Shown: one piece after another, positions 1 to 64,000 of the stretch
How the letters are laid out: each line of letters starts with the position of its first letter
Numbering within the stretch: position 1 is the first letter of the stretch
Assembly: GCA_918797485.1 (NCBI GenBank)
Contig: CAKKNE010000005.1
Location: forward strand, 4,464,001 to 4,528,000
Length of the DNA: 64,000 nt
Origin: Pelagomonas calceolata
Lineage: Eukaryota; Sar; Pelagophyceae; Pelagomonadales; Pelagomonadaceae
Reading direction: 5' to 3'
Made by a program: the position numbers and the translations under genes
The notes under the pieces: model-generated
Told to the model about the DNA's origin: nothing
Seen by the model: the letters and a program-made list of their open reading frames with translations, nothing else
The model's database searches: none

Positions 1-987
1 CGCGACGTCCCGCTCGGCCTTGACGTGTTCGAGGTCGCGATCTAACCTTGCGGTAGCTCGCTCGGGCACGGCGTCGTCCTCGCCGCGCGCCGTTAAGGCC
101 TCCGCGACGGCGCCGCGAACGGCCGCCACCACCACATCGTCGTTCTGCGCCGTTCTAGCGGCCTTCTCGGCATCTTCATGCGTCCAGGCATCTCTAAATC
201 TCGCTTCAATCGCGTCGGCGGCGGTGTGCGCTCTAGCTGCGACGCGGCGCCAGGCGTCGACCTCGCGCGACGCGTTGACTTCTGGAGCCGTTCTCGGTCT
301 TATGGGTGACGCGGACCTTCTACGCCTTCCACGCGACGACGACGGCGAGCGCGGAGAACGAGCGCCGCCCGGTCCCAGTCTCGCTCTTCTACGAGCCCTT
401 TTCCTCCCACTGGTATTCCTTCTCGCGTTATACTTCTCGATGACCACCACCACGCCCTCGGCGTGCAGTCTCCTCTCGCGAGCTTCCTCGGAGGCCCCCG
501 GGCCGTGGTGCCTTCTCTGACCCGATCGCGCTGCGGCCTTCCTCGCCAACCCCAGGACTTGCTCGCCACGAGCATTGACCGCCCCGACATCCGCACCACC
601 CCTAAGACAGGCTTCGACCGTGTCCTTGTGGGCATCATTTCTAACCAACAGATGTAACAGTGTATCTCCTTCGACGACCATGCACTGGTCTCCAAAAACG
701 GCCCCGCCGAACCTTCTCACATCCCCACAGAGCCGCGCGATGGTGCCCGCCGTGTCCTCCGGCTTGCCGCCCCGCATCTTCTTGTCGGCCATCTGCTGCG
801 CACACAGGTAGCGGTTGCAGTTGACCATCGACGCGCGCGCGTCCTCGTGGAACGCGTCCGCGGACAATTCTACCGTGCGCACGGCGGCGTCCTCGAAGGG
901 CGTGCCCGTGGACCGCATCTTCCGCTTCGTCGGCGTCGGCGTGAAGGCCGTTTTTTGCTTGCCCGGTTCTACGACTAGGACGGGCAT
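1..987 (-). CDS. Ankyrin-like, Arg/Ser-rich coiled-coil protein, 3' end outside window
   Basis: This frame is open on the minus strand from an ATG at 987 to the left edge, giving 329 residues with no stop, so it is a partial gene. Residues about 106-147 read as one ankyrin-type repeat (a GDTLLHLLVRN start and a GGADVGAVNARG turn). Residues about 190-230 are Arg/Ser-rich, like an RS or nuclear-localisation tract, and the rest to the edge is charged and probably helical. A plus-strand open frame at 20-520 is its Ser/Ala-rich antisense shadow. The gene shares a 750-bp divergent promoter with the gene at 1738. Function is unknown; a scaffold or nuclear protein is possible. Confidence 0.75.
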   Translation of the reverse strand, partial: MPVLVVEPGKQKTAFTPTPTKRKMRSTGTPFEDAAVRTVELSADAFHEDARASMVNCNRYLCAQQMADKKMRGGKPEDTAGTIARLCGDVRRFGGAVFGDQCMVVEGDTLLHLLVRNDAHKDTVEACLRGGADVGAVNARGEQVLGLARKAAARSGQRRHHGPGASEEARERRLHAEGVVVVIEKYNARRNTSGRKRARRRARLGPGGARSPRSPSSSRGRRRRSASPIRPRTAPEVNASREVDAWRRVAARAHTAADAIEARFRDAWTHEDAEKAARTAQNDDVVVAAVRGAVAEALTARGEDDAVPERATARLDRDLEHVKAERDVA

Positions 988-1737
988 ACTTGTTGCTGTT
1001 TGTTGCTGCTTCGTTCGCTCTTGTTTGCGGTGGCACCGGCTGCCCCTCGGCGCCGCGCGGGATACGCTGTCGTTTGGTACCTTCCCAGTGCTTCGGCAGT
1101 GGGGACTGCGGCTTTTACGCGCCTTCACGCTCGCTTGGCGTTATGAGAGCACCCCACTAGGCGTGGCCGCCTCTCCGGGCGGCTCGCGAGTCCTGCTACC
1201 CTCTTGAAGCGGTGGCGAGGGGTGCGGCGAGAGATGCGTCGTGCTTGCTAGTGTCTTACAGGCCGCTAGCCGGGCTCTCGATTCCACAGTTAAAATTAGC
1301 CACGTGGTGCGCGGCGCAGTGATATTTATGTTCAAATCCGGGCGTGGTCGGTGGTTCCTGACTTCACTCGCAAGCGCTCGTATCGAAGACGCAGCGAAAT
1401 CTGAGCCAGCGGCCGCGCATGAGGCATTTCCGAGGCTACTGACCTGGAATATGGCTCTCCAAGCACGCCCCGCGAAGCTCCGCCTATCGGCGCGCGCTCA
1501 TTTCGCTGCGCACAGCCCTCCTGTCGCGTTTGCGCTCTTCCTTGCTGGTTATGCTTCGTTTTCTCGCCTGGCCGCCCGCGGCCGACCCACACTTGGAGGG
1601 GACCCACACTTGGAGGGTGACGCCGTCGAGGCGCGACGATGGTCTGGCGAGGGTCAGCTTCGAGAGTTCCAGCACGCCATCGACGCGACGTCTCGGTACC
1701 CGCGCAGACTCACATCACCTCGCTCCTCTCCATCACC
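988..1737. other. Divergent intergenic region with repeats
   Basis: This 750-bp stretch separates two divergent genes and holds no convincing coding frame. It contains the promoter palindrome at 1247-1270, a CACGTG box near 1300, two direct copies of ACCCACACTTGGAGGG at about 1585-1617, and the dispersed 15-mer ACGCCATCGACGCGA at 1674-1688. The stretch from the 15-mer to CCCGCGCAG resembles the 3' end of intron 2 of the ABCC gene, so a 5'-UTR intron for the gene at 1738 is possible. Confidence 0.6.
1247..1270 (+). promoter_or_regulatory. Divergent-promoter palindrome, copy 1
   Basis: GCTAGTGTCTTAC followed by 4 nt and CGCTAGC. It lies between the minus-strand ATG at 987 and the plus-strand ATG at 1738 and matches the consensus perfectly. 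Confidence 0.8.
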
Positions 1738-2115
1738 ATGGCCCTCGTCGAACCCGAGCTCTTCATCAAGATATTCTGCGTCGTTATGGGTATGTACGGC
1801 CTCCAGATGCTCGCCGTGCCGGCGAAGATGGTCACGGACCACTTCGACGCGCCGGCGACGCCGCTCCTCCAGTTCTGGATCCGGGGCTCATCGTGCGCCT
1901 TCCTCACGATCGTCTACCTCGTCAAGTTCAAGCTCGCCACGGAGGACGCCGTCCCCGTCGCCCTGGCCATGAGCGTCGCGTGCGGCGCGCTCTACCCGTG
2001 GAACGCCAAGTTCGGCTACCTCTCGCCCGGCCTGCCGACGAAGTACCCGATGCACTACGTGCCCGAGGTCCTCATGTTGGCCTTATCGTGCCTCGGCATC
2101 GCGGCCATGATGTGA
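1738..2115 (+). CDS. Small multipass membrane protein, unknown
   Basis: A 125-residue protein starting at an ATG in good context (ATCACCATGG). An in-frame extension to 1639 lacks a better start. Hydrophobic stretches at about residues 8-25, 45-62, 70-88 and 105-125 suggest four membrane helices; an ALYPWNAKFGY motif lies between helices 3 and 4. I do not recognise the family. Its stop is 30 bp from the stop of the convergent gene at 2146, so the 3' ends must overlap. Confidence 0.7.
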   Translation: MALVEPELFIKIFCVVMGMYGLQMLAVPAKMVTDHFDAPATPLLQFWIRGSSCAFLTIVYLVKFKLATEDAVPVALAMSVACGALYPWNAKFGYLSPGLPTKYPMHYVPEVLMLALSCLGIAAMM

Positions 2116-2145
2116 GTGATCATCCCCTTCCCCACCACCTGTAAT

Positions 2146-2628
2146 TTACTTACTCATCGACGCGAGGACGGCTCTTTGCTCGGACGTGATCACGGCCTGG
2201 TCGATGACCGTCATGCCCGAGATCGGGTTGCCCCACTGGTCCTTTTCCCGCGTGTCCTTGACGCCTCCCGCGTTTTCCGCGATCTGCGCGACGAAGTTGC
2301 CGAAGAAGCCCTTGTCTTCCTTTTTCTTGGTCGCGGGCCGCGGCGACCCGCCAAATGCCAACCAGCACTCGTACGCCGCGTCCGCGCTCAGCGCCGGGCC
2401 CGCCGCATCGACGAGACCCGAGACGAACTGCTCCCGTCGCAAAAACTGCCTCGGCGCGCCGTCGACTAAAAACATCGATTCGAGGACCGCTGCGTCGCCG
2501 AGGCGCGCCGACAGGGCCTCGATGTCGGCTGCGCTCGCATGCAGCGTGACGCATCGGGATGGGAGGGCAGCTTGCGGTGCAAACGACAGCGCGCCGACGA
2601 CGCATAAGGCAGAGAGGAGTCGATTCAT
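2146..2628 (-). CDS. Probable plastid- or secretory-targeted protein, unknown
   Basis: A 160-residue protein with a hydrophobic leader (about residues 1-16) followed by S-F-A-P, the kind of Phe-containing cleavage motif used by heterokont plastid-targeting leaders. A charged, mostly helical body follows, with a KKKEDKGFFGNFVAQIAENAGG segment and a QWGNPISGMTVID segment near the C-terminus. The family is not recognised. Targeting is inferred from the leader only. It shares the promoter at 2629-2932 with the SMYD gene. Confidence 0.7.
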   Translation of the reverse strand: MNRLLSALCVVGALSFAPQAALPSRCVTLHASAADIEALSARLGDAAVLESMFLVDGAPRQFLRREQFVSGLVDAAGPALSADAAYECWLAFGGSPRPATKKKEDKGFFGNFVAQIAENAGGVKDTREKDQWGNPISGMTVIDQAVITSEQRAVLASMSK

Positions 2629-2789
2629 GCTGATGTCCAGCTTGTGCAGTCGTCAGTGAGATGGCAACGAGATGCACAACTGAGCCACAGGCGTAAGGAC
2701 AATATTGTAAAGAGTCTATGCACAGCGTACAGCTGACTACCGGCTGGCGGGGGCCGAGATACAGGCCGCTTTGTCCACGTGAGCTACGA

Positions 2790-2812
2790 GCTAGCGGCAG
2801 TAAGACACTAGC
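2790..2812 (-). promoter_or_regulatory. Divergent-promoter palindrome, copy 2
   Basis: On the minus strand GCTAGTGTCTTAC, 3 nt, CGCTAGC. It sits in the 304-bp gap between ATGs at 2628 and 2933, 161 and 120 bp away. A CACGTG box lies just upstream near 2777. I see nothing else in the gap. Confidence 0.85.
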
Positions 2813-2932
2813 AAAATCGTAGCAAGCAGCCGCGCGCCGTAGCTGAGCCATCTCGGCCACAAGCGCTTGTGCCAGAGCTTCTCGAAAGACCAGCGAACGC
2901 ACCCTTGCAATATCAAGACGAAACGACGACAA

Positions 2933-4249
2933 ATGGCTGCCCTCTCAATGAAGGACCTCGCAGCCGCAGCCGAAGCGACGATTTTAAGGCCCGAAGGCCT
3001 CACATTACAACAAGGAGAAGAAGGCGGAAAGACGCGCTGGTCGTTTCAGGACGAAAAACCGCCGCAGGAAGAAAAAATAATAAATGACGACGTCACCATG
3101 AAAACGTGCACCGGCAGCATTGGCGTCGGCCTCTTCGCGAGAAGGTTGCTCGAAGGAGGCTCGGTAATCCTGAAGAGTCATCCAATCGCCCACGCGGCGC
3201 GGGGCTTCGACGGCGCGCGATGCGACGTGTGTCTGGCGCCCGTCGCCAAGAGCGTGAAATGTCAAGGCTGCGCGGCCGTGGTCTACTGCGGCAAAGCGTG
3301 TGCGACATCCAACGCTTCAAAAGATCATCTGCAAAATGGCGAGTGCAAGGCCGCAGCAGCATTGCCAAAAATACTGCCGACGTGTCTGCTCGCGGCGCGC
3401 GTCTTACGTAAAATGCGCGCCGACCCCGCCATCAATAAATATGTAAGCGCGTTGAAGCGGAAATCGAATCTTGACGGGGACGACGAGTTACAGGCGGCCG
3501 CGCAAGTCGTCAAACAGTTGTCGGGCGAGACTAATGAAAACGCGTGCGCCTCTGTATTAGCTGTGTTACAACGCAACGCGCACTCGGTCTGCGACGATGA
3601 GCTGAGAGAGGTCGGCGTCGCGCTCTATCCGAGGGCGGTGACCGCGGCGAACCACTCTTGTCGGCCGAACATCTGGCCGCGGTTCCGGTTCACTGTCTCA
3701 AAAGCGCCTGTCTTAGAGTACGCCGTCTTGTCAAGTGTCGAGGCGAACAAGGAGCTGACGCACGAGTACGCCGATTTACTTGATGAGCATCGGAGAGAAT
3801 CGCTGCGAAAGAATTACGGGTTTGTCTGCGCCTGCGACGAGTGCGCCTTCGCTTCTAAAGCTAGGGAGGCGGCTCGTACTCAATTACGAGCGAAGCGCGA
3901 CGCCATGGAGGCGGCCCTTAAAAAGGAGGAATGGGAAAGCGCGGCAACACTCGCCGAAGACGTCGCGCGCCTCGAGGGCTTCTGGGCGCCGGGCCACCCC
4001 TACACGGCGTTGCATCGCCTGCGCTGCGCTAAATTGCAAAACCTCGTGGGGAATGAAACGGCGGCGCAGGTGCACATCATGCTCGCGCTCGTGCGATTGG
4101 TGATTTCGCACGGCAAGGAGTCCTCTCTGGCGAAGGAGGCGGCGGACATGCAGGCTAGAGTGATCCATAAACGGGAGGGGCGGACGCTCGTCGAGGACGC
4201 GTCGAGCGACGACGACTACGACTGGCGAAAGGGCATGCGTCCGTGGTAA
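2933..4249 (+). CDS. SMYD-type SET/MYND protein lysine methyltransferase
   Basis: A 438-residue protein starting at ATGG in 2933; an upstream in-frame extension to 2867 begins with a non-ATG codon. A split SET domain is visible: N-terminal GSIGVGLFARR at about 61-71, an inserted MYND zinc finger at 87-128 with the C-x2-C, C-x2-C, Y-C-x3-C and H/C ligands, the SET core NHSCRPN at 230-236 (SAM pocket), a THEYADL segment at about 266, and a post-SET C-x-C-x2-C near 290. The C-terminal region is helical, as in SMYD proteins. It should transfer methyl groups from SAM to lysines of histones or other proteins; the substrate cannot be told. Confidence 0.9.
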   Translation: MAALSMKDLAAAAEATILRPEGLTLQQGEEGGKTRWSFQDEKPPQEEKIINDDVTMKTCTGSIGVGLFARRLLEGGSVILKSHPIAHAARGFDGARCDVCLAPVAKSVKCQGCAAVVYCGKACATSNASKDHLQNGECKAAAALPKILPTCLLAARVLRKMRADPAINKYVSALKRKSNLDGDDELQAAAQVVKQLSGETNENACASVLAVLQRNAHSVCDDELREVGVALYPRAVTAANHSCRPNIWPRFRFTVSKAPVLEYAVLSSVEANKELTHEYADLLDEHRRESLRKNYGFVCACDECAFASKAREAARTQLRAKRDAMEAALKKEEWESAATLAEDVARLEGFWAPGHPYTALHRLRCAKLQNLVGNETAAQVHIMLALVRLVISHGKESSLAKEAADMQARVIHKREGRTLVEDASSDDDYDWRKGMRPW

Positions 4250-4394
4250 AAATTTTGTTCTATCCAGTCGTCTGACGTGGAGTTATGTTCCATAGACTTA
4301 CGATTACGCGATACGGGTACAGCAGTCGGAGGCGGGAGCGAGTTCATGTACAGAGCAATCGATAGGGCGCCGTCTTGCGGGCGTATGATCAATT

Positions 4395-6284
4395 TCAGGC
4401 CGACCGGGGGCCGGCGGTGACCTTGCCGGTCTTCGTCTTGAGGGCAGTGCCGCGGCACGAGTACGCGAAGAGGACGACGGCCGTCGCCTTCGCTAGCAAG
4501 GCCAGGCCCAAGGGCCAGACCAGATCTAGGAGTAGGGTGTTCTTGTCCGTAGGCAGGTCGTAGAGCATGCCGAGCTTCTTCAGCACTTCCCGACCGCCGC
4601 AGCCCTTCCCATCATCTTCATCTTCATCGCAGAAGCAGAACGTGCCAGAATCATAATTATCGCAGGCGTCGTACTTCGAGTCGATGAATTCGGAATACGT
4701 CATGCCGCGCGCCGCATTTCCGAGAGGAAAGACGTAGTGGAACGCCCGCAGCGGCCAGATGATATCTTTTACCGGTATCAAGAACCCGGCGAACAAGAAA
4801 CCGGAGAACCAGCACCCGATGAACATGGCCGCGCCCACCAACGGGTTCGGGAAGGCCACGGCCAGGCACGACGCGTAGCAGTCCCAGCAGTACTGCTGCG
4901 CGAAGAAGAGGGCGGTCGTCGTGAAGAAGCGGTCCCCGGCCATAAAGTTCATGCAGGCGAAGGCCGGCAATCCGAGAGCTACCAAGGCCAGGAAGATGAC
5001 TAGAGGTATCTCCAAGACCGCCCGCGCCGCTAAGTAAGCGGAAGGCGCCACCATGCCGTTGGCCACCTCCGTTCGCACGATTCTGGCTTCCAGATTCAGC
5101 GCGAACACCAACAATGCAGTGACTTGCGCCGGGACCCCAATGTACCAGATGATGAGCCAAAATCGATTCGCGACCTGGTCCTGGTGGCGCTGCCTGCTCT
5201 CGACATACACGGCCGAGAAGTAGAGGTTGCCCATCAGGAAGCATACCGCTCGTATGCCCAACGTTAACACATCTCTCGATAGTAAGGTAGACTGCCTCCG
5301 GAACACGGGCACGAAGGTATTACATAAAGTAGGCGTCAACCCCCAGTTGTCTTCACCACCTTTTTCGACGACGTCGATGGCACCGTTCGTATGAGCTGAA
5401 GCCCAGGCGTCCAGCAGGCGCGTCACCTCCTTTTTGTCGACGAAGTCACTGTTGACCAAGTCAAGTAAAAAGTCCGCCGGGTTCGTGAGTGGTGGTAGGG
5501 GGTGGTCTAGCTTCGCGAAGTAGTCCGTTGCTGAAGACGCTTCGCCCCGATACGCCGTGCGGCCTTCACTCAAAAGTAGTAACTGGTCGAAGGTTGCAAA
5601 TACACTTGTAGAGGGCTGGTGGATCGTCACAACCACTATGAGATCGTCGCTGTCGGCCACCTCCCTAAAAGCGGTTGCGGTTCTGAGAGCAGCAGCAGCA
5701 TCCAACCCAGACGTAGGTTCGTCGAGGAACATGCACACTGCTCTTTTTATCAACGCGACGGCAACAGCTAATCTTTTTTTCTGGCCGCCACTTAGGCCAC
5801 CCCGCACTAATTCATGTCCTACTACGGTATCGGCACAAGATTCTAAACCAAGTTGTTTTAACACGGCATTGACCCGCCCTTCCTCTTTGTCGGCACCGGC
5901 GGCCTCGAATAATATTTTCGCATAAGTGAGCTGTTCTCGAGGTGTGAGTGTCGGCCAGGCGGCCTCCTCCGCCGACTGGGCGACGTAGAAGCACTGCTTC
6001 CGGAACAATGCGGGCGTCAGCGGTCGTCCGCCGAGCGTCGTCACACCGGTCGCCTCGCCAGAAGGCGCCCGCAACGTCAACAACGACAGCAGCGTCGTCT
6101 TGCCGGCTCCCGACGGCCCCAAGATAGCCAACACGCGCGCCCGCTCGACGCGCCCCGAGACATCCTGTAAAATGCTCTTGAGTTGTTTTGTTTTCTTGTC
6201 ATGCACCGCGAAGCCGAGGTCGGAGTAGGCCAGGACGCGCTTCTCGGTGGACGCGAGCTTCTGGCTGGAGATCTCCTTCTCCAT
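4395..6284 (-). CDS. ABCG-type half transporter
   Basis: A 629-residue protein starting at ATGG in 6284 (GGCACCATGG); the longer frame to 6350 begins with TTG. The nucleotide-binding domain is first: Walker A GPSGAGKTT at about 56-64, signature LSGGQKKR near 164, Walker B CMFLDEPTSGLD near 184-195, and H-loop HQPS near 222. A six-helix ABC2-type membrane domain follows from about residue 360, with a Cys-rich loop near residues 570-600 before the last helix. Domain order (NBD then TMD) and length fit the ABCG/White family, which works as dimers exporting lipids or xenobiotics. The substrate is unknown. Confidence 0.93.
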   Translation of the reverse strand: MEKEISSQKLASTEKRVLAYSDLGFAVHDKKTKQLKSILQDVSGRVERARVLAILGPSGAGKTTLLSLLTLRAPSGEATGVTTLGGRPLTPALFRKQCFYVAQSAEEAAWPTLTPREQLTYAKILFEAAGADKEEGRVNAVLKQLGLESCADTVVGHELVRGGLSGGQKKRLAVAVALIKRAVCMFLDEPTSGLDAAAALRTATAFREVADSDDLIVVVTIHQPSTSVFATFDQLLLLSEGRTAYRGEASSATDYFAKLDHPLPPLTNPADFLLDLVNSDFVDKKEVTRLLDAWASAHTNGAIDVVEKGGEDNWGLTPTLCNTFVPVFRRQSTLLSRDVLTLGIRAVCFLMGNLYFSAVYVESRQRHQDQVANRFWLIIWYIGVPAQVTALLVFALNLEARIVRTEVANGMVAPSAYLAARAVLEIPLVIFLALVALGLPAFACMNFMAGDRFFTTTALFFAQQYCWDCYASCLAVAFPNPLVGAAMFIGCWFSGFLFAGFLIPVKDIIWPLRAFHYVFPLGNAARGMTYSEFIDSKYDACDNYDSGTFCFCDEDEDDGKGCGGREVLKKLGMLYDLPTDKNTLLLDLVWPLGLALLAKATAVVLFAYSCRGTALKTKTGKVTAGPRSA

Positions 6285-6445
6285 GGTGCCGCGGGGCAGC
6301 GGGGCAGCCGAGCAAAAGGCCGGCTGCCAGCTGCCTGCCAAGGAGCTCAATATTGATGCACGTGGCGGAATTAAAACGGTTGCCTGACTCGGAAGAGTGC
6401 GTTTGACGGGCGCGCCGGACCTTTGGTGGTCGACGGGTGTGGAAT

Positions 6446-6467
6446 GCTAGTGTCTTGCACCGCTAGC
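6446..6467 (+). promoter_or_regulatory. Divergent-promoter palindrome, copy 3
   Basis: GCTAGTGTCTTGC, 2-3 nt, CGCTAGC; one substitution from consensus. It lies in the 417-bp gap between ATGs at 6284 and 6702. The gap also has two CACGTG boxes (near 6360 and 6563) and a GCTGCCC/GGCAGCC pair near 6648. Confidence 0.8.
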
Positions 6468-6701
6468 TGTGGCTTAAGTGGTTCAGTTTTTGCCGCTGAA
6501 CGTCGCACCTGGGGTCCTTTACGCCCACTGTTTACTGGCTCGACAGGTTTCTGGCGCTGCCGACACGTGCAGCTCGCCCAGAGCGCTTGGTTGTTGCTGC
6601 ATTTACTCAGCTGGCAGGCTGCACTCGCAAGCGCGCGTGCAGCATAGCTGCCCGGCAGCCTTGCGCTCGCTGGCAGGCTATAAAACAAGCTATCAGACGC
6701 A

Positions 6702-7388
6702 ATGCGACGCGCACTCTGCCTCGCATATGCGGCAACAGTCGCCTCGGCTCTCCCGCGGCCGCGGCGAGCCACGACGCTCCACGCGCTGCGAGTCCGGGGC
6801 GGCGGCCCCGTCGACGGCGCGCTCGAGAAGGTAAGAGACCTCACGACGACGCCGGCCGGGTCCGTCGCCTTCGTATCCATATATATGACGATGGAGCTCT
6901 GCGGCATCCCCTCCGTGCCGCTCGCCGCCGCCGCGGGGGTGGCCTACCCCACGAAGGTCGCGCTCGCCGTCGTGCTCGCGAGTTCTGTCACTGCGGCGTG
7001 CGTGGCGTACTACGTCGGACGGACGCGGCTGCGGCCGCGCCTCGATAAGCGCATCTCAAATGATAGGCGCCTGCGCGCCGTCGCCGCGGCGGTCCGCGAC
7101 GAGGGCTTCGCTATATTATTATTGTTGAGGATGGTGCCCATGCCGCCGGCGATCAACTATTTATATGGAGCGATGGCGCCGAAGTTCCCGGCCTATTTCT
7201 TCAGTACTCTACTGGGCTACCTGCCGGGCACGGTCGGCACGGTCCTCGCGGCGAAGGGCGCGACGGTCGCGCTGCCGCGGTGGTGCTACGTCGCCGGAGG
7301 GCTCGGCGTGCTCGCCTTGGTAGGAACGACGGTCGCGACGGGCCGGCGGGTCTCGCGCCAGCTCGACGCGTACGAGAGGCGCGTTTAG
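6702..7388 (+). CDS. VTT (TVP38/TMEM64/DedA-like) membrane protein
   Basis: A 228-residue protein with a cleavable-looking leader (about 1-17) followed by an Arg-rich stretch and RVRGGG. The core shows VTT-family features: ELCGIPSVPLAAAAG re-entrant-like segment (about 67-81), a helix with YVGRTRLR, FAILLLLRMVPMPP at about 135-150, the Gly-rich STLLGYLPGTVGTVL segment (about 168-182) and a last helix. VTT proteins act in ER, Golgi or plastid membranes and some are lipid scramblases; the leader leaves open a plastid location. It converges with the ADAT1 gene, 112 bp between stops, across a hairpin-forming repeat. Confidence 0.85.
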   Translation: MRRALCLAYAATVASALPRPRRATTLHALRVRGGGPVDGALEKVRDLTTTPAGSVAFVSIYMTMELCGIPSVPLAAAAGVAYPTKVALAVVLASSVTAACVAYYVGRTRLRPRLDKRISNDRRLRAVAAAVRDEGFAILLLLRMVPMPPAINYLYGAMAPKFPAYFFSTLLGYLPGTVGTVLAAKGATVALPRWCYVAGGLGVLALVGTTVATGRRVSRQLDAYERRV

Positions 7389-7429
7389 TAACTAGTTTTT
7401 GGTTTACAACACAACAGAATTCATTGCGG

Positions 7430-7462
7430 CGATGGCTTGCAGCTGCCCTAGACGCCATCGCT
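7430..7462. repeat. Inverted repeat between convergent genes
   Basis: GCGATGGC and GCCATCGC form an 8-bp perfect inverted repeat around a 17-nt loop, midway between the stops of the VTT and ADAT1 genes. The arms are variants of the dispersed ACGCCATCG motif. It could be part of 3'-end formation on both strands or a small element remnant. Confidence 0.5.
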
Positions 7463-7500
7463 GCCGGGGATGGCGCGTCGGTGGCGTGAACACACACCGC

Positions 7501-8559
7501 CTAGTCGTCGTCGAGCCGTACACGGCAGCCGTCGACGCCCTCGGGTACGAGGAGACAGGCCGGCGGCAGCTGCGGGTGCGTGCTCCGCTTCGCGAGGTCC
7601 GCGCGCAGGACCTCGCGCGCGGCGACGTCGAGGGCGCGCCGCGGCGCCTTCGCGACGTGCGCCGCGCGGTCGCGAACGCCGAGCTTTTCTAGAAAAGACG
7701 CCGTCGCGAGGCGCGGCACAGCTTTGGAACTCTTGGTCGCGCCGCGCGGCCGGCCCGTCGCCGCGATGAGAATCTCCGGCGACGGGCCGCAGCCGCGCCA
7801 CCAGGCCACGATCAAGGACGACGGCTTCCCGACGCCCCGTCGCGCCGCGACGTCCGCGCCGACGTCGGTCACGCGCGTCCGGAGCAACGGCGGCCGTTCG
7901 TGACAGGCCGCCGCGAGGTACTCCGCGCGCTGAAACAATGCGCGGTCCAGGGCCTGCTCCAGCGTCGCGGCCCGCGGCTGCGCCGACACGACGACGCCCT
8001 TTAACGGAATGTCGTCGGGGAACCGCGCCCGCAGCAGCGCCCCCGGCAGCCCGCAGACGCTCCACTTCAGGATCTTGTCCGAGCACGAGAGCGACCCGCT
8101 CCGCCGGTCGACGGGCACGTCGGAGCGGCCCGGCTTCAATCGCACTGCACCCGTGACCTGCGTGTCCTCGCGCCGCCAGTCGCCGAGCTTCGCGCCCGAG
8201 AAGGCAATCGTAGAATCGTCCAACTCGTAGATGGCCGCGTCGCCGCAGGGCGGCGCCGTCGCGAAGAGCCAGCATTCGCCGCTTCGAGCAATGTCGTAGG
8301 CGTCGGCGTCGTCGAGCAGCGCCCTCCGGAAGGCGCGCCGCGCGACGACCTCCGCGTGGCCGTCGCGGACGACGTCGTCGCACTTCTCCAGCTTGCCGAC
8401 GCACTTGCACCCGGACGCCGCCGCCAGCACGTGGACGTGGCCGCCCGCGTCGACCGCGGCGATGCCGGCGACCACGGTCCAGCCTTCGTCTTTTACTTGC
8501 AGGGAATTGTACTTTTGCAGGATGGCTTCGGCTACTCGTGTTGGGCGGGTGGGGTCCAT
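7501..8559 (-). CDS. ADAT1: tRNA-specific adenosine deaminase, ADAT1/Tad1 type
   Basis: A 352-residue protein with the adenosine deaminase (ADAR/ADAT1) domain over most of its length. Zinc and catalytic residues are visible: H68 and E70 in the DGHAEVVARRAF motif, C105 in PPCGD, and C159 in SCSDKILKWSVCGLPGALL. The PVDRRSGSLSCSDK context is typical of ADAT1, which deaminates A37 to inosine in tRNA-Ala. No double-stranded-RNA-binding domain is present, so it is not an ADAR. The start is the only ATG before the conserved region. Confidence 0.92.
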   Translation of the reverse strand: MDPTRPTRVAEAILQKYNSLQVKDEGWTVVAGIAAVDAGGHVHVLAAASGCKCVGKLEKCDDVVRDGHAEVVARRAFRRALLDDADAYDIARSGECWLFATAPPCGDAAIYELDDSTIAFSGAKLGDWRREDTQVTGAVRLKPGRSDVPVDRRSGSLSCSDKILKWSVCGLPGALLRARFPDDIPLKGVVVSAQPRAATLEQALDRALFQRAEYLAAACHERPPLLRTRVTDVGADVAARRGVGKPSSLIVAWWRGCGPSPEILIAATGRPRGATKSSKAVPRLATASFLEKLGVRDRAAHVAKAPRRALDVAAREVLRADLAKRSTHPQLPPACLLVPEGVDGCRVRLDDD

Positions 8560-8689
8560 GCTGCACTGCGCTGCACTGCTCGTTTATCGAGGAAATCGCT
8601 GCGGCGTCGTTACCGCAATCAATGTGCCTGCACTTTGGACCAATGACACCACTGGTGCGCTGCGGCACGCCTTTGGGGGCTCAAGCCGC

Positions 8690-8712
8690 GCTAGCGTCGT
8701 GTGAGACACTAG
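8690..8712 (-). promoter_or_regulatory. Divergent-promoter palindrome, copy 4
   Basis: On the minus strand CTAGTGTCTCAC, 3-4 nt, CGCTAGC; the outer arm starts one base short. It lies in the 314-bp gap between ATGs at 8559 and 8874, 130 and 161 bp away. A short GAGAGC-AA-GCTCTC hairpin lies about 16 bp before the ABCC start. Confidence 0.8.
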
Positions 8713-8873
8713 GAAACATCCCCGTGCGTGTTTTGCAGTGGCACACACGGCGTGCGCGGCGTGCTGAGACGCCAGCGCTGCGATTAAGACTCATTGTGTT
8801 CGTGCCTTGTTTTGCGCGTGCAAACTTAAGAGTTCAAACCCACTGAGAGCAAGCTCTCCTGCAGCCATACTCA

Positions 8874-11800
8874 ATGCACATATCACTGTCAAGCATCGGC
8901 GGCACGCGCGAGGAGCAGCTCTGCATCCTCAGCGCGGTGCTGTTGTGGGGAGTCGTGGCATGGCTTTTCACCGTCCGCGCGGCGCGCAAGACGAATAACA
9001 ACATCACGGCCAACGACAACAACCTCGAAGCGCCGTTGCTCGAAGAAGACGAGCCGAAGCACGCGATCCGGTCGCGCGTGCGCCTCGCTAGTCGCCAGGC
9101 CGCCTACTACGTCCTGGCTATTTATTACGCGGTTTGCTTCCTCGTCTATTCGGTGCGATTGCTGCGGTCGCGCGGCGAGCAGCGGGCGCGGCTCTACCGC
9201 GCGGGCGCGGACCTGCTGCGATCCGTGGCTTGGCTCGTCGCCGCCAAGGCCGACGCGCAGGAGTGCCGGTCCTCACCAGCGAAACCGAGCCTGGCCGCGG
9301 CGGCGTTCGTCGCCTGCTCGGCGCTCGCAGCCCTACGCGAGACGCGCGTCTCCGCGGCGAAGTTTCACCTGTCGGCGCCGTCCCTCTGGGCGCTCTGTGC
9401 GCACGCGATATTGCTGGTCGTTGCGTTGACGGGCGATAAGGCAACGCCGCGCGAACGAGCGCCGTCGCCCGAAGAGAATGCCATTGAATTGCATCAGATC
9501 GTGGGCTTCACGTGGCTCCGCGGACTCTTCGACCGCAAGGCGGTGCTGAAGGACGAGAACCGTGGGCGGCTGTGTGGAAATCAACCAGTGCGTTCGGAAT
9601 CAACGGAGACAACATCGCGTCGATGGCGTGGGGCGCCCGAAATTTGATTTCCACACAGTCGCGGTCGAGGACCTGCCACAGCAGGTCGAGGGCGACTTGG
9701 TCGACACTACTTGGCCGCGGCTCCAGGAGTTACTAGAGAAGCACCCCGAGGCGCGCGGCGGCGACCCGGGACGTTCCAGAACATTAGCTCTCTTCGGCGT
9801 GTTGTGCCGGCTCTGCTGGCCGCAGTTCGTCGCGGCCGGGATCTGCCGGTTGTTCTACATCGTGACGGGCTACGCCCAGCCGCTGGGTTTGTATATTATT
9901 TTAAGGCGTTTTGGGAGGGATGATGCCTTCGGCTGGACAGCGGTCGGGTTGCTGTTCGGCGGACCCCTATTAAACGCGACGGCGGACGCGCTGCAGATGT
10001 TCCTCCAAAGAAGAGTCGCGACGCGGTGCCGCGGCGCCATCATGGTTCTCATCTACGATAAAGCGCGACGCGTAGACATGGCCGCGGCGTCGTTACCACC
10101 GGCGGCCGCCGGGCGCGGCCGCCCGCAGAAGAAGGAGTCGGGTGGCGGTGGTAGAGTCGGCGAGGTCGTCGGGTTGATGAGCGCGGACGTTCAGAATGCG
10201 CTCACGGCGATAGCGTATTTTCACTGGGTCTGGGGCCCCGTCATACAATTAGTCATCACGCTTTGCGCTCTTTTCTGGCTCGTTCATGTGGCAGCCGTCG
10301 GCGCGCTCATCGTCATTGCGTTAAATACAGTGCTGAACAAGGGCATCTTTGGGAGATTAGCCGCGGCGTCGAAGGAGTTCCTCTCCGCGAGAAACTTCCG
10401 CCTCGAGCTCGTGACCGAGATGTTGCAAGGCTCGCGCATCATCAAGATGCTCGGCTACGAGTCTGGAATTTTTGACGCCATTAAGGGTAGGAGAGAAAAG
10501 GAGCTCGGCAAGCTCGCCAAGATCCTCCGGTTACAAGTCGCCGTGGCCACCTTGATCAATGCCACGCCGCCGATCATGGGAGTCGCGACGTTCGTCGCCA
10601 TGTCCTGGCTGCTCGGCAAGCCCATCGACGCGGCCACGGGCTTCACTACGTTAACTCTACTCGAGAACCTGCGCTTTGTATTGATGCAGGCGCCCTCCGC
10701 GGCGACCTTCATAATCACGGGCTACGTGAGTTTACAAAGAGTCGAAAGTTTTCTGGACGCCCCGGACGTGGACGACAAGCCCTCGGGCGATGGCGTCAAG
10801 CGCGGCGAGGTGCGCGTCGAGGATGCCGCATTCCGCTGGGGAGGTACGGCCGACGCGGCCGCGGCGACCGAAGAGAACCCTCTGATCACCGAAAGCGACC
10901 CGAACGAGCGCGGCCTCACGCTGCGCGGCGTCGACCTGCGCATGGCGCCGGGCACGCTTACGTTGGTGGTTGGTGTCACGGGCGGCGGCAAGTCGTCACT
11001 GTTAGCGGCTTTACTCGGCGAGATACGACGCGTCAAAGGCCGCGTCCGCGTCGGCGGCTCGACGGCGTATTGCCCACAGCAAGCCTGGTGCCAGAACGCG
11101 TCGCTTAAGGAGAATATCTGTTTTGGCGATGCTGGCAAGGACGACGCGCGCTACGGCGCCTGCATTGAGGCCTGCGCGCTCGGGCCCGACATCTCGTCAT
11201 TCCCTGGTGGTGATGGGACCGAGGTGGGCGAGCGCGGCGTGACGCTGAGCGGCGGCCAGCAGGCGCGCGTCGCGCTCGCGCGGGCCTTGTATGCCGACGC
11301 GGACGTCTACCTCCTCGACGATCCGTTGAGTGCGGTCGACGCGCATGTAGGAGAGCATCTGTTCGAATCGGCGATCTGCGGCCTGGTCGCGCGCGGCAAG
11401 ACCGTGGTCCTGGCGACGCACCAGGTGTCGCTGGCTTTACCACGGGCGGATCAGGTCGTGATCCTGACAACCGACGGCAGCGTCGCCTTCGCCGGCTCTC
11501 CTGATGAGGCCGCCGCCGACGCGGCCGCCGCTACACTACTGGAAGACCTGGCTGACCCCGAGTCAAGTAAGACGGCCGAGGCCCCGAAGGCCGTCGCCAA
11601 ATCTGCGCCGATCGGGCCCCAGGGGAACGCGAACAGTAGACTTGTCGAAGAGGAGAAGCGCCAGAAGGGCGCGCCCTTGCTGAGCAACTTCAAGCTCTAC
11701 TTGAGCGCGGCCGGCGTCGCGTTCCTCATCGGGTCGTCGCTGTTCGCGCTGCAGCAACCGACCAAATACGTGCAAGCGAACAGCCTCACGAACTGGATCT

Positions 11801-13674
11801 CGGCCATGGAGGCCGGCCGCAAGCCGCTGTCGGGCAACGGCCTCACGCTCTACTTGGTGTGGACGGCGGTCTTTTGTGTGCAGACGGCCATCGCCATCTC
11901 GTTCCAGAACCTCGGGGCGCTACGAGCCTCGCGGACGATCCACGAAAAACTATCGTGGGCCGTGCTGCGCAACCCCGTCGCCTGGTTCGACGCCTCGCCG
12001 GTGGGCCGCGTGCAGAACCGCTTCGCGACGGACATCCAGGCCGTCGATAGGTCCGTGGCGATGACGACCATGTTCTTGATCCGCTCGTTGGTCGCGCCCT
12101 GCGTATCGCTCTTCGCCATCGGCCGCCAGGTGCCGTGGCTGCTGCCGTGCTTCATTCCCGTCCTGGCGGTCGCGTTCAACGTCGCGAGGAACTACCTCCT
12201 GCTCGCGCGCGACCTCAAACGCATCGACTCGACCACGAAGTCGCCCGTCTACGCGCTGTTCAACGAGTCGCTGAACGGGCTCCAGACGCTTCGGTCCTTC
12301 GACGGCGCCTTCGGACGCTTCGCGCAGCGCTTTGCTGGATTGGTTGACAGAACAAATTCGGCGGAACTGCACCTCGCGGCGCTGTCCTACTGGCTCTCCG
12401 TGCGCCTCAACGCGTTGGGGTCGACGGTGGCCGGCAGCACGGCCCTGGCGTTGTATGCTCAGTCGCTGGCCAACGAGGACAAGTTATCTCCGCCCGAAGC
12501 TGGTTTAGTCTTGACCTACGCGGTTTCCTTTACGGCGGCGATCATCGGGCTGATGCGGACCTACACCGAACTCGAGCTGTCGATGAACGCCGTCGAGCGC
12601 ATCGCCGTACTGTTCTGCGTCCTTTGACAACTTGCGCGCGTCGACTCGCTGCGATGGCGTACCGGTGGAGAAGACGCCATCCCCCCCTCGCCATCGACGC
12701 GACCTTCACGGCGAATTCACGCGCAGGAGTACCTCGATCTCCCTCCCGAGCCGCCGCTAGAGCTCGAGAGTGACGCGGCGGGCTGGCTGCGGGAAAGACC
12801 GGCGGCGGTCGAGTTCCGCGACGTCGTCCTGAGCTACCCGCGGCAGCCCGAACCGGCCCTGCGCGGCCTCACGTTGACGATCGAGGCCGGATCGAGCGTC
12901 GGCGTCGTGGGCCGTACCGGCGCCGGCAAGTCGACGCTCGTGCAGACAATTCTACGCCTGTACCCAGTGCAGAGCGGCGCCGTTCTAGTGGACGGCGTCG
13001 ACGTGGCGAGCGTCGGGCTGAAGACGCTGCGCGGGCGCGTGGCCATCGTGCCGCAAGCGCCTACCCTGTTCGCCGGGACGATTCGCTTCAACCTCGACAT
13101 GTTCGGGGAGCGCACGGACGAGGAGCTCGAGGCGGCGCTGGAGCTGGCGCGCGGGGGCGGCCTCGCGCCGTCGGGCTCGCTCACATCCCTGGCTTCACTA
13201 TCAGACGGGGCGACCGAAGTTGCCGGCGACGTGCCGGCCAATCGTGTCGCTTCATTGGCCTTGGATTTCGAGCTCAGTGAGTTTGGGGCCAATTTATCGG
13301 TCGGTGAAAGGCAATTACTATGTCTTGCGCGTGCGATCGCGCGGAAGTCTAGGCTCGTGCTCATGGACGAGGCGACGGCGAACGTCGACCAGAAGACGGA
13401 TCGCCTCGTGCAGCGCGTGCTCAACGGCGGCGCCCTGGGCGGCGCTACTAGGATTACGATCGCGCACCGGCTAGGGACGATCGCGGCCTGCGATGCCGTG
13501 GCGGTCCTCGACGACGGCAAGCTCCGCGAGTACGCGGCACCGTCGACATTGCTCGCTGACGCCGACTCCAGCTTCTCGGCGCTATGCGACGCCGCGGGCT
13601 CGCGCCAGTCGCTCATAGAGGCCGCGAGACGCGCGGACGAGCGCCGCGCGAACGGAGGGGCTCCTGTTGTGTGA
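8874..13674 (+). CDS. ABCC (MRP-type) full transporter, three exons
   Basis: Exons 8874-9561, 9659-12606 and 12727-13674 join in frame to 1527 residues, the usual ABCC length. Exon 1 carries the N-terminal TMD0 region. Exon 2 holds TMD1, NBD1 (Walker A GVTGGGKSS at about 668, signature LSGGQQ near 759, Walker B VYLLDDPLSAVD) and TMD2. Exon 3 holds NBD2 (Walker A GRTGAGKST near 1273, signature LSVGERQ near 1402, Walker B LVLMDEATANVD). The splice from ERIA to EYLDLPPEPP restores the family's conserved VERI-x-EY link. ABCC proteins export glutathione conjugates and organic anions, often into the vacuole. Exon 1's end is inferred; a 5' splice site at 9574 is also in frame. Confidence 0.9.
9562..9658 (+). 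other. Intron 1 of ABCC gene, introner-like with terminal inverted repeats
   Basis: A 97-bp intron, phase 1, GT...AG. Its last 89 bp (9570-9658) start with CTGTGTGGAAATCAA and end with the exact reverse complement, a 15-bp perfect terminal inverted repeat. The 3' splice AG is the end of the right repeat; the chosen 5' GT lies 8 nt outside the left repeat. Stops in all useful frames exclude read-through. Confidence 0.8.
12607..12726 (+). other. Intron 2 of ABCC gene
   Basis: A 120-bp GTACTG...CGCAG intron, phase 0. It contains an in-frame TGA and an internal inverted repeat GATGGCGT/ACGCCATC, plus two copies of the dispersed ACGCCATCG-type 15-mer (12646-12660 on minus, 12688-12702 on plus). 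Confidence 0.85.
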
Positions 13675-13690
13675 TAAGTCTATTCACTAT

Positions 13691-16600
13691 TCACTTTTTA
13701 CTCCTACCGAAGAATTTCTTTTTGGGCGCTTTCTCGACGGGCTTGATATAATCGTGGCCCGCCCGAGCCTCGGCCAGCTGGGCCCGAACGCTTGCGAGCT
13801 CCTCCTCGAGCTGGGACGCCTGGGCCAACTGAAGCTTGACCGCGACGAGTTCGTCCAACAAATCCTGGTCCGGCGGTGGCGCGTCGCGCTGGGCGGCCCG
13901 GTCGCTCTGGAGGCGTGCCTGGAGTTTCCCGGCCCGGCCCTGCGCCGCGAGGCAGTCCGCCGCCAGCGCCGCGCTCGCCGCGTCGGCGGCCGCGGCCGCG
14001 TCGAGCGCCTGGGCCGCCTTCCCGTCGGCGATGCGCACGCGCCGCTCCGCGACGCCGACGGACCGCGCCGCGCGCGAGATGGCGAGGGCCGAGGCGACGT
14101 CGAGGCCCGGACCCTTCGATGGCGCGGCTTCCTTGAGCATGTCGCATTCCCGTCGCACCGCCGCGAGCTTGTCCTCGAGGTCGCGCACGGTGGCGCCGGT
14201 CCGCTCCGGTGCATTCAACTCGTCATGCTGCGCCTTCCACGCGTCCCGCTCTTTCGCCAGCGCGGCCTCGGCGGCCGACGCGGAAGCGACGGTCGTCTCG
14301 AGTTCCGCGACGCGCTGGCGCAGCCTGGCCGCGTCCGCCGCGCCCGCGTCCGTCCGCCGCTTCCAGGCGTCGCGCTCCGCTTCGATTGACGCTTTCGAAG
14401 CCCGCAGTTCGTCGAGCTCCCGGGAGTCCGCCTCCGACGCTTTAGCCGCCCCGCCGCCGCGCCGCGCCCGCAGCCCATCCATCTCGGATGTCAGAGACGA
14501 GCAGCGCCGCTTCCAGGCGTCTCTTTCACTTTCGAGCTTCGCTTGGATCGCGTCGCTCGACGCAAGGAGCTCGTCGTGCTTCGCCCGCCACATCCCCGAC
14601 TCCGCGGCTTGCTTCGCCTCGGCGCTCCTGCGCCGCGCCGAGCCCCGCTCGTTGGCCGCGACGAGCTCGGCATTCAGGGCCTGCGACGCAACCAATGCCT
14701 CGTGCTTCCGCTTCCACAGTTGTATTTCCTCCCGTAACGCCTTCTCGCCCTCGCTCGCCTTCTTCACGACCTGTACTCTGGACTTCAGGTCGTGGCAGGC
14801 GCGCTTCCACCGGTCCGCTTCGGACCTGGCAACGTCGACGTCGCGCGTCAACGAATTTTTAACATCGGAGAAGCGCCGCTTCCAGAGCGCCGCGTCCTTC
14901 TTGAAGGCCTCCACGTCACCCGCCGCGCGCTGGATCGCGGCGGGCGCCCAGGGCCGCCGCCACGCTAAAGCAGCGAGATTTTCCAACAAACGCTGGCGTT
15001 CCTCTTCGCAGCGGCGCGCGGCGTCCCGTCTCGCGTCGACGGCGCGCTGGACCTCCGCCTTTCGCTTTCGATTGACCTCGGCGACGCGCTCGGCGCGTTC
15101 CGTCTCGCACGCTTCCACCACTCTCTGACGTATACGAGGCAGCTCCCTCCGATACGCCTCGTCCGCCCTCACGAGCAGCTCGACGCGCCTCGCGCGCTCC
15201 GCCTCGGCCGACCCGCAGACCAACGCTATCGACCGGGCGCGCTCCGCTACCATATCGACGCGCGCGGCTCTTTCTTCAACGTCGCGCCGCGCGTGCCACG
15301 CCTCTACTTCGGCATCCTTGGCCGCCCTCGCGAAGGCGATGGCGGACCGGCGGTGCGACAGCTGCTCGGCCGCGGCCTCGATTCTCAGAGCGGCCCGCTC
15401 GTCCACTCTCCTACTTCGTTCCGCCTCGGCCAGCGCCACCACTGTCGTAATATTTTCGATGCGTCGCTCCAAGAACGCCGCGGCCTCCTCGGCTCGCGCG
15501 TCTTCATCAATGCGCACCCTTCGGATCCGTTCCAGTTCGCAGGCGGCCGTGGCCGCGTGGCGCGCCGCTATCCTTCGTTCCTTCTCGTTCCGCAAACGCG
15601 CCACGGCGAGGCGGTCCCGCGTCCGTCTAGCGGCTTCGGCGGAGGCTAACAATCTACGAGCTTCCCTTTTTTCAGCGGCGCGCTGCTCCGCCGCATTCAC
15701 TAATAAAGTTTCGGCAGCTAAGGCTGCAGCGTCGGCAGCGCGCGCGCGGTCCTCCCTTAAAGCTCGTTCCGCTGCGAAGCGCCGCCTCAGATCTTCACTG
15801 CGCCGATTCAGTAAATCGGCATCATCTTTCTCGCGCTTCTTCACGCCCTCGCGAATGTCGTCGTCGTCCTCCCAATTAATCGCCCTATCCAAATCTTCAT
15901 CAAATTCATCACCCGCGGCATCGAGCTCGGACTGGTGGGGCGTCGCCGGCTTCGACGGCGAGTGCACAAATTTAGGCGGCTTGGAAGCGCGCAGTGCTGC
16001 TGATGATCTTTTAGGTGAGGCGATGCGCGTCCGCAGCTTCTCTAATGCCCGATTCGGCGACTGGGGAGGCGTCTCGGACGGTTCCTCTTCATCCTCGTCC
16101 CAGAAGTCGTCCTTGCCCGATGCCAGCAGTCTTCCAATGACCTCCAAATCGTCCTCCCCACCCTTTTTGTCTGTGAGATTGTTCCCGTACCTTTGCAGAA
16201 CCTGCTCGAGGTCCCTTCTCACGCGTACCAACTCCCTCCTGAAATCGGTATTGGCCGCGCCATCAAAAATGCGCTGCCTTCGTAGAGTTTTAAGCTGGCT
16301 ACGGAGATTAGATAACAACGCAACACCACCGGCCGCGTCGTTCGCCTCGTCCACGCAAGCCTGCGCTATCGCAGCGCACCGTCCCGAACTCGCGGCACAG
16401 GCATCCGCAGCTGAGCGCGCGCGCGCCGCCCTTCGAGCGTCGCGCTCCCTTTGTATAGCTCGCGTCTCGTCGGCCTCGGCGCGCTGTCGTAACAAAGACG
16501 CGCGCTTCGTGGCCTCCTCGCGCGCCTTCGCCTCTCTCTGCAACCGCTTCGCCTCCAGTGCTTTCTTGACCGCTTCGGCATCCTCCTCGCGATCCTCCGT

Positions 16601-17335
16601 CGCGTTCCAGGCTCGACTCCGCTCCACCGGCGGCACGGGTGGAGGCTCGTCTTCCCCACCGAAGAAGGCCTCCTCCATGAACGACTCCGTCGGTGACTTT
16701 GGAGCTTCTTGTAGTCGTCGTTCCGCTCGCCTCTGTTTCCGCTCCAGCTCCCGAGCTTTCGCCGTTTCTCGTTCCGCGGCCACGGCCGCGGCGTGCGCCG
16801 CCTCCCGCTGCGGTCCTAAAGCGAACACGAGCGTCAACGGTCTCTCTTCATGATCTAATCTTTTGAGCAGGTCGTCGAACGCATCCACCGTAGGGTCGAC
16901 GACCGGCTCTAGTCCTTCACTCCCGACGATGCCCACCAGTTCGTCCGTCGGCGCGAGCATCCTCCTGGCCACACCTAGCGGTCTAGTCGTCTCGACGACC
17001 ACGAACCGCCTCCCCAGTTCGTTGTGCTTGCCATCGACACTGTCGAAGCGCGCGAGCACGAAGGACACGCCTAGATCCTTTTCCTCAAATACGACATCTC
17101 GTATCCGACCCGCCCGTCGTAATTCAGACAAAGCTCGTAGAGCGTCACTCCGTAGTGCATCATTATGTTTACTTTCCAGTTCTCTGATCGATGTTTGGGC
17201 CCTCGACAGGTCGTCGCAATTGCTCAAGACCTCGGCCGTCGCGTCCCGCAGTAAACGTCGTCGCGACCGCACGCATCTGGTGAGAGCGGCGTTCGGGTCC
17301 TGTAAAGCGGCTCTTTGATGAGGCTGCGCCGCCAT
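13691..17335 (-). CDS. PDZ-like and long coiled-coil protein with WKR repeats
   Basis: A 1214-residue protein. The ATG at 17335 is chosen; the open frame runs on to 17701 without a better start. Residues about 82-173 read as a PDZ-like domain (GVSFVL strand, VVVETTRPLGVARRMLAPTDELVGI, then DAFDDLLKRL and RPLTLVFALG). From about 175 to the end it is almost all charged Ala/Arg/Glu coiled coil. Near residues 860-1090 a W-K/R-x-K/R motif (WKRR, WKRA, WKRK, WRAK, WKRR, WKRR, WKAQ) recurs seven times at spacings of 25 to 50 residues. It ends in a basic KKKFFGRSKK tail. A cytoskeletal or membrane scaffold is likely; the family is not recognised. Long plus-strand frames over this locus are shadows. 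Confidence 0.8.
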   Translation of the reverse strand: MAAQPHQRAALQDPNAALTRCVRSRRRLLRDATAEVLSNCDDLSRAQTSIRELESKHNDALRSDALRALSELRRAGRIRDVVFEEKDLGVSFVLARFDSVDGKHNELGRRFVVVETTRPLGVARRMLAPTDELVGIVGSEGLEPVVDPTVDAFDDLLKRLDHEERPLTLVFALGPQREAAHAAAVAAERETAKARELERKQRRAERRLQEAPKSPTESFMEEAFFGGEDEPPPVPPVERSRAWNATEDREEDAEAVKKALEAKRLQREAKAREEATKRASLLRQRAEADETRAIQRERDARRAARARSAADACAASSGRCAAIAQACVDEANDAAGGVALLSNLRSQLKTLRRQRIFDGAANTDFRRELVRVRRDLEQVLQRYGNNLTDKKGGEDDLEVIGRLLASGKDDFWDEDEEEPSETPPQSPNRALEKLRTRIASPKRSSAALRASKPPKFVHSPSKPATPHQSELDAAGDEFDEDLDRAINWEDDDDIREGVKKREKDDADLLNRRSEDLRRRFAAERALREDRARAADAAALAAETLLVNAAEQRAAEKREARRLLASAEAARRTRDRLAVARLRNEKERRIAARHAATAACELERIRRVRIDEDARAEEAAAFLERRIENITTVVALAEAERSRRVDERAALRIEAAAEQLSHRRSAIAFARAAKDAEVEAWHARRDVEERAARVDMVAERARSIALVCGSAEAERARRVELLVRADEAYRRELPRIRQRVVEACETERAERVAEVNRKRKAEVQRAVDARRDAARRCEEERQRLLENLAALAWRRPWAPAAIQRAAGDVEAFKKDAALWKRRFSDVKNSLTRDVDVARSEADRWKRACHDLKSRVQVVKKASEGEKALREEIQLWKRKHEALVASQALNAELVAANERGSARRRSAEAKQAAESGMWRAKHDELLASSDAIQAKLESERDAWKRRCSSLTSEMDGLRARRGGGAAKASEADSRELDELRASKASIEAERDAWKRRTDAGAADAARLRQRVAELETTVASASAAEAALAKERDAWKAQHDELNAPERTGATVRDLEDKLAAVRRECDMLKEAAPSKGPGLDVASALAISRAARSVGVAERRVRIADGKAAQALDAAAAADAASAALAADCLAAQGRAGKLQARLQSDRAAQRDAPPPDQDLLDELVAVKLQLAQASQLEEELASVRAQLAEARAGHDYIKPVEKAPKKKFFGRSKK

Positions 17336-17873
17336 GCGCTCGCCCCGGTGCGAAACGACCATCGCCGGGGCAGCGTTTTTTTCGTGCTGTGTCCTACGGG
17401 GCTGTGTAGCTCGAGCTGAGCGCACACAAGCTGGGGGCAGCCCTACCTCTTTCGCGGCAGCACTGCTTGGCGTGGTCGCGGCGGCTATACGAGCCTCATG
17501 ATGCGGCCGGCGACCGCGCGTGGCGCGTGAAATCCGCCGCAACAGGCTGTGTCGATGCCAATTTTGCCTGGAACCGGGTTTTATGGTTTTATGGTGCCCG
17601 CACCCGCATCGCCAGTCGTCGCCGCACCCTTCCGGCGCCACTCCGTAGCTCTCGGGCCCAAACCCAAACACCACGCGGTTTAAACCCGATTTAAACCCCA
17701 TTTAATTGCCATTCCAAGCCAGCCGGCAATCCCCAGCGCTCCGCGACCGCCCCGCCGAGGGGGCAGCGCTCAGCGGACGCCTCGCCGCCGCGCGCACCGG
17801 TCGCTGTCAAAAGCCGGCAGCCCTTCGACGCGCGGGGGACCCCAGCCCCAGAGATCCCAGGCGCCGCACCACC
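17336..17873. other. Divergent intergenic region
   Basis: This 538-bp stretch holds a degraded promoter palindrome at 17386-17410, a GGGCAGCC box at about 17435, and an A/T-richer segment near 17677-17705 with repeated TTTAAACCC words just before the hydrolase-TPR gene's transcript start region. No gene is seen, although the minus-strand frame of the coiled-coil gene stays open to 17701. Confidence 0.5.
17386..17410 (+). promoter_or_regulatory. Degraded divergent-promoter palindrome
   Basis: GCTGTGTCCTAC, 6 nt, TGTAGC: the GTGTCTTAC core has one mismatch and both arms are eroded. Position between divergent genes fits the family. Confidence 0.4.
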
Positions 17874-20249
17874 ATGGGCGCCGCCACGTCCACCGAAAAT
17901 GCGCAACCGAGCGAGTCCGCACCGTCCTACTGGTCCATCATGCGCCAGGGTTATGAGGAGCTGGTCAACGCGATCATCCGGCCGCCGCGCGCCGACTACG
18001 ACCCCGCGAGGCTCGGGCCGACGGAGTTCGAGTTTTGTGGGAGAAGTTACAGGAGGGAGGACCTTGTGCTGAGGAACGCGCGGGGTTTGGCCCTACAGTG
18101 CTCGCACTGGGCGCCTCTTAACTCAAAAGGTGAGCCATGTGTTGTGTTCTTACATGGCAACTCCTCCGCACGGTTGGAAGGTTTGAACCAACTTTCAGTG
18201 TGTTTAGGATTCGGCCTCACGCTCTTCGCCTTCGACTGCGCCGGATCCGGTCGATCGGAAGGCGACTACGTGTCGCTGGGCTATTGGGAGAAGGACGACC
18301 TCAAAACCGTAGTCGATCATTTGAGGAGACATGGGGTCAAGAAGATCGGCGTGTGGGGTCGAAGCATGGGCGCCGTCACCGCTTTACTCCATCAAGCTAG
18401 GGAAGCGTCGCAAAAAACTACACCTTTGTGGGGTGAAGCACCACCTCCCATAAAACATACGACGAACGCCATGGTTTTGGATTCGCCCTTCGCGGACTTC
18501 TGCCAGCTGGCCGAGGAGCTCGTGGCCAAAGGTAGAGAAAGGGGCGTCGTCGTACCTACGGTAGTTACGAGACTAGCTTTGTCCATGCTCGGTACCTCAG
18601 TACAATCCCAAGCAGGCTTCGACATCAGGGACCTATCCGCCATAAGGGAAGTGCCGCGCTGTAGACTACCGGCCCTATTTGTGTGCGCGAAAATGGACGA
18701 TTTTATTGGTACCCATCATACCCAAGCCTTGCACGACGCGTACGGGGGCCCGAAGGAGATCATTGTCGCGGAGGGCGATCACAACACCCTACGTTCGGCA
18801 AAGTCGTTGCTAGCCATCGGGTCGTTCCTGAAAAAAGAATTAGCACCGGACTCCACCAGAGACGCGGGCGAGGCCGTCGACGCTTTTGGAAGTCTGCCGT
18901 GGAGGAGGGGCAGGCAGATCCGGGACGTGGGGTACGGTCCCGACGCGGTGGATGCTTTACGTTCGAAGATCGACGGGACGCTAGGCGGCCAGAAGGAGTC
19001 GAGGCAGTGGTGTTTGGATCAAGCCCACTACTACTGCAATCGGGGGAATACGTTGGAGGAGTCAGGTAAAGTAGAAGCCGCTATAAGGGCGTATAGAGCG
19101 GCGATCACGTATCACGCGGCTTATCCGGATGCGCACTACAACCTCGGCATTGCGTTGAAGAACCGGGGTTATGTCGAGGAGGCCATTCGCGAATACCGAC
19201 GGACGATAGAGATCAAGCCGACGCACGCCGACGCCCACAATAACCTCGGTGTTGCGTTAGAAGAGACGAATCGGGTGGACGAAGCGATCCTAGCGTACGA
19301 GCAGGCTATACTACATAACCCGGACCACTCCGAGGCGCACTGCAACTTGGCTGATTCCTTGCAATCCGTGGGGCGGTTGGATGAGGCCGTCGCGGAGTAC
19401 CACGTGGCCATCGCGAGGCATCCCGGCGACGCCGATACGATAAATAACTTGGGGGTCGCCTTGGAGGCGCAAGGGCGGTTGCAGGAAGCCATTTTAGCGT
19501 ACGGTACGGCCGTAGCAAACCGCCCGGAGCACTGGGACGCGCAGTGCAACCTGGCCGACGCGTTACATCTGAGAGGCGATCTCGCGAAGGCCGCGGAAGT
19601 CTACCGGTTCATTCTGAAATTCGACCCGACGAACGCGCAGATCGCCGCTTCTCTCGGAAATGTGTTACATGCTCGAGGCGAGACGAAGGGCGCGTTAGAG
19701 GCGTACGAGGTCGCGGTGCGGGCGAACCCCAGAGATACCATAACCCACAACAACATGGGTATCGTATTGCAGACGCTCGGGCATGTTTCCAGAGCCGTCG
19801 AGGCGTATGGGGTCGCGCTGAAGGTCGATCCGACGTACGCCATCGCGCACTACAATCTGGGCGTGGCCTTGCAGTCGCAGCAGCGGTTGGACGAAGCAAT
19901 CAACTCATATGAAACAGCAGTAAAACATCGGCCCCACTACGCCGACGCCTACAACAACATGGGGTATGCGCTACAATCAAAAGGCGACTACCAGGCTGCC
20001 ATAAAGGCGTACGAGGAGGCCGTGCGGCTGCGGCCGGACTTCGCGTCGGCTCGCGCCAATTTGAGACATGCGAAGCGGAAGCTCGAGGGCGGCGGCGCGA
20101 AGAGCGTGGTCATCGAGGTGAGCGAGGACAACGGCGCCGCGGCGCCGGCGCCCGCGGCGCCCGCGCGGCCCGTGAAGCCGCCTCTTCCCAAACAGAAGAG
20201 CCTCTTCAATTCGATGTTCGGGAGTTCCGGGTCATCGTCATGGTATTAG
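17874..20249 (+). CDS. Alpha/beta hydrolase fused to ten TPR repeats
   Basis: A 791-residue protein from an ATG in strong context (CACCACCATGG). The MGAATS start fits N-myristoylation. Residues about 60-310 form an alpha/beta hydrolase: oxyanion-region HGNSS, nucleophile elbow GRSMGA (Ser near 163), a DSPF loop, an acid-bearing CAKMDDFIG segment and catalytic His in EGDHN near 302. This resembles the ABHD17/Bem46-type serine hydrolases. Residues 384-723 are exactly ten 34-residue TPRs with N-x-G/A and Y-x2-A positions, of the O-GlcNAc-transferase type. A Pro/Ala-rich tail follows. A membrane-anchored depalmitoylase-like enzyme with a peptide-binding scaffold is a reasonable guess. I know no standard family with this order. 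Confidence 0.88.
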   Translation: MGAATSTENAQPSESAPSYWSIMRQGYEELVNAIIRPPRADYDPARLGPTEFEFCGRSYRREDLVLRNARGLALQCSHWAPLNSKGEPCVVFLHGNSSARLEGLNQLSVCLGFGLTLFAFDCAGSGRSEGDYVSLGYWEKDDLKTVVDHLRRHGVKKIGVWGRSMGAVTALLHQAREASQKTTPLWGEAPPPIKHTTNAMVLDSPFADFCQLAEELVAKGRERGVVVPTVVTRLALSMLGTSVQSQAGFDIRDLSAIREVPRCRLPALFVCAKMDDFIGTHHTQALHDAYGGPKEIIVAEGDHNTLRSAKSLLAIGSFLKKELAPDSTRDAGEAVDAFGSLPWRRGRQIRDVGYGPDAVDALRSKIDGTLGGQKESRQWCLDQAHYYCNRGNTLEESGKVEAAIRAYRAAITYHAAYPDAHYNLGIALKNRGYVEEAIREYRRTIEIKPTHADAHNNLGVALEETNRVDEAILAYEQAILHNPDHSEAHCNLADSLQSVGRLDEAVAEYHVAIARHPGDADTINNLGVALEAQGRLQEAILAYGTAVANRPEHWDAQCNLADALHLRGDLAKAAEVYRFILKFDPTNAQIAASLGNVLHARGETKGALEAYEVAVRANPRDTITHNNMGIVLQTLGHVSRAVEAYGVALKVDPTYAIAHYNLGVALQSQQRLDEAINSYETAVKHRPHYADAYNNMGYALQSKGDYQAAIKAYEEAVRLRPDFASARANLRHAKRKLEGGGAKSVVIEVSEDNGAAAPAPAAPARPVKPPLPKQKSLFNSMFGSSGSSSWY

Positions 20250-20276
20250 TTTTATTTCTTACACTTAGTCACACAA

Positions 20277-21194
20277 CTAGCCGACCAGGAACGACGCGAC
20301 GTGGCGCGCGAGGTGCGGCTCGTCGACGAGGCCGTAGCGCGCCCCGCCGACGTCATTGCGCCTCGCGACGAGGCGCCCGAACAAGCCGCGTCGGCGCGGG
20401 GCGGGCCGCGGCGCGCACGGACCGATCACGCAGAGGCGGATGCGGAGCAGGAAGTAGGAGAAGAGGTAGCAGTCGAAGAGCGCGTTCATTGCAGGGTCTC
20501 CAAGCTTTCGCACGCGTTGCAGCGGCGTCGCGCAGGATGAAAAATCAGTCGGGCTCCTCCAACGTAATTTTCTCCAACTTCTATTTTGTGAAGGCACCCA
20601 GTCAAAGTCAGCACCGTGCGTCAGCAGCATGCGGGCCATGTCTACGAATCTTTGGCGCTCATCGAGATTATGGGCCCCATGATAATACTTTTGAGATTCA
20701 ACCGCGACCACAAGCGGTGACCAACCACTGTGGTCCGGCATGTCGACGGCAGCGCCCCTCTCTAATAACGTCCTGACGCAGTCAGCACAACACGTGGAGA
20801 GTCCACTGGAGACAGCCGCCAGAAGTGGCGTCGAGCCGTTGGTGCTCCGGTGGTTGAGATCGCTGTCCTCCAGCAGAAGGCGTCGGACGATGCGGCTGTG
20901 GCCCCATACAGAAGCTATGAAAAGCGGGGTCTGCCAGCGACCGTCGGCAATGCGAGGAGAGGCACCATGCGCCAAAAGAAGCTCCACGACCTCGAAGCGA
21001 TTATTCTCGCACGCGATGTAAAGTGGCGTCTTTGTAGCGTGCAGAGCTAGAGAGATCTCAATATTAGGGTCGAAGGATCTCCTGTCGTTAATCTGCGCAC
21101 CGCGATCGATGCACTCGCGCACAGTTTCGATGTCGCCACGCTGACAGGCTAAGCGCAGCTCCTCCGTCGAGAATTTCACCAGGACGGCGTCCAT
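20277..21194 (-). CDS. Ankyrin-repeat protein
   Basis: A 305-residue protein from the ATG at 21194; the open frame extends upstream only with a less likely start. About five ankyrin repeats are visible from residue 10 to 205, with TPLYIACENNRFEVVELLLAHGA and TPLFIASVWGHSRIVRRLLLE as the clearest. The C-terminal third has a hydrophobic helix (LFSYFLLRIRLCVIGP), a Pro/Arg-rich loop and a final LARHVASFLVG. Ankyrin proteins bind other proteins; no enzymatic domain is seen. Its stop is 27 bp from that of the hydrolase-TPR gene. Confidence 0.85.
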   Translation of the reverse strand: MDAVLVKFSTEELRLACQRGDIETVRECIDRGAQINDRRSFDPNIEISLALHATKTPLYIACENNRFEVVELLLAHGASPRIADGRWQTPLFIASVWGHSRIVRRLLLEDSDLNHRSTNGSTPLLAAVSSGLSTCCADCVRTLLERGAAVDMPDHSGWSPLVVAVESQKYYHGAHNLDERQRFVDMARMLLTHGADFDWVPSQNRSWRKLRWRSPTDFSSCATPLQRVRKLGDPAMNALFDCYLFSYFLLRIRLCVIGPCAPRPAPRRRGLFGRLVARRNDVGGARYGLVDEPHLARHVASFLVG

Positions 21195-21382
21195 CTCTAT
21201 GGCGCTGCGCTCGTGTACGCGCTGGGGCAGCTGCTGCAAGTCACCTTTTGTGCCACAGCGATCGCGTTGGTGCGGTTTTCTGCTGTTCACGCCTTCGCGG
21301 CGTATGATTGGTGCTCTCACAGCGTCCAACCGTCAAATTCGTGGGCGGTGCCGCTCTTTTAGCATCTCAAGACTCCGGCCGG

Positions 21383-21405
21383 GCTAGCGGTTGTGAGACA
21401 CTAGC
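21383..21405 (-). promoter_or_regulatory. Divergent-promoter palindrome, copy 5
   Basis: On the minus strand GCTAGTGTCTCAC, 4 nt, CGCTAGC-type arm. It lies in the 356-bp gap between ATGs at 21194 and 21551, 188 and 145 bp away. I see no other feature in the gap. Confidence 0.8.
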
Positions 21406-21550
21406 ATTTAAGGCTGGCTTCGTCCAGGTGCGGCTAAAAACGGCACACACGCGGTTCTGCGCACACACGCGTGCCGTATCGTTGCTCCCGACGCTGGCCC
21501 TGCGCCGAAAACGATCTATTTCGCACGGCTGCGGACGCTGACCAAGCTTG

Positions 21551-22700
21551 ATGACCATGCAGTGCCAGATACTGCTCGCCCTCGCGGCCGCTGCGGCGCC
21601 AACAGCATCAGCGTTCGACCTCATGAGCGCCGTGCTCAAGTCGCCCATCTACAAAAACTTGCTCGTGCCCGCCTCGCGGAACATGATGATCAATACGGCG
21701 AAGGAGAACGGCGTGCCGTGGGCCGACGCCGTGGCCTGGATCCGCGGCGCGACGACGTGGGAGCTGGACGATGACGCCGACGTGGCCGTGCCCGCGTACT
21801 ACCGCCAGCCGTTCCACGCGTACGAGCCGGGCAACCTCTGCTGGGAGGCGGCTTGGGAGGCGGAGGTCGCGGGACGGGCTGTAGGTGCTCGAAATTACCC
21901 GGCATTTGGCGCCGACGGCGAGGAGGCGTTCCGCGGCGCCTTCGACGACGCGCTCGTCGCGGCCGGCGCGCGAACGCCGGCCGTGGGCGAGACCATTTTG
22001 GACCTCGGCTGCGCGACGGGGCACGGCACGCGGCGTTTAGCTGCAAAATTTCCCGACGCTGCATCGCTGGTCGGCGTCGACCTGAGTCCTTATATGATCT
22101 CAGTCGCGAGGCGGCTGCCAGAACTCTGCAAGGGCGACAATGCTTGGATAAACGTCGTCTCGGACGATAAACGCGTCTCGTACGCGCGCGCCGACGCCGC
22201 GGCGCTGCCTTTTGGTGATTCTTCCCAAGACTTTGTGGTGCTCTCCTTCGTCGCGCACGAGCTGCCGCCCGCGGCGACGCGCGACGTCGTGCACGAAGCT
22301 TATAGAGTCCTCAGGCCGGGCGGCCAGTTGTGGGTCACCGAGATGGCGCGTTTTGCTGAGTCTGAATTCATCCACTTGTACGCCATCGCCGCGACACCTC
22401 CCCACGCCGCAGGACTTCGAGACGGAGGGCTTCCGCAAGCTGCGCGCGTCGCCGGCGTTCGTGTTCATCCGTAGCACGGAGCCGTACCTGGACGTTTACG
22501 CGGACTTTGGCGCGGCGGGCGTGGCGGAGGCGTGCGCCGACGCGGGCTTCGGGCGGGTGGAGGCCGTGGCGGCGACGGGACGCCACTACGCGCTGGTCGC
22601 GGCCAAGGACGGCGGGCCGGCGGCGTTCGTCGACCGGCGCGAGGCGACCAAGCTGCCGGACACGCACCTCAAGACGTGGGAGAGTAAGTCCACAAGCTAG
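21551..22700 (+). CDS. Class I SAM methyltransferase with plastid-type leader, two exons
   Basis: Exons 21551-22345 and 22413-22700 give 360 residues. The leader (about 1-20) ends in ASAF, matching the ASAFAP-type cleavage site of heterokont plastid precursors. Motif I ILDLGCATGHGT lies near 149, then GVDLSPYM, and ARADAAALPFGDSSQDFVVLSFVAHELP as motif II region, followed by RVLRPGGQLWVTEM. Exon 2 supplies DFETEGFRKLRASP and IRSTEPYLDVY, the C-terminal motif of this plant/algal methyltransferase group. Substrate unknown. The junction LWVTEM-DFETEG fits the family exactly but needs a GC-AG intron. Without it the frame runs into a stop at 22474. Confidence 0.8.
22346..22412 (+). other. Probable GC-AG intron in methyltransferase gene
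   Basis: A 67-bp segment beginning GCGCGT and ending CGCCGCAG, phase 0. The only phase-0 GT alternative would delete four residues of a conserved motif. It contains the exact dispersed 15-mer ACGCCATCGCCGCGA at 22380-22394. Confidence 0.6.
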
Positions 22701-22802
22701 CACTTTTGTGTCATGGGGAAGACTGTGTGCACCAAAATTGGGTCGAAATGCAGAGACGGGCAAGGGGGGCAAAAAAATGGCAAAAGTGGCAAAAAGAAAA
22801 GA

Positions 22803-22916
22803 GAGCGCTACCCGGGATTCCAACGTGGTCACCCACCGTAGTACTAACCGGGCTCGATAGGGCTTAACTTCGATGAGCTGACGGGTATCGGTGCTCTCCC
22901 TATGATCTGAGCGCTC
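22803..22916 (-). rRNA. 5S ribosomal RNA, variant B
   Basis: The minus strand folds as a 5S rRNA of about 114 nt. Ends GAGCGCT/AGCGCTC pair as helix I, ATAGGG/CCCTAT as helix II, and CGAT/ATCG lies in helix III. The internal promoter words GAAGTTAAGC and GGTTAGTACTACGGTGGGTG are present, and the 3' half matches variant A. Downstream on the minus strand are T-runs (TCTTTTCTTTTT, later TTTTTTT), the Pol III terminator. The gene sits alone between protein genes rather than in an rDNA tandem. Confidence 0.93.
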
Positions 22917-23381
22917 GCACTGTCCCGGGAGTGAGGGCTCCTGAGGACGCGATGGAGGAGAGTTGGGAACTTTGCCTTATGAATTGTTTTTGCCCCTCCG
23001 CGCTGAGCGGCCTGCTGCGCGCTGCAACGCTCTCCGTAGGGCTGCCTCCCTTGGCCCGGGAGCCGCGGGTCTCGGCACGCGGGAAGCCAGCCGTCAATAC
23101 ACGGCGTTCGAGACGTCGCTTGGCCGTGGCAACGTTGCTGCCTGCCCGGGCAGCGTCGGCACGAGCAAGCTCGAAGCAACCAAGTGGGGCCGGCGCTTCA
23201 CCTACTCCGATCGCTGCCCATGACGCCGACCCGGTACCGCCTCGACGAAGGCTTCGAGTACGGGCACGCAAGGACCATGTCCCCGTAGCATCGACCCGTC
23301 CGGAGATGTTCCGCAGGGGAGGTGGAGTCCAAAATTCGCCAGGCATCCGACTACCCGGGCCGTGTTTCGCTAATTATGATT
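22917..23381. other. Region without a supported gene
   Basis: This stretch lies upstream of 5S variant B and downstream of the MGCQ gene. Open frames exist on both strands (for example 22900-23346 minus, which runs into the 5S gene), but none has a recognisable domain or a convincing start, and I do not call them. Confidence 0.4.
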
Positions 23382-24095
23382 TTAACACTTCCTCAGTAGA
23401 GCAAGCCCGTCCGCCAGGCCCGACCCATGCGTCGCCAGGGCCTTCGCGGCGCTCGACGCGTCCTCGGAGTCGCGGCCGGATGCCTCGAGGGCCTGCCGCG
23501 CGAACCGAGTCGTATCGTCGTCGGGCGCCGGCGGCGGCTTCGTCGCAACTCGTTTGGTCGGCGTGCCTAGCGCCGCGAGAAGCGCCTGCACGTTTCGTGC
23601 TGCCGCGTCGGCGTCGCATTCCACGGTCGGCGGTCGCCGCGGCCGCGCGGGGTCGAAGGGCGACGCGACCTCCGGCTGCGGCGGCAGTTTTATTGGTGTC
23701 GTCACGTCATCGTCCACGCAGAACGCCGGCGCTTGCAAGCTCCCGGCGGACGTCGGGCTCGGCGGGTCCGTGCGCGGCGGTAGCGGCGTGGACGGCGGCG
23801 ACGCCGTTTTCCCGTCCTCGACGAGGTCCCCTCGCGAGGAGGACGGGCTGAGGGACCGCCCGCGTGTGCTCGTCGGGGCGGGCGGCGGTGACGCTGGATC
23901 CTGGGCAACTCCCAACGCGCGCGCGAAGCCCGAAGGCGTCGAGGCCGGCGCGGGCCCGAAGGCGTCCTCGAGGACGACAGCGGGCTCGTCCGCGGGCGCG
24001 GTTTGAGGCGTTGGGGGCGACTTGGCTTTATCCGCGTCGGCGGGCGGCGTTGGCGGCGGCTGCACATCCTCTGGCTTGCTTGTCTGGCAGCCCAT
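23382..24095 (-). CDS. Pro-rich protein with acylation motif and UBA-like end
   Basis: A 237-residue protein starting MGCQTSK, a dual myristoylation/palmitoylation motif (Gly2, Cys3) that would tether it to membranes. Residues about 10-150 are disordered, rich in Pro, Ser and Thr with SPP/TPP sites suited to proline-directed kinases. The last 50 residues (FARQALEASGRDSEDASSAAKALATHGSGLADGLALLRKC in broken form) look like a short helical bundle similar to a UBA domain. It is otherwise unrecognised. Upstream lies the 20-bp repeat array at 24304-24448, about 210 bp from the start codon. Confidence 0.7.
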   Translation of the reverse strand: MGCQTSKPEDVQPPPTPPADADKAKSPPTPQTAPADEPAVVLEDAFGPAPASTPSGFARALGVAQDPASPPPAPTSTRGRSLSPSSSRGDLVEDGKTASPPSTPLPPRTDPPSPTSAGSLQAPAFCVDDDVTTPIKLPPQPEVASPFDPARPRRPPTVECDADAAARNVQALLAALGTPTKRVATKPPPAPDDDTTRFARQALEASGRDSEDASSAAKALATHGSGLADGLALLRKC

Positions 24096-24303
24096 GGCTC
24101 ACTGGGGCTGCCGCTGGGGCGCTTCCTGGTCAGGAGGCGTCCTCGCGCGTGGTCTAGGCTGCCAAATACGCGGAGTGACGAGCGCTGTCCAGGCGTAGAG
24201 TGTGCTATTGCCGCTTTGCGCGGGGCCGGGGGCGGACCTAGAGCATACCCGCACGATTGCATTCAGGCTTCGGGGGCGTCCAGGAGAAGTCGTCCGGCGC
24301 AAG

Positions 24304-24448
24304 AGTGCTGAGGACTAGCTAGCCCACGCCCGCGCGTCGCTCGAGTGCTGAGGACTAGCTAGCCCCTGCGTGGCGTTGACCGCGCAAGTGCTGAGGACTA
24401 GCTGGCCCGCCACACGCTTGACGAAAAAGTGCTGAGGACTAGCTAGCA
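24304..24448 (-). repeat. Four 20-bp direct repeats with unique spacers
   Basis: AGTGCTGAGGACTAGCTAGC occurs at 24304, 24344, 24387 (one mismatch) and 24429, at periods of 40, 43 and 42 bp. The spacers of 20-23 nt are unrelated to one another. Each repeat ends in the palindrome CTAGCTAG. The array lies between two minus-strand genes, upstream of the MGCQ gene, so it is a candidate regulatory array. It is not a CRISPR: only four units, no cas genes, eukaryotic context. Confidence 0.8.
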
Positions 24449-24498
24449 CGGCTGAGAAACTTCTTGAAAAACTTTTAACAAAATTCCCTTCACGGCTC

Positions 24499-25342
24499 TC
24501 AGTAGATGCGCGAGCGCGCGTTTATGGTCGTTCGACGGAGTGCGTGCCTTCGACCCACATGGAGTATGGTGGGCGTGAGGAATACTCGCGCCGCAGGCGA
24601 CGAGAGCTGTCCCGTCCAGTAGTACGGCGACGTCGGGTCCTCGAGGCGCGAGGCCGCGTCGAAGTAGCGATCCGTGGGGAGCCGGGCCGGCAGATAAGCG
24701 AGGCTCTCCGGAACGTCGTCGTCGGCACCGCCGCCTTTCAGCCTCCCAGCGCCTGCGTTGAATGATGCCGTCGCGAAAATGCAGCGGCTCTCTCGCGAGA
24801 GGCGTAGACTCTCTGACGGCCACCTCGACGGCGTCGAGGCGAAGTGGCATCGCGTCGACGCCATCGCTGCGGCCACGTCAAGTTCAAGGTCGTTCTGCTC
24901 CGGGTCACTGACCGCTCGTCGTCGTGGCGCGCGTCTCTCTCGCCGCCCAGCGCGGCATCAGCGCGGTCGCGGGCGGTGTGCGATCACGGAGTCGCCACGT
25001 CTGCACGGGAGACGTCAGCGGTCGGCAGCTTTGCCGCGACTGGCCCGTGACGGAGGACGCGTTTGTCAAGTCGTCGGCAAAGCTGTCGCCGCAGGAAATC
25101 CGTGGCGGTGCCCGCGTTGCTTTTGGTCTGCTCTCAAGTTGCTTGGACACAACGATGTGCTCCGGGGCACTGGTGCACTGCCGCGGGGCTTTAGGTGCTG
25201 CCGGCTTCCATTTGCCGGCATCGATGGCTCTCCGCGCGTCTATGCTTTTTCGAAACGTGGCCGCCGTTTGTTCGTAGTCGAAGGCCGCGTCGAGGCGGTA
25301 ATTTGTTTTATTTGTGCTTGGTGGAGCCGGCGCCGTCGCCAT
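24499..25342 (-). CDS. Hypothetical protein, two exons
   Basis: Exon 1 is 25342-24913 and exon 2 is 24866-24499 on the minus strand, joining to 265 residues. The start is ATGG in good context (CTCACCATGG). The N-terminal half (NYRLDAAFDYEQTAATFRKSIDARRAIDAGKW) is helical and charged; exon 2 contains LPTDRYFDAASRLEDPTSPYYWTGQLSSP and a C-terminal hydrophobic/basic region. Exon 1's frame ends in a stop at 24905 unless the 46-bp intron is removed, and removal leads directly into the long exon 2 frame. The family is not recognised. Confidence 0.6.
24867..24912 (-). other. Probable 46-bp intron
   Basis: GTCAGT...GCCGCAG, phase 1, with CTTGAC as a possible branch region. It removes a stop and links two open frames. 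A variant of the dispersed 15-mer spans its 3' splice site (24858-24872). Confidence 0.55.
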
Positions 25343-25620
25343 GGTGAGTGCTCGGTGAGGTCGCAGTATGCTCAGTGTAATGGTGTTGGGCTCGTGGTCC
25401 GCGCCTGAATGGGCAGCCCGCGGCCGCGAGCAGGGCGACGTCCAGGGCCTCCTGTTCGGCAGCAAAGCGATTCCTTATTCGCCTCGCGCGCGCGGCATCT
25501 GCGTCTGTAAGCTCTCACAGCGCGCCTGTCCCAGGTATACCCTGCATTGCAATTCACCGCTTGCGTCGTATTGTTGGTAAAAGTAAGGCGGCATGCAAAA
25601 AAAAAAGCAAAAAAGAAAGA

Positions 25621-25734
25621 GATCACTACCCGGGATTCCAACGTGGTCACCCACCGTAGTACTAACCGGGCTCGATGAGGCTTAACTGCAGTGAGCTGAC
25701 GGGAACTGGTGCTCTCCTCATGATCTGAGCGATC
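25621..25734 (-). rRNA. 5S ribosomal RNA, variant A
   Basis: Same length and 3' half as variant B at 22803. Ends GATCGCT/AGTGATC pair as helix I, ATGAGG/CCTCAT as helix II, CAGT/ACTG in helix III. Differences from variant B fall as compensating pairs. The minus strand runs into TCTTTCTTTTTTGCTTTTTTTTTT, a strong Pol III terminator. The 5' end is fixed only to within a few bases. Confidence 0.94.
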
Positions 25735-25930
25735 GCGATCATCCCCGGCCGATGGCTGGCTCGAGAGATGGCTAAATTGACAGGTGCGCAAACTTGTATT
25801 GAACCGCTTTTGTTTATCGTGCGGGTTTGCATGCAAATCAGTCGACGCCTACGCGCGCCTCCGCACGATGGCGTAGTCCCGGCACGCGCCCGCCAAGGAA
25901 AACTAGCTAGCCACTGGCATAAATAAAAAC

Positions 25931-27394
25931 TTATCGAAACGTAAACGTGAACCGCTGGCCGCCCTGCTGGAAGCCGCCGCCGGGGAAGCCCCCGGGGAAG
26001 CCCGGGAAGCCGCCAGGGAAACCCTGGCTCTGTTGGCCGCTGCCGGAGACGTCCTCGCCGGCGTCGTACTTCGCGCGCGTTTCTTCGTCGGACAATATTT
26101 CGTACGCGGCGGCGATCTCCTGGAACTTGGCCGTCAGCCGCTCCCGTTCGCCGTCGCTGACGTCGGGCGCGATCTTGTCCGGGTGGTACTTCAACGCAGC
26201 GTCGCGATACGCCTTCTTGATGTCCCGCGTACGCGCGTCCCGCGGCACGCCCAGTACCTTGTAGTGGTTCACCTCCTTGGACTGCTTGAAGGCGACCTCG
26301 GCCTTTTGTTGGTTCTTGCGCGTCCGGTCGTCGTCACTGACCTCCCTCGCTCGGGCGGCGGTCCGCCGTGCTCCGTCGTAGTCCTCGGCGCCGATCTCCG
26401 CTTCTGTTCGTTTTATCAAAGCGTCGACGTTTTTATCGTCCTGGGATAGGACGGCGTCGCAGTGGCGCTTCGCGTTCGAATAGTCCTTCAGCTCCAGGTA
26501 GGACGAGGCGATTTTCAGGTTCGTAGACGTGTGGAAGACGGCGTGCGACTCGTCCACGGACAAGGCCGACACCCACTGCTCCACGGCCTTCTCGTGGTCG
26601 CCGTTCGCCGAGTGCTTGTCGCCGGCCGCGTCCTTCTTCGTTAGAGAGCGCAGTTTTTTGTAGCCGCTCTTGCACCCGGGATGCTCCGGGTCGCTCCGCA
26701 AGGCCTGCTGCCAGTGCGTCTTCGCCATGGCGTGGTCCGCCAGGAAATAATAGGCCGAACCTCTTAATTCTAAAGCTTCGAGGTCGTCCGGCGTTTGTTT
26801 CAACGCCTTGCCGCTCTCGGCGATGCACTCGTACCAGTCCTTGCGGTCGTAGTGCGCCCTCGCTCGTAACAACAACAAATGAGACGGCTGGTCCGAGGCG
26901 TACTTCTCCAGAACTTCCGCCAGATGTTCTAATTCCAACCGCCGGTCGCCCTTCGCTCTAGCTTTATCAGCCGCCTGCAGCGCCGCGACGCAGCCCGCCG
27001 CCGCGCCGGACCCTTCCTTGTCCTTGGCCGCGTCGTAGTCGCGCTTGGCCTCGTCGCAGCGGCCGATGCCCAGTAACGCTCGCGCGCGCATCAATAACGC
27101 GGCGCCGTAGCCGGGCTTTATCCTCAATGCACTATCTAAATCCTCGACGGCGCGGGACGCCTTGCCGGCTCGCTTCAAGACATTGGCCCGCTTGAAATAG
27201 TTCCGCTCGTTGTCGGGCTCCAATTTGATCGCTCGCGCCAGTAACGAGAGCGCCGTATCGGTGTCCTTTTTGAGCAGCGCCTCGTCGGCCTTCGACCGGA
27301 GCTGGCCGGGCGTCTCCTCTCCGGTTTTTCTCGGCGCGGCGCCGGTCACAGGCAGTGCGCCGCGCAGCGATGCCAGCAGTAGGTAGAGCAGCAT
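25931..27394 (-). CDS. DNAJC3: DnaJC3/P58IPK-like ER co-chaperone
   Basis: A 487-residue protein with an N-terminal signal peptide (about 1-19), about nine TPR units from residue 30 to 350, and a J domain at about 374-440 with the HPD motif (YHPDKIAP) and KKAYRDAAL helix. A Gly/Phe-rich tail ends it. This order and length match DNAJC3 (P58IPK), the ER-lumen co-chaperone that delivers unfolded clients to BiP. The C-terminus (RFTFTFR) has no KDEL-type signal. DnaJC7-like cytosolic proteins lack the signal peptide, which decides the call. Confidence 0.9.
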   Translation of the reverse strand: MLLYLLLASLRGALPVTGAAPRKTGEETPGQLRSKADEALLKKDTDTALSLLARAIKLEPDNERNYFKRANVLKRAGKASRAVEDLDSALRIKPGYGAALLMRARALLGIGRCDEAKRDYDAAKDKEGSGAAAGCVAALQAADKARAKGDRRLELEHLAEVLEKYASDQPSHLLLLRARAHYDRKDWYECIAESGKALKQTPDDLEALELRGSAYYFLADHAMAKTHWQQALRSDPEHPGCKSGYKKLRSLTKKDAAGDKHSANGDHEKAVEQWVSALSVDESHAVFHTSTNLKIASSYLELKDYSNAKRHCDAVLSQDDKNVDALIKRTEAEIGAEDYDGARRTAARAREVSDDDRTRKNQQKAEVAFKQSKEVNHYKVLGVPRDARTRDIKKAYRDAALKYHPDKIAPDVSDGERERLTAKFQEIAAAYEILSDEETRAKYDAGEDVSGSGQQSQGFPGGFPGFPGGFPGGGFQQGGQRFTFTFR

Positions 27395-27890
27395 GGCTGG
27401 CGCGGCGACGGCTTGTGGCAGGGCTCCTCTGGCTGCAGTGAAACTTTACGTGGGCGGCCCTAGTGATGCGCGCTGCCTTGGCAGCGATGCGTGAGTATGC
27501 TGGAGAGTTGCCTCGTTCGCTCGTGTCACGAATGCTGCTGTTTTTCGAAAACGCCACGCGTAGCGTAGCAGCGTCGAGGCCTTTTGCCTGAATTGGCCTC
27601 GGGTATCATTCTATGCGGCGCGCCGACTACCCGTACTGAATATACCTCTCCAGGTCGCGTTCGGCATGCGATCGAATTCGTGCGGGCTCTGGCAGCCCAA
27701 GCTTTGAGAGAGCCATTTGGCTCTCACGAGCGTGGGGCAAGGATTTGGGCTGCCTTTGCGATCTATTTCAGCCGCACGGAACACGTACACCACGATCCTG
27801 AATTGCCTGTTCAGCGCTAGGCTCCCAAAAGGGCTGCCCACCAATCTCGGCCAAGACCTGTGGTACTAAAACGACCTGTGGTACTAAAAC
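27395..27890. other. Divergent intergenic region with nested inverted repeat
   Basis: No gene is seen. At 27691-27756 the outer arms GGCAGCCCAA/TTGGGCTGCC enclose a second inverted repeat GAGAGCCA/TGGCTCTC. A GGGCTGCCC box lies at about 27832, and the sequence GACCTGTGGTACTAAAAC is repeated in tandem directly before the ATG at 27891. The usual promoter palindrome is absent. Confidence 0.6.
27855..27890 (+). repeat. 18-bp tandem duplication abutting a start codon
   Basis: Two exact copies of GACCTGTGGTACTAAAAC directly precede ATG at 27891, so the duplicated word sets the start-codon context. Confidence 0.8.
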
Positions 27891-28241
27891 ATGGTCCTCC
27901 AGGCTGCCCTCATCACAATCATAGCGCTCGACGGGCTCGCCTTCATCGCCTTCTGCACGGCGATCTACCTCCGCAAGACGTGCACGCCGCGGCGGCAGAA
28001 GGACGTACGGTGGGCGCTGCGTATCGCCTACGTGTGTATGTTCGTGCTCGGCGTCATATGCGTCGCCACGATCGGCGCCTCGCCAGCCGCCGCCGCGATC
28101 GCGGGCGTCCTGCTGGGCAACGCCGCCGCCCTGATGGTTGCGGACTTCCTCGTGCCGCGCTGCTTCACGCTCGACACGCACTCCATCGGCGCAGATGCGC
28201 CGCAGGAGAACGCGCTGCGGGACCCCGAGGCGGTCACATAA
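27891..28241 (+). CDS. Small three-helix membrane protein
   Basis: A 116-residue protein with hydrophobic helices at about 4-27, 43-62 and 64-88, a basic loop (RKTCTPRRQKDVR) after the first, and an acidic C-terminal tail. No known domain is recognised. Its start is fixed by the tandem duplication in front of it, and its stop is 51 bp from the stop of the convergent transporter. Confidence 0.65.
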   Translation: MVLQAALITIIALDGLAFIAFCTAIYLRKTCTPRRQKDVRWALRIAYVCMFVLGVICVATIGASPAAAAIAGVLLGNAAALMVADFLVPRCFTLDTHSIGADAPQENALRDPEAVT

Positions 28242-28292
28242 GACTTCATAAAGTTAACGACGATTTGCACAGTTTCGATTTGCACATTCGAT

Positions 28293-29776
28293 TCAGAGCG
28301 CCGCGGCCAGCGACCCGGCCGTCAGCACGAGGCCCACGAGGACCAGTGCCACCGCGGCGGCCTTTCCGTTCAACGGCGACGCGTGCTCCGTCGGCCCCGG
28401 CGCCAGTCGCCGCGCCGCCAGGCTCAGCACGCCGGGCACGACCGCGCACAGGAACAGCCCGAAGCAGCCCGTGACGTTCGTGACGGACGAAATGTCCGGT
28501 TGAATGCACGCGCCGATGAGCGGCGGCACGGCGGCCACCAATCGGGCGATCCGGACGGAGGTCCGAGACGGCGGCGTCGCCGAGACCTCGCCGTTCGCCT
28601 GGAAGCGGCGGTGCGCCGCCAGTAACGCGTCGCCGAACGTGATCACATTCAAAGGATACGTGGCGAGGACGTTGACGGCCGGGTAGAGGACGACGAATTG
28701 GGCCAGCCACGCGATGAGGCGCGTCTTCAGCGCGTCTCTCGGGTCGGACGCGTCGTGGACGTGGTGGTACGTGGCCCAGCCCAGATTCGCCGCCGACTGC
28801 GTCTTCTCCCCGAATAAGTAGGCCACCGGCGCGGCGAAGAGAGCGTAGAGCAGGCAGGCGCCGACGAAGGCCCTTCGGAAAAGCACGTTCTTGTCGAACT
28901 CGCTTCGTACTTTGACAGGAGCGACGATCTGCGGCACGCTGTGGTGCAGCACCAGGGAGAAGGTGACGACCGGCGCTAACGCGGCGACGCCGTCGAAGGG
29001 GCCCGTCCGCTTGGGCATCGGCGCGATCGGGCCCATGGACCAGAGGTACGTCAACGCGGTGACGAGCATGACGGCCAGCATGACGACGCGGCCGAACGCG
29101 AGTAAGGTTTGCACGGCCTTCTGGTCCGCGAGGTCCTTCAGGGAGAGGGGCACGACGAAGACGGCGAACAGGCCGACGTAGAGGACGTGGCCGCTCGGCG
29201 CGAGGTTCGCCTCCAAGGCCGCCGCGAAGATGGCCGCGTAGCACCACAGACTCCCGAGCATGTAGCCCGAGATTAACGTCACGTAGGCCGCGTAGCCCGT
29301 ATCTCCGAGATACAAAGCGCAGAGGTCCGGGAGTTGGACGGGCCGTGGCGCCTCCCTTTGTAGACGCGTCACGGGCGGCGACGGCGCGTCGAGGGGCACT
29401 CTACAAAAGGACCCGCCGCTCTCGGGCAGCGCTCGCGCGGCCGCGATCCAGCCCGCGCGCGCCATGCAGTCCAGCAAGCACTCGGCCGCGGCCGTCGCGC
29501 CGATCGAGACCGCGACTAAGATGGACAAGCCCCAGACCAAACCGGCGTCTGCGAAGGCTCTTGGGAGTGTGAGATAGCCGGAACCCATCATATCTGTGTG
29601 GAAATCAAATTTCAGGCAACCCGCGCGACGCTGTCCCCGTAACTGCATCTGCTCGATGGACTTCCACACGGGCCTCGACAATTCAGACAGAAGACGACGG
29701 CGTACGCTGGCGCCATGGTCCCGTCGCCCTCGTCGGGCGTAAAATTAATGGGGGACTGCTCGGTCGCTGTCGACAT
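28293..29776 (-). CDS. AAAP-type amino acid transporter, two exons
   Basis: Exon 1 is 29776-29680 and exon 2 is 29593-28293 on the minus strand, giving 465 residues (a start at 29833 would add 19 residues). Removing the intron rebuilds helix 1 as AVVFCLNYMMGSGYLTLPRAFADAG in continuous form, the N-x3-GSG/GAG motif of AAAP/SLC38/AVT transporters. About eleven helices follow. A soluble loop lies near residues 95-115. These proteins move amino acids with protons or sodium across plasma or vacuolar membranes; substrate unknown. Exon 2 read alone has an out-of-family N-terminus. Confidence 0.85.
29594..29679 (-). other. Intron with terminal inverted repeats, introner-like
   Basis: An 86-bp phase-1 intron. 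Its 3' end is GAAATTTGATTTCCACACAG, the same 20 bases that end intron 1 of the ABCC gene, and its left repeat CCGTGTGGAAGTCCA pairs with the right end with about 12 of 15 matches. The chosen GT lies 10 nt outside the left repeat start; GTGGAA within the repeat is the alternative, leaving four extra residues. Confidence 0.8.
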
Positions 29777-30174
29777 TTGCTCTTGGATGTTTAGTACGTA
29801 CTGCTCGTGTTCTTGAAAGAGTACTGCTGGCACGCGTGCCGCAGAGGAGCTGCTGCAGATGGCTGGCTGTCACGTGACGACCTCGCTCTGCGTCGCAGCG
29901 ATGGCTCGAGGTGCTGCGCGTTGCAACAGCGACGTATACGTCTCTTGTGACAGCGCTCCTGCGATCTTTTTGCAGATCTCTGGCTCAAGCGCGGAGCACT
30001 CGCGCGACTGCAAACGCGCGTACGCATCAAAACGGGTTTTCTCGGAATTTTTTTGGCTTGAGCTACGCGAGCGCCTCGCGGTGAGCTCATCTAAGAACTC
30101 GTCCGCCTATTGTTCGTGCCGCAACTCCGCCGACCTGCCTGCGAGCAAGCGATCAGTGATCAATCACCAATGTA
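29777..30174. other. Divergent intergenic region
   Basis: No gene and no promoter palindrome are seen. A 10-bp palindrome GTCACGTGAC (G-box) is at about 29868. The plus-strand transcript would carry a minimal upstream reading frame, ATGTAATGG, where a start-stop pair directly abuts the real ATG at 30175. Confidence 0.5.
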
Positions 30175-31189
30175 ATGGTTTCACTGCTGAAGTTACTGGC
30201 GCTCGGCGCCGCAGTCTGCGCCGATGATACGGCCGACGGCTTCAAGAACACGACCGGCGCCGACGAGCTTAGGACCTTCGTCGATGGCGCGACGATCTTC
30301 GCGATCGAGTGGACCGACGGCGTGCCGACCGGCTGGGCTTTCGCTGGCGGCGACAACACGTCCACGTCGGTGGACGCCTTTGGCGACGACGTGAGGTGGG
30401 ACGTCATCGAGCGCCATCTCGGATTACCGCATCCTCTCTTAGCTGGAGACGCGGGCGACGCCGTGCGCCGCGACACTATTCTATATTGCGGCGCCGCCCG
30501 ACGACGCGTCCCACGATGCCGATTCTCTCAACAGCAACAGCACGTTCATCAAGAATTTCGCCGCGCTCTCCATCGACGAAAATGACTCTGATTTGGAGTT
30601 CAATGGGTCGCTAGCGTCGGCCGAGGCGCACTTCGCAGCTCAAGATGAAGCCACCGCAGCAACAGTCGAGGCTGTACCTGATGACCCGCCGCCGCCCAAT
30701 GATCAAAATAACGAGCCCGCCGACGCTGATTCGGAGCTCGATGATCTGTCGTCCTTGTTTGATCTGCCGCAAGCTCAAAATAGCGAGGCCGCTGGTTACG
30801 AGGCTTTTGATCCACCTACTCTCCCTCCTACGAACGACGAGACGATTCCCGCCGCGGCGAGCGACAACGAGGCCTTTGATCCAACTGCGAACGACGAGGC
30901 AATTGCGCTCGCCGTCGCGTACGAGGAGGACAACCACGAGGAGCGGGGCTGGCGGACGTTTCTAAGCCAGTGGCCCCTCTGGAAGCTTGTGTATTGGCTC
31001 ACTGATCACGATGAAACAAAGCACCTAGTTCCTGATGCTTGGCGGCGTAATCCGGACGCTGCGGACCTAGACGAGGTCATCGCGCTCATCGTCGCCGCGT
31101 GGCGAACGTTTGGAAGACCGTACGACCGCGGCCCTCGCGAACCCTGGGGGGAATACGATGAACCCTGGGGGGCCTTCTTCAACCTATAA
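30175..31189 (+). CDS. Secreted acidic protein with EAFDP repeats, two exons
   Basis: Exons 30175-30390 and 30443-31189 give 320 residues. A signal peptide (about 1-16) leads into a globular-looking region, then a long acidic, Asn/Asp/Pro-rich stretch with repeated (Y/N)EAFDP and NDE units, and a C-terminal region rich in Trp (GWRTFLSQWPLWKLVYW and EPWGEYDEPWGAF). The 52-bp GTGAGG...CTCTCTTAG intron, phase 0, restores one frame; without it the first frame ends at 30585. Family unknown. Confidence 0.7.
30391..30442 (+). other. 52-bp intron
   Basis: GTGAGG 5' site, pyrimidine-rich ATCCTCTCTTAG 3' site and a possible GATTAC branch region; phase 0. It is the most conventional intron in the window. 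Confidence 0.8.
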
Positions 31190-31225
31190 CCCGTTCCTAA
31201 TTTATCTTGACGCAAAGAGCAGTAA

Positions 31226-31249
31226 CCTAGCGTCCTGTAAGACACTAGG
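31226..31249 (-). promoter_or_regulatory. Promoter palindrome, copy 6 (tandem genes)
   Basis: On the minus strand CCTAGTGTCTTAC, 5 nt, ACGCTAGG-type arm. It lies in the 143-bp gap between two plus-strand genes, 84 bp before the ATG at 31333. It is the only clear copy not between divergent genes. Confidence 0.8.
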
Positions 31250-31332
31250 AAATCCCAGCAAGCCAGCTTGGCAAAGCCGCTGCTGCGCCTGCCTCGCAGG
31301 CCGAAGGCTGGACGCACCGCACAGCTCACAAA

Positions 31333-32748
31333 ATGATGCGCGCGGCGAGCAATGACGACGACGACTCGTACGACGACGAGCCGGAGACCACCCAGCAGCC
31401 CGCAAGACTGGGCAACTGGACCAAGGGCCTCGGCGGCGCGGCCAAGGCGGCTGCGCGTGCGATAGGCGACAAAGCGCTGGCCACGCTCGAGGACACGCTG
31501 GACGCGGCGGAAGAACGACTGCTAGATCCCGAGGAGCAGGACGTCACGGACGACGGCCGCGACCCCTTTGACGACGCGCGCGTCCAGGCGGCCCTGGAAC
31601 AGCTCCGCGCCGACTCGCGGGAAGAACTGGAGCTGCAACGGGAGACCTTCGAGGCGCGCATCGAAGAGCTCGAGGCCTGCGCCGCGTCCGAGTTTGATGG
31701 CAAGGCAGATAGGGTGGCGAGCAACGAAGCGACCACATCTGACGTCGTCGCGGTCCTCTGCGCCGCGGCTCTACGCGGCGCCGGCGTCGACGACGCGACC
31801 AGTCTCTCGGCGGAGCTCGCCCGCGAGACTACGAAAGACGCTTCTATCAGGTTAGAGGCCGCGGTCGCCTCCTCAAAAGCGCCGGCGACGGGCGGCGACC
31901 TGGATAAATTAAGAGCGCAGTTCGAGGCCGCTCGTAAAGCTCGGGACCAGGAGGCCACGCGTTTGAGGGAGGAGGCCTCGTCGGCGCGGAGCCTCGCGGC
32001 GACGAAGGCAGAGGAGGCCGCCGAGGAGCGCAAGCACGCGACAACTGCGCGCGACGACGCGGCGCAGGCATTACAAAAGGCAGACAAGGCCGAGGCGCGT
32101 TCAAAACGCGTCGACGAGCGCCGGCGCGCCGCCGAGGCCGCGTGCGGCGCCGCGCTCGCCGAGCGCGACTCTTTGAATCTGGTCCTACAGTCGCGCGAGG
32201 CGACCGCCTCATCGTCGCGGCGGCGCTTGGACGCCGCCGCCCAGGACGCGGACCAACAGGCCGCCTTAGGGCGCCTCCTCAAGAAGCGCTGCGAGGACGC
32301 GGAAGAAGCGGCCACGGCCGCGAAGACTGATAGAGATCGCGTCGAGGCCGCGCGCAAGAATTTAGAAAGGGTGGTCCGGAGCTTCGAGCAGAAGACTCAG
32401 GAAGCGGAATCCAACCTCAAGCGCGACCACGCGCTCCAGATCTCGGCGCTCGAGGGCGACGTCGAGGACGCGCAACAACAAATCCGCGAGCTCGAGGCGT
32501 CCCTAAAAGCGGCGCGCGCCTCGGAGCAGGCGCGGGACGTCGCGTCCGCGCGCGCCGAGGCGGAGTGCCAGGCGGCGCGCGCGGCGGCGCAGGCAGCGTG
32601 CGCGGACGTCGCCGCGCTCAAGGACGTGCTGTTGCGGCCGCCGGACCCGGTCCCCGTCGTCGAGCGCGAGGCGTCGGCGCCCTCGAAACCGCGGCGGGGC
32701 TTCGCCGCGTGGCTCAACGAGATCGTCGACGCGGAGTTGGAGAGTTAA
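31333..32748 (+). CDS. Coiled-coil protein, unknown
   Basis: A 471-residue protein starting ATGATG. The first 35 residues are acidic (DDDDSYDDEPE), followed by NWTKGLGGAAKAAARAIGDKAL, which could be amphipathic and membrane-binding. From about 75 to 430 it is a nearly unbroken Ala/Glu/Arg coiled coil. The C-terminus RRGFAAWLNEIVDAELES is a conserved-looking short helix. Golgin- or TMF-like tethering proteins have such a layout, but no family motif proves it. Its stop is 31 bp from the convergent WW-CCCH-RS gene. Confidence 0.75.
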   Translation: MMRAASNDDDDSYDDEPETTQQPARLGNWTKGLGGAAKAAARAIGDKALATLEDTLDAAEERLLDPEEQDVTDDGRDPFDDARVQAALEQLRADSREELELQRETFEARIEELEACAASEFDGKADRVASNEATTSDVVAVLCAAALRGAGVDDATSLSAELARETTKDASIRLEAAVASSKAPATGGDLDKLRAQFEAARKARDQEATRLREEASSARSLAATKAEEAAEERKHATTARDDAAQALQKADKAEARSKRVDERRRAAEAACGAALAERDSLNLVLQSREATASSSRRRLDAAAQDADQQAALGRLLKKRCEDAEEAATAAKTDRDRVEAARKNLERVVRSFEQKTQEAESNLKRDHALQISALEGDVEDAQQQIRELEASLKAARASEQARDVASARAEAECQAARAAAQAACADVAALKDVLLRPPDPVPVVEREASAPSKPRRGFAAWLNEIVDAELES

Positions 32749-32779
32749 CATGAACTGTGATAAAACTCTTAGGGGCGCC

Positions 32780-33472
32780 TCAGCGGTATCGGTCTCGCTC
32801 GCGCCGGCTGTACGACCGCGGCGGCGAGCGCCGGCGGTAGTCCGGCGACCGCGACCGATGCCTCCGCCGGTAGTCGTCGGGCGACGGCGACCGGCGGCGC
32901 CGCGGCGGCGACCGCGACCGCGACCGGCGGCGCCGCGGCGACGGCGCCCGGCGGTCGCGATTTCCAGAGTAGCGCGGCACGGACCGGCCGTCGTCGACGG
33001 CGATGGGCTTGACCTTGGGCAGGCCGTCCGCGTTGTACAAATGCCCAAACCGTTTCCTGTTGTGCACGTGGGGACATTTGTCGCCCTTCATGCAGGCGCC
33101 CAGCGGGTAGAGGTGGCAATCACCTAATTTAAGACCACCGGCGTCCGTGATGTGGCCCTTGATGCCGTTGCCGGCGGCGTTCTGCAACCCGCTGAACGAG
33201 GCCGTGTTCTTGTCGCCGGACTGGATGTGCTGCGTGACCTGGAGCCAGGCCTCGTAGCGTTCCGGTTCCAGGATCGGGTCGGGGCGGGGGATGCCGCCCG
33301 GCGCCGCGTCGGGCACGGGTGCGCTCATGGGCGGCGGCGGCGGCAGCGGCGGCGGTTCCCACGTCGTGACGTTCGTCACTGGATTAAAATAGTAGGGCCG
33401 CGGCTGGCCCGGCGCCACGACGACCTGCCAGGGCGGCGGCGGCGGGCCGCGCGGGCCGCCGTAGAAAGCCAT
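32780..33472 (-). CDS. WW, CCCH zinc-finger and RS-domain protein
   Basis: A 230-residue protein from the ATG at 33472. A WW domain spans about 8-40 (WQVVVAPGQPRPYYFNPVTNVTTWEPP, where W, YYF and the second W are the key residues). Polyproline follows, then a CCCH finger near 125-145 with C-x7-C-x5-C-x3-H spacing (CHLYPLGACMKGDKCPHVH). The last 60 residues are an RS domain with RRRSRSRSPPRRR units. This set points to a pre-mRNA splicing or 3'-processing factor in nuclear speckles. The upstream frame is open and repetitive through a 42-bp duplication but has no ATG. Confidence 0.85.
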   Translation of the reverse strand: MAFYGGPRGPPPPPWQVVVAPGQPRPYYFNPVTNVTTWEPPPLPPPPPMSAPVPDAAPGGIPRPDPILEPERYEAWLQVTQHIQSGDKNTASFSGLQNAAGNGIKGHITDAGGLKLGDCHLYPLGACMKGDKCPHVHNRKRFGHLYNADGLPKVKPIAVDDGRSVPRYSGNRDRRAPSPRRRRSRSRSPPRRRRSPSPDDYRRRHRSRSPDYRRRSPPRSYSRRERDRYR

Positions 33473-33477
33473 GTGAT

Positions 33478-33541
33478 CCGGCGCTTCGGCTTTGTTTGCT
33501 TTGTGTTGGGAGATGTCAGCCGGCGCTTCGGCTTTGTTTTG
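33478..33541 (-). repeat. Direct duplication upstream of the WW-CCCH-RS start
   Basis: CCGGCGCTTCGGCTTTGTTT occurs at about 33478 and again about 42 bp later, directly upstream of the minus-strand ATG at 33472. It would fall in the 5' UTR. Confidence 0.7.
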
Positions 33542-33739
33542 TAAACGAGCGTGCTCGGCCGGCGCGCTCGCGACGCCGATTGGGAGAGCTCGACGGGGAG
33601 TCCAGGCGTTTCGCGGCCACGCGTCGGCTGCGCTGGAAGGACGGCAACAGACCCAAACAGTGTGTACCAGAGACACTGTGGAGGAGCCCTTTGCTCGCGT
33701 CGCGCTGGGAAACACGCTTTTTGGTCGGCGCACAGGCTT

Positions 33740-33763
33740 GCTAGTGTGTTACCGCCCGCTAGC
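33740..33763 (+). promoter_or_regulatory. Divergent-promoter palindrome, copy 7
   Basis: GCTAGTGTGTTAC, 4 nt, CGCTAGC; one substitution in the core. It lies in the 497-bp gap between ATGs at 33472 and 33970. Apart from the duplication near 33478 nothing else is seen in the gap. Confidence 0.8.
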
Positions 33764-33969
33764 TGCCAGCTGTGTGACGCCCGCACTCGGCCCATCGCTG
33801 CGAAGGATAGCTGAAATTCTTGCATCACGTCTTTAGTCCAGTACTGCGAGCGTTGGACCAGCTTTTTCCGCGTGCGTCTTTGTGGGAGAGCTAAGCCAGG
33901 CAGGGAGGCTGCAGCTGCCAGGCGCCAAGGCGCAGCGCAGTGCATCGGAATAACTCACAAAGAGCAGTC

Positions 33970-35979
33970 ATGCGCACCCGAGCGCTGCGGCTCGTCGCCC
34001 TCGCATGCATTTGCAGCGCCGATGACTCCATACCAATCGGACTGGGCGATGGCAGTACGCAGCGATTGCAGCTCGGCTGGTTCCCGCGTGATACCGATGC
34101 GACGGAAGCGTTCTGCAGCGAGTACAGCGTCTCGAGTGACGACTGCGCCACGCTGTATCGGCATGTAACAGCCAAACGCGACGGCTTGGGCCGCTTCTTC
34201 GTAGCAGCGACCGACCAAGCTGCCGCATTACCGTCGCGACGACTCTTCGCGTTGCTCGACGGCGAGTTGATGTTCCGTTCCACGGGCACGTCGAATCCTG
34301 GCCGGAATTACCCGGGCATGTGGCTGCCGACCGCGGGAATTTGTCCGTGGTGGTTTCAGCAACCGACAGAGGGCCGCCCGCGGAGCTTCGCGGAAATTAC
34401 AGATTCCGCTACGGCTCTGCGAGCGGGCGCCGAACAGAGGGTCTTCGACAAGCGGTTCGCGTTCGCCTACCACGAGAACGAAGACCTCGAGGCCTGGGCC
34501 GCGTTGCGGGACGATCTGCGTGGCATGGCGGCAACGGACGGTAACGGCCGCTACGCCTTCGACCGGTTCACGAGCCTGCGCCAGCTGGTCGCGAGCATAC
34601 GGCTAGGCAGAGAGGCCTGGGTCAACGCGGGGCTCGGAGCCGCCGCCGACGAGGTCCTGGCGCGCGGCGCGGCCGCGGGACTTACTACTGACCCCGTCGC
34701 CGCGCCGCGCTCCTCGCCAATCGTCGTCGCGGGGCTGTGCGAGGTCAACGACTTCGTGACGTCTCTGAGAGTACACATAATCGGCTGGATCGCCGCGCGA
34801 CGAGCGATCTGCACGCCGGCGCCCGCGCTCCTCGTCGCCGAGCTGGAGCAGCTCACGAGGCAAGCGAGGGGCGCCGCGGCCGCGCTGAACGGGGCCTCGC
34901 AAACGGCGGCGATGGGCGCCGCGGTCGCTCGCGGCGCCGAAGTGTGCCGTGAGGTCTCGATTGCCGGCGACGCCACGGGAGCATGCGCGTTTCCAGAAAT
35001 ACGGGCCGACCTCAGCGCCTACTGGACGCATATCATAAATCTCGCCCGGGCGAGCGGCGCGCACGACGCCGTCGACGCGGCGTCGCAAGCGGTCAAAGCC
35101 GTGCGAAGCGCCGCCAACGCCGACGGGCGCCACCTCGTCGACAATGCGCGACATCTCGTCAAGATTAGTGTCCCAGTAGAGTATCGCGCGTCGATGCCGT
35201 CACTCGTCTACGGCACGGCGTGGAAGCGCGACGACACGGAGCGGCTCGCGCGGCGGGCGCTGGCCGCCGGCTTCGTTGGTTTCGACACGGCCTGCCAGCC
35301 GAAGCACTACGACGAGCCGGCGCTCGGCCGCGCGATCGCGGGCGCGTCGCGGGAGCGCCTGTGGATCCAGACGAAGTTCACACCAGTGGGAGGCCACGAT
35401 GACCGCAGGCCGTACCACGTCTGGCAACCGGTCGAGGACCAGGTTCGGGCGTCCTTCTCTACGTCTCTCGCGAACCTGGGCACAGACTACGTCGACGCCT
35501 TGTTGCTGCACTCGCCGCTCGAGACTTACGAGCTGACGCTGCGTGCCTGGCGCGTGCTGGAGGAATTCCATGCCGCCGGATCTGTGCGGACGCTGGGCGT
35601 GTCGAACGTGAATTTCCAGACCTTCGAGCGGCTCTGGAACGAGTCCACCGTGAAACCTGGTGTCGTGCAGAATAGGTTTTACAATCGGACCGGTTACGAC
35701 CGCGATCTGCGGGCTTTCTGCAAAAACCACGGCGTCGCCTACCAGGGCTTCTGGACCCTTACGGGGAACCGAAACGTGGTGAGCGGACCCGTCGTGGCGG
35801 AGATCGCGAGTCGCCTCGGAAAGCCGCCGGTCAGCGTGTACTATAGGGCGCTCATGCAGCTCGGCGTCGTCGTCCTCGACGGAACGAAGTCGATGGACCA
35901 CATGCGCGAAGACCTGGAAGTCTCGGATTTCGAGCTGGACGCCGCGGACGTCGTCGCGATCGATCGGGCGCTGTCGTGA
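33970..35979 (+). CDS. Secretory protein with C-terminal aldo/keto reductase
   Basis: A 669-residue protein from ATG 33970 with a short signal peptide (about 1-17). Residues about 20-395 are an unrecognised region with scattered Cys and two predicted helical parts. Residues about 405-669 are an aldo/keto reductase: GTAWKR start, Asp and Tyr of the tetrad in FDTACQPKHYDEPALGRAI, Lys in IQTKFT, His in ALLLHSPL, then GVSNVN, NRFYN and the C-terminal NADPH-region segments. The enzyme should reduce carbonyls with NADPH. The join to a large extra N-terminal region with a leader is unusual; a missed intron cannot be excluded, but the frame is open throughout. Confidence 0.85.
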   Translation: MRTRALRLVALACICSADDSIPIGLGDGSTQRLQLGWFPRDTDATEAFCSEYSVSSDDCATLYRHVTAKRDGLGRFFVAATDQAAALPSRRLFALLDGELMFRSTGTSNPGRNYPGMWLPTAGICPWWFQQPTEGRPRSFAEITDSATALRAGAEQRVFDKRFAFAYHENEDLEAWAALRDDLRGMAATDGNGRYAFDRFTSLRQLVASIRLGREAWVNAGLGAAADEVLARGAAAGLTTDPVAAPRSSPIVVAGLCEVNDFVTSLRVHIIGWIAARRAICTPAPALLVAELEQLTRQARGAAAALNGASQTAAMGAAVARGAEVCREVSIAGDATGACAFPEIRADLSAYWTHIINLARASGAHDAVDAASQAVKAVRSAANADGRHLVDNARHLVKISVPVEYRASMPSLVYGTAWKRDDTERLARRALAAGFVGFDTACQPKHYDEPALGRAIAGASRERLWIQTKFTPVGGHDDRRPYHVWQPVEDQVRASFSTSLANLGTDYVDALLLHSPLETYELTLRAWRVLEEFHAAGSVRTLGVSNVNFQTFERLWNESTVKPGVVQNRFYNRTGYDRDLRAFCKNHGVAYQGFWTLTGNRNVVSGPVVAEIASRLGKPPVSVYYRALMQLGVVVLDGTKSMDHMREDLEVSDFELDAADVVAIDRALS

Positions 35980-36296
35980 TGTTGTGTTTTTGTATCATGT
36001 TCTAGGTGAAGTAAGTGTCTGTCTTCTTTTAATTTGCCGACATGTCGAGGCTGAAGCGCGCGGATTTCGTTTTCGTTTTGTGCTAGACAAAGCCACTAGA
36101 CCTGCGGCTGCCCCTGCTCTTCCGCGAGTGAAGTGGGCGTGTTTCACCACTGCATAAACTAAGTGCAGCGGCAGCGCGTAACGTACCTCCGCCGCGCAGC
36201 GCACCGGGGCAGCCATCGCTGAGGCATCGCTTGCCATCACACCGAGCAAGCGAGTGCAGCACATCGCTGCAGCTGCACGCCGTCGACGCGAAGGCA
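35980..36296. other. Intergenic region between tandem genes
   Basis: It holds GGCTGCCC at about 36106, GGGCAGCC at about 36208 and T-rich sequence after the reductase stop (possible 3'-end signals). No palindrome copy and no gene are seen. Confidence 0.4.
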
Positions 36297-37280
36297 ATGG
36301 GACTGCGCCATCTCCTCGCTCCCGTGGTCGACGAGTACAGCGACCCCAATGCCTGGAATAGCGACGAGCATTTCCCCATAAAGCTCGCCCTGGCCCTCGC
36401 GGCCGCGGCGCTCGCGCTCGCCGCGGCCCAGCGCGCCCAGAAACGGCCAACAAAACCGAAGGAGGGCGTGCTCGGCGAGAAATGCGACGCGCCTGAAACT
36501 TACAGTCCCGACGTGCTCTTCCCGATCCCGCGGACGAGGGGGCGACGGTTGCTGGGCTTGGCCGACGGCGCGGTCCCATTCGAAGGTGAAGACGTCTGGA
36601 ACTGTTATGAAGTGTCGTGGCTCGACCATCGTGGACGGCCGCGGCGCGGCGCCGTGGAGCTGAGGATTCCCTGTGTATCACCAAATGTTGTGGAGTCCAA
36701 GTCCCTGAAGCTCTACCTGAACAGTTTGAACTTCAAGCGCTTTGCGTCGACGGACGAAGCGCTCTCTACCATAAGACGGGACGTGGCGTCCGTCGTGGGC
36801 TGCCTCGCGAGCGAGCTCAGCGCACGACTATGCGAGGACCAGCCTCCTATGAAAGGCTGGACCTGCGTCGACGACGTCTGTGAAGACGACGTCCCCGAGT
36901 CGATGCTGCGAAGGCCGGACGCGTCTCTACTGAAGACGACGGGCGACGTCGTCACGGAGCGCCTCTGCAGTCATAACTTGAGGACGCTGTGTCCCGTGAC
37001 GGGCCAGCCCGACTGGGGCACTTTACTGATCGAGTACGAGGGCCCACGTATCGATCATGCGTCGTTGTTTTGTTATATCATTTCTCTGCGGACGGAGACG
37101 GGCTTCCACGAGAACGCCGTCGAGCGCGTCACCCTCGATATTGACAGATGTTGCAGACCGGCGAAGCTCCGCGTGACGGGCCGCTTCCTGCGACGGGGCG
37201 GCGTCGACATCAACCCTATCAGATCTATTCGCTTCGGCGCGGCGACGGGCCTGGCGCAGGCGTTCGCGCCCGGCCAGTAG
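36297..37280 (+). CDS. queF: QueF-type 7-cyano-7-deazaguanine reductase with membrane anchor
   Basis: A 327-residue protein from ATG 36297. A hydrophobic Leu/Ala helix at about 25-45 is followed by a basic linker. The rest aligns in memory with long (type II) bacterial QueF: DVWNCYEVSWLD, SPNVVESKSLKLYLNS, then the catalytic Cys near 232 and Asp near 239 in TLCPVTGQPDWG, FHENAVERVTLDI, and RRGGVDINP. QueF reduces preQ0 to preQ1 with NADPH in queuosine synthesis and is otherwise a bacterial enzyme; most eukaryotes salvage queuine. The anchor and a normal algal codon style argue for an established transferred gene. Confidence 0.9.
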   Translation: MGLRHLLAPVVDEYSDPNAWNSDEHFPIKLALALAAAALALAAAQRAQKRPTKPKEGVLGEKCDAPETYSPDVLFPIPRTRGRRLLGLADGAVPFEGEDVWNCYEVSWLDHRGRPRRGAVELRIPCVSPNVVESKSLKLYLNSLNFKRFASTDEALSTIRRDVASVVGCLASELSARLCEDQPPMKGWTCVDDVCEDDVPESMLRRPDASLLKTTGDVVTERLCSHNLRTLCPVTGQPDWGTLLIEYEGPRIDHASLFCYIISLRTETGFHENAVERVTLDIDRCCRPAKLRVTGRFLRRGGVDINPIRSIRFGAATGLAQAFAPGQ

Positions 37281-37306
37281 AAGTATTAACACAACAAGTT
37301 TTAGTC

Positions 37307-38194
37307 CTAAATAAACGATACGGCGACGCTCGGCAGCCGGGGAAGCATGCGCCGCTTCCGCCCGCCGAGCTTGGGCTTCGGCGGCGGCGATAGTGTAAGC
37401 GAGAGCGCCTGGCCGTCGATCGACAGTCGCAAGGGCGGGCCGACGTCGAGCTCCGACCGTGCCGTCCAATACAAACCGAGCGTCGTCACCGCCGCCGTCA
37501 GCGCGTCGTCTCCAATGAGACAACGCGCCGCGAAGCCCTCTTCAACAGAAGTGGTCGCGAGAACGCACCGGTAACCATCAATGACCTCCGCGGCGGCGAG
37601 CGCGGTTTCGTCCTCGACCTCTACCACTAACGTGTCGCCGGGCGTCGCCGCCGCGTACGCGACCTGCCCCTCGGCGAGGCCCAGTGCGTTCGCGACCACC
37701 TCCACATTCTCTGGTTTAGATGCCGCCTCGGACGCGAAGCCGGCGAGGCTCAGGATGCCTTTATCAACTTCCGCGTCGACGGCGAGCTCGGCGCAGCGCA
37801 GCGAGAAGGCGCCGCCGTCGCGGTTCCCATCGAGCGCCTCGGCCGCCGCCCGGCAACTCCCGACGTTGGCCGCGGAGCCCAGGGCCCACGCCTCGCCCTT
37901 CTCGTACCGTCGTAATCCAAACGTCGCGCAGTCCTTGCCCGTCGCGAAGGGTAGGCAGCAGATGATTTCTTGAGCGTCATCAATGTCGTTCAGGAGCGCC
38001 TCGATGGCCGCGCCGACGGGCCACATCGCCTGCGCCGTTTGTCGCGCGCCCTCGGTCTCGGTGAGGAGGAGCACGGTCGTGTCTCTGGCTTTTGCTTGCC
38101 ACTGCAGCTTCGCGGGGGCATATGCGGCGTCCAGGGCGCTTGTGCTTGCAACCAATAATGCTGCGAGCATCGCTGCTGCATGCTGGGTGTTCAT
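37307..38194 (-). CDS. Secreted protein, unknown
   Basis: A 295-residue protein with a clear signal peptide (about 1-21). The body has several Cys (CCLPF, CATF, SCRAA, RCAE, RCVL, RCLIG) that could form disulfides and a basic C-terminal KPKLGGRKRRMLPRL segment. No domain is recognised. It converges with the QueF gene (26 bp between stops) and diverges from the FBA-domain gene. Confidence 0.7.
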   Translation of the reverse strand: MNTQHAAAMLAALLVASTSALDAAYAPAKLQWQAKARDTTVLLLTETEGARQTAQAMWPVGAAIEALLNDIDDAQEIICCLPFATGKDCATFGLRRYEKGEAWALGSAANVGSCRAAAEALDGNRDGGAFSLRCAELAVDAEVDKGILSLAGFASEAASKPENVEVVANALGLAEGQVAYAAATPGDTLVVEVEDETALAAAEVIDGYRCVLATTSVEEGFAARCLIGDDALTAAVTTLGLYWTARSELDVGPPLRLSIDGQALSLTLSPPPKPKLGGRKRRMLPRLPSVAVSFI

Positions 38195-38277
38195 GGCCTA
38201 GGCTGAACAGCAAGCGAGCAGCGCTTACAGTGTTTAAGGCAAGCACGCGCCGTAAAATTGCGCCTGTGAAATCCACT

Positions 38278-38301
38278 GCTAGTGTCTTACATGACGCTAG
38301 C
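38278..38301 (+). promoter_or_regulatory. Divergent-promoter palindrome, copy 8
   Basis: GCTAGTGTCTTAC, 4 nt, CGCTAGC, exact to consensus. It lies 83 and 127 bp from the ATGs at 38194 and 38429. Confidence 0.85.
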
Positions 38302-38428
38302 TAACTCGAACGTGCTAGCACTGGTTTGACACGCCCGCGTGATAACCGGCACTAAGCGATTGAGACGAGTCTCCATACGAACGGCACACGCGAAAGCGTG
38401 ACTGACAAATAGTGAAACTGCTCCATTG

Positions 38429-39424
38429 ATGAGACCAAGGACGCTCGTCCTCCTCGTTGCGGCCGCCGCGCGAGCCTGGGACTTCCCCTGGTCGTCCACG
38501 GACGAGGGCTGGACGCCGGCCGAGGACGCGCCGCGGCCGGAGTCGGACCCGTTTTGGGTCGACCGCGAACCTTGCGAGGCGGACACGCGGCTGCCGCGGT
38601 CTGGAAAAAGGGGACGGGCGTTGACGGGCAACCTACTGCGCAATGGAGACGCCCGCGAGAGGACGATGGACGGCTGGTCGGTGGTGAACGGCGGCGACGG
38701 CTGGTCCGCCAAGGACGGCGTCTTCAAGACCTCCTTCGAGCCCAATACCAGGCGCCAGGTCGTGGATTTGGTGAATTGGGTGGAGGCCTCGGTGTTGGAT
38801 TCGGGCAAGGTCGAGATTGTGCTGGGAGAGCAGATCACGGAGACGGGCTCGCGCGACAAATACTTCATCCGCGCGGCGCTCTGCCGAGATCCGGCCTGCA
38901 AGAGCAAGATCGCGCGCTGGGCGCCGTGCCGCTGCTCGCAGGAGGAACTCCAGTCGTCCTGCGCCTTGACCGAGGCCTACTGCGTCACGCGGGGATCGGG
39001 CAAGACCAAGAACGACCTCGGTCACGACAAAGCGGGCCAGCTAGGGGACGACCGCACGCGCGACGACGCGTGGCGCGACTTGAGTTACACGTTCTCGGCG
39101 ACCGACGTCGTCGGCGCGCGCTATCTGCTCTTCGAGGATGGGGGCTGTTCCGGCGAGTTCTGGAAGGGCCTCTGGGGCCCCTGGTTCCGGCGCGCTTTTG
39201 TCAAGGTCCACGCCGTCGCCGCGGAAAGCGCGCCGTCGGGTGGAAGGCTCATGCGGGACCTATTGTTCGGCTTCTCGCTGATCGCCGTCCTCGCGGCCTA
39301 CGCCTGGCTCTACACGAAGAACCGCTCCAAGATCGCGAGAGTCGACGAGGAGACGTCGCTCCTCTCCACCAGCGACGAGAACCCCTTCGACCCGCACAGC
39401 GGCCTAGAGATAACAAAGTTCTAG
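38429..39424 (+). CDS. Single-pass membrane protein with luminal FBA-like domain
   Basis: A 331-residue protein from ATG 38429. A signal peptide (about 1-17) precedes a region matching the F-box-associated (FBA) fold: NLLRNGDARERTMDGWSVVNGGDGW near 68, RQVVDLVNW, and WRDLSYTFSATDVVGARYLLFEDGG...FWKGLWGPWF near 215-260. One helix at about 275-297 leaves a short cytosolic tail. FBA domains in FBXO2/FBXO6 bind N-glycans of misfolded glycoproteins. Here there is no F-box and the domain faces the lumen, so a glycan-binding sorting receptor is one guess. Confidence 0.8.
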   Translation: MRPRTLVLLVAAAARAWDFPWSSTDEGWTPAEDAPRPESDPFWVDREPCEADTRLPRSGKRGRALTGNLLRNGDARERTMDGWSVVNGGDGWSAKDGVFKTSFEPNTRRQVVDLVNWVEASVLDSGKVEIVLGEQITETGSRDKYFIRAALCRDPACKSKIARWAPCRCSQEELQSSCALTEAYCVTRGSGKTKNDLGHDKAGQLGDDRTRDDAWRDLSYTFSATDVVGARYLLFEDGGCSGEFWKGLWGPWFRRAFVKVHAVAAESAPSGGRLMRDLLFGFSLIAVLAAYAWLYTKNRSKIARVDEETSLLSTSDENPFDPHSGLEITKF

Positions 39425-39445
39425 TGTAGACTCCTACCCGCCGGT

Positions 39446-39460
39446 ACGCCATCGCCGCGA
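39446..39460 (+). repeat. Dispersed 15-mer, copy between convergent genes
   Basis: Exact ACGCCATCGCCGCGA, 22 bp after the stop of the FBA-domain gene. Identical copies are at 22380-22394 (intron), 44011-44025 (minus) and 59460-59474. Confidence 0.7.
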
Positions 39461-39494
39461 AGGAAGGCGAGGCCACTATTGAAAGATTAGTAAC

Positions 39495-40166
39495 TTAGGC
39501 CTGGGCGTCCGCCTCGGCCTCGGCGGCGAGCTTGCGCGCCTTCTCCTCGGCCATCTGCTTCTCCATCTTCGCGGCGTGCGCCAATTCCATGTTCGCCTGC
39601 TCGCGCGACACGTCGATCCAGCGCAGGTCGTCGATGCAGTCCGGCCGGTGGCCCATGGGCTCCCAGAGGTGGTCGACCACCGCGCGACCCTTCATCTCGG
39701 CGATGTTGTTCCGGGCCTGCTGCACCTGCATCGCCGGCGTGAGCGCTTGGGTTTTGGGAAAGTTGCCGATGTCCGTGGACATGGCCCTTCCCACTTGAAC
39801 ACTCTGCCCTTCGAAGCGGTAGTAGGGCGACCACTGGGGGATGCCGAAGCCATAATCGCGCATCTGCTCCTCGCTCAGTTTCTTCACGGGGGCCTGGAAG
39901 ACGTCGTCTGAATACGTGGCGGGTGCTGGTGCTGGTGCCGGTGGTTCGACGGGCGTCGGTTGTCTCGGAGGCCGGTTCCTTGCTTCCCTTCGCAGCCGTC
40001 GCGCGGTGAGTTTGTCCAGTCGACGGTCCTCCTCGGCCTCTTTGCTGAAGTCGACGTACTTGTTGATTCTCCGCGACGTCTTCCCGCCGAAGTTGCCCGT
40101 GTCGTCGTACTCCCGGATGCGCAGCTTGGGGTTCTTGTCCGGCTTGCCTCGCAACACGCGCGGCAT
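39495..40166 (-). CDS. Hypothetical basic protein
   Basis: A 223-residue protein. The N-terminus is basic (MPRVLRGKPDKNPKLRIREYDDTGNFGG), then a charged helix, a Pro/Ala hinge near 70-85, a conserved-looking DYGFGIPQWSPYYRFEGQSV segment at about 105-125, and a C-terminal coiled coil ending in Ala/Glu repeats. No family is recognised. A GGGCAGCCC box lies 24 bp upstream of the start. Confidence 0.65.
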   Translation of the reverse strand: MPRVLRGKPDKNPKLRIREYDDTGNFGGKTSRRINKYVDFSKEAEEDRRLDKLTARRLRREARNRPPRQPTPVEPPAPAPAPATYSDDVFQAPVKKLSEEQMRDYGFGIPQWSPYYRFEGQSVQVGRAMSTDIGNFPKTQALTPAMQVQQARNNIAEMKGRAVVDHLWEPMGHRPDCIDDLRWIDVSREQANMELAHAAKMEKQMAEEKARKLAAEAEADAQA

Positions 40167-40637
40167 GGTCTAACGCTGGCGCGTCGCGCGCGGGCAGCCC
40201 TCGGTCGCGTGGGCCCGTCTGCGTGAGGCCTCGACGGCGCCCGGCTGCGCTCACTCGCCCGTTTGTGAGCGTTGCGAGCCCTTTTGCCACTGCCGAGAGC
40301 GGGCGCTGTTTGATGAGCCCGCCCTTTGGCCGAGGGCACCCAAAAGCGAACCAGCATGCATGTCCAGCAGGAGGTCTAGAGAAGGATAGCCCGAGGTCTA
40401 CTTGGTTCGGGTTTTTGCCAGCGCGTACGGTTCTGCCTAGAAAGAAGTATGCTGTTATGAAAAATGTGGCATGCGCTCGCCGCCGATGAATCGGCGACGC
40501 GCGGTGTCCCCCAGGGGCGCCGCCCACTAGTCCTAGCACCGTAACAGAAATACCCCGCGGTAGTCGGAGGCTCAGAGCAAAGGAACTTAAAAATCCCGAA
40601 AAAGAAAGCCCGGACTCGGATGGATACGAAGACCAGA
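40167..40637. other. Intergenic region between two minus-strand genes
   Basis: A 471-bp stretch between the stop of the Cys-rich multipass gene and the start of the basic protein gene. Apart from the GGGCAGCCC box near 40189 it shows no recognisable gene, RNA or repeat. Confidence 0.4.
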
Positions 40638-42389
40638 TCAGGACAACATCGCGCCGTCGGACAGCTCCAGCCCCGGCGAGTCGTCGGGCGCGACGCCGAC
40701 GCGCAGGCCCGACGCGTCGCGCGCAGCGGCCGCGTCACCTTCCTGATCTGTGAGCACGAGGATAGCTAGGCACAGGTCGTTGATGATCGAGTCGAGCGCG
40801 AAGAAAATCCAAGGGTGCGCGAACTCGACGAGGGGGTTGATGTAGCACACCAGCGTCGAGACAACGGCGACGACCGTTGCGACGAGCACGCGCAGCATCT
40901 GCGCGCGCATCGCCTTGTCGGCGGCACCGAGCCGGTCGGCGTGCCGAAGGGGCCGCAGGAACGCGTAGCAAAGGTATAGAGAGACTGCTACGTGCACGCA
41001 TCCGACCACTGCAATGACCGACGCCGATGCATAAATCGCATCACCGTACGCGTTTCCTTGATGGTCGCTTCTCAGGAATCTCTTGGCGAGGTCGTACTGG
41101 GCCCAGTACATGACTGGCATGAATACCGCCAAGGGCACGAGCTGGCACCACACAGCATATCGCAGGACCTTCAAGGTCCGCGGCGACGGCCCGCCCGGCA
41201 CGCCGCCCAAGAGGTGGACGCGGCAGACCAGCACGAGCTCGAGCACGATGTTAGTCAGGATGCCCATAGATATGCCGAGGATGTACGTGGCGTAGCTGTG
41301 GGCGGCGCCCTCGGGCGTCTCCTCGTCGCGGTAAATGAGTCCCCAGTGTCTCGAGAACGATCCCTGGTCACCCGCGCACCAGCCGCGGAAGCCGCTCATC
41401 CACTCCCACGCGCCGCCGACGATGGCCGCCACCGTCGGGTTCGGATTTTCGCAATCGCAGTCGTAGGCGCGCGTCGTCTGCACGTTGTGGTGCTCGCAGC
41501 GCCACGTCGTGAATCCCAGGAAGGCGGCGAGATTCGCGAATAGCTGGATCACGAAATATGCCACGAGAGCCTTTAGATAGGCGCGGAACGGCGTCGTCGA
41601 AGCCGCCTCTTCGCTCCGGCGGAAATCCCGTCGGATTAAGAGCGACGCCGCGACGCCAAACGCCGAGGCGGCGACCGCGAGTAGATACAGCGCGTAGAGG
41701 ATCGCAAAGTCTTCGTCCTGCGCCCACCAACTCACCAGATCTTGCGGCGGGCCCGCGAGACCCACCACGAAGTCGCGGCGCCACCGGCAGCCGCGAACGT
41801 CGTCGCAGGCCCACCGGCCACCCCCTTGCGTGTCCTCGTAGGCGCGCGAATCGCATGCGCAACTACCATTCGTGGCGCGCGATTCGCAGCGCCCAGCCGC
41901 ACAGGTCGCAGCTTCGACGGCGAACGTGTCCCCTTCGCAATTCGCGCACGCGTCGTCCTCCTCGCAGAACCCCACATGATGAAGTGTCGCGTTATGCGGT
42001 CCGTAACCGTCCCCCCACCAACCCTTGTCGGCGTACGACTCGTCGTAGGGGATGAGGAGGCTCGTCTTCTCGGATCTTGTCTGGCAGCAGGGGGGAAATG
42101 AAGCGTCGCTTTGCCAGCACGCATCCCACCTCTCTTCGCACCACTCCGACCATTCTCTGTAGACGCCGCCTCCGGGCCGGGCAGCGTTCACGCTGTATGC
42201 CCACACGACCCAGCAGCCCGTCCCGGCGTTCGCGTCTGCGGGCTCGGCCACGCGCTCCGCGTACACCGGGAGCAAAACCAAAATGGCGATGACAGAGCAA
42301 CACATTGATGTGAGCCATTTGTGAGCCAAGAGGCGCTCCTCGATTTGACCTATTCGGTCGGAGCTGCTGCCCTCCTTGGCGGCAGCCAT
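40638..42389 (-). CDS. Multipass membrane protein with Cys-rich extracellular domain
   Basis: A 583-residue protein. After a cytosolic N-terminus a first helix lies at about 28-44. Residues 55-215 are Cys-rich (about 16 Cys) with EGF-like CANCEGDTF and CAAGRCESRATNGSCACD stretches. Then six or seven helices follow between 225 and 560, with a second Cys-bearing loop (WRCEHHNV, DCDCENPNP) near 310-330. The layout resembles a receptor or channel-like protein but no family motif is recognised. Confidence 0.75.
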   Translation of the reverse strand: MAAAKEGSSSDRIGQIEERLLAHKWLTSMCCSVIAILVLLPVYAERVAEPADANAGTGCWVVWAYSVNAARPGGGVYREWSEWCEERWDACWQSDASFPPCCQTRSEKTSLLIPYDESYADKGWWGDGYGPHNATLHHVGFCEEDDACANCEGDTFAVEAATCAAGRCESRATNGSCACDSRAYEDTQGGGRWACDDVRGCRWRRDFVVGLAGPPQDLVSWWAQDEDFAILYALYLLAVAASAFGVAASLLIRRDFRRSEEAASTTPFRAYLKALVAYFVIQLFANLAAFLGFTTWRCEHHNVQTTRAYDCDCENPNPTVAAIVGGAWEWMSGFRGWCAGDQGSFSRHWGLIYRDEETPEGAAHSYATYILGISMGILTNIVLELVLVCRVHLLGGVPGGPSPRTLKVLRYAVWCQLVPLAVFMPVMYWAQYDLAKRFLRSDHQGNAYGDAIYASASVIAVVGCVHVAVSLYLCYAFLRPLRHADRLGAADKAMRAQMLRVLVATVVAVVSTLVCYINPLVEFAHPWIFFALDSIINDLCLAILVLTDQEGDAAAARDASGLRVGVAPDDSPGLELSDGAMLS

Positions 42390-42523
42390 GCTGGCCCTGT
42401 CTCAAATGCTGCCAATTTTGCGCGAATGGTTCTATGCCTTATTTTTTCGAAATGCCGGCTGCCCTTCGCGTCGTCGAGCAGGCATTGAGCCGTTAAACTA
42501 CCTTCGCACGCGCGCTACAGCGC

Positions 42524-42546
42524 TTGCTAGTGTCTTACTGCCGCTA
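42524..42546 (+). promoter_or_regulatory. Divergent-promoter palindrome, copy 9
   Basis: GCTAGTGTCTTAC, 3 nt, CGCTAGC. It is 134 and 171 bp from the ATGs at 42389 and 42718. A GGCTGCCC box at about 42458 serves the minus-strand gene. Nothing else is seen in the 328-bp gap. Confidence 0.85.
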
Positions 42547-42717
42547 GCTAGCTGTCGCGGCGCGGCGCGCGACTGGAGGCCTAGGATTTGACAACCTGTC
42601 ACAGAGGCTCGCAGCGGTCGTGGCGGTACCTCTGCTGCAAGCTGTTCGACGCGTGCGCTTCCCTGCGTGTGCAAAGAGCCACAATCACTGCTTGCATCAT
42701 AGCAGATATTCATAGCA

Positions 42718-43971
42718 ATGAACGTCGTCGCGGCCCTCTGCCACCGCTTCCCGGAAGCCGCACTCGTAGCCAGACGATTCTTAGACAAATCATCTAAACG
42801 CGCCGCCGAGACCAAGCCCCGGAAGGGCCACGCCTTCGATCCGACGAAATTGGTTCAATATCTGCATGAGACGGTCGGCGCGCCGCGCGACGTCGCTCAG
42901 GTAACGGTGGGCCAGTTCAGCCACGGCCAGAGCAACCCGACGTTCACGGTGCGCTGGGGCGAAAAAGCGGTTGTGGTGCGGAAGCAGCCCGGCGGCAAGC
43001 TCTTGAAGGGCGCGCACGACGTCGGCCGCGAGTTCCAATTTGCGAGCCATCTTGGAAATCAAGGCGTGCCGACGCCGCACGCTTTAGCGCTTTGTGATGA
43101 CACGGACATTCTTGGGACGCGTTTTTGGGTCTACGACTATGTGGACGGGCGCCACTTCCGGGACCCGTACTTGGAACGGGCATCAATTGATGAGCGACCT
43201 CTGTTATATAAGAGCGCGGCGCGGGCGGCGGCGACGCTGCACGCGGCGGCGCCGCCGCCAAAATTAGTCGAGGCGCTCGGGGGTCCGCCCAAAGCGGGCT
43301 ACCTCGCGCGGCAGGTCAAGACCTGGACGCGGCAATATCAAGGCGCGGACGAGAAGCTGGGCGTGACGACGGATGCCAGAGTTGCGGACCACGCTGATAG
43401 ATTACGGAGCGCGTGCGAGGACCATGCGACAGACGTCGGTGGAGATGTTGATTTGTTGAGCGTGGCGCACGGCGACTTTCGCTGCGACAACCTGATTTAT
43501 GATGAAGACGGCAGTGTCAGGGCCATCCTGGACTGGGAGCTCGCGACATTGGGCCACCCGCTCGCGGACGTCGCGTACCTGTGCATGCCCTACGAGATCC
43601 CGCCCTTCGTCGCCGGGCCGCTCTCGGGCTTCCGGGGGCTGAATTTGGATAAACACGGCGTGCCGCCCCTCGAAGATCTGGTGGGCGCGTACGCCGACGC
43701 GCTTCGTTCAAAGGAGCGCGGCGCGGACGTCGCGGCGCTCTGCAAAGCGGGCCTGCCCCACTTCGACCTCTTCTCGAGCGTGGGCTACTTCCGCATCGCC
43801 TCCATCTGCCGCGGCGTCTACTCGCGCGCGAAGATGGGCACGGCGTCGAGCGCGAACGCGGCCGCCGTCGGCGCGCTCGCCGACACGCTGCTCGACGTGA
43901 GCGTGCGCCTCGCGGGCGACCACGCGGCCGTCCTGCGCGGGGCGCGGGCGCCGCTCGAGGCGTTTAATTAG
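42718..43971 (+). CDS. ACAD10/ACAD11-type aminoglycoside phosphotransferase-like kinase
   Basis: A 417-residue stand-alone APH-fold protein. Visible motifs are GQFSHGQSNPTFTV (nucleotide-binding loop, about 66-79), VVVRKQPGG with the catalytic-lobe Lys, the Brenner-type loop VAHGDFRCDNLIYD near 250, and ILDWELATLGHPLADVAY near 270, with the metal-binding Asp. These are the hallmarks of the APH domain of ACAD10/11, which phosphorylates 4-hydroxyacyl-CoA for beta-oxidation. The acyl-CoA dehydrogenase half is absent, so it would act as a separate kinase subunit. Location (mitochondrion or peroxisome) is not evident. Confidence 0.88.
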   Translation: MNVVAALCHRFPEAALVARRFLDKSSKRAAETKPRKGHAFDPTKLVQYLHETVGAPRDVAQVTVGQFSHGQSNPTFTVRWGEKAVVVRKQPGGKLLKGAHDVGREFQFASHLGNQGVPTPHALALCDDTDILGTRFWVYDYVDGRHFRDPYLERASIDERPLLYKSAARAAATLHAAAPPPKLVEALGGPPKAGYLARQVKTWTRQYQGADEKLGVTTDARVADHADRLRSACEDHATDVGGDVDLLSVAHGDFRCDNLIYDEDGSVRAILDWELATLGHPLADVAYLCMPYEIPPFVAGPLSGFRGLNLDKHGVPPLEDLVGAYADALRSKERGADVAALCKAGLPHFDLFSSVGYFRIASICRGVYSRAKMGTASSANAAAVGALADTLLDVSVRLAGDHAAVLRGARAPLEAFN

Positions 43972-44469
43972 GTGTGTTTGCGAGTTGGTTGTCTCCCTAC
44001 CATTTGCCTTTCGCGGCGATGGCGTGGTGGGGGGATCGCGGTTCTCACGGTGCGAATCACATGATGATTGCTGATGAGCTAGCTCTTGTCCTGTCTGGCA
44101 GAGTCACTCTCCAGAGTCACTAGAGCCAGCGCCGGCGCGCGCGCCGCTGTTGTCTGCGGGTCCACGCGCGTGACTGAGCGGTCTCCAGCGGGAGGGAGTG
44201 ATGCGCAAAGCCATGCACAGTCCTCGCTTGAGGATCACGCTAGTAAGTTTCGTATCTTTCGCAGGCTAGAGCGCCCGCCGTGCGGCCTCCGCGCTATTTG
44301 CGGAGGACAGCGCCGAAGCTGCCCTGGAGCCTCCATATAAGCTCCTGAGACGTCGTTCAACGCACGCCGGGCAGCAGGGACACGGGCAACGCCATCGCCG
44401 CTGGGAGGGCTGCCCCGACCGGTAGACAGCAACAGCACGTCCTCGCCGCGAAGGCAAGAGACCGCAACC
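43972..44469. other. Intergenic region between tandem genes
   Basis: It holds the dispersed 15-mer on the minus strand at 44011-44025 (40 bp after a stop), a variant at 44389-44403, a GGGCTGCCC box near 44405 and a GAGTCACT direct repeat near 44101-44120. The stretch ACGCCATCGCCGCTG...GGTAGACAG could be the end of a 5'-UTR intron. No gene is called. Confidence 0.45.
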
Positions 44470-45717
44470 ATGTCGACGGAGACGGAGAAGATCAAGGCCG
44501 AGATGAAGCTGCTGCACTGGCACAAGCTCGCCAACGACGCGGCCCTCAAGGCCGCTCTGCTGAAGACGAAGACGATGAAGGCTAAAGACGCGAAAAGACC
44601 CGTGGGCGTCGAGAACGTCAAGGCGAAGGCGGGCTGGATGCAGCGGGTGATCGAGGAGGAGCAGGCCAAGCCCCTGCAAGTCACGAAAGATTTCGTGTTG
44701 GAGTATCAAGAGAATGAGAGGCGGGAGGAGGAAAGGTTAGATGCGGAAGTAGCGCGGCACATTGAATGTTTAAGAAAGCTGCGCGTGCAGATTGAGAAGC
44801 GCGAGTCGCTGCGGGAGCGGAAGGCCGCCTACAAGGCGGCGCGCAAGCAGATGATCGGTAAATCAGGCGTGCCGCCGGCGAACGTCGGCGTACGGCCCAA
44901 ACCGCCGGACCACGACGAGCCGCCGCCCGTGGGACCCTTTCCGCCGCAGCCGCAGGGGACGCTGACGACCGTCTTATCATCTCTCGATAGGTTGGTGGAT
45001 TTAGAAAGGCGGATCTGCTCGCTGGAAAAGGACTCGATTTATGATAGGGTCGAGGCGGCGGCCAAGGGGGGCATGCGGCAGCGCGGGCCCCTGACCTTTA
45101 CCAAACAAAGATTGCCTCCGAGATCGAACCGGCCGGCCCAGGACGTCTGGGCCGTCAAGCTCCAGCCGCCGAAGCCCGATCGCCTGTCGAAGAGTCGAAA
45201 GCCGTCGCGGCGCGACGCGTCGATGAACTCGTGGCTCAATAGAAAACAAGCTAGAGACCAGCAGAAGCGCCAGACCGTGGCGCGCGCGGGCCGGCCGCTC
45301 GTCCGCGGCGCGGCCGGCGGGCGCAGAGGGCGGAACAACGCCGAGCAGGCCTTTCTGGACCAGAAGCGCTCGAACCAGCGCCGCACGGATTCCATTCGCG
45401 GCCTCGGGACGCGGCGAGGCAACGCGAAGACGTTCGGCGTCTCGCGGCGGCCCATGGCCACGACGAGCCGGCGGCGGCCCCTCGCGCAGACGACGGGGCC
45501 GCCGCGGCGGGGAGGATCGCGGATGCCGTCGATCGGCGCGAACCGCACGGGGCCGCGCATGGGCGGCTCGCGGATGCGGAGCGTGCCGGCCGCGCGGAGC
45601 TACGCGAGCGGGCCGCGGCCCGGCGGGCGCTTCGGCGCGTCCGGTGGGCGGGGTACGATGCCGCGCGTGGCAGGGTCCGGCCTGGGCGCGGTGCGCGGAC
45701 GGCGAGCGTGGGGGTAA
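44470..45717 (+). CDS. Basic coiled-coil protein with Arg/Gly-rich tail
   Basis: A 415-residue protein. Residues 1-140 are helical and charged (KIKAEMKLLHWHKLANDAALKAALL, then a long E/R coiled coil). A Pro-rich hinge at about 150-170 precedes a short helix (LDRLVDLERRICSLEKDSIYDRVEAA). The last 170 residues are strongly basic with RGG/GGR and SRM repeats, as in nucleic-acid- or microtubule-binding tails. No family is recognised. Confidence 0.7.
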   Translation: MSTETEKIKAEMKLLHWHKLANDAALKAALLKTKTMKAKDAKRPVGVENVKAKAGWMQRVIEEEQAKPLQVTKDFVLEYQENERREEERLDAEVARHIECLRKLRVQIEKRESLRERKAAYKAARKQMIGKSGVPPANVGVRPKPPDHDEPPPVGPFPPQPQGTLTTVLSSLDRLVDLERRICSLEKDSIYDRVEAAAKGGMRQRGPLTFTKQRLPPRSNRPAQDVWAVKLQPPKPDRLSKSRKPSRRDASMNSWLNRKQARDQQKRQTVARAGRPLVRGAAGGRRGRNNAEQAFLDQKRSNQRRTDSIRGLGTRRGNAKTFGVSRRPMATTSRRRPLAQTTGPPRRGGSRMPSIGANRTGPRMGGSRMRSVPAARSYASGPRPGGRFGASGGRGTMPRVAGSGLGAVRGRRAWG

Positions 45718-45751
45718 CAAGTGAAATGAATTAGACAACGTCACACAGACA

Positions 45752-48700
45752 CTAGCTGGGCTTGAGCACCGCGCGTACCTCCTCCGCACTCCGTGCGACA
45801 GTTTCATCACCGTCGATCGGCGCGTTAGAAACCTCGACCGCGAAGCTGCCGCCCGACACGACGTCCGCCCAGAGATCGCGGACGTCGGACAGGGTCAGCG
45901 CGTTCAAGGCGGCCGCCGTCTGGTAGCGCCGGTTCCAGTTCAGAGCGAGGGCGGCGCCCTCTATCGTAGAGTCGCGCGTCCGGCGGAGCTCCTCCCAGTG
46001 GCGGCCCGCGCGGTCGTAGAGGCGCCGGTCGGGCTCGAGCTTCTGGTCGGCGAGCGAGGAGGCAATGCCTCGGAGTGTTTTCTCGTCGAGGTTCCTGATG
46101 GCCGCGGCGGCCTCGGTCGTGACGAATTTCCGCAGGCGGCGCGTGAGCACCGTTGGTGGCTTCTCCCCTTGCACGAGTAGTACAAGAGCGACGGGCCGCG
46201 CCGCGCCGGGCAACGCGCGCTGGCCGAGCTGGACGACGTAGCCGAGCTGTTCCTTCGTTCGCAACGCATCGAAGAACAGGGGCTTCAGCAGCGCAGATAA
46301 AACCGACGCCAGCGCCACCGCACGCGGCCCCGAGCCGACGGCGAGGAGCAGCTCGGCCGCTGAGTTCCTTTCTTCCGTGCCGATTTCTTCCGCGCCGATC
46401 CTCAGTACCACGGGCGCTTTCGGCAGAGCGAGCCCCCGCGGCGTCGGATAATTCGGCCCGCCTGGCCGGAGCGGCAGAGCGCCTGCGACGGCGGCCGCGA
46501 GCGCGCGTGCTTCGGCTTCCAAAAAGTTGCCCTCTACCAGGATGTCGCCGCCCCGCGCGAACGCAGGCCGCCCGCCCGCCCAGAGGTGGTCTCGCGCGAA
46601 CGCCTTCACACGCACCGCCGCGCCGGTGGCGCCGTCGGCGAAGACCGTGTCGAGCGCCTTGACAAGCTCCTGGTCCGCGAATGCGCCGTCTCGCGTGAGA
46701 GCGCGCGTGGCCGCGAAGCCTGCTGCCACGTAGGGCTTCGACTTGTCCTGGAGGTCGCGACGGATCACGTCGGCGAGGCGCGCCGTCGACGCCTCGTCGG
46801 GCACGAACTTCGCGGCGCTCTGGCTGACGTCGCGCGCCAGCGCCGCCAGGCCATCTGAGTAGCCCGAGAAGGAAAGTGAAACCCCGCGAGGCCCCACGTC
46901 GAGCGCGTACTGCAGACCGGCCGTCCGCGCGGGCCAGAGCCGCTCTCTTAAGTTGTCGAGGCAGGCGAGCCGCCAGAGCAGCGCCAGTATGTAGCTCTCG
47001 GGGGACTCGCCTATGGCGCCGACGCGCGCATTAAAAAAAGCGGCGCCGCGCGGCCGACCAAATTCGCGGTCCGTCGAGTAAGACGCGGTCCAGCCACTAC
47101 CGACAACTAAAGGCTGCGGCGCCGCCGGATCTTCGGCCGCCAGAGGGGCTAGGGGTGGCCGCGGCTCCGGCGGAGGCGCGCGGAGCCGGAGGTCGCGCGG
47201 AAGATAGGGGTTCGGCCGCGGCGTCGTCACGCCGCCGCGCGGCGGCGCTTTCAAATTCTGGAGCTGCCGTATCGAGGCGCCGTCGAAGGCGTACGTTTCG
47301 TAGGCCGTGCCGTACCAGCGCTCGCGTTTGGTGAGGAGCGGCCAATAACTATCCTTTCGCAGAAACTCGCGCGCCACGACCGTCAGACACAGGTTCTCGA
47401 GGACGAGGCCCGTCTCGAGCAAAGCACGTGTCGCGTCGAGCTGCGCGTCGACCGTCGAGCCGGCCCCGGCACCGCGCCTCCGGAACAAGGCCAGGACGCG
47501 GCCTTGATCCTCTGGCGCGGCGTCCCAGCCGACCTCCTGCACGTTCGTGACGAGGCCCCGCGCGAGGTCGTCGGCTTTTCCTGGTTCCGAGTAGCGCCAT
47601 GAGAGCTCCGCGAGCTGGTCGAGCTCCTCGACGCGGTACCGCGGGACGCCGTTCTCCCGGAGCCGGGCGACGGCTCCCACCGTCGCCGCGACGAGATCGG
47701 GCCAGAAGTTAAGGCCTTTCGACGTGAGTTCGTACGCGAGGTCGAGGCGCAGCCCCGTCGAGCCGTCCGGCGACGCGCTCGCAGAAATCCCTGAGGCGTA
47801 GCCCTCGGCGCGCGCCCAGGACAGCAGGCTCCCGGCGCCCTCGTCGCCGAGCACCGAGGCTATTATCGAACCCGCCTTCGCTCGGATTTCGGCGCGCCGC
47901 GCGGCGTCAGTATCGCCAGTATACGGCACGCGCCACGAGAGAGCCAAGCGGCGCGCGGCCCCGACCGGCGCGACGAGCAGCGCGGGCCGGAGGCCGTTCG
48001 TCGGCGGCACGAGGGCCGTCGGCGCCACGGCCGGGTTCCGCGGTCCAGATCCGCGCGGCAGACGACCAAACTTGTCCTCGGCCAGTCGTTGTAAATCGTT
48101 TAGCGGCTCTCTAGCTAAGATGACAAGCGCCATTCTATCAGCGGTGTAGTACGTCTCGTGGAAGTCGACAAGGACTCGTCGCAGCGCCGCGTAGCGCGCC
48201 GGCGTCGCCTCGTCGGACTGGAGCAGCGTCGCGCGGTTGCCGGTGCCGAACTTCTTGTACGTCTTCTCTCCTCGTACGGACCGGTCGAGCTGGAGCAAGC
48301 GGAAGCCGTCGCTCAGCTTGTTCTTCGAATCCTCGCTCTCGATGGCCTCGAGCTCGCGCTCGACGCCCGACGGCGAGAAGGTCGGCGCCTCGAAGAACGC
48401 ACTGAAGCGGTCCAGGGCGCCCTCGAAATCCGTCGCGTCGACGTCGAAGTGGTAGCACGTGTCTTCGGCAGCCGTGTAGGCGTTCGAGCTCCCACCCCGC
48501 CGCTGCACGTATTCGGCGAAGGCGCCTTCCCGTGGGTACTGCTTGTTACCCAGGAATAACATGTGCTCGCAGAAGTGGGCGACGCCCGGCCGATCGGCTG
48601 GGTCGCACGCATAACCCACATGTACGTCGAGCGCGGCAGCGGCCGTTTCTGCCGTTTCGTCGGACACCAGTAGGGCTCTCAACCCGTTGCTTAGTGCGAC

Positions 48701-49045
48701 GAGCCGATACCTTCGCTGGTCGGTCGGCGGCTGGTCGATGGCGTCGGCATCGGCGAGGATCGTCGTGACAGCGTGCGCGCTCGACGGCCTCGCCGCCAGC
48801 GCTGCCGCTGCGGCAGCCGCTCTGAACGCCAGCCGTCGCGGCACGGCTGTCGCGGGCGCATCGATGCGTGTCGCGTGCAGCCGCGTATCGATGCGTGTGG
48901 CATGTTGTGCAGCAAAACGTCTCGCAGGCGTGCTGTGCAGCGTGGTGCGCAGCCGCTCGCCACGTATAGCGTGCAACGGTGGCCCACGCGGCGCGTGGAG
49001 CGACGCCACGCACGCTGCACACAGACACAGGAGGAGGCTCTGCAT
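45752..49045 (-). CDS. M16 insulinase-type metallopeptidase with plastid, possibly thylakoid, leader
   Basis: A 1097-residue protein. The inverted zinc motif HFCEH lies near residue 157 (GVAHFCEHMLFLG) with the third ligand Glu in the AIESEDSKN segment about 75 residues on. Four M16 half-domains are expected and the length fits insulin-degrading enzyme plus about 100 leader residues. The leader is layered: a signal peptide (1-16), an Arg/Thr/Ala-rich transit-like stretch (to about 68), then PRRLAFRAAAAAAALAARPSSAHA, where RR, the Ala core and AHA resemble a twin-arginine thylakoid signal. It should degrade short peptides in a closed chamber; a plastid location is inferred. Confidence 0.9.
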   Translation of the reverse strand: MQSLLLCLCAACVASLHAPRGPPLHAIRGERLRTTLHSTPARRFAAQHATRIDTRLHATRIDAPATAVPRRLAFRAAAAAAALAARPSSAHAVTTILADADAIDQPPTDQRRYRLVALSNGLRALLVSDETAETAAAALDVHVGYACDPADRPGVAHFCEHMLFLGNKQYPREGAFAEYVQRRGGSSNAYTAAEDTCYHFDVDATDFEGALDRFSAFFEAPTFSPSGVERELEAIESEDSKNKLSDGFRLLQLDRSVRGEKTYKKFGTGNRATLLQSDEATPARYAALRRVLVDFHETYYTADRMALVILAREPLNDLQRLAEDKFGRLPRGSGPRNPAVAPTALVPPTNGLRPALLVAPVGAARRLALSWRVPYTGDTDAARRAEIRAKAGSIIASVLGDEGAGSLLSWARAEGYASGISASASPDGSTGLRLDLAYELTSKGLNFWPDLVAATVGAVARLRENGVPRYRVEELDQLAELSWRYSEPGKADDLARGLVTNVQEVGWDAAPEDQGRVLALFRRRGAGAGSTVDAQLDATRALLETGLVLENLCLTVVAREFLRKDSYWPLLTKRERWYGTAYETYAFDGASIRQLQNLKAPPRGGVTTPRPNPYLPRDLRLRAPPPEPRPPLAPLAAEDPAAPQPLVVGSGWTASYSTDREFGRPRGAAFFNARVGAIGESPESYILALLWRLACLDNLRERLWPARTAGLQYALDVGPRGVSLSFSGYSDGLAALARDVSQSAAKFVPDEASTARLADVIRRDLQDKSKPYVAAGFAATRALTRDGAFADQELVKALDTVFADGATGAAVRVKAFARDHLWAGGRPAFARGGDILVEGNFLEAEARALAAAVAGALPLRPGGPNYPTPRGLALPKAPVVLRIGAEEIGTEERNSAAELLLAVGSGPRAVALASVLSALLKPLFFDALRTKEQLGYVVQLGQRALPGAARPVALVLLVQGEKPPTVLTRRLRKFVTTEAAAAIRNLDEKTLRGIASSLADQKLEPDRRLYDRAGRHWEELRRTRDSTIEGAALALNWNRRYQTAAALNALTLSDVRDLWADVVSGGSFAVEVSNAPIDGDETVARSAEEVRAVLKPS

Positions 49046-49172
49046 GATTGAGCAGCCGAAGATCGATGCAAATGCTAGCAGGGCTCGTGGCCGATATTAT
49101 GCAGCTACCACCAGCTTTGCATGATCCATGGGCTGGTCTGTGAGGCAAGAGTCGCGTTCACACACGCTTATG

Positions 49173-49195
49173 GCTAGTGTCTTACAGACGCTATC
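49173..49195 (+). promoter_or_regulatory. Divergent-promoter palindrome, copy 10
   Basis: GCTAGTGTCTTAC, 3 nt, ACGCTATC; the right arm has one substitution. It is 127 and 160 bp from the ATGs at 49045 and 49356. I see nothing else in the 310-bp gap. Confidence 0.8.
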
Positions 49196-49355
49196 CAGCG
49201 TCGTCGACACATCGATTTCGAAAATTTTGGCGCACCTAGGACATAATTTGAGGTGGCGAGCTGGCTAAAGCACGTCCCTAAGCAGCCAAAGCACCAGAGG
49301 CCACCGCGCGTCTAGAACCGCGCTCTCCAAGCACGCATAGGCGACAAGCAAAACA

Positions 49356-50591
49356 ATGCCCCTCACGCTGCGCGTCCGCAGCCCACAGGGCATGTGGCGC
49401 CTCACAGTCCCGGACGCCACAACCACAATTCAAGCAGTAAAAACCCAGATCGAGCGCGAGAAGCAGGTCGCCGTCGACACGCAAAAGCTCACGAGCGATC
49501 CGCAAGGTACCCAGGAGCTCGACGACGGCTCGCGCCTCGACGCCGCGGGCCTCGGCGCGAACGGGTCTATTATCTATCTGTCCGAAAAGGAGATTGTCGA
49601 GCCACCGAGAGCGCCGACGCCTCCGCCGCCCGCGCCGCCGCCGCCAAATCCGCTCGCGGCGGCGGGCCGCAACGTCCTGGCCGGCAACGACAATGGCATG
49701 AGCGCCGAGGACCAGGCGGCCATCGCCGCGGCTTTAGCGGAGGACGACGCGCCGGCGTCGCCTGAAGTGAGACGCCCGGACGCGACGCAGAGCCCCGAAG
49801 CATTGGTGGGGCCGCCGTCGAGCGTCGGCGGGCTGCTGGAAGGGCTGATGAACGCGCCCGGCGGCGCCGCGGCCCTCGCGCACGCATTTCAAGCGCGCCA
49901 GAACGCCCAGCGGGCCGCAAGGGACGACATCTACGATAGCGACGACGAGGACCGCGACGTCGCGCGGCGGCTCCAGGACGACTACGACGAGGAGGAGGAC
50001 GACGACGATGAAGCTCTGGCGCGGCGCTTGCAAGACGGCGACGAAGAGGGCGACGCGCGCCTCGCGCGGCGCCTCGCGGGCCAGCGCGGCAGTTCGGTCA
50101 ACGACGGCGACGCGGTCCTCGCGGCCTTTTTGGGCGGCGGCGGGCCGCCTCCATTAGAACGGCGCCTGTCGACGGGCGAGGACGACCCGGCTTTGCAACG
50201 CGCGCTGCTCCAGTCGACGCGGCCCCAGCAATCGGCCTTCGCGGCGGGCGTCGACGCGCAGCTCGAGCGCGCGCTCGCGGCGTCGCGCGCCGAGGCCGGC
50301 CTCGCGGCGACGGAGCGCTGGGACGCGCCCGGGCCGGCGTCGCCGGGCGGCGCCGACGACGACGACGCCGCGCTGCAGGCGGCGCTGCTCGAGAGCGCGC
50401 CGCCCCAGCAGTCCGAGGAGGAGCGCCAGATCGCCGAGGCTATCCGGCTGTCGGCGCTCGAGGCCGCGCCCGAGGAGGTCCTGATGACGGACGCCGCGGC
50501 GACGGGGGCCCGGCGGCTGAACCGGCGCCGCGGCAGCAGCGACCCCGACGAGCGTATGACGAGCGGCTCGGGTTCGCGCAAGACGGATTAA
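49356..50591 (+). CDS. Ubiquitin-like domain protein with UIM-type motifs
   Basis: A 411-residue protein. Residues 1-77 form a ubiquitin-like fold of the UBX/NPL4 style (LRVRSPQGMWRLTVPDATTTIQAVKTQI and a DDGSRLDAAGLGANGSIIYL end). A Pro linker and an acidic middle with repeated RRLQD units follow. Near residues 275-375 four UIM-like helices appear: DDPALQRALLQS, VDAQLERALAAS, DDDAALQAALLES and EEERQIAEAIRLS. A protein with an N-terminal Ubl and several UIMs would bridge ubiquitinated cargo to the proteasome or Cdc48/p97. The exact orthologue is not clear. Confidence 0.8.
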   Translation: MPLTLRVRSPQGMWRLTVPDATTTIQAVKTQIEREKQVAVDTQKLTSDPQGTQELDDGSRLDAAGLGANGSIIYLSEKEIVEPPRAPTPPPPAPPPPNPLAAAGRNVLAGNDNGMSAEDQAAIAAALAEDDAPASPEVRRPDATQSPEALVGPPSSVGGLLEGLMNAPGGAAALAHAFQARQNAQRAARDDIYDSDDEDRDVARRLQDDYDEEEDDDDEALARRLQDGDEEGDARLARRLAGQRGSSVNDGDAVLAAFLGGGGPPPLERRLSTGEDDPALQRALLQSTRPQQSAFAAGVDAQLERALAASRAEAGLAATERWDAPGPASPGGADDDDAALQAALLESAPPQQSEEERQIAEAIRLSALEAAPEEVLMTDAAATGARRLNRRRGSSDPDERMTSGSGSRKTD

Positions 50592-50605
50592 CTGTATGTA
50601 ATACA

Positions 50606-51793
50606 TTACACAAACACCTCGCGGCCCTCCTCGCCGCGGCGCACGCCCTTCGGAGGGAGCGGTCCCCCGCGCAGATAAGGAACCTTGGCCGTCCAGTGCT
50701 CCTTCTTCTTGGCGAGCCAGTGCGTCGCCGAGTCGAAGGGCGGCACCGCGGTCGTGTTTCGTTCGTATACAACCGAGCCGTTTCGTATACAACCGAGCCC
50801 CGCGCGCTGCATCTGGCCGGGCGACCCGTCCCGGCACGCCTGCCAGTGGTCCACACGCCTTTGGTCGGCGTCCGCGCGCTCGCAGGCCGCGATATCTTTT
50901 AAACGGCCCTTGCCGATGTGCGGGCCCGCTCTATGGACGACCTTCACCGCCCAGGGCGTCGGGCACTCTCCGTGCTTCCAGAGGTGCGACACGACGAGGG
51001 GCGGGTGTTTGGGGGGACGCCCTAACCCACCGGTCCGGATCCAGACGTGCTCGAGGCACGCGTCCCAGGTGCAGTCCGACGGCCTGACCAAGCGTGTTCC
51101 ATTTAACACGGCCGATCGGTCCGCGTTCTGCTTGTAGAAGCAGGCCGCCAAGGCCCCCGGCACGACCTGCATCTTGTCCTGGTCCTTCGTCCGCCAAATT
51201 AAATGGCGCGAGTCCTTGAGCGTCCCGTCTAAGACGCAGCGCGGGCGCCACTTCGATACATCAATCTTGTAGTCCCATCGCATGATGAACACATACGCAT
51301 AATTCACGCCATGTTCATGGGCGTAGTCCCTCACGAGAGCAATGGCTCTATCTCTATTCCTGACTTGCGCAAACGGTAAACCGTCATCAACGTCCTCCAC
51401 ACTAACTTTCATCCGCGGCCCGTACCACTCCCGTAAGGTCTCGGTGGCATTGTACGTCGCGTTCGTGTTCGAGCAGGGCCGCGTCGCCGCGAAGACGTCG
51501 ACGCCGTAGCCGCTCCGGCCCAATGCCACAAACCACTTCTCGTGGTCGTCGGCGATGCGCCTTTGCGTCTTCCATGCTAACGCGCAGCCGCAGGTCCCGC
51601 GTACGTGCTGCTGGCCCGTGTTGCGGAAGGCCTCGCCCCTCAGCACGACGGCGATTGTTTTGTTGAGTGTATTGTTGCGCAGCCGAATTTGGGGCGGCGC
51701 GCAGGGGTCGGCTTTGATGGTGCGGAGGACGAGGAGGCTGCCCAGGAATTTGTAGGCTGCCATCATTGGTCCGTATCGTCGCCTCGTCATCAT
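50606..51793 (-). CDS. Type II membrane, glycosyltransferase-like protein
   Basis: A 395-residue protein from ATG 51793; the longer frame to 51838 starts with GTG. A short cytosolic RRR segment and a signal-anchor helix (about 10-25) place the rest in the Golgi or ER lumen. Six N-glycosylation sites (NNT, NKT, NAT twice, NGT, NGS, NTT region) support this. VVLRGEAFR opens the domain and a YVFIMRWDYKID segment near 180 looks like a DxD-type sugar-nucleotide site. Cys residues are spaced as in stramenopile glycosyltransferase-like families. The assignment is by layout, not by a firm motif. Confidence 0.65.
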   Translation of the reverse strand: MMTRRRYGPMMAAYKFLGSLLVLRTIKADPCAPPQIRLRNNTLNKTIAVVLRGEAFRNTGQQHVRGTCGCALAWKTQRRIADDHEKWFVALGRSGYGVDVFAATRPCSNTNATYNATETLREWYGPRMKVSVEDVDDGLPFAQVRNRDRAIALVRDYAHEHGVNYAYVFIMRWDYKIDVSKWRPRCVLDGTLKDSRHLIWRTKDQDKMQVVPGALAACFYKQNADRSAVLNGTRLVRPSDCTWDACLEHVWIRTGGLGRPPKHPPLVVSHLWKHGECPTPWAVKVVHRAGPHIGKGRLKDIAACERADADQRRVDHWQACRDGSPGQMQRAGLGCIRNGSVVYERNTTAVPPFDSATHWLAKKKEHWTAKVPYLRGGPLPPKGVRRGEEGREVFV

Positions 51794-51883
51794 CCTTGTG
51801 TGGGCAGCATCATCGATCAATATTAGGTCGATCTGCACGCAAACAAACTGCCGTGACGCCGTCCGCCAAAAAAAGGGCTGCTT

Positions 51884-51906
51884 GCTTAGTGTGTTACTGA
51901 CCTAGC
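51884..51906 (+). promoter_or_regulatory. Divergent-promoter palindrome, copy 11
   Basis: GCTTAGTGTGTTAC, 2 nt, ACCTAGC; diverged but recognisable. It lies between ATGs at 51793 and 52225 in a 431-bp gap. The plus-strand part of the gap is open in frame with the downstream gene. Confidence 0.65.
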
Positions 51907-52224
51907 TATTATTATTGCGCGCCGCCTTAAAAGTTGCCATATCTCCCCGTTCACTGGCTTGTTTTCAGCGAGAGAAGCTCTGTGTGAAGCCCCTTGACAC
52001 ATCGCTGCTTGGCGGCAGAAGAAACTGCGGCCACGGAACCAGCAGCCCCAAAACACACCACCCTCTCTGCAGCCGCGGAGGGAGTTGCAGCCGCCGTAGA
52101 CGTACAGCAGGCCGCGGAGAAACCGAAGAAAAGCAAGCCGCGGAGGAGTCGCAGGGGTGGGAAGAAAAGGGATACCTTCAAGAACCAGCTAAGAAAAGCA
52201 CTCTTGCTCTACGACACCGTAGCC

Positions 52225-53133
52225 ATGGAAAGCGACTCCGGCTCGGCCATGGACGCGAGCGCGCCGCCGAGCCGCGCGCCCTCCATACGACCCGAGAGCC
52301 CGGCCATGGCGACGACGCACTCGGTAAATTCCCTGGTCGAGACGAACACGCAGCGCAGCGACTCGGCCTCCGAGCTCGCGCCGGCGCAACCTCCGGGGTT
52401 TCTCGGTCCAAGAGTGGTAAGGAAGCGCGACCGCTGGTCCGACGGTGAAAGTGATAGCATGGCGCCGCCGGCGAAGCGGCCCGAGCCCGACGCCATTTCG
52501 GACATCGGCGCGCCGTCCGAGCTCGGCGCCAACGCGTCGGCGTCCGAGGCCGAGGAGGCGCCGGCGCCGGCGCCGCCGGCCGAGGACGCATCAATAGCGG
52601 AGACGGAGCGCTACGTCCGGCTGGCCCTCGACGCGCACGCGCGCAGCGCGCCGCCGCGGCGCCAGGAGACGATCGCGCGGCCGCCGTCGCCGCGGCGGAG
52701 CCGGGACGCGCAGCGGGCGCCGCCGCCGCCGCCGGCCCAGCAGTACGGCCCGGGACCCGGGGGCGGCGCGCCGAGCTACCACGAGCAGCTCGCGCAAGCT
52801 AGAGCGCGCGGGCCCGTGGCGTACACGCCGCCGAGCACGGGCGCCGGGGCGGGCTGGGTCCCGAGCGGCCGCTCTGGCGGTGGTGGTGGACAGTACGGGC
52901 CGGGCGGCGGCTTCGGCGGCAACCAGTACGGAGGACCGCCCCGCGGGTATCCGCAGCAGCGCGGCTACGGCTACGGCGGGCCTCCTCCGCGCGGCTACGG
53001 CAACTATGGGCCACCGCCTGGGCAGTACCCGCCGCGCGGCTATCCGGGAGGGTATGGTCCCCCGCCCGGCCAACAGTACCCGCCGCAGCAACGCGGCTAC
53101 GCGCGGAGCGGGCCGCCGCCGCCGCAGCGCTGA
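52225..53133 (+). CDS. Low-complexity protein with prion-like Gly/Tyr/Pro tail
   Basis: A 302-residue protein from ATGG at 52225 (GTAGCCATGG). It is disordered: a Ser/Pro acidic first half, an ETERYVRLALDAHARS helix near 130, then a Pro/Gly-rich second half with GYGYGGPPPRGY and PPGQ-YPP repeats, typical of RNA-binding or condensate-forming proteins. The frame stays open upstream to 51994 and encodes a plausible basic stretch (KPKKSKPRRSRRGGKKRDTF), but no ATG is there, so either an upstream exon exists or the start is as given. Confidence 0.6.
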   Translation: MESDSGSAMDASAPPSRAPSIRPESPAMATTHSVNSLVETNTQRSDSASELAPAQPPGFLGPRVVRKRDRWSDGESDSMAPPAKRPEPDAISDIGAPSELGANASASEAEEAPAPAPPAEDASIAETERYVRLALDAHARSAPPRRQETIARPPSPRRSRDAQRAPPPPPAQQYGPGPGGGAPSYHEQLAQARARGPVAYTPPSTGAGAGWVPSGRSGGGGGQYGPGGGFGGNQYGGPPRGYPQQRGYGYGGPPPRGYGNYGPPPGQYPPRGYPGGYGPPPGQQYPPQQRGYARSGPPPPQR

Positions 53134-53565
53134 ACTGCTGCGGATACTAGTCTAAGGAGTATTAGTCTAGCAATTGCCAGTATGGTCGCGGTCGCGGCGG
53201 CGCGGGTGTTGTCCCCGCGGCTCCCACGCAGCCCAGCCGTCCCTGGCAGGTATGCGGCCGCCGGAGGCCTCCTGCAGACCGGGCCACAAAAGAGTTGCAC
53301 CCCGGTGCGGTGTCTTGAGTTTAGTGCGCACTTGTTCCTTCCTGTACGCACCGCGCGCGCCGCACGCACCGTGAGACGCAGGAGCACCGTCCGAGGGCCC
53401 GACCGACACACAAGGGACCGCCGGGCAGCGTCGACGCCCGCGTCGGCGGCGCGCGGGCTGCCCCTCGCGTCGCCTCAAACATTTAGTGCCCGTGCTGCCG
53501 CCCGCAAATCCGCACGCGAGCGCCAGCCAACCGCGAGGACCACCGCCGAGGCACGCGAGGACGCC
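53134..53565. other. Intergenic region and probable 5' leader
   Basis: The frame of the next gene is open back to an ATG at 53182, only 48 bp after the preceding stop, but the codons there give no recognisable domain and leave no room for a promoter. A GGGCTGCCC box lies near 53456. I treat it as promoter and 5' UTR. Confidence 0.45.
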
Positions 53566-54246
53566 ATGGCCGCCCAGTACGTGGCCGCGCTCGCCGCGCG
53601 GCTGCCCGAGGACCCGCGCCACCACCACGGCGTCGCGCTCGCCGAGGTCTTCGCCGCGACCAAGCCCCGCGGCCAGGCCGCCGTCGTCCTCTCCTACCTC
53701 ACGGCGTCCACTGATGCAAGCTCCTACCAGATCCTCGACGAGCAGGGCACGGTGGTGGGTTGCTCCGACGGCTGGCTCCGTGTCATCGGCTACACGGCCG
53801 CGGAGGCATTAGGTCGAAGCTCGCGCCACCTCCACGGCCCGCGCACGAACTTCCACGCGGTGCAGAAGGTCGAGGAGGCCATGCGCCGCGGCGAGCCCGC
53901 CGCGTCGCGCCTCAGCTACTACCGGAGAGACGGCACGACCTTCGAGAACGACTTCATCGTCATTCCCCTGCAAGCGTCGAACGACAACCTCTTCTACGTG
54001 TCCATCCACGAGCGCGACCCGCCGCTCGACTGGTCGCTCGCCGACGCGCAGCCGCCGTCCGACGTTAAATTGCACCTGATCACGCCCGACGCGTCGGCGT
54101 CGCGGCACGGCTCGGAGCGCTCGGGCTCTTCATCATCGCGCGACCAGCGGAGCGACTCGTCCTCGAACTCCGCGCGGAGCGGCTCCGAATCGCCGCCCCA
54201 GGCGTCGCGCGAGATGTCCTTCACCGACTCCATGTTCCCCCTGTGA
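53566..54246 (+). CDS. LOV-like PAS protein lacking the flavin cysteine
   Basis: A 226-residue protein from ATG 53566 (ACGCCATGG). A PAS domain spans about 52-150: IGYTAAEALGRSSRHLHGP, then a YYRRDGTTFENDFIVIPL strand pair and FYVSIHERDPP. The fold resembles LOV domains, whose signature GRNCRFLQG carries the flavin-reactive Cys. Here the equivalent is GRSSRHLHG with Ser at about 86, so no cysteinyl adduct can form. The C-terminal 70 residues are Ser/Arg-rich and disordered. It may be a light-insensitive or redox PAS sensor or an interaction module. Confidence 0.8.
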   Translation: MAAQYVAALAARLPEDPRHHHGVALAEVFAATKPRGQAAVVLSYLTASTDASSYQILDEQGTVVGCSDGWLRVIGYTAAEALGRSSRHLHGPRTNFHAVQKVEEAMRRGEPAASRLSYYRRDGTTFENDFIVIPLQASNDNLFYVSIHERDPPLDWSLADAQPPSDVKLHLITPDASASRHGSERSGSSSSRDQRSDSSSNSARSGSESPPQASREMSFTDSMFPL

Positions 54247-54399
54247 TTGCCCCACCCCCGTTTTCTCCCGCGCTGCACACGCGCGCCGGGCATTTTAAAG
54301 ACTTCGCTAAGAAATGCGGACCTCTCCGTTGTTAGTCCTGGGCGTTGTGCGCTGACTATTCACACAGTGTCTTACACAAACCCTCTTCAGCAACGCCCT
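54247..54399. other. Convergent gap with half promoter element
   Basis: This gap between two stops contains AGTGTCTTAC at about 54365, the core of the promoter palindrome without its GCTAGC arms. Confidence 0.4.
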
Positions 54400-55086
54400 C
54401 TACTGAATTGTTTCGATCTCGACTGTTTTCGTGTGCATCGCCGGCATGAGAATGGCTTCTCGCGTCGTGACACGCTTCAAGGCGATGGCTACATAGACGC
54501 GGTCGGGGAGGCCCTGCCATGAAGCGAGCTCCCTGCCATCTTGGTGCAGCGAGCCCGTCCGAGTGACCATGTCGACCATGATGGACACGCTCCATCTAGA
54601 GTCCCCGGAAAAATCACACATTGCCATGTACGGGCAGCGACTGAAGTTATCCCCTACATGAGGAAGCTGGAGACTCTGCGCCTCCGTGACCAAACCGCAC
54701 AAGGTGTAGCCAACACCCACGAAGTAGATGGTTTGGAAGTACTGACCAAAAGTGAGCGCTTTGTCGCAGCGCACGCCAGGCATCGATGAAGTAGCATGAT
54801 CGGTCTCGACGGACGGGCAGGTAACGCGCGTGTCGTGCATTGATAATTCCAGGCAGCGGCTCGCGCCATCCATCCGCCAGGTGTCCTGGTACTGTTCGCT
54901 CCCGAGATCTTCCATGAGCACATTATCATCACCATTGTTGTCGTGGTTCGCTGGGGCACGCGCCGTAGCGAGTTCCACCTCTAGATCTGCTACACGCTTG
55001 CGGAGAGCGTCTGCATCTCTCACAAGCTGGCGGTTCTTGGCACGCAGGTTACGCAGATCACTGGCGGGCGTACGCGGCCTTGACAT
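54400..55086 (-). CDS. Coiled-coil plus SPRY-like domain protein
   Basis: A 228-residue protein from ATG 55086; the frame to 55125 begins with GTG. Residues 1-45 are a basic coiled coil (DLRNLRAKNRQLVRDADALRKRVADLEVEL). The rest, from about 60, reads as a beta-rich domain with alternating strands (YFVGVGYTLCGLV, RWSVSIMVDMV, DRVYVAIALKRV) in the manner of a SPRY/B30.2 fold. Codon use is less GC-rich than that of its neighbours, which may mean a later acquisition. Function unknown; SPRY domains usually bind proteins. Confidence 0.6.
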   Translation of the reverse strand: MSRPRTPASDLRNLRAKNRQLVRDADALRKRVADLEVELATARAPANHDNNGDDNVLMEDLGSEQYQDTWRMDGASRCLELSMHDTRVTCPSVETDHATSSMPGVRCDKALTFGQYFQTIYFVGVGYTLCGLVTEAQSLQLPHVGDNFSRCPYMAMCDFSGDSRWSVSIMVDMVTRTGSLHQDGRELASWQGLPDRVYVAIALKRVTTREAILMPAMHTKTVEIETIQ

Positions 55087-55170
55087 CGGAGAGATACGCG
55101 GTTGAAATTTGGCAGCCGCAGCCACTACTATTGGCTTCCTCGAGCTGTGCTCTTGATCGATCTGGTGAAG

Positions 55171-55194
55171 GCTAGTATGTCAATGAACGCTAGC
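55171..55194 (+). promoter_or_regulatory. Divergent-promoter palindrome, copy 12
   Basis: GCTAGTATGTCAA, 4 nt, CGCTAGC: arms intact, core diverged at four positions. It lies 84 and 248 bp from the ATGs at 55086 and 55443; the 356-bp gap holds nothing else I recognise. Confidence 0.65.
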
Positions 55195-55442
55195 CCTACG
55201 TCGAGCCCAAAGCGTAAACGGCCGTATCGCAGGCACTGACGGCGAGCGAGCGCTTGCAAAAGACCCTGCGTGAAGCCTCCGAACTGCCTGTGCGCTGACG
55301 TATAGTTGCGAGGGACAAATTGCTAGCTGCCTGCAGGCAGTGCCTGCCCCTTTTTTGCCACAAACAGCGAGCATACGTCGAGCGCGAGGGAGCAGAGATC
55401 GCGTGGAGAAGCCACAGCACCCAGCGAAGCCACAGCAAAACA

Positions 55443-56273
55443 ATGTCGAGCAGCGACGACGGCGAGGACTTCCTCGGGCGCTGCGACCCCGAGCTCTTCG
55501 TGCAGGAGGGCCCCGCGGCGCCGCCGGCGCCACCGCCCGCGCCGCCGCTGCAGGAACGGAACCAGGCCGCGCCCGCGCGGCGACGGTCCCCCGCCGAGGC
55601 GTTCTACGACGCGGTCTTCAAGAACGCGGCCGACGCGAAGCGCGAGTCGCGGCGCGAGCGCGACGAGCGGCGCTGGACGCGGAAGCAGAGCTTTGTGTAC
55701 GGCGAGATCGAGTACGCGTCCTTTGAGGCGACGCTGCGGAAGATTCGGGACGACTTGCGGCCGGGGCAGGACGTGTTCTACGACCTGGGCAGCGGCGCGG
55801 GGCGGCCGGTCGTGGCGGCGGCGGTGCTGTTCCCCTTTCGGGCGTGCCGCGGCGTCGAGCTGCTGGCGGGCCTGAGCCGCCTCGCGCGCGAGGCCAAAGG
55901 TCTTGTGGAGGCGGCGGAGTGGACGCTCGGCCACGCGCGGCCGGCGGTCGAGTTCTACGAAGGCGACATCACGGATCTGAAATTTCACGACTGGACCGCC
56001 GACGGCGACGTGGTCCTGGTCAACTCGACGTGCTTCGACGACGACCTGCTCAAGGCCGTCGCGGACCTCGCGGAGGGCCTGCGGCCCGGCGCCGTCGTGA
56101 TCACGTTCACGCGGCCGCTGCCGTCGCCCCTGTTTACGATTGTGGACGAGGAGCTCCACCAGATGAGCTGGGGCGGCGCGACGGTCTTCGTCCAGCGGCG
56201 CGACGGCGAGGACGCACGGACCCCGTTCCTGGAGCGCGTCGGCCGGGAGCGGTGGGGCGACGTCGATGGGTAA
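55443..56273 (+). CDS. DOT1-like SAM-dependent methyltransferase
   Basis: A 276-residue protein from ATG 55443. After a disordered acidic/Pro-rich N-terminus (1-55), the DOT1-type fold appears: YGEIEYASFEATLRKI (the D1-like loop, near 85), motif I DVFYDLGSGAGRPVVAAA near 110, acidic-loop GVELLAGL, EFYEGDITDL, and VVLVNSTCFDDDL near 190 at the place of the DOT1 NNF-type motif. DOT1 methylates histone H3 lysine 79. The small size and the NSTCF version are those of DOT1-like proteins found in algae and bacteria, so the substrate may differ. Confidence 0.82.
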   Translation: MSSSDDGEDFLGRCDPELFVQEGPAAPPAPPPAPPLQERNQAAPARRRSPAEAFYDAVFKNAADAKRESRRERDERRWTRKQSFVYGEIEYASFEATLRKIRDDLRPGQDVFYDLGSGAGRPVVAAAVLFPFRACRGVELLAGLSRLAREAKGLVEAAEWTLGHARPAVEFYEGDITDLKFHDWTADGDVVLVNSTCFDDDLLKAVADLAEGLRPGAVVITFTRPLPSPLFTIVDEELHQMSWGGATVFVQRRDGEDARTPFLERVGRERWGDVDG

Positions 56274-56340
56274 TGTTGTGTTTAGACTTATTAAGTGTGT
56301 GGAGATGGTAAATGCGGAGAACGCGCCACGGGTGAGAAAA

Positions 56341-56865
56341 CTAAGCCGACTTCTCCTTCGCGCCGAGGAAGGCGAGGCCGTTGAGCATGCCCAGGATGGT
56401 CCACACCGGGATGAACGGAAGAACCACCGAGGCCTTGGCGGCGTCGGAGAGCTCGAGGGACGTCGAGCCGAGGCCGGGAAGGCCCGCGAACGTCGCGTCA
56501 GACGAGACGCAGCAGACGCTGAGCATGGCGAGGAAAAGGTGGAAGGGCTTGCGCTGTGACGGCGAGCACTTGAAGAGGGCGAACCACGCCGCGACGGCGG
56601 AGGCGAGGAAGAAGTTCTGTTCGATGCGCACGATGACGTGAAAGAACATGACTAGGATCTCGCCGGCCGTCTCGCGGCCGCGCGGCGCCGCCTTCATCAT
56701 GGCAGCGCTCATCGCATAACACTCGTCCTTCGAGATTCCACCGTGTTCCCCGACCGGTGGCACGGCCACAAGATTGCACGCGTCGAGGAACGCCATCACC
56801 AGCACCGTTAGTCCCGTGGCGACGACGGCGTAAAGGCCCAGCGCAATGTCGGAGATTGACGGCAT
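56341..56865 (-). CDS. Four-helix membrane protein, unknown
   Basis: A 174-residue protein from ATG 56865; the frame to 56931 begins with GTG and its extra codons come from a direct duplication (two GACCAGTGGG-ACAGCGTTTCGC-type units at about 56872-56912). Helices lie at about 5-27, 70-95, 108-128 and 145-165. A short Cys-bearing loop with KDECYAMSAAMMK follows helix 1. The pattern recalls Tmem-type proteins such as the DUF families of stramenopiles; not identified. Confidence 0.65.
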   Translation of the reverse strand: MPSISDIALGLYAVVATGLTVLVMAFLDACNLVAVPPVGEHGGISKDECYAMSAAMMKAAPRGRETAGEILVMFFHVIVRIEQNFFLASAVAAWFALFKCSPSQRKPFHLFLAMLSVCCVSSDATFAGLPGLGSTSLELSDAAKASVVLPFIPVWTILGMLNGLAFLGAKEKSA

Positions 56866-56948
56866 CTTCGTGACCAGTGGGACAGCGTTTCGCGACCAGT
56901 GGGGCAGCGTTTCGCTAGCTCGCGCTGCCACTTTTTTTTCTCGATCTT

Positions 56949-56971
56949 GCTAGCGGCAGTAAGGCACTAGG
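56949..56971 (-). promoter_or_regulatory. Divergent-promoter palindrome, copy 13
   Basis: On the minus strand CCTAGTGCCTTAC, 3 nt, CGCTAGC; one core substitution. It is 84 and 141 bp from the ATGs at 56865 and 57113. Confidence 0.8.
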
Positions 56972-57112
56972 AAGCCTCCTGAGCAATTTGCAGCGCTCTT
57001 TGCTGCCTTCCGGTGCTGATACGCTTCGATTGCTCATAAGAAGCGCATCACGCACAATGAAAGCCAGCTCAACTCAGTAGGGGCTGCCCAGTTCCTACAA
57101 CAAGGGCAGATC

Positions 57113-59443
57113 ATGAGTGAGGGCAGCCGAACGCGCGTTGTCGTCGGCGCGGCCGCCGTCGCCGTGGGCTGGAAGCACCGCTCCACGCTCCTCGGCTACG
57201 CGACGCTGCCGGCGCGCGCGTTCGCGGGCGTCCTGCGGGCCTGGTGCAGAGGTGAGGAACCGGCGGGCCTTGGCCGGCGCGCGGCGGTGGCCGTCCAAGG
57301 CGCGCTCGGGCCGGAGGGGTCATTTGCGCGAGACCGGCCGCTGGTAGTTGTCGGCTGCGCGGCCGTGGCTGGCGTGTCGGTCCTCTCGTTGTTGGACCGC
57401 GCAGTCGGCGGTCGCGTGCGCACGGCCCTGAGGTCTAAGACCTGCAGGAGAGCTTCAATCATTGTCGCCGGCTCGGCGACGGGGGCATTCTGCATCCTGG
57501 AGGCCTACGAAGGCTACGGCGTACGGTCCCCAGCGATGACACACGTCCTCGTCTGTTTCGGGATCGAGGGGATATCTCAGGCCGTGATGGCAGCGGGCTT
57601 CAAAAAAACGTTTAACAGCCTGGCGGGGCGCTCGAAGACGCTCGTGTTCCTGGCGCTCAACGTCTTGCGCGTCGAGGGCCAGTCGCCGGTCGAACGCGGC
57701 GGCCTCCGCTGCTTCACGGCCTTCCTGGGCTTCTCCGCGATCCAAGAGTTCGAAGAGATCGCCGGCGTGCAAGTGGTGGTTCCCGTGGCTCGGGCCATCT
57801 TAAAATTTCTGATTCTGCTGGACCACGCTTTGGCACGCGTGCTCAGGCACGTCGTCCGCCCCGTCGTGCTCGCCGGCGCCGATGCCCTGGTCTTTGTTAT
57901 TAAAAGAGTCGTGCATCCGGTGGCGCGGCTGGTCGGGCGCGCCATGAGGTGGTCGTACGGCGTCGTAGCCAGGGCGGCGGACGCCTGCTTCGACGCCGTT
58001 TTGGCCCCGGCGGGCCGCGCGGTAAAGAAAATCTGGTCGCGCTGTGGCGCGTTTCTGATGAATCGCGTCGTGTACCCAACGACTCGCTGCGCGCGGTGGG
58101 CCTACAAGCAAATTATTTCGCCGCTGCTGAGCGCCATACAAGACGCGGCCGTGCCGTTCGCGAGCGCCGGGGCGGCCGTCGCGTTCGGCCAAGAGGGCGT
58201 CAAGCGCCTCCCGTCTCTAATGAATGCTGGGCCGTTCCTCACCGCCGCGATAGCCTACGCTGGCGTCGCGCTGGTCGTCGCCGCCCACCGCGTCGACGCG
58301 GTCGCTGCGAAACAGCGCCGCGCGGCCTTCCGCCGCGACGCGTCCGAGGCGCGGGCCGCCGAGGTCGAGGGCCGCGCGAGCGGGCGGACGCTCGCGCGGC
58401 TGTCGGCGGTGTTGGAGCGGATTGGCGTGGCCCTGTACAAGCATGCCGACATGGGGCTCATCGACCTCGCGGTGGCCGTCGCGGCGCGTTTGGCAAAGCC
58501 GCTGGGCCGCGCGGTCGGCGTGTGCTTGAAGCTGCTAGTCCTGTCGTTCGAGGTCGCCGACTCGGTCTTTTCCGCGACGATGATGGCCTGCCACGCCGTC
58601 TATAGATACGTGCGTCATGCTGTGGGCACGGCCGCCTCATTCGTCAGTGACGCGGTCGTCTCCATCTGGAAGAACCCATTTGCATGTCTATTGTGTTCGA
58701 TTGCGGCGCTCGCGGCCGCCTATTTTGCCCACGACAGAGGCGTTGAAATTGACGCTCGCGCAACAGCAACTAATCTATTTGGTCCGCTCGTGGCCGTCGC
58801 GTCGCGCCTTCTGGCTGCAATGCGCCGAACCGCGGGCGCGGCGCGCGGCCTCGTCGCCGCGGCCCTCGCGCCACGGCCCGCCTACGTGTACTTCAAGTCG
58901 TGGCGGTTCGCGATGACGGTCGCCGTACCGCATTTGGTCACGTCGACGGTGCTGAGGGTCCTCGGAGTGTCGAAGGCGCCGATCATCGATTCCATCGGCA
59001 CGGCGTCGTCGAAATGCGTACTCCTGCCGGTGTTTGTCTTATCTGCGGCGAATAGGATGGTGGTGGCGCGGGTCTTTGTGGGTTTGGTGCAGATCCTGGT
59101 CCTGCCGATTCTGTTGCTTTATTTTTGGTGCGCGCTGGGCGTGTTCCTTTATGAGGTGCATCAGCGGGCCCAGACGCTGTCCGAACTCTCCGATATGCGC
59201 GCGGGGCGGGCGAAGGCGACGGCGGAGACGGCGACCGTCGACGCGCTCGTCGCGAGCCTGGCGACGCCGGCGCGCGTCGTGCCGGCCAAGGACTGTGGCA
59301 TATGTCTCGCCCCGCTCGACGTCACGGAACCGTTCGCGCTGCCGTGTGGTCATCAGTTCCACAATGACTGCGCGCGGGACTGGGTCGCGCTGAAGCGCGA
59401 GGAGGCGTGCTGTCCCTATTGCCGGGTTAATTTGTTTTCGTAG
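57113..59443 (+). CDS. Multipass membrane RING-H2 E3 ubiquitin ligase
   Basis: A 776-residue protein from ATG 57113. Many hydrophobic segments run along residues 10-710 (for example 80-100, 115-130, 300-345, 520-545, 640-690), separated by Arg-rich loops. The C-terminus (about 722-770) is a RING finger: C-x2-C in DCGICLAPL, C-x-H-x2-H-x2-C in PCGHQFHNDC and C-x2-C in CCPYC, the zinc pattern of RING-H2. Such proteins ubiquitinate membrane clients, for example in ER-associated degradation. The long, little-structured membrane part is unlike known ERAD ligases, so the pathway is open. A GGGCTGCCC box lies 24 bp before the start. Confidence 0.85.
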   Translation: MSEGSRTRVVVGAAAVAVGWKHRSTLLGYATLPARAFAGVLRAWCRGEEPAGLGRRAAVAVQGALGPEGSFARDRPLVVVGCAAVAGVSVLSLLDRAVGGRVRTALRSKTCRRASIIVAGSATGAFCILEAYEGYGVRSPAMTHVLVCFGIEGISQAVMAAGFKKTFNSLAGRSKTLVFLALNVLRVEGQSPVERGGLRCFTAFLGFSAIQEFEEIAGVQVVVPVARAILKFLILLDHALARVLRHVVRPVVLAGADALVFVIKRVVHPVARLVGRAMRWSYGVVARAADACFDAVLAPAGRAVKKIWSRCGAFLMNRVVYPTTRCARWAYKQIISPLLSAIQDAAVPFASAGAAVAFGQEGVKRLPSLMNAGPFLTAAIAYAGVALVVAAHRVDAVAAKQRRAAFRRDASEARAAEVEGRASGRTLARLSAVLERIGVALYKHADMGLIDLAVAVAARLAKPLGRAVGVCLKLLVLSFEVADSVFSATMMACHAVYRYVRHAVGTAASFVSDAVVSIWKNPFACLLCSIAALAAAYFAHDRGVEIDARATATNLFGPLVAVASRLLAAMRRTAGAARGLVAAALAPRPAYVYFKSWRFAMTVAVPHLVTSTVLRVLGVSKAPIIDSIGTASSKCVLLPVFVLSAANRMVVARVFVGLVQILVLPILLLYFWCALGVFLYEVHQRAQTLSELSDMRAGRAKATAETATVDALVASLATPARVVPAKDCGICLAPLDVTEPFALPCGHQFHNDCARDWVALKREEACCPYCRVNLFS

Positions 59444-59459
59444 TATCTATTTCACCAGC

Positions 59460-59474
59460 ACGCCATCGCCGCGA
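59460..59474 (+). repeat. Dispersed 15-mer downstream of a stop codon
   Basis: Exact ACGCCATCGCCGCGA, 17 bp after the stop of the RING gene, in the 116-bp convergent gap. Confidence 0.7.
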
Positions 59475-59559
59475 TCAATCTGGACAGCAAACACCAGAAA
59501 ACCTGCGCACAACAACGGTTGCGAAGGCGTCCGCAGTTCAAGGTAGGTATGAACTTCAC

Positions 59560-60672
59560 TTATGTCTTGCGAGGGATCTCGATGGCGTTGCCCGACGCCG
59601 CGCGGTAGACGCGGTCCGCGACGCCGGCGATGAGCGCCGACGACGCGCGCTCCTCCGAGAGGTCGGCGATGAACACGTTCGCCGCGCCCGGGACGCCCTC
59701 GGCCCATCTTAATGTATCGAAGAGCGCGTTCGCCGCGACTTTGGCGTCGCCCGCGGCCGAGAGGTCGCGGTAGGCGCGCGCGGCTTTTTCTAGAGTCTTC
59801 AACCTCCCACCAAAATCGACCACCACGCAGTTCGCGAGGTACGAGTCGCTCTTCGCGTCGTCCGCTGCTGCATCCGCGACGACAGTACACAACGCGGCGG
59901 GCAGGCGCGGCGCGTAGTGCGTCAGGAGCTGGCCCGGGCTGCCCGAGGCGTCGGGTTTGGATTCGGACGCGTAGGTCTCCGCGGTGTTCAGGCGCGCCCC
60001 CACTTGCGAGCAGATCTCCTCTAACGAGGCCCGCGGCAGCGCGCCTCGCCGATACAGCGTCAGGTGGCATGTCGTACCTTCCGTCCTCAGCCCGACGACC
60101 GTGCTCTCAATACCGTGCTCGCACTGCGCACTCCCGGAAGCACCGCCGTCGAGAATGGAGATGTCCTCGCCGCCCAGATCGTCCAGCACGTGCGCCGCCG
60201 TCGTGGGACTCACGTGCCCGAACTTGTTGGCGGACGGCGCCGCCACAGGCACGCCGGCCGCGTCAATGAGTCGTCTCGCCAACTCATGCGACGGGCAGCG
60301 CACGCCCACCGTTGAGGTGCCCGCGGAGAGGCAGTCCGGTAAATGTGATCGTGCGGGGCACACTAATGTCAATGGCCCGGGCCAGAACGCCTCTGTTAAT
60401 GCATCAAAAGCCTTCCGGCACGGCTCATCTAAATCAACGAGCGCCGGCGCGTCCTCGGGCTTCGCGACGTGCACGATCAGCGGATCCGAGAGCGGCCTTT
60501 CCTTGACCTCGAAGACGCGTCTTACGGCTCTTTCGTCGAGCGCGCTCGCGCCGAGGCCGTAGACCGTCTCCGTGGGAAACGCGCAGAGGCCGCCGCTCCG
60601 GAGCACGCCGCCGGCGCGCTCAATACCGTCGGGCGTCGGCGGCAGCACGCGCGCGACCCGCTTCGTCGTCAT
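59560..60672 (-). CDS. SUA5: Threonylcarbamoyl-AMP synthase, Sua5 type
   Basis: A 370-residue protein from ATG 60672; the frame to 60714 starts with GTG. The YrdC domain fills about 20-205: TETVYGLGASAL, VKERPLSDPLIVHV with the KxR motif, and VAAPSANKFGHVSPT with the SxN motif. A linker (about 235-250, SPGQLLTHYAP) and the smaller SUA5 domain (about 255-360) follow, which separates it from the single-domain YrdC. The enzyme makes threonylcarbamoyl-AMP from Thr, bicarbonate and ATP, the first step of t6A37 in ANN-decoding tRNAs. Confidence 0.93.
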   Translation of the reverse strand: MTTKRVARVLPPTPDGIERAGGVLRSGGLCAFPTETVYGLGASALDERAVRRVFEVKERPLSDPLIVHVAKPEDAPALVDLDEPCRKAFDALTEAFWPGPLTLVCPARSHLPDCLSAGTSTVGVRCPSHELARRLIDAAGVPVAAPSANKFGHVSPTTAAHVLDDLGGEDISILDGGASGSAQCEHGIESTVVGLRTEGTTCHLTLYRRGALPRASLEEICSQVGARLNTAETYASESKPDASGSPGQLLTHYAPRLPAALCTVVADAAADDAKSDSYLANCVVVDFGGRLKTLEKAARAYRDLSAAGDAKVAANALFDTLRWAEGVPGAANVFIADLSEERASSALIAGVADRVYRAASGNAIEIPRKT

Positions 60673-60912
60673 CGCTCCGGCGCGTGGTATGAGCCGGAGG
60701 AGCGCTATTATCACGAGGGCGCTCTTGTGTGGCGCAATCGTGGCTCTCTGCTGCTCTGCAGCGGTGTGAAGCGCTTGCTCCTTGCTCCAGGCTCCTCCGC
60801 GGCAGCGGTTCTGGCGTCGCGCAGAAGTTATCGTTCCGTAAGCAATGAATCGCTCGCACTTGTGTGATCACAGGCAATGCACAGCACGCTTCAGCTTCGC
60901 CGCAGTCTGTTT

Positions 60913-60936
60913 GCTAGTGTCTTACGCGACGCTAGC
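60913..60936 (+). promoter_or_regulatory. Divergent-promoter palindrome, copy 14
   Basis: GCTAGTGTCTTAC, 4 nt, CGCTAGC, exact to consensus. It is 240 and 229 bp from the ATGs at 60672 and 61166 in a 493-bp gap with no other feature that I recognise. Confidence 0.85.
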
Positions 60937-61165
60937 TCGCTCTTCACGCTGCGGCCCAAAAAAACCTTCACCGTGATCGTGAGTCGTAGAAATCGACACT
61001 CTATTGGCCCGGGGGCTGTCACCCGTCCGACTTTGCTCAGAAACCACCAATCTATTGCATCTGGAGCAAAAGTGTCTCATTGAGTCACTCTGGCAGCGCG
61101 CATCGCGTCGTGGTAACAAGACGGTGCCCGCTTAACACGCTCTTGCTTCTCGCACTGTCACAAAT

Positions 61166-61967
61166 ATGGGCAAATTTGCCGCATACCTCAACCTGGCACT
61201 CGCCGTGGCGTGGTTCGCGCTGTTTTTCACGAATGACGCGCTCTTCGTCTCGCATGAGACTGATCTCTCCGACCACTTGCGCGGCGACGCGTTCGCGATG
61301 GCCTGGGCGGGCTCGGCGATTTGTAGCCGGCTCTACATCGCTCTCGTCAATTACGGCGTGGAGCTACGCCACGCGACGGCGATTTTTTGTCTCCCTAGGG
61401 ATGCGGGCCGTCGCGGCGTCCGGCCGACGATACCGCTCAATACTCATGTGGCGGTTCGACGTCGTGCCGATCATGCCGATACACCCGCCCGTCCGCGGGG
61501 TGTCCTTCTCGAACTACGTGGCCATGAGCGCGAGTCGGGCCCTGATCTACAGTGGCGATTGGGCCTGGTCCGTGCCGGGCGAATTCCAAGACTGTGCTGT
61601 CGCCATCTTTTCGCGAGGGTGTTGGTCGAAGCCGTGCGGTATGATCGGTGGGTGTTGTCGCATCAATCTGCGTACCAATTTCCCGGGGGAAGTCGTCAAC
61701 GTCGGCGCCGCTTCGCCCACCAATATGCACGACACCAAGACCTACAACGTCTACCGCGACGACTACACGCCCCACGGCCACGCCGTCTGCGCGAGCCTCA
61801 CACAGTATGGGGGTCCGCCCTGCCCGACGCGAGCCGGAGGCGTCCGTATCGCGTGCGATCATGTCCGCGAGGCCTTTCGGCAGTACGCTCCCCACAAAAA
61901 GAAGAGATGCGTGCCGATGACCGGCAAGCAGAAGTGCGAGATGGTACCCGGAGGCTGTACTAACTAG
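61166..61967 (+). CDS. Membrane-anchored Cys-rich protein, two exons or frameshifted
   Basis: Exons 61166-61322 and 61399-61967 give 241 residues. A helix near 5-22 (LNLALAVAWFALFF) anchors it. Exon 2 encodes a Cys-rich domain with about ten Cys (FQDCAVAIFSRGCW, KPCGMIGGCCRIN, VCASL, PPCPT, IACD, RCVP, KCEM, GGC), probably disulfide-bonded outside the cell. The first frame runs on to 61963 but its later part is the wrong frame for this domain. Either the 76-bp intron or a one-base change in the T6 run at 61383-61388 joins the parts. Its stop lies 2 bp from that of the convergent Fcf2 gene. Family unknown. Confidence 0.6.
61323..61398 (+). other. Possible 76-bp intron
   Basis: GTAGCC...TTTTTTGTCTCCCTAG, phase 1, with a strong pyrimidine tract. 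A single-base loss in the T6 run would equally restore the frame, so the intron is not certain. Confidence 0.45.
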
Positions 61968-61969
61968 AC

Positions 61970-63070
61970 TTACCGCCCCTTTTTTCGCCGCGCGAGCGCC
62001 TTCCGCTTCTGCTTCAGCGTCGACAGCCCCGGCCCGCGCTGCCGTTCCTGCACAGCCGTGAAGCGCCTTTTGGCGTAGGACCGCGCGCCGGCGTCGGCGA
62101 GCAGCTCGCCCATGAGCCCGGTCTTCCGCTCTCGTTTCTTTAAAGTTCCGGACGCACCGTCGAACTTGCCCGCCACGACGGTCCCGAGCGCGGCGAACTC
62201 GCTCGGCGCGTCCTGGCGCTTGTAGTGCCGCTTCGGGTCCGCGACGCCGCGCAACGCCAGCGCCGCGCGGTCGTCCGCACTGACCGTCGCGTCCGCGGGG
62301 GGAAGACCGTACCACCCCGGCCCCGCGTCCTTGGCCGGCGCGCGCTTCTCGGCGCGCGTCTTGCGCTTCTTCCGTTTTGGCCCCTGGCCTGTCTGCGCGG
62401 CGGCGAAGGCCCGCGCGAGCGCCGCGTCCGTGGCATCGTCCGTCCTCTCCGCTACTGCCGGCCGCGCGGCCTCGTCATCATCCGGCGCGTCCCGCAGCGC
62501 GCGCTCGGCCCGGCGCGCCGTCCGCTCGAGCGCGTCGAGGCGCGCGGCGGCCGTCGCCGCGCGCAGGGCCCCGAAGTAGGCCGGCGCCGGCAGCTCCGCC
62601 TCGCCGCCGTCGTACGCGACCCTTACAACGTTCGCGGCGGCGGGCGCGGCGTCGACGACGAAGAGCGGTGCCTCCTCCTCCTCCTCCGGCTCCTCTTGCT
62701 CCTGCTGGCCCGCGTCGAAGTAGAGGGGCTCCCACTCGTCGAGGACGTCGCCCCGCGGCGGCTCGGCGCGCTTCGGCTTCGGCGACGCCTCGGCGCTCGA
62801 CTTGCGGCGCGCGCGCGGCTTCGCGGCCGGCGCCGGCTTCGCGGCAGGCGCCGGCTTCGCGGCAGGCGCCGGCTCCGCGGCCTCGCTCGACTTGCGCCGC
62901 GCGCGCGGCTTCGCGGCCGGCGCCGGCGCCTCGTCGGCGCTGCTCTTTCTTCGCCCGCGCGGCTTGGCCGCTGGTGCGGGACTGCTATCCGAGCTCTTGC
63001 GCCGCGCGCGCGCTGGCGACGCTTTTTTGGCTGGGCTGCTGGAGGAGGCACCTCCCCTCGTCGAGACCAT
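61970..63070 (-). CDS. FCF2: Fcf2-domain pre-rRNA processing protein
   Basis: A 366-residue protein from ATG 63070; the longer frame to 63103 starts with TTG. The N-terminal 110 residues are histone-H1-like, with five (P/A)AAKP-type units and repeated RxRRKSS. The acidic middle is followed at about 270-355 by the Fcf2 domain: WYGLPPADATVS, GVADPKRHYKRQD, FAALGTVVAGKF and KKRERKTGLMGELLADAGARSYAKRRF. Fcf2 (DNTTIP2 in animals) is a nucleolar SSU-processome factor for early 18S rRNA cleavages. The basic N-terminal extension is absent from yeast Fcf2 and may bind rDNA or rRNA. Confidence 0.9.
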   Translation of the reverse strand: MVSTRGGASSSSPAKKASPARARRKSSDSSPAPAAKPRGRRKSSADEAPAPAAKPRARRKSSEAAEPAPAAKPAPAAKPAPAAKPRARRKSSAEASPKPKRAEPPRGDVLDEWEPLYFDAGQQEQEEPEEEEEAPLFVVDAAPAAANVVRVAYDGGEAELPAPAYFGALRAATAAARLDALERTARRAERALRDAPDDDEAARPAVAERTDDATDAALARAFAAAQTGQGPKRKKRKTRAEKRAPAKDAGPGWYGLPPADATVSADDRAALALRGVADPKRHYKRQDAPSEFAALGTVVAGKFDGASGTLKKRERKTGLMGELLADAGARSYAKRRFTAVQERQRGPGLSTLKQKRKALARRKKGR

Positions 63071-63133
63071 CCTTTTAGACGCGCTGCCACTTAGGCGCGG
63101 CAAAAATGCAGCGCGCAGTAGCTTATGACGAAT

Positions 63134-63150
63134 CGCTAGTGACAGTAGTG
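63134..63150 (-). promoter_or_regulatory. Degraded divergent-promoter palindrome
   Basis: GCTAGTGACAGTAGTGC resembles a minus-oriented copy (compare copy 13) with a lost inner base and an eroded right arm. It lies in the 307-bp gap between ATGs at 63070 and 63378. Confidence 0.35.
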
Positions 63151-63377
63151 CCTCAAAAGCCCGGTCTGCAACTTCGCTCTCGCGCGTCCAGCTAGGAGAG
63201 ACACACTAGAATACAGCCAAAATCGCGCCGAGGCCACGTAGCGGTACACAGGCGCCAGGGACTGCCAGAATTCTTCGCACACGCTCATCTGTACGTAGCG
63301 ATTCAGCCCTCGCGAAGACGCGATCCGTTTCGCCGTATAACACAAACAGAGCTGGCAGCATCCAAAAGCAGAGATCG

Positions 63378-63560
63378 ATGCTCGGCAACCTCTTCCGCCA
63401 GAAGACGGGCGTCGTACTAAGGAGGAGGGCCGGCGACTGGCACATGTACGTGATCGGCGCGTTCGCCGGTGTGGTAGGTGGATTCTACATCTGGCTCGAG
63501 CCCCTGCGCCAGCTCCAGCTCGAGGGCATCCGCAAAGCGAAGGAAGAGGAGAAGAAATGA
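63378..63560 (+). CDS. 60-residue single-pass membrane microprotein
   Basis: Basic N-terminus (LFRQKTGVVLRRR), one helix at about 24-41 (YVIGAFAGVVGGFYIWL) and a charged C-terminal helix ending in KEEEKK. Size and layout recall mitochondrial outer or inner membrane microproteins such as PIGBOS1 (a GG-Y core then a charged tail), but homology is not shown. Its stop TGA overlaps the next gene's start as ATGA, so both may be read from one mRNA. Confidence 0.7.
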   Translation: MLGNLFRQKTGVVLRRRAGDWHMYVIGAFAGVVGGFYIWLEPLRQLQLEGIRKAKEEEKK

Positions 63561-64000
63561 GCCGTCTCCATCTAGTGAGCTGGAACGTCGCCGGCTGGCG
63601 CACGGCTTTGGACGAGATCACGCGCACGACGCGACGGGGCCCCGCGGCCACGACCAAAAAGGTCGAAGAAAAACAAGCCTGCGTCGCGACGTGGTTGGAG
63701 CGGCTAGATGCCGACGTCGTCTGCTTGCAAGAAACCAAACTCACCTCGAAGCAAGTCGAGCAGGACGCCAGAGCTTTATGCGCGTCGGCCGACGGCGACG
63801 CGTGGCAGTCGTTCTGGGCGTGCAACGACGGCAAGGAGGGGCAGCGGGCCGGTTTAAATGGTGTCGCTACCTTTGTTAGAAATAAGGCGTTTGGCGTCGT
63901 GCGGGCTTCATCTAGACCTCTAGGCGAGAAGGAGCTCGACGACGAGGGCCGCTGCGTCTTGACGGACCACGGCACTTTTGTATTATTCAACGCCTACGTG
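63557..64000 (+). CDS. AP endonuclease (ExoIII/APE1 family), 3' end outside window
   Basis: The first 148 residues are present, open to the right edge. SWNVAGWR at about 8-15 holds the Asn that helps bind metal; VVCLQETKL near 55 has the catalytic-metal Glu; GQRAGLNGVATFVRNK is the GY/SGV-type segment; EGRCVLTDHGTFVLFNAYV continues the fold. The family cleaves DNA 5' to abasic sites in base-excision repair. There is no N-terminal extension, so nuclear rather than organelle targeting is more likely. The ATG lies within ATGA shared with the stop of the upstream microprotein. Confidence 0.92.
   Translation, partial: MSRLHLVSWNVAGWRTALDEITRTTRRGPAATTKKVEEKQACVATWLERLDADVVCLQETKLTSKQVEQDARALCASADGDAWQSFWACNDGKEGQRAGLNGVATFVRNKAFGVVRASSRPLGEKELDDEGRCVLTDHGTFVLFNAYV

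Follow-up and report, generated by a model that had tools for sequence, protein, structure and literature searches.

Known promoter sites and repeated elements

Yeast general regulatory factors displace nucleosomes (PMC6602560), and Reb1 sites are enriched at divergent promoters (PMC7618759). The element described here, a near-palindrome repeated in the genome of the pelagophyte Pelagomonas calceolata, resembles the yeast Reb1, Abf1, Rap1 and Cbf1 sites in that a single strong site, with poly(dA:dT) alongside, is shared by divergent units. The yeast factor sites lie in the promoter nucleosome-free region, some 100-150 bp upstream of the start of transcription, and for the palindrome such a region is predicted. 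Its sequence, however, is unrelated to the yeast sites, which it far exceeds in length and constraint (about 34 bits); it also differs from them in being near-palindromic, in standing before roughly half of the sampled genes, and in that its protein is putative.

In metazoans, the strong motifs of NRF1, GABPA and ZNF143/Ronin are found in many housekeeping and head-to-head promoters, with NRF1, GABPA and ZNF143 motifs serving a subset of CpG-island promoters. We know of no sequence resemblance between these motifs and the palindrome, and the metazoan bidirectional-promoter motifs belong to a lineage unrelated to its host. A comparison from within the same algal group is provided by pelagophyte introner elements and MITEs, which are likewise short and repeated in many copies. 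Introner elements, however, are about 200 bp long and lie in genes as introns, whereas the palindrome measures 22-24 bp and is intergenic only; Pelagomonas introns peak near 210 bp (PMC9481584). A search of the accessible literature, with subscription journals mostly outside it, found no earlier description of the palindrome, which is weak evidence of novelty.

Genome and sampled sequence

Pelagomonas is a very abundant ocean alga. The window, a 64-kb stretch at C5:4464001-4528000, comes from a P. calceolata genome of 32,445,274 bases in 8 contigs. For strain RCC100, 32.4 Mb at 63% GC have been described, comprising six nuclear contigs, a plastid and a mitochondrion, with 16,667 genes averaging 0.45 introns (PMC9481584). 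Gap statistics were taken from six blocks (264 kb, 156 predicted genes), whereas genome-wide figures are pattern counts. Genes were called with a codon model trained on the sampled sequence, and the motif was not used. The copy at 49173 and four others were initially placed in introns, an artefact of genes merged by the caller that was corrected by a motif-blind rule.

A seventh block, on C2, consists of one giant gene with no palindrome and was excluded from the gap statistics. Its reading frame, almost uninterrupted over 40 kb (C2:1500001-1540000, L013-L016), is predicted to encode a giant surface protein; the part that was scanned contains REJ, GPS and laminin-G domains.

Anatomy and number of copies

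The palindrome has the consensus TT-GCTAGTGTCTTAC-N2-4-CGCTAGC-T, worth about 34 bits, and in 52 copies its anatomy can be written as (TT)G-CTAGTGTSTTAC-N2-4-CGCTAGC-(T). Its outer parts are two inverted GCTAGYG half-sites and TCTTAC forms an asymmetric core, with a total length of 22-24 nt over which both strands read almost alike. Some positions are invariant and variation is limited to others, while the spacer varies in length; the spacer before CGCTAGC had originally been given as N3-5, but proved to be N2-4. Such variation of 1-2 nt would be unusual for a rigid dimer. Conservation drops sharply to background 2-3 bases beyond the edges. The total information is 33.8 bits, against the 14.1 bits needed for specifying about 3,800 sites, and exceeds what one ordinary factor site needs. 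Scores in promoter gaps are bimodal, with either a strong palindrome or nothing above chance, and few intermediates.

All 14 copies of the original prediction are present in the window (Table 1). Most of their starts stand as given, but two were off by 1-2 nt and have been moved to 42526 and 51885. Twelve of the 14 agree with the consensus at 18 or more of its 20 positions, the copies at 55171 (16) and 51885 (15) being weaker. The independent codon-model caller returns exactly 17 divergent gaps in the window with 13 of them occupied, the very figures first proposed, and bears out that no window copy lies inside coding sequence; the remaining copy (31226) is in a tandem gap.

Table 1. Promoter palindromes and other features of the window (window positions; scores are matches to the 20 consensus positions)
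Feature	Position	Strand	Setting	Remarks
Promoter palindrome, N4	1247..1270	+	divergent gap 988-1737	20/20
Promoter palindrome, N3	2790..2812	-	divergent gap 2476-2947	20/20
Promoter palindrome, N2	6446..6467	+	divergent gap 6285-6701	19/20
Promoter palindrome, N4	8690..8713	-	divergent gap 8560-8873	18/20
Promoter palindrome, N3	21383..21405	-	divergent gap 20490-21550	19/20
5S rRNA gene	22800-22918	-	among protein-coding genes	Rfam
5S rRNA gene	25618-25736	-	among protein-coding genes	Rfam
Promoter palindrome, N4	31226..31249	-	tandem gap 31190-31332	18/20; sole window copy not between head-to-head genes
Promoter palindrome, N4	33740..33763	+	divergent gap 33473-33969	19/20
Promoter palindrome, N4	38278..38301	+	divergent gap 38171-38428	20/20
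Second element GTTACGGTGCTAGGACTAGTGGGCGG	40520-40545	-		also at C1:1004897, C4:3501519, C4:3516452, L075:300 and 2051
Promoter palindrome, N3	42526..42548	+	divergent gap 42306-42717	20/20; first placed at 42524, which included two flank bases
Promoter palindrome, N3	49173..49195	+	divergent gap 48802-49391 (caller) or 49046-49391 (longest ORF)	19/20
Weak promoter palindrome, N2	51885..51906	+	divergent gap 51767-52224	15/20
Weak promoter palindrome, N4	55171..55194	+	divergent gap 55087-55442	16/20
Promoter palindrome, N3	56949..56971	-	divergent gap 56866-57112	18/20
Promoter palindrome, N4	60913..60936	+	divergent gap 60673-61445	20/20

Over the whole genome, 1,322 exact matches to the pattern were counted (652 forward, 670 reverse), compared to none for the reversed-pattern control. 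With up to 3 mismatches the counts are 2,357 for N4, 980 for N3 and 455 for N2 (controls 2, 3 and 3), or ~3,800 in total against 8 for the reversed-pattern controls. Exact copies with a spacer of 5-34 nt number only 54 in the whole genome, most of them N5, and full sites account for three quarters (1,322 of 1,741) of all exact left halves. In 304 kb, 53 hits were found where an order-3 Markov control predicts about 0.3 at the same scores.

Distribution among intergenic gaps

In the 264-kb sample a palindrome is present in 35 of the 55 divergent gaps and in 17 of the 42 tandem ones, but in just one of the 53 convergent gaps, and none lies in coding sequence. When only gaps of at least 150 bp are considered, the figures are 35/55, 16/37 and 1/8, respectively. 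Over the full set of gaps, comparison of the three types shows enrichment in promoter-bearing gaps (Fisher P=4e-12 against convergent gaps, which are nearly empty). The palindrome does mark divergent promoters, as originally proposed, but not exclusively; since tandem gaps are also occupied and convergent gaps are not, with a single exception, it is a general promoter element rather than an element of divergent gaps. It stands in front of roughly half of the sampled genes, and this large gene share, together with its near-absence from convergent gaps and its absence from coding sequence, is what is expected of a strong general regulatory factor site. The palindrome is missing from about 36% of the divergent gaps and about 60% of the tandem ones, so it is not required by all genes.

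The tandem per-gene rate of 0.40 predicts that 65% of divergent gaps would be occupied if either gene could supply the site, and 64% are observed, which again argues for a general promoter element common to head-to-head genes. No sampled gap contains two palindromes, although 14.8 two-copy divergent gaps are expected by Poisson from the empty class (P=3e-8); hence one copy is shared by the head-to-head genes. Within divergent gaps the relative position of the palindrome has a median of 0.50 (IQR 0.42-0.59), and its distance to either ATG is typically 145-260 nt and rarely below 85 nt. In tandem gaps its orientation is balanced, with 9 copies in the same orientation as the gene and 8 opposite.

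Outward signals on both sides

Among 101 motif-centred sequences, poly-T and poly-A runs (TTTTT, AAAAA) cluster within about 25 nt of both palindrome edges in both data sets. As a proxy for fixed spacing to transcription starts, words and windows were chosen in the block set and then checked in separately fetched loci. Replicated in these independent loci were the onset of CGCCG about 160-200 nt outward of the palindrome (P=4e-9), GGCTGC at 110-150 nt (P=0.003), CTCTC at 120-160 nt (P=0.005), and an outward fall in T content from about 0.20 to 0.14. In contrast, GAAAC, AACAC and GCTGC, also words from the first set, were not replicated there. CACTG also peaks at 120-160 nt in both sets, although this word was chosen on the pooled data. 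EM was used to seek one fixed initiator motif, which was rejected, as only a broad GCWGC hump with poor replication emerged. The start-distance proxies (GGCTGC, CGCCG onset and T fall) span 110-200 nt from the palindrome and consist of composition and short words; from them, it is reasonable to infer that transcription may start 110-160 nt outward on both sides.

Orthologous sites and searches in other genomes

The palindrome was also scanned for in 257 billion bases of prokaryote genomes. It turned up in marine bins with mis-binned algal contigs: L074, L075 and L083-L087, from bins labelled Spirochaeta and proteobacterium, belong to Pelagomonas or a relative and represent contamination. DNA identity to the P. 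calceolata genome is 84-90% for L075, 93% for L077 and 78-91% for further contigs of the same bin, levels that point to a relative or to a diverged strain as the source of L075 and L077. In L085 and L086, also contigs of the relative, the palindrome again lies between divergent genes. The match in L073 is due to chance, the contig being bacterial (MurB), and that in L078 looks like chance too, as expected when scanning so many bases. A viral origin was rejected, since neither of two palindrome patterns matched any of 2.9 million viral contigs.

At all four orthologous positions examined, the palindrome is present in both genomes. The single change within it at L075:4290 is one spacer base, and at L077:5580 only the last base differs. 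At L075:2198 the P. calceolata copy is degraded, with an extra base and a changed arm. In the case of L075:5352, the palindrome occupies the same place in opposite orientations, while the surrounding spacer is unalignable.

Long-spacer variants

Palindromes with a long spacer, of the forms GTCTTAC-CTGTAAG-TACAGG, GTCTTAC-CTGTAC-AGG or close to these, were found at nine loci with unrelated flanks, and at a tenth that is a segmental duplicate of one of the nine. Each is a normal palindrome with an inserted reverse-complement copy of its own core. These copies, with the inverted duplicate of their own core, stand at L033-L042, nearly all of which are unlinked. Such an insertion is as would be expected of template switching between the inverted arms, and template switching could also flip the core, as at L075:5352. 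Flipping of this kind would fit the random orientation of the palindrome.

A second repeated element

With up to 3 mismatches allowed, a second repeated element, GTTACGGTGCTAGGACTAGTGGGCGG, is counted 366 times in the genome (control 0). Its four clear copies whose neighbours on both sides are annotated are all in tandem gaps, on the strand of the genes and about 70-125 nt past the upstream stop codon, and three of the four lie 50-130 nt ahead of a promoter palindrome. The element may signal the 3' end or a boundary of genes in tandem. A longer repeat of 120-160 nt includes some of its copies, and at window positions 24295-24449 there are four tandem copies of GTGCTGAGGACTAGCTAGCCC, about 41 nt apart, that resemble the element.

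Interpretation of the palindrome

The palindrome is probably a general, orientation-independent promoter site for one putative sequence-specific factor or complex. An abundant factor would bind the two inverted GCTAGYG half-sites and the asymmetric TCTTAC core of a single palindrome placed midway in a shared intergenic promoter, adjoining poly(dA:dT) tracts. Like Reb1 or Abf1, it would hold the shared region nucleosome-free and would help to set starts about 110-160 nt away on each side, with one open region serving both head-to-head genes or, in a tandem pair, just the downstream gene. The balanced orientations in tandem gaps and the reversal at one orthologous site suggest that the palindrome acts either way round. 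The protein, the nucleosome exclusion, the true starts and any effect on expression are what we infer from sequence. A dimer-like or shared promoter site, one of the options originally raised, is well supported by the single central copy per gap, the two orientations and the replicated two-sided outward signals. The other option, the core of a bidirectional promoter, would have the machinery assemble on the palindrome with starts outward both ways, as on a symmetric TATA/initiator. Its central position in divergent gaps, its near-palindromic form and its two orientations would suit such a core, but the start- or 5'-leader-like signals lie beyond the range of a core element and an ATG is rarely closer than 85 nt. 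With predicted starts 110-160 nt away, an upstream factor site is the likelier of the two, and we consider a core improbable.

The excess information content, two tandemly duplicated copies and the recurrence of identical long-spacer variants at loci that are unlinked and whose flanks are unrelated might instead reflect a short sequence, amplified or mobile, whose insertions into open promoter DNA are tolerated. This is very unlikely, however, given that some positions never vary and others do, with a spacer of variable length, that no sampled gap has two copies, that all four orthologous sites examined keep the palindrome, including two where the DNA has diverged or cannot be aligned, and that 22-24 nt is shorter than any autonomous element. 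A transposable element or MITE was rejected, since conservation stops at 22-24 nt with no longer unit bearing terminal inverted repeats and a target-site duplication, and the flanks of identical long-spacer variants are unrelated save for one duplicated region; an introner element, a GT-AG intron within a gene, is excluded by the size and intergenic placement of the palindrome. Equally doubtful is a site for replication origins or chromosome organisation, whose position in promoter gaps would be incidental and whose effect on transcription would be only indirect. Yeast Abf1, first known as an origin-binding factor, provides a precedent, and a density of one intergenic copy in 6-8 kb would be suitable for origins or boundaries, but the palindrome is nearly absent from convergent gaps and is linked on either side with outward signals of a promoter-like kind. 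A role in RNA, as a hairpin terminator or processing signal, is scarcely credible: the inverted arms could pair, but terminators belong at gene ends, and a terminator or 3'-end hairpin is ruled out because only one of 53 convergent gaps has a palindrome. A link to RNA genes was also rejected: Rfam finds only two 5S rRNA genes in 264 kb, neither at a palindrome.

A further reading, which we hold to be possible although rather unlikely, is that most pelagophyte promoters are organised by one very long, near-palindromic composite site, recognised by at least two DNA-binding modules and prone to flipping in place via template switching between its inverted arms. The site would then be lineage-specific, made of two half-sites and an asymmetric core, and the long-spacer copies with both core orientations would be half-flipped intermediates.

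As a general promoter site, one strong sequence before about half of the sampled genes offers a direct handle on its factor, by pull-down with one oligonucleotide, and would allow start-site prediction and the design of promoters for genetic tools. In a genome where divergent pairs dominate, the palindrome would offer an independent origin of the general-regulatory-factor strategy, far more sequence-constrained than the known cases.
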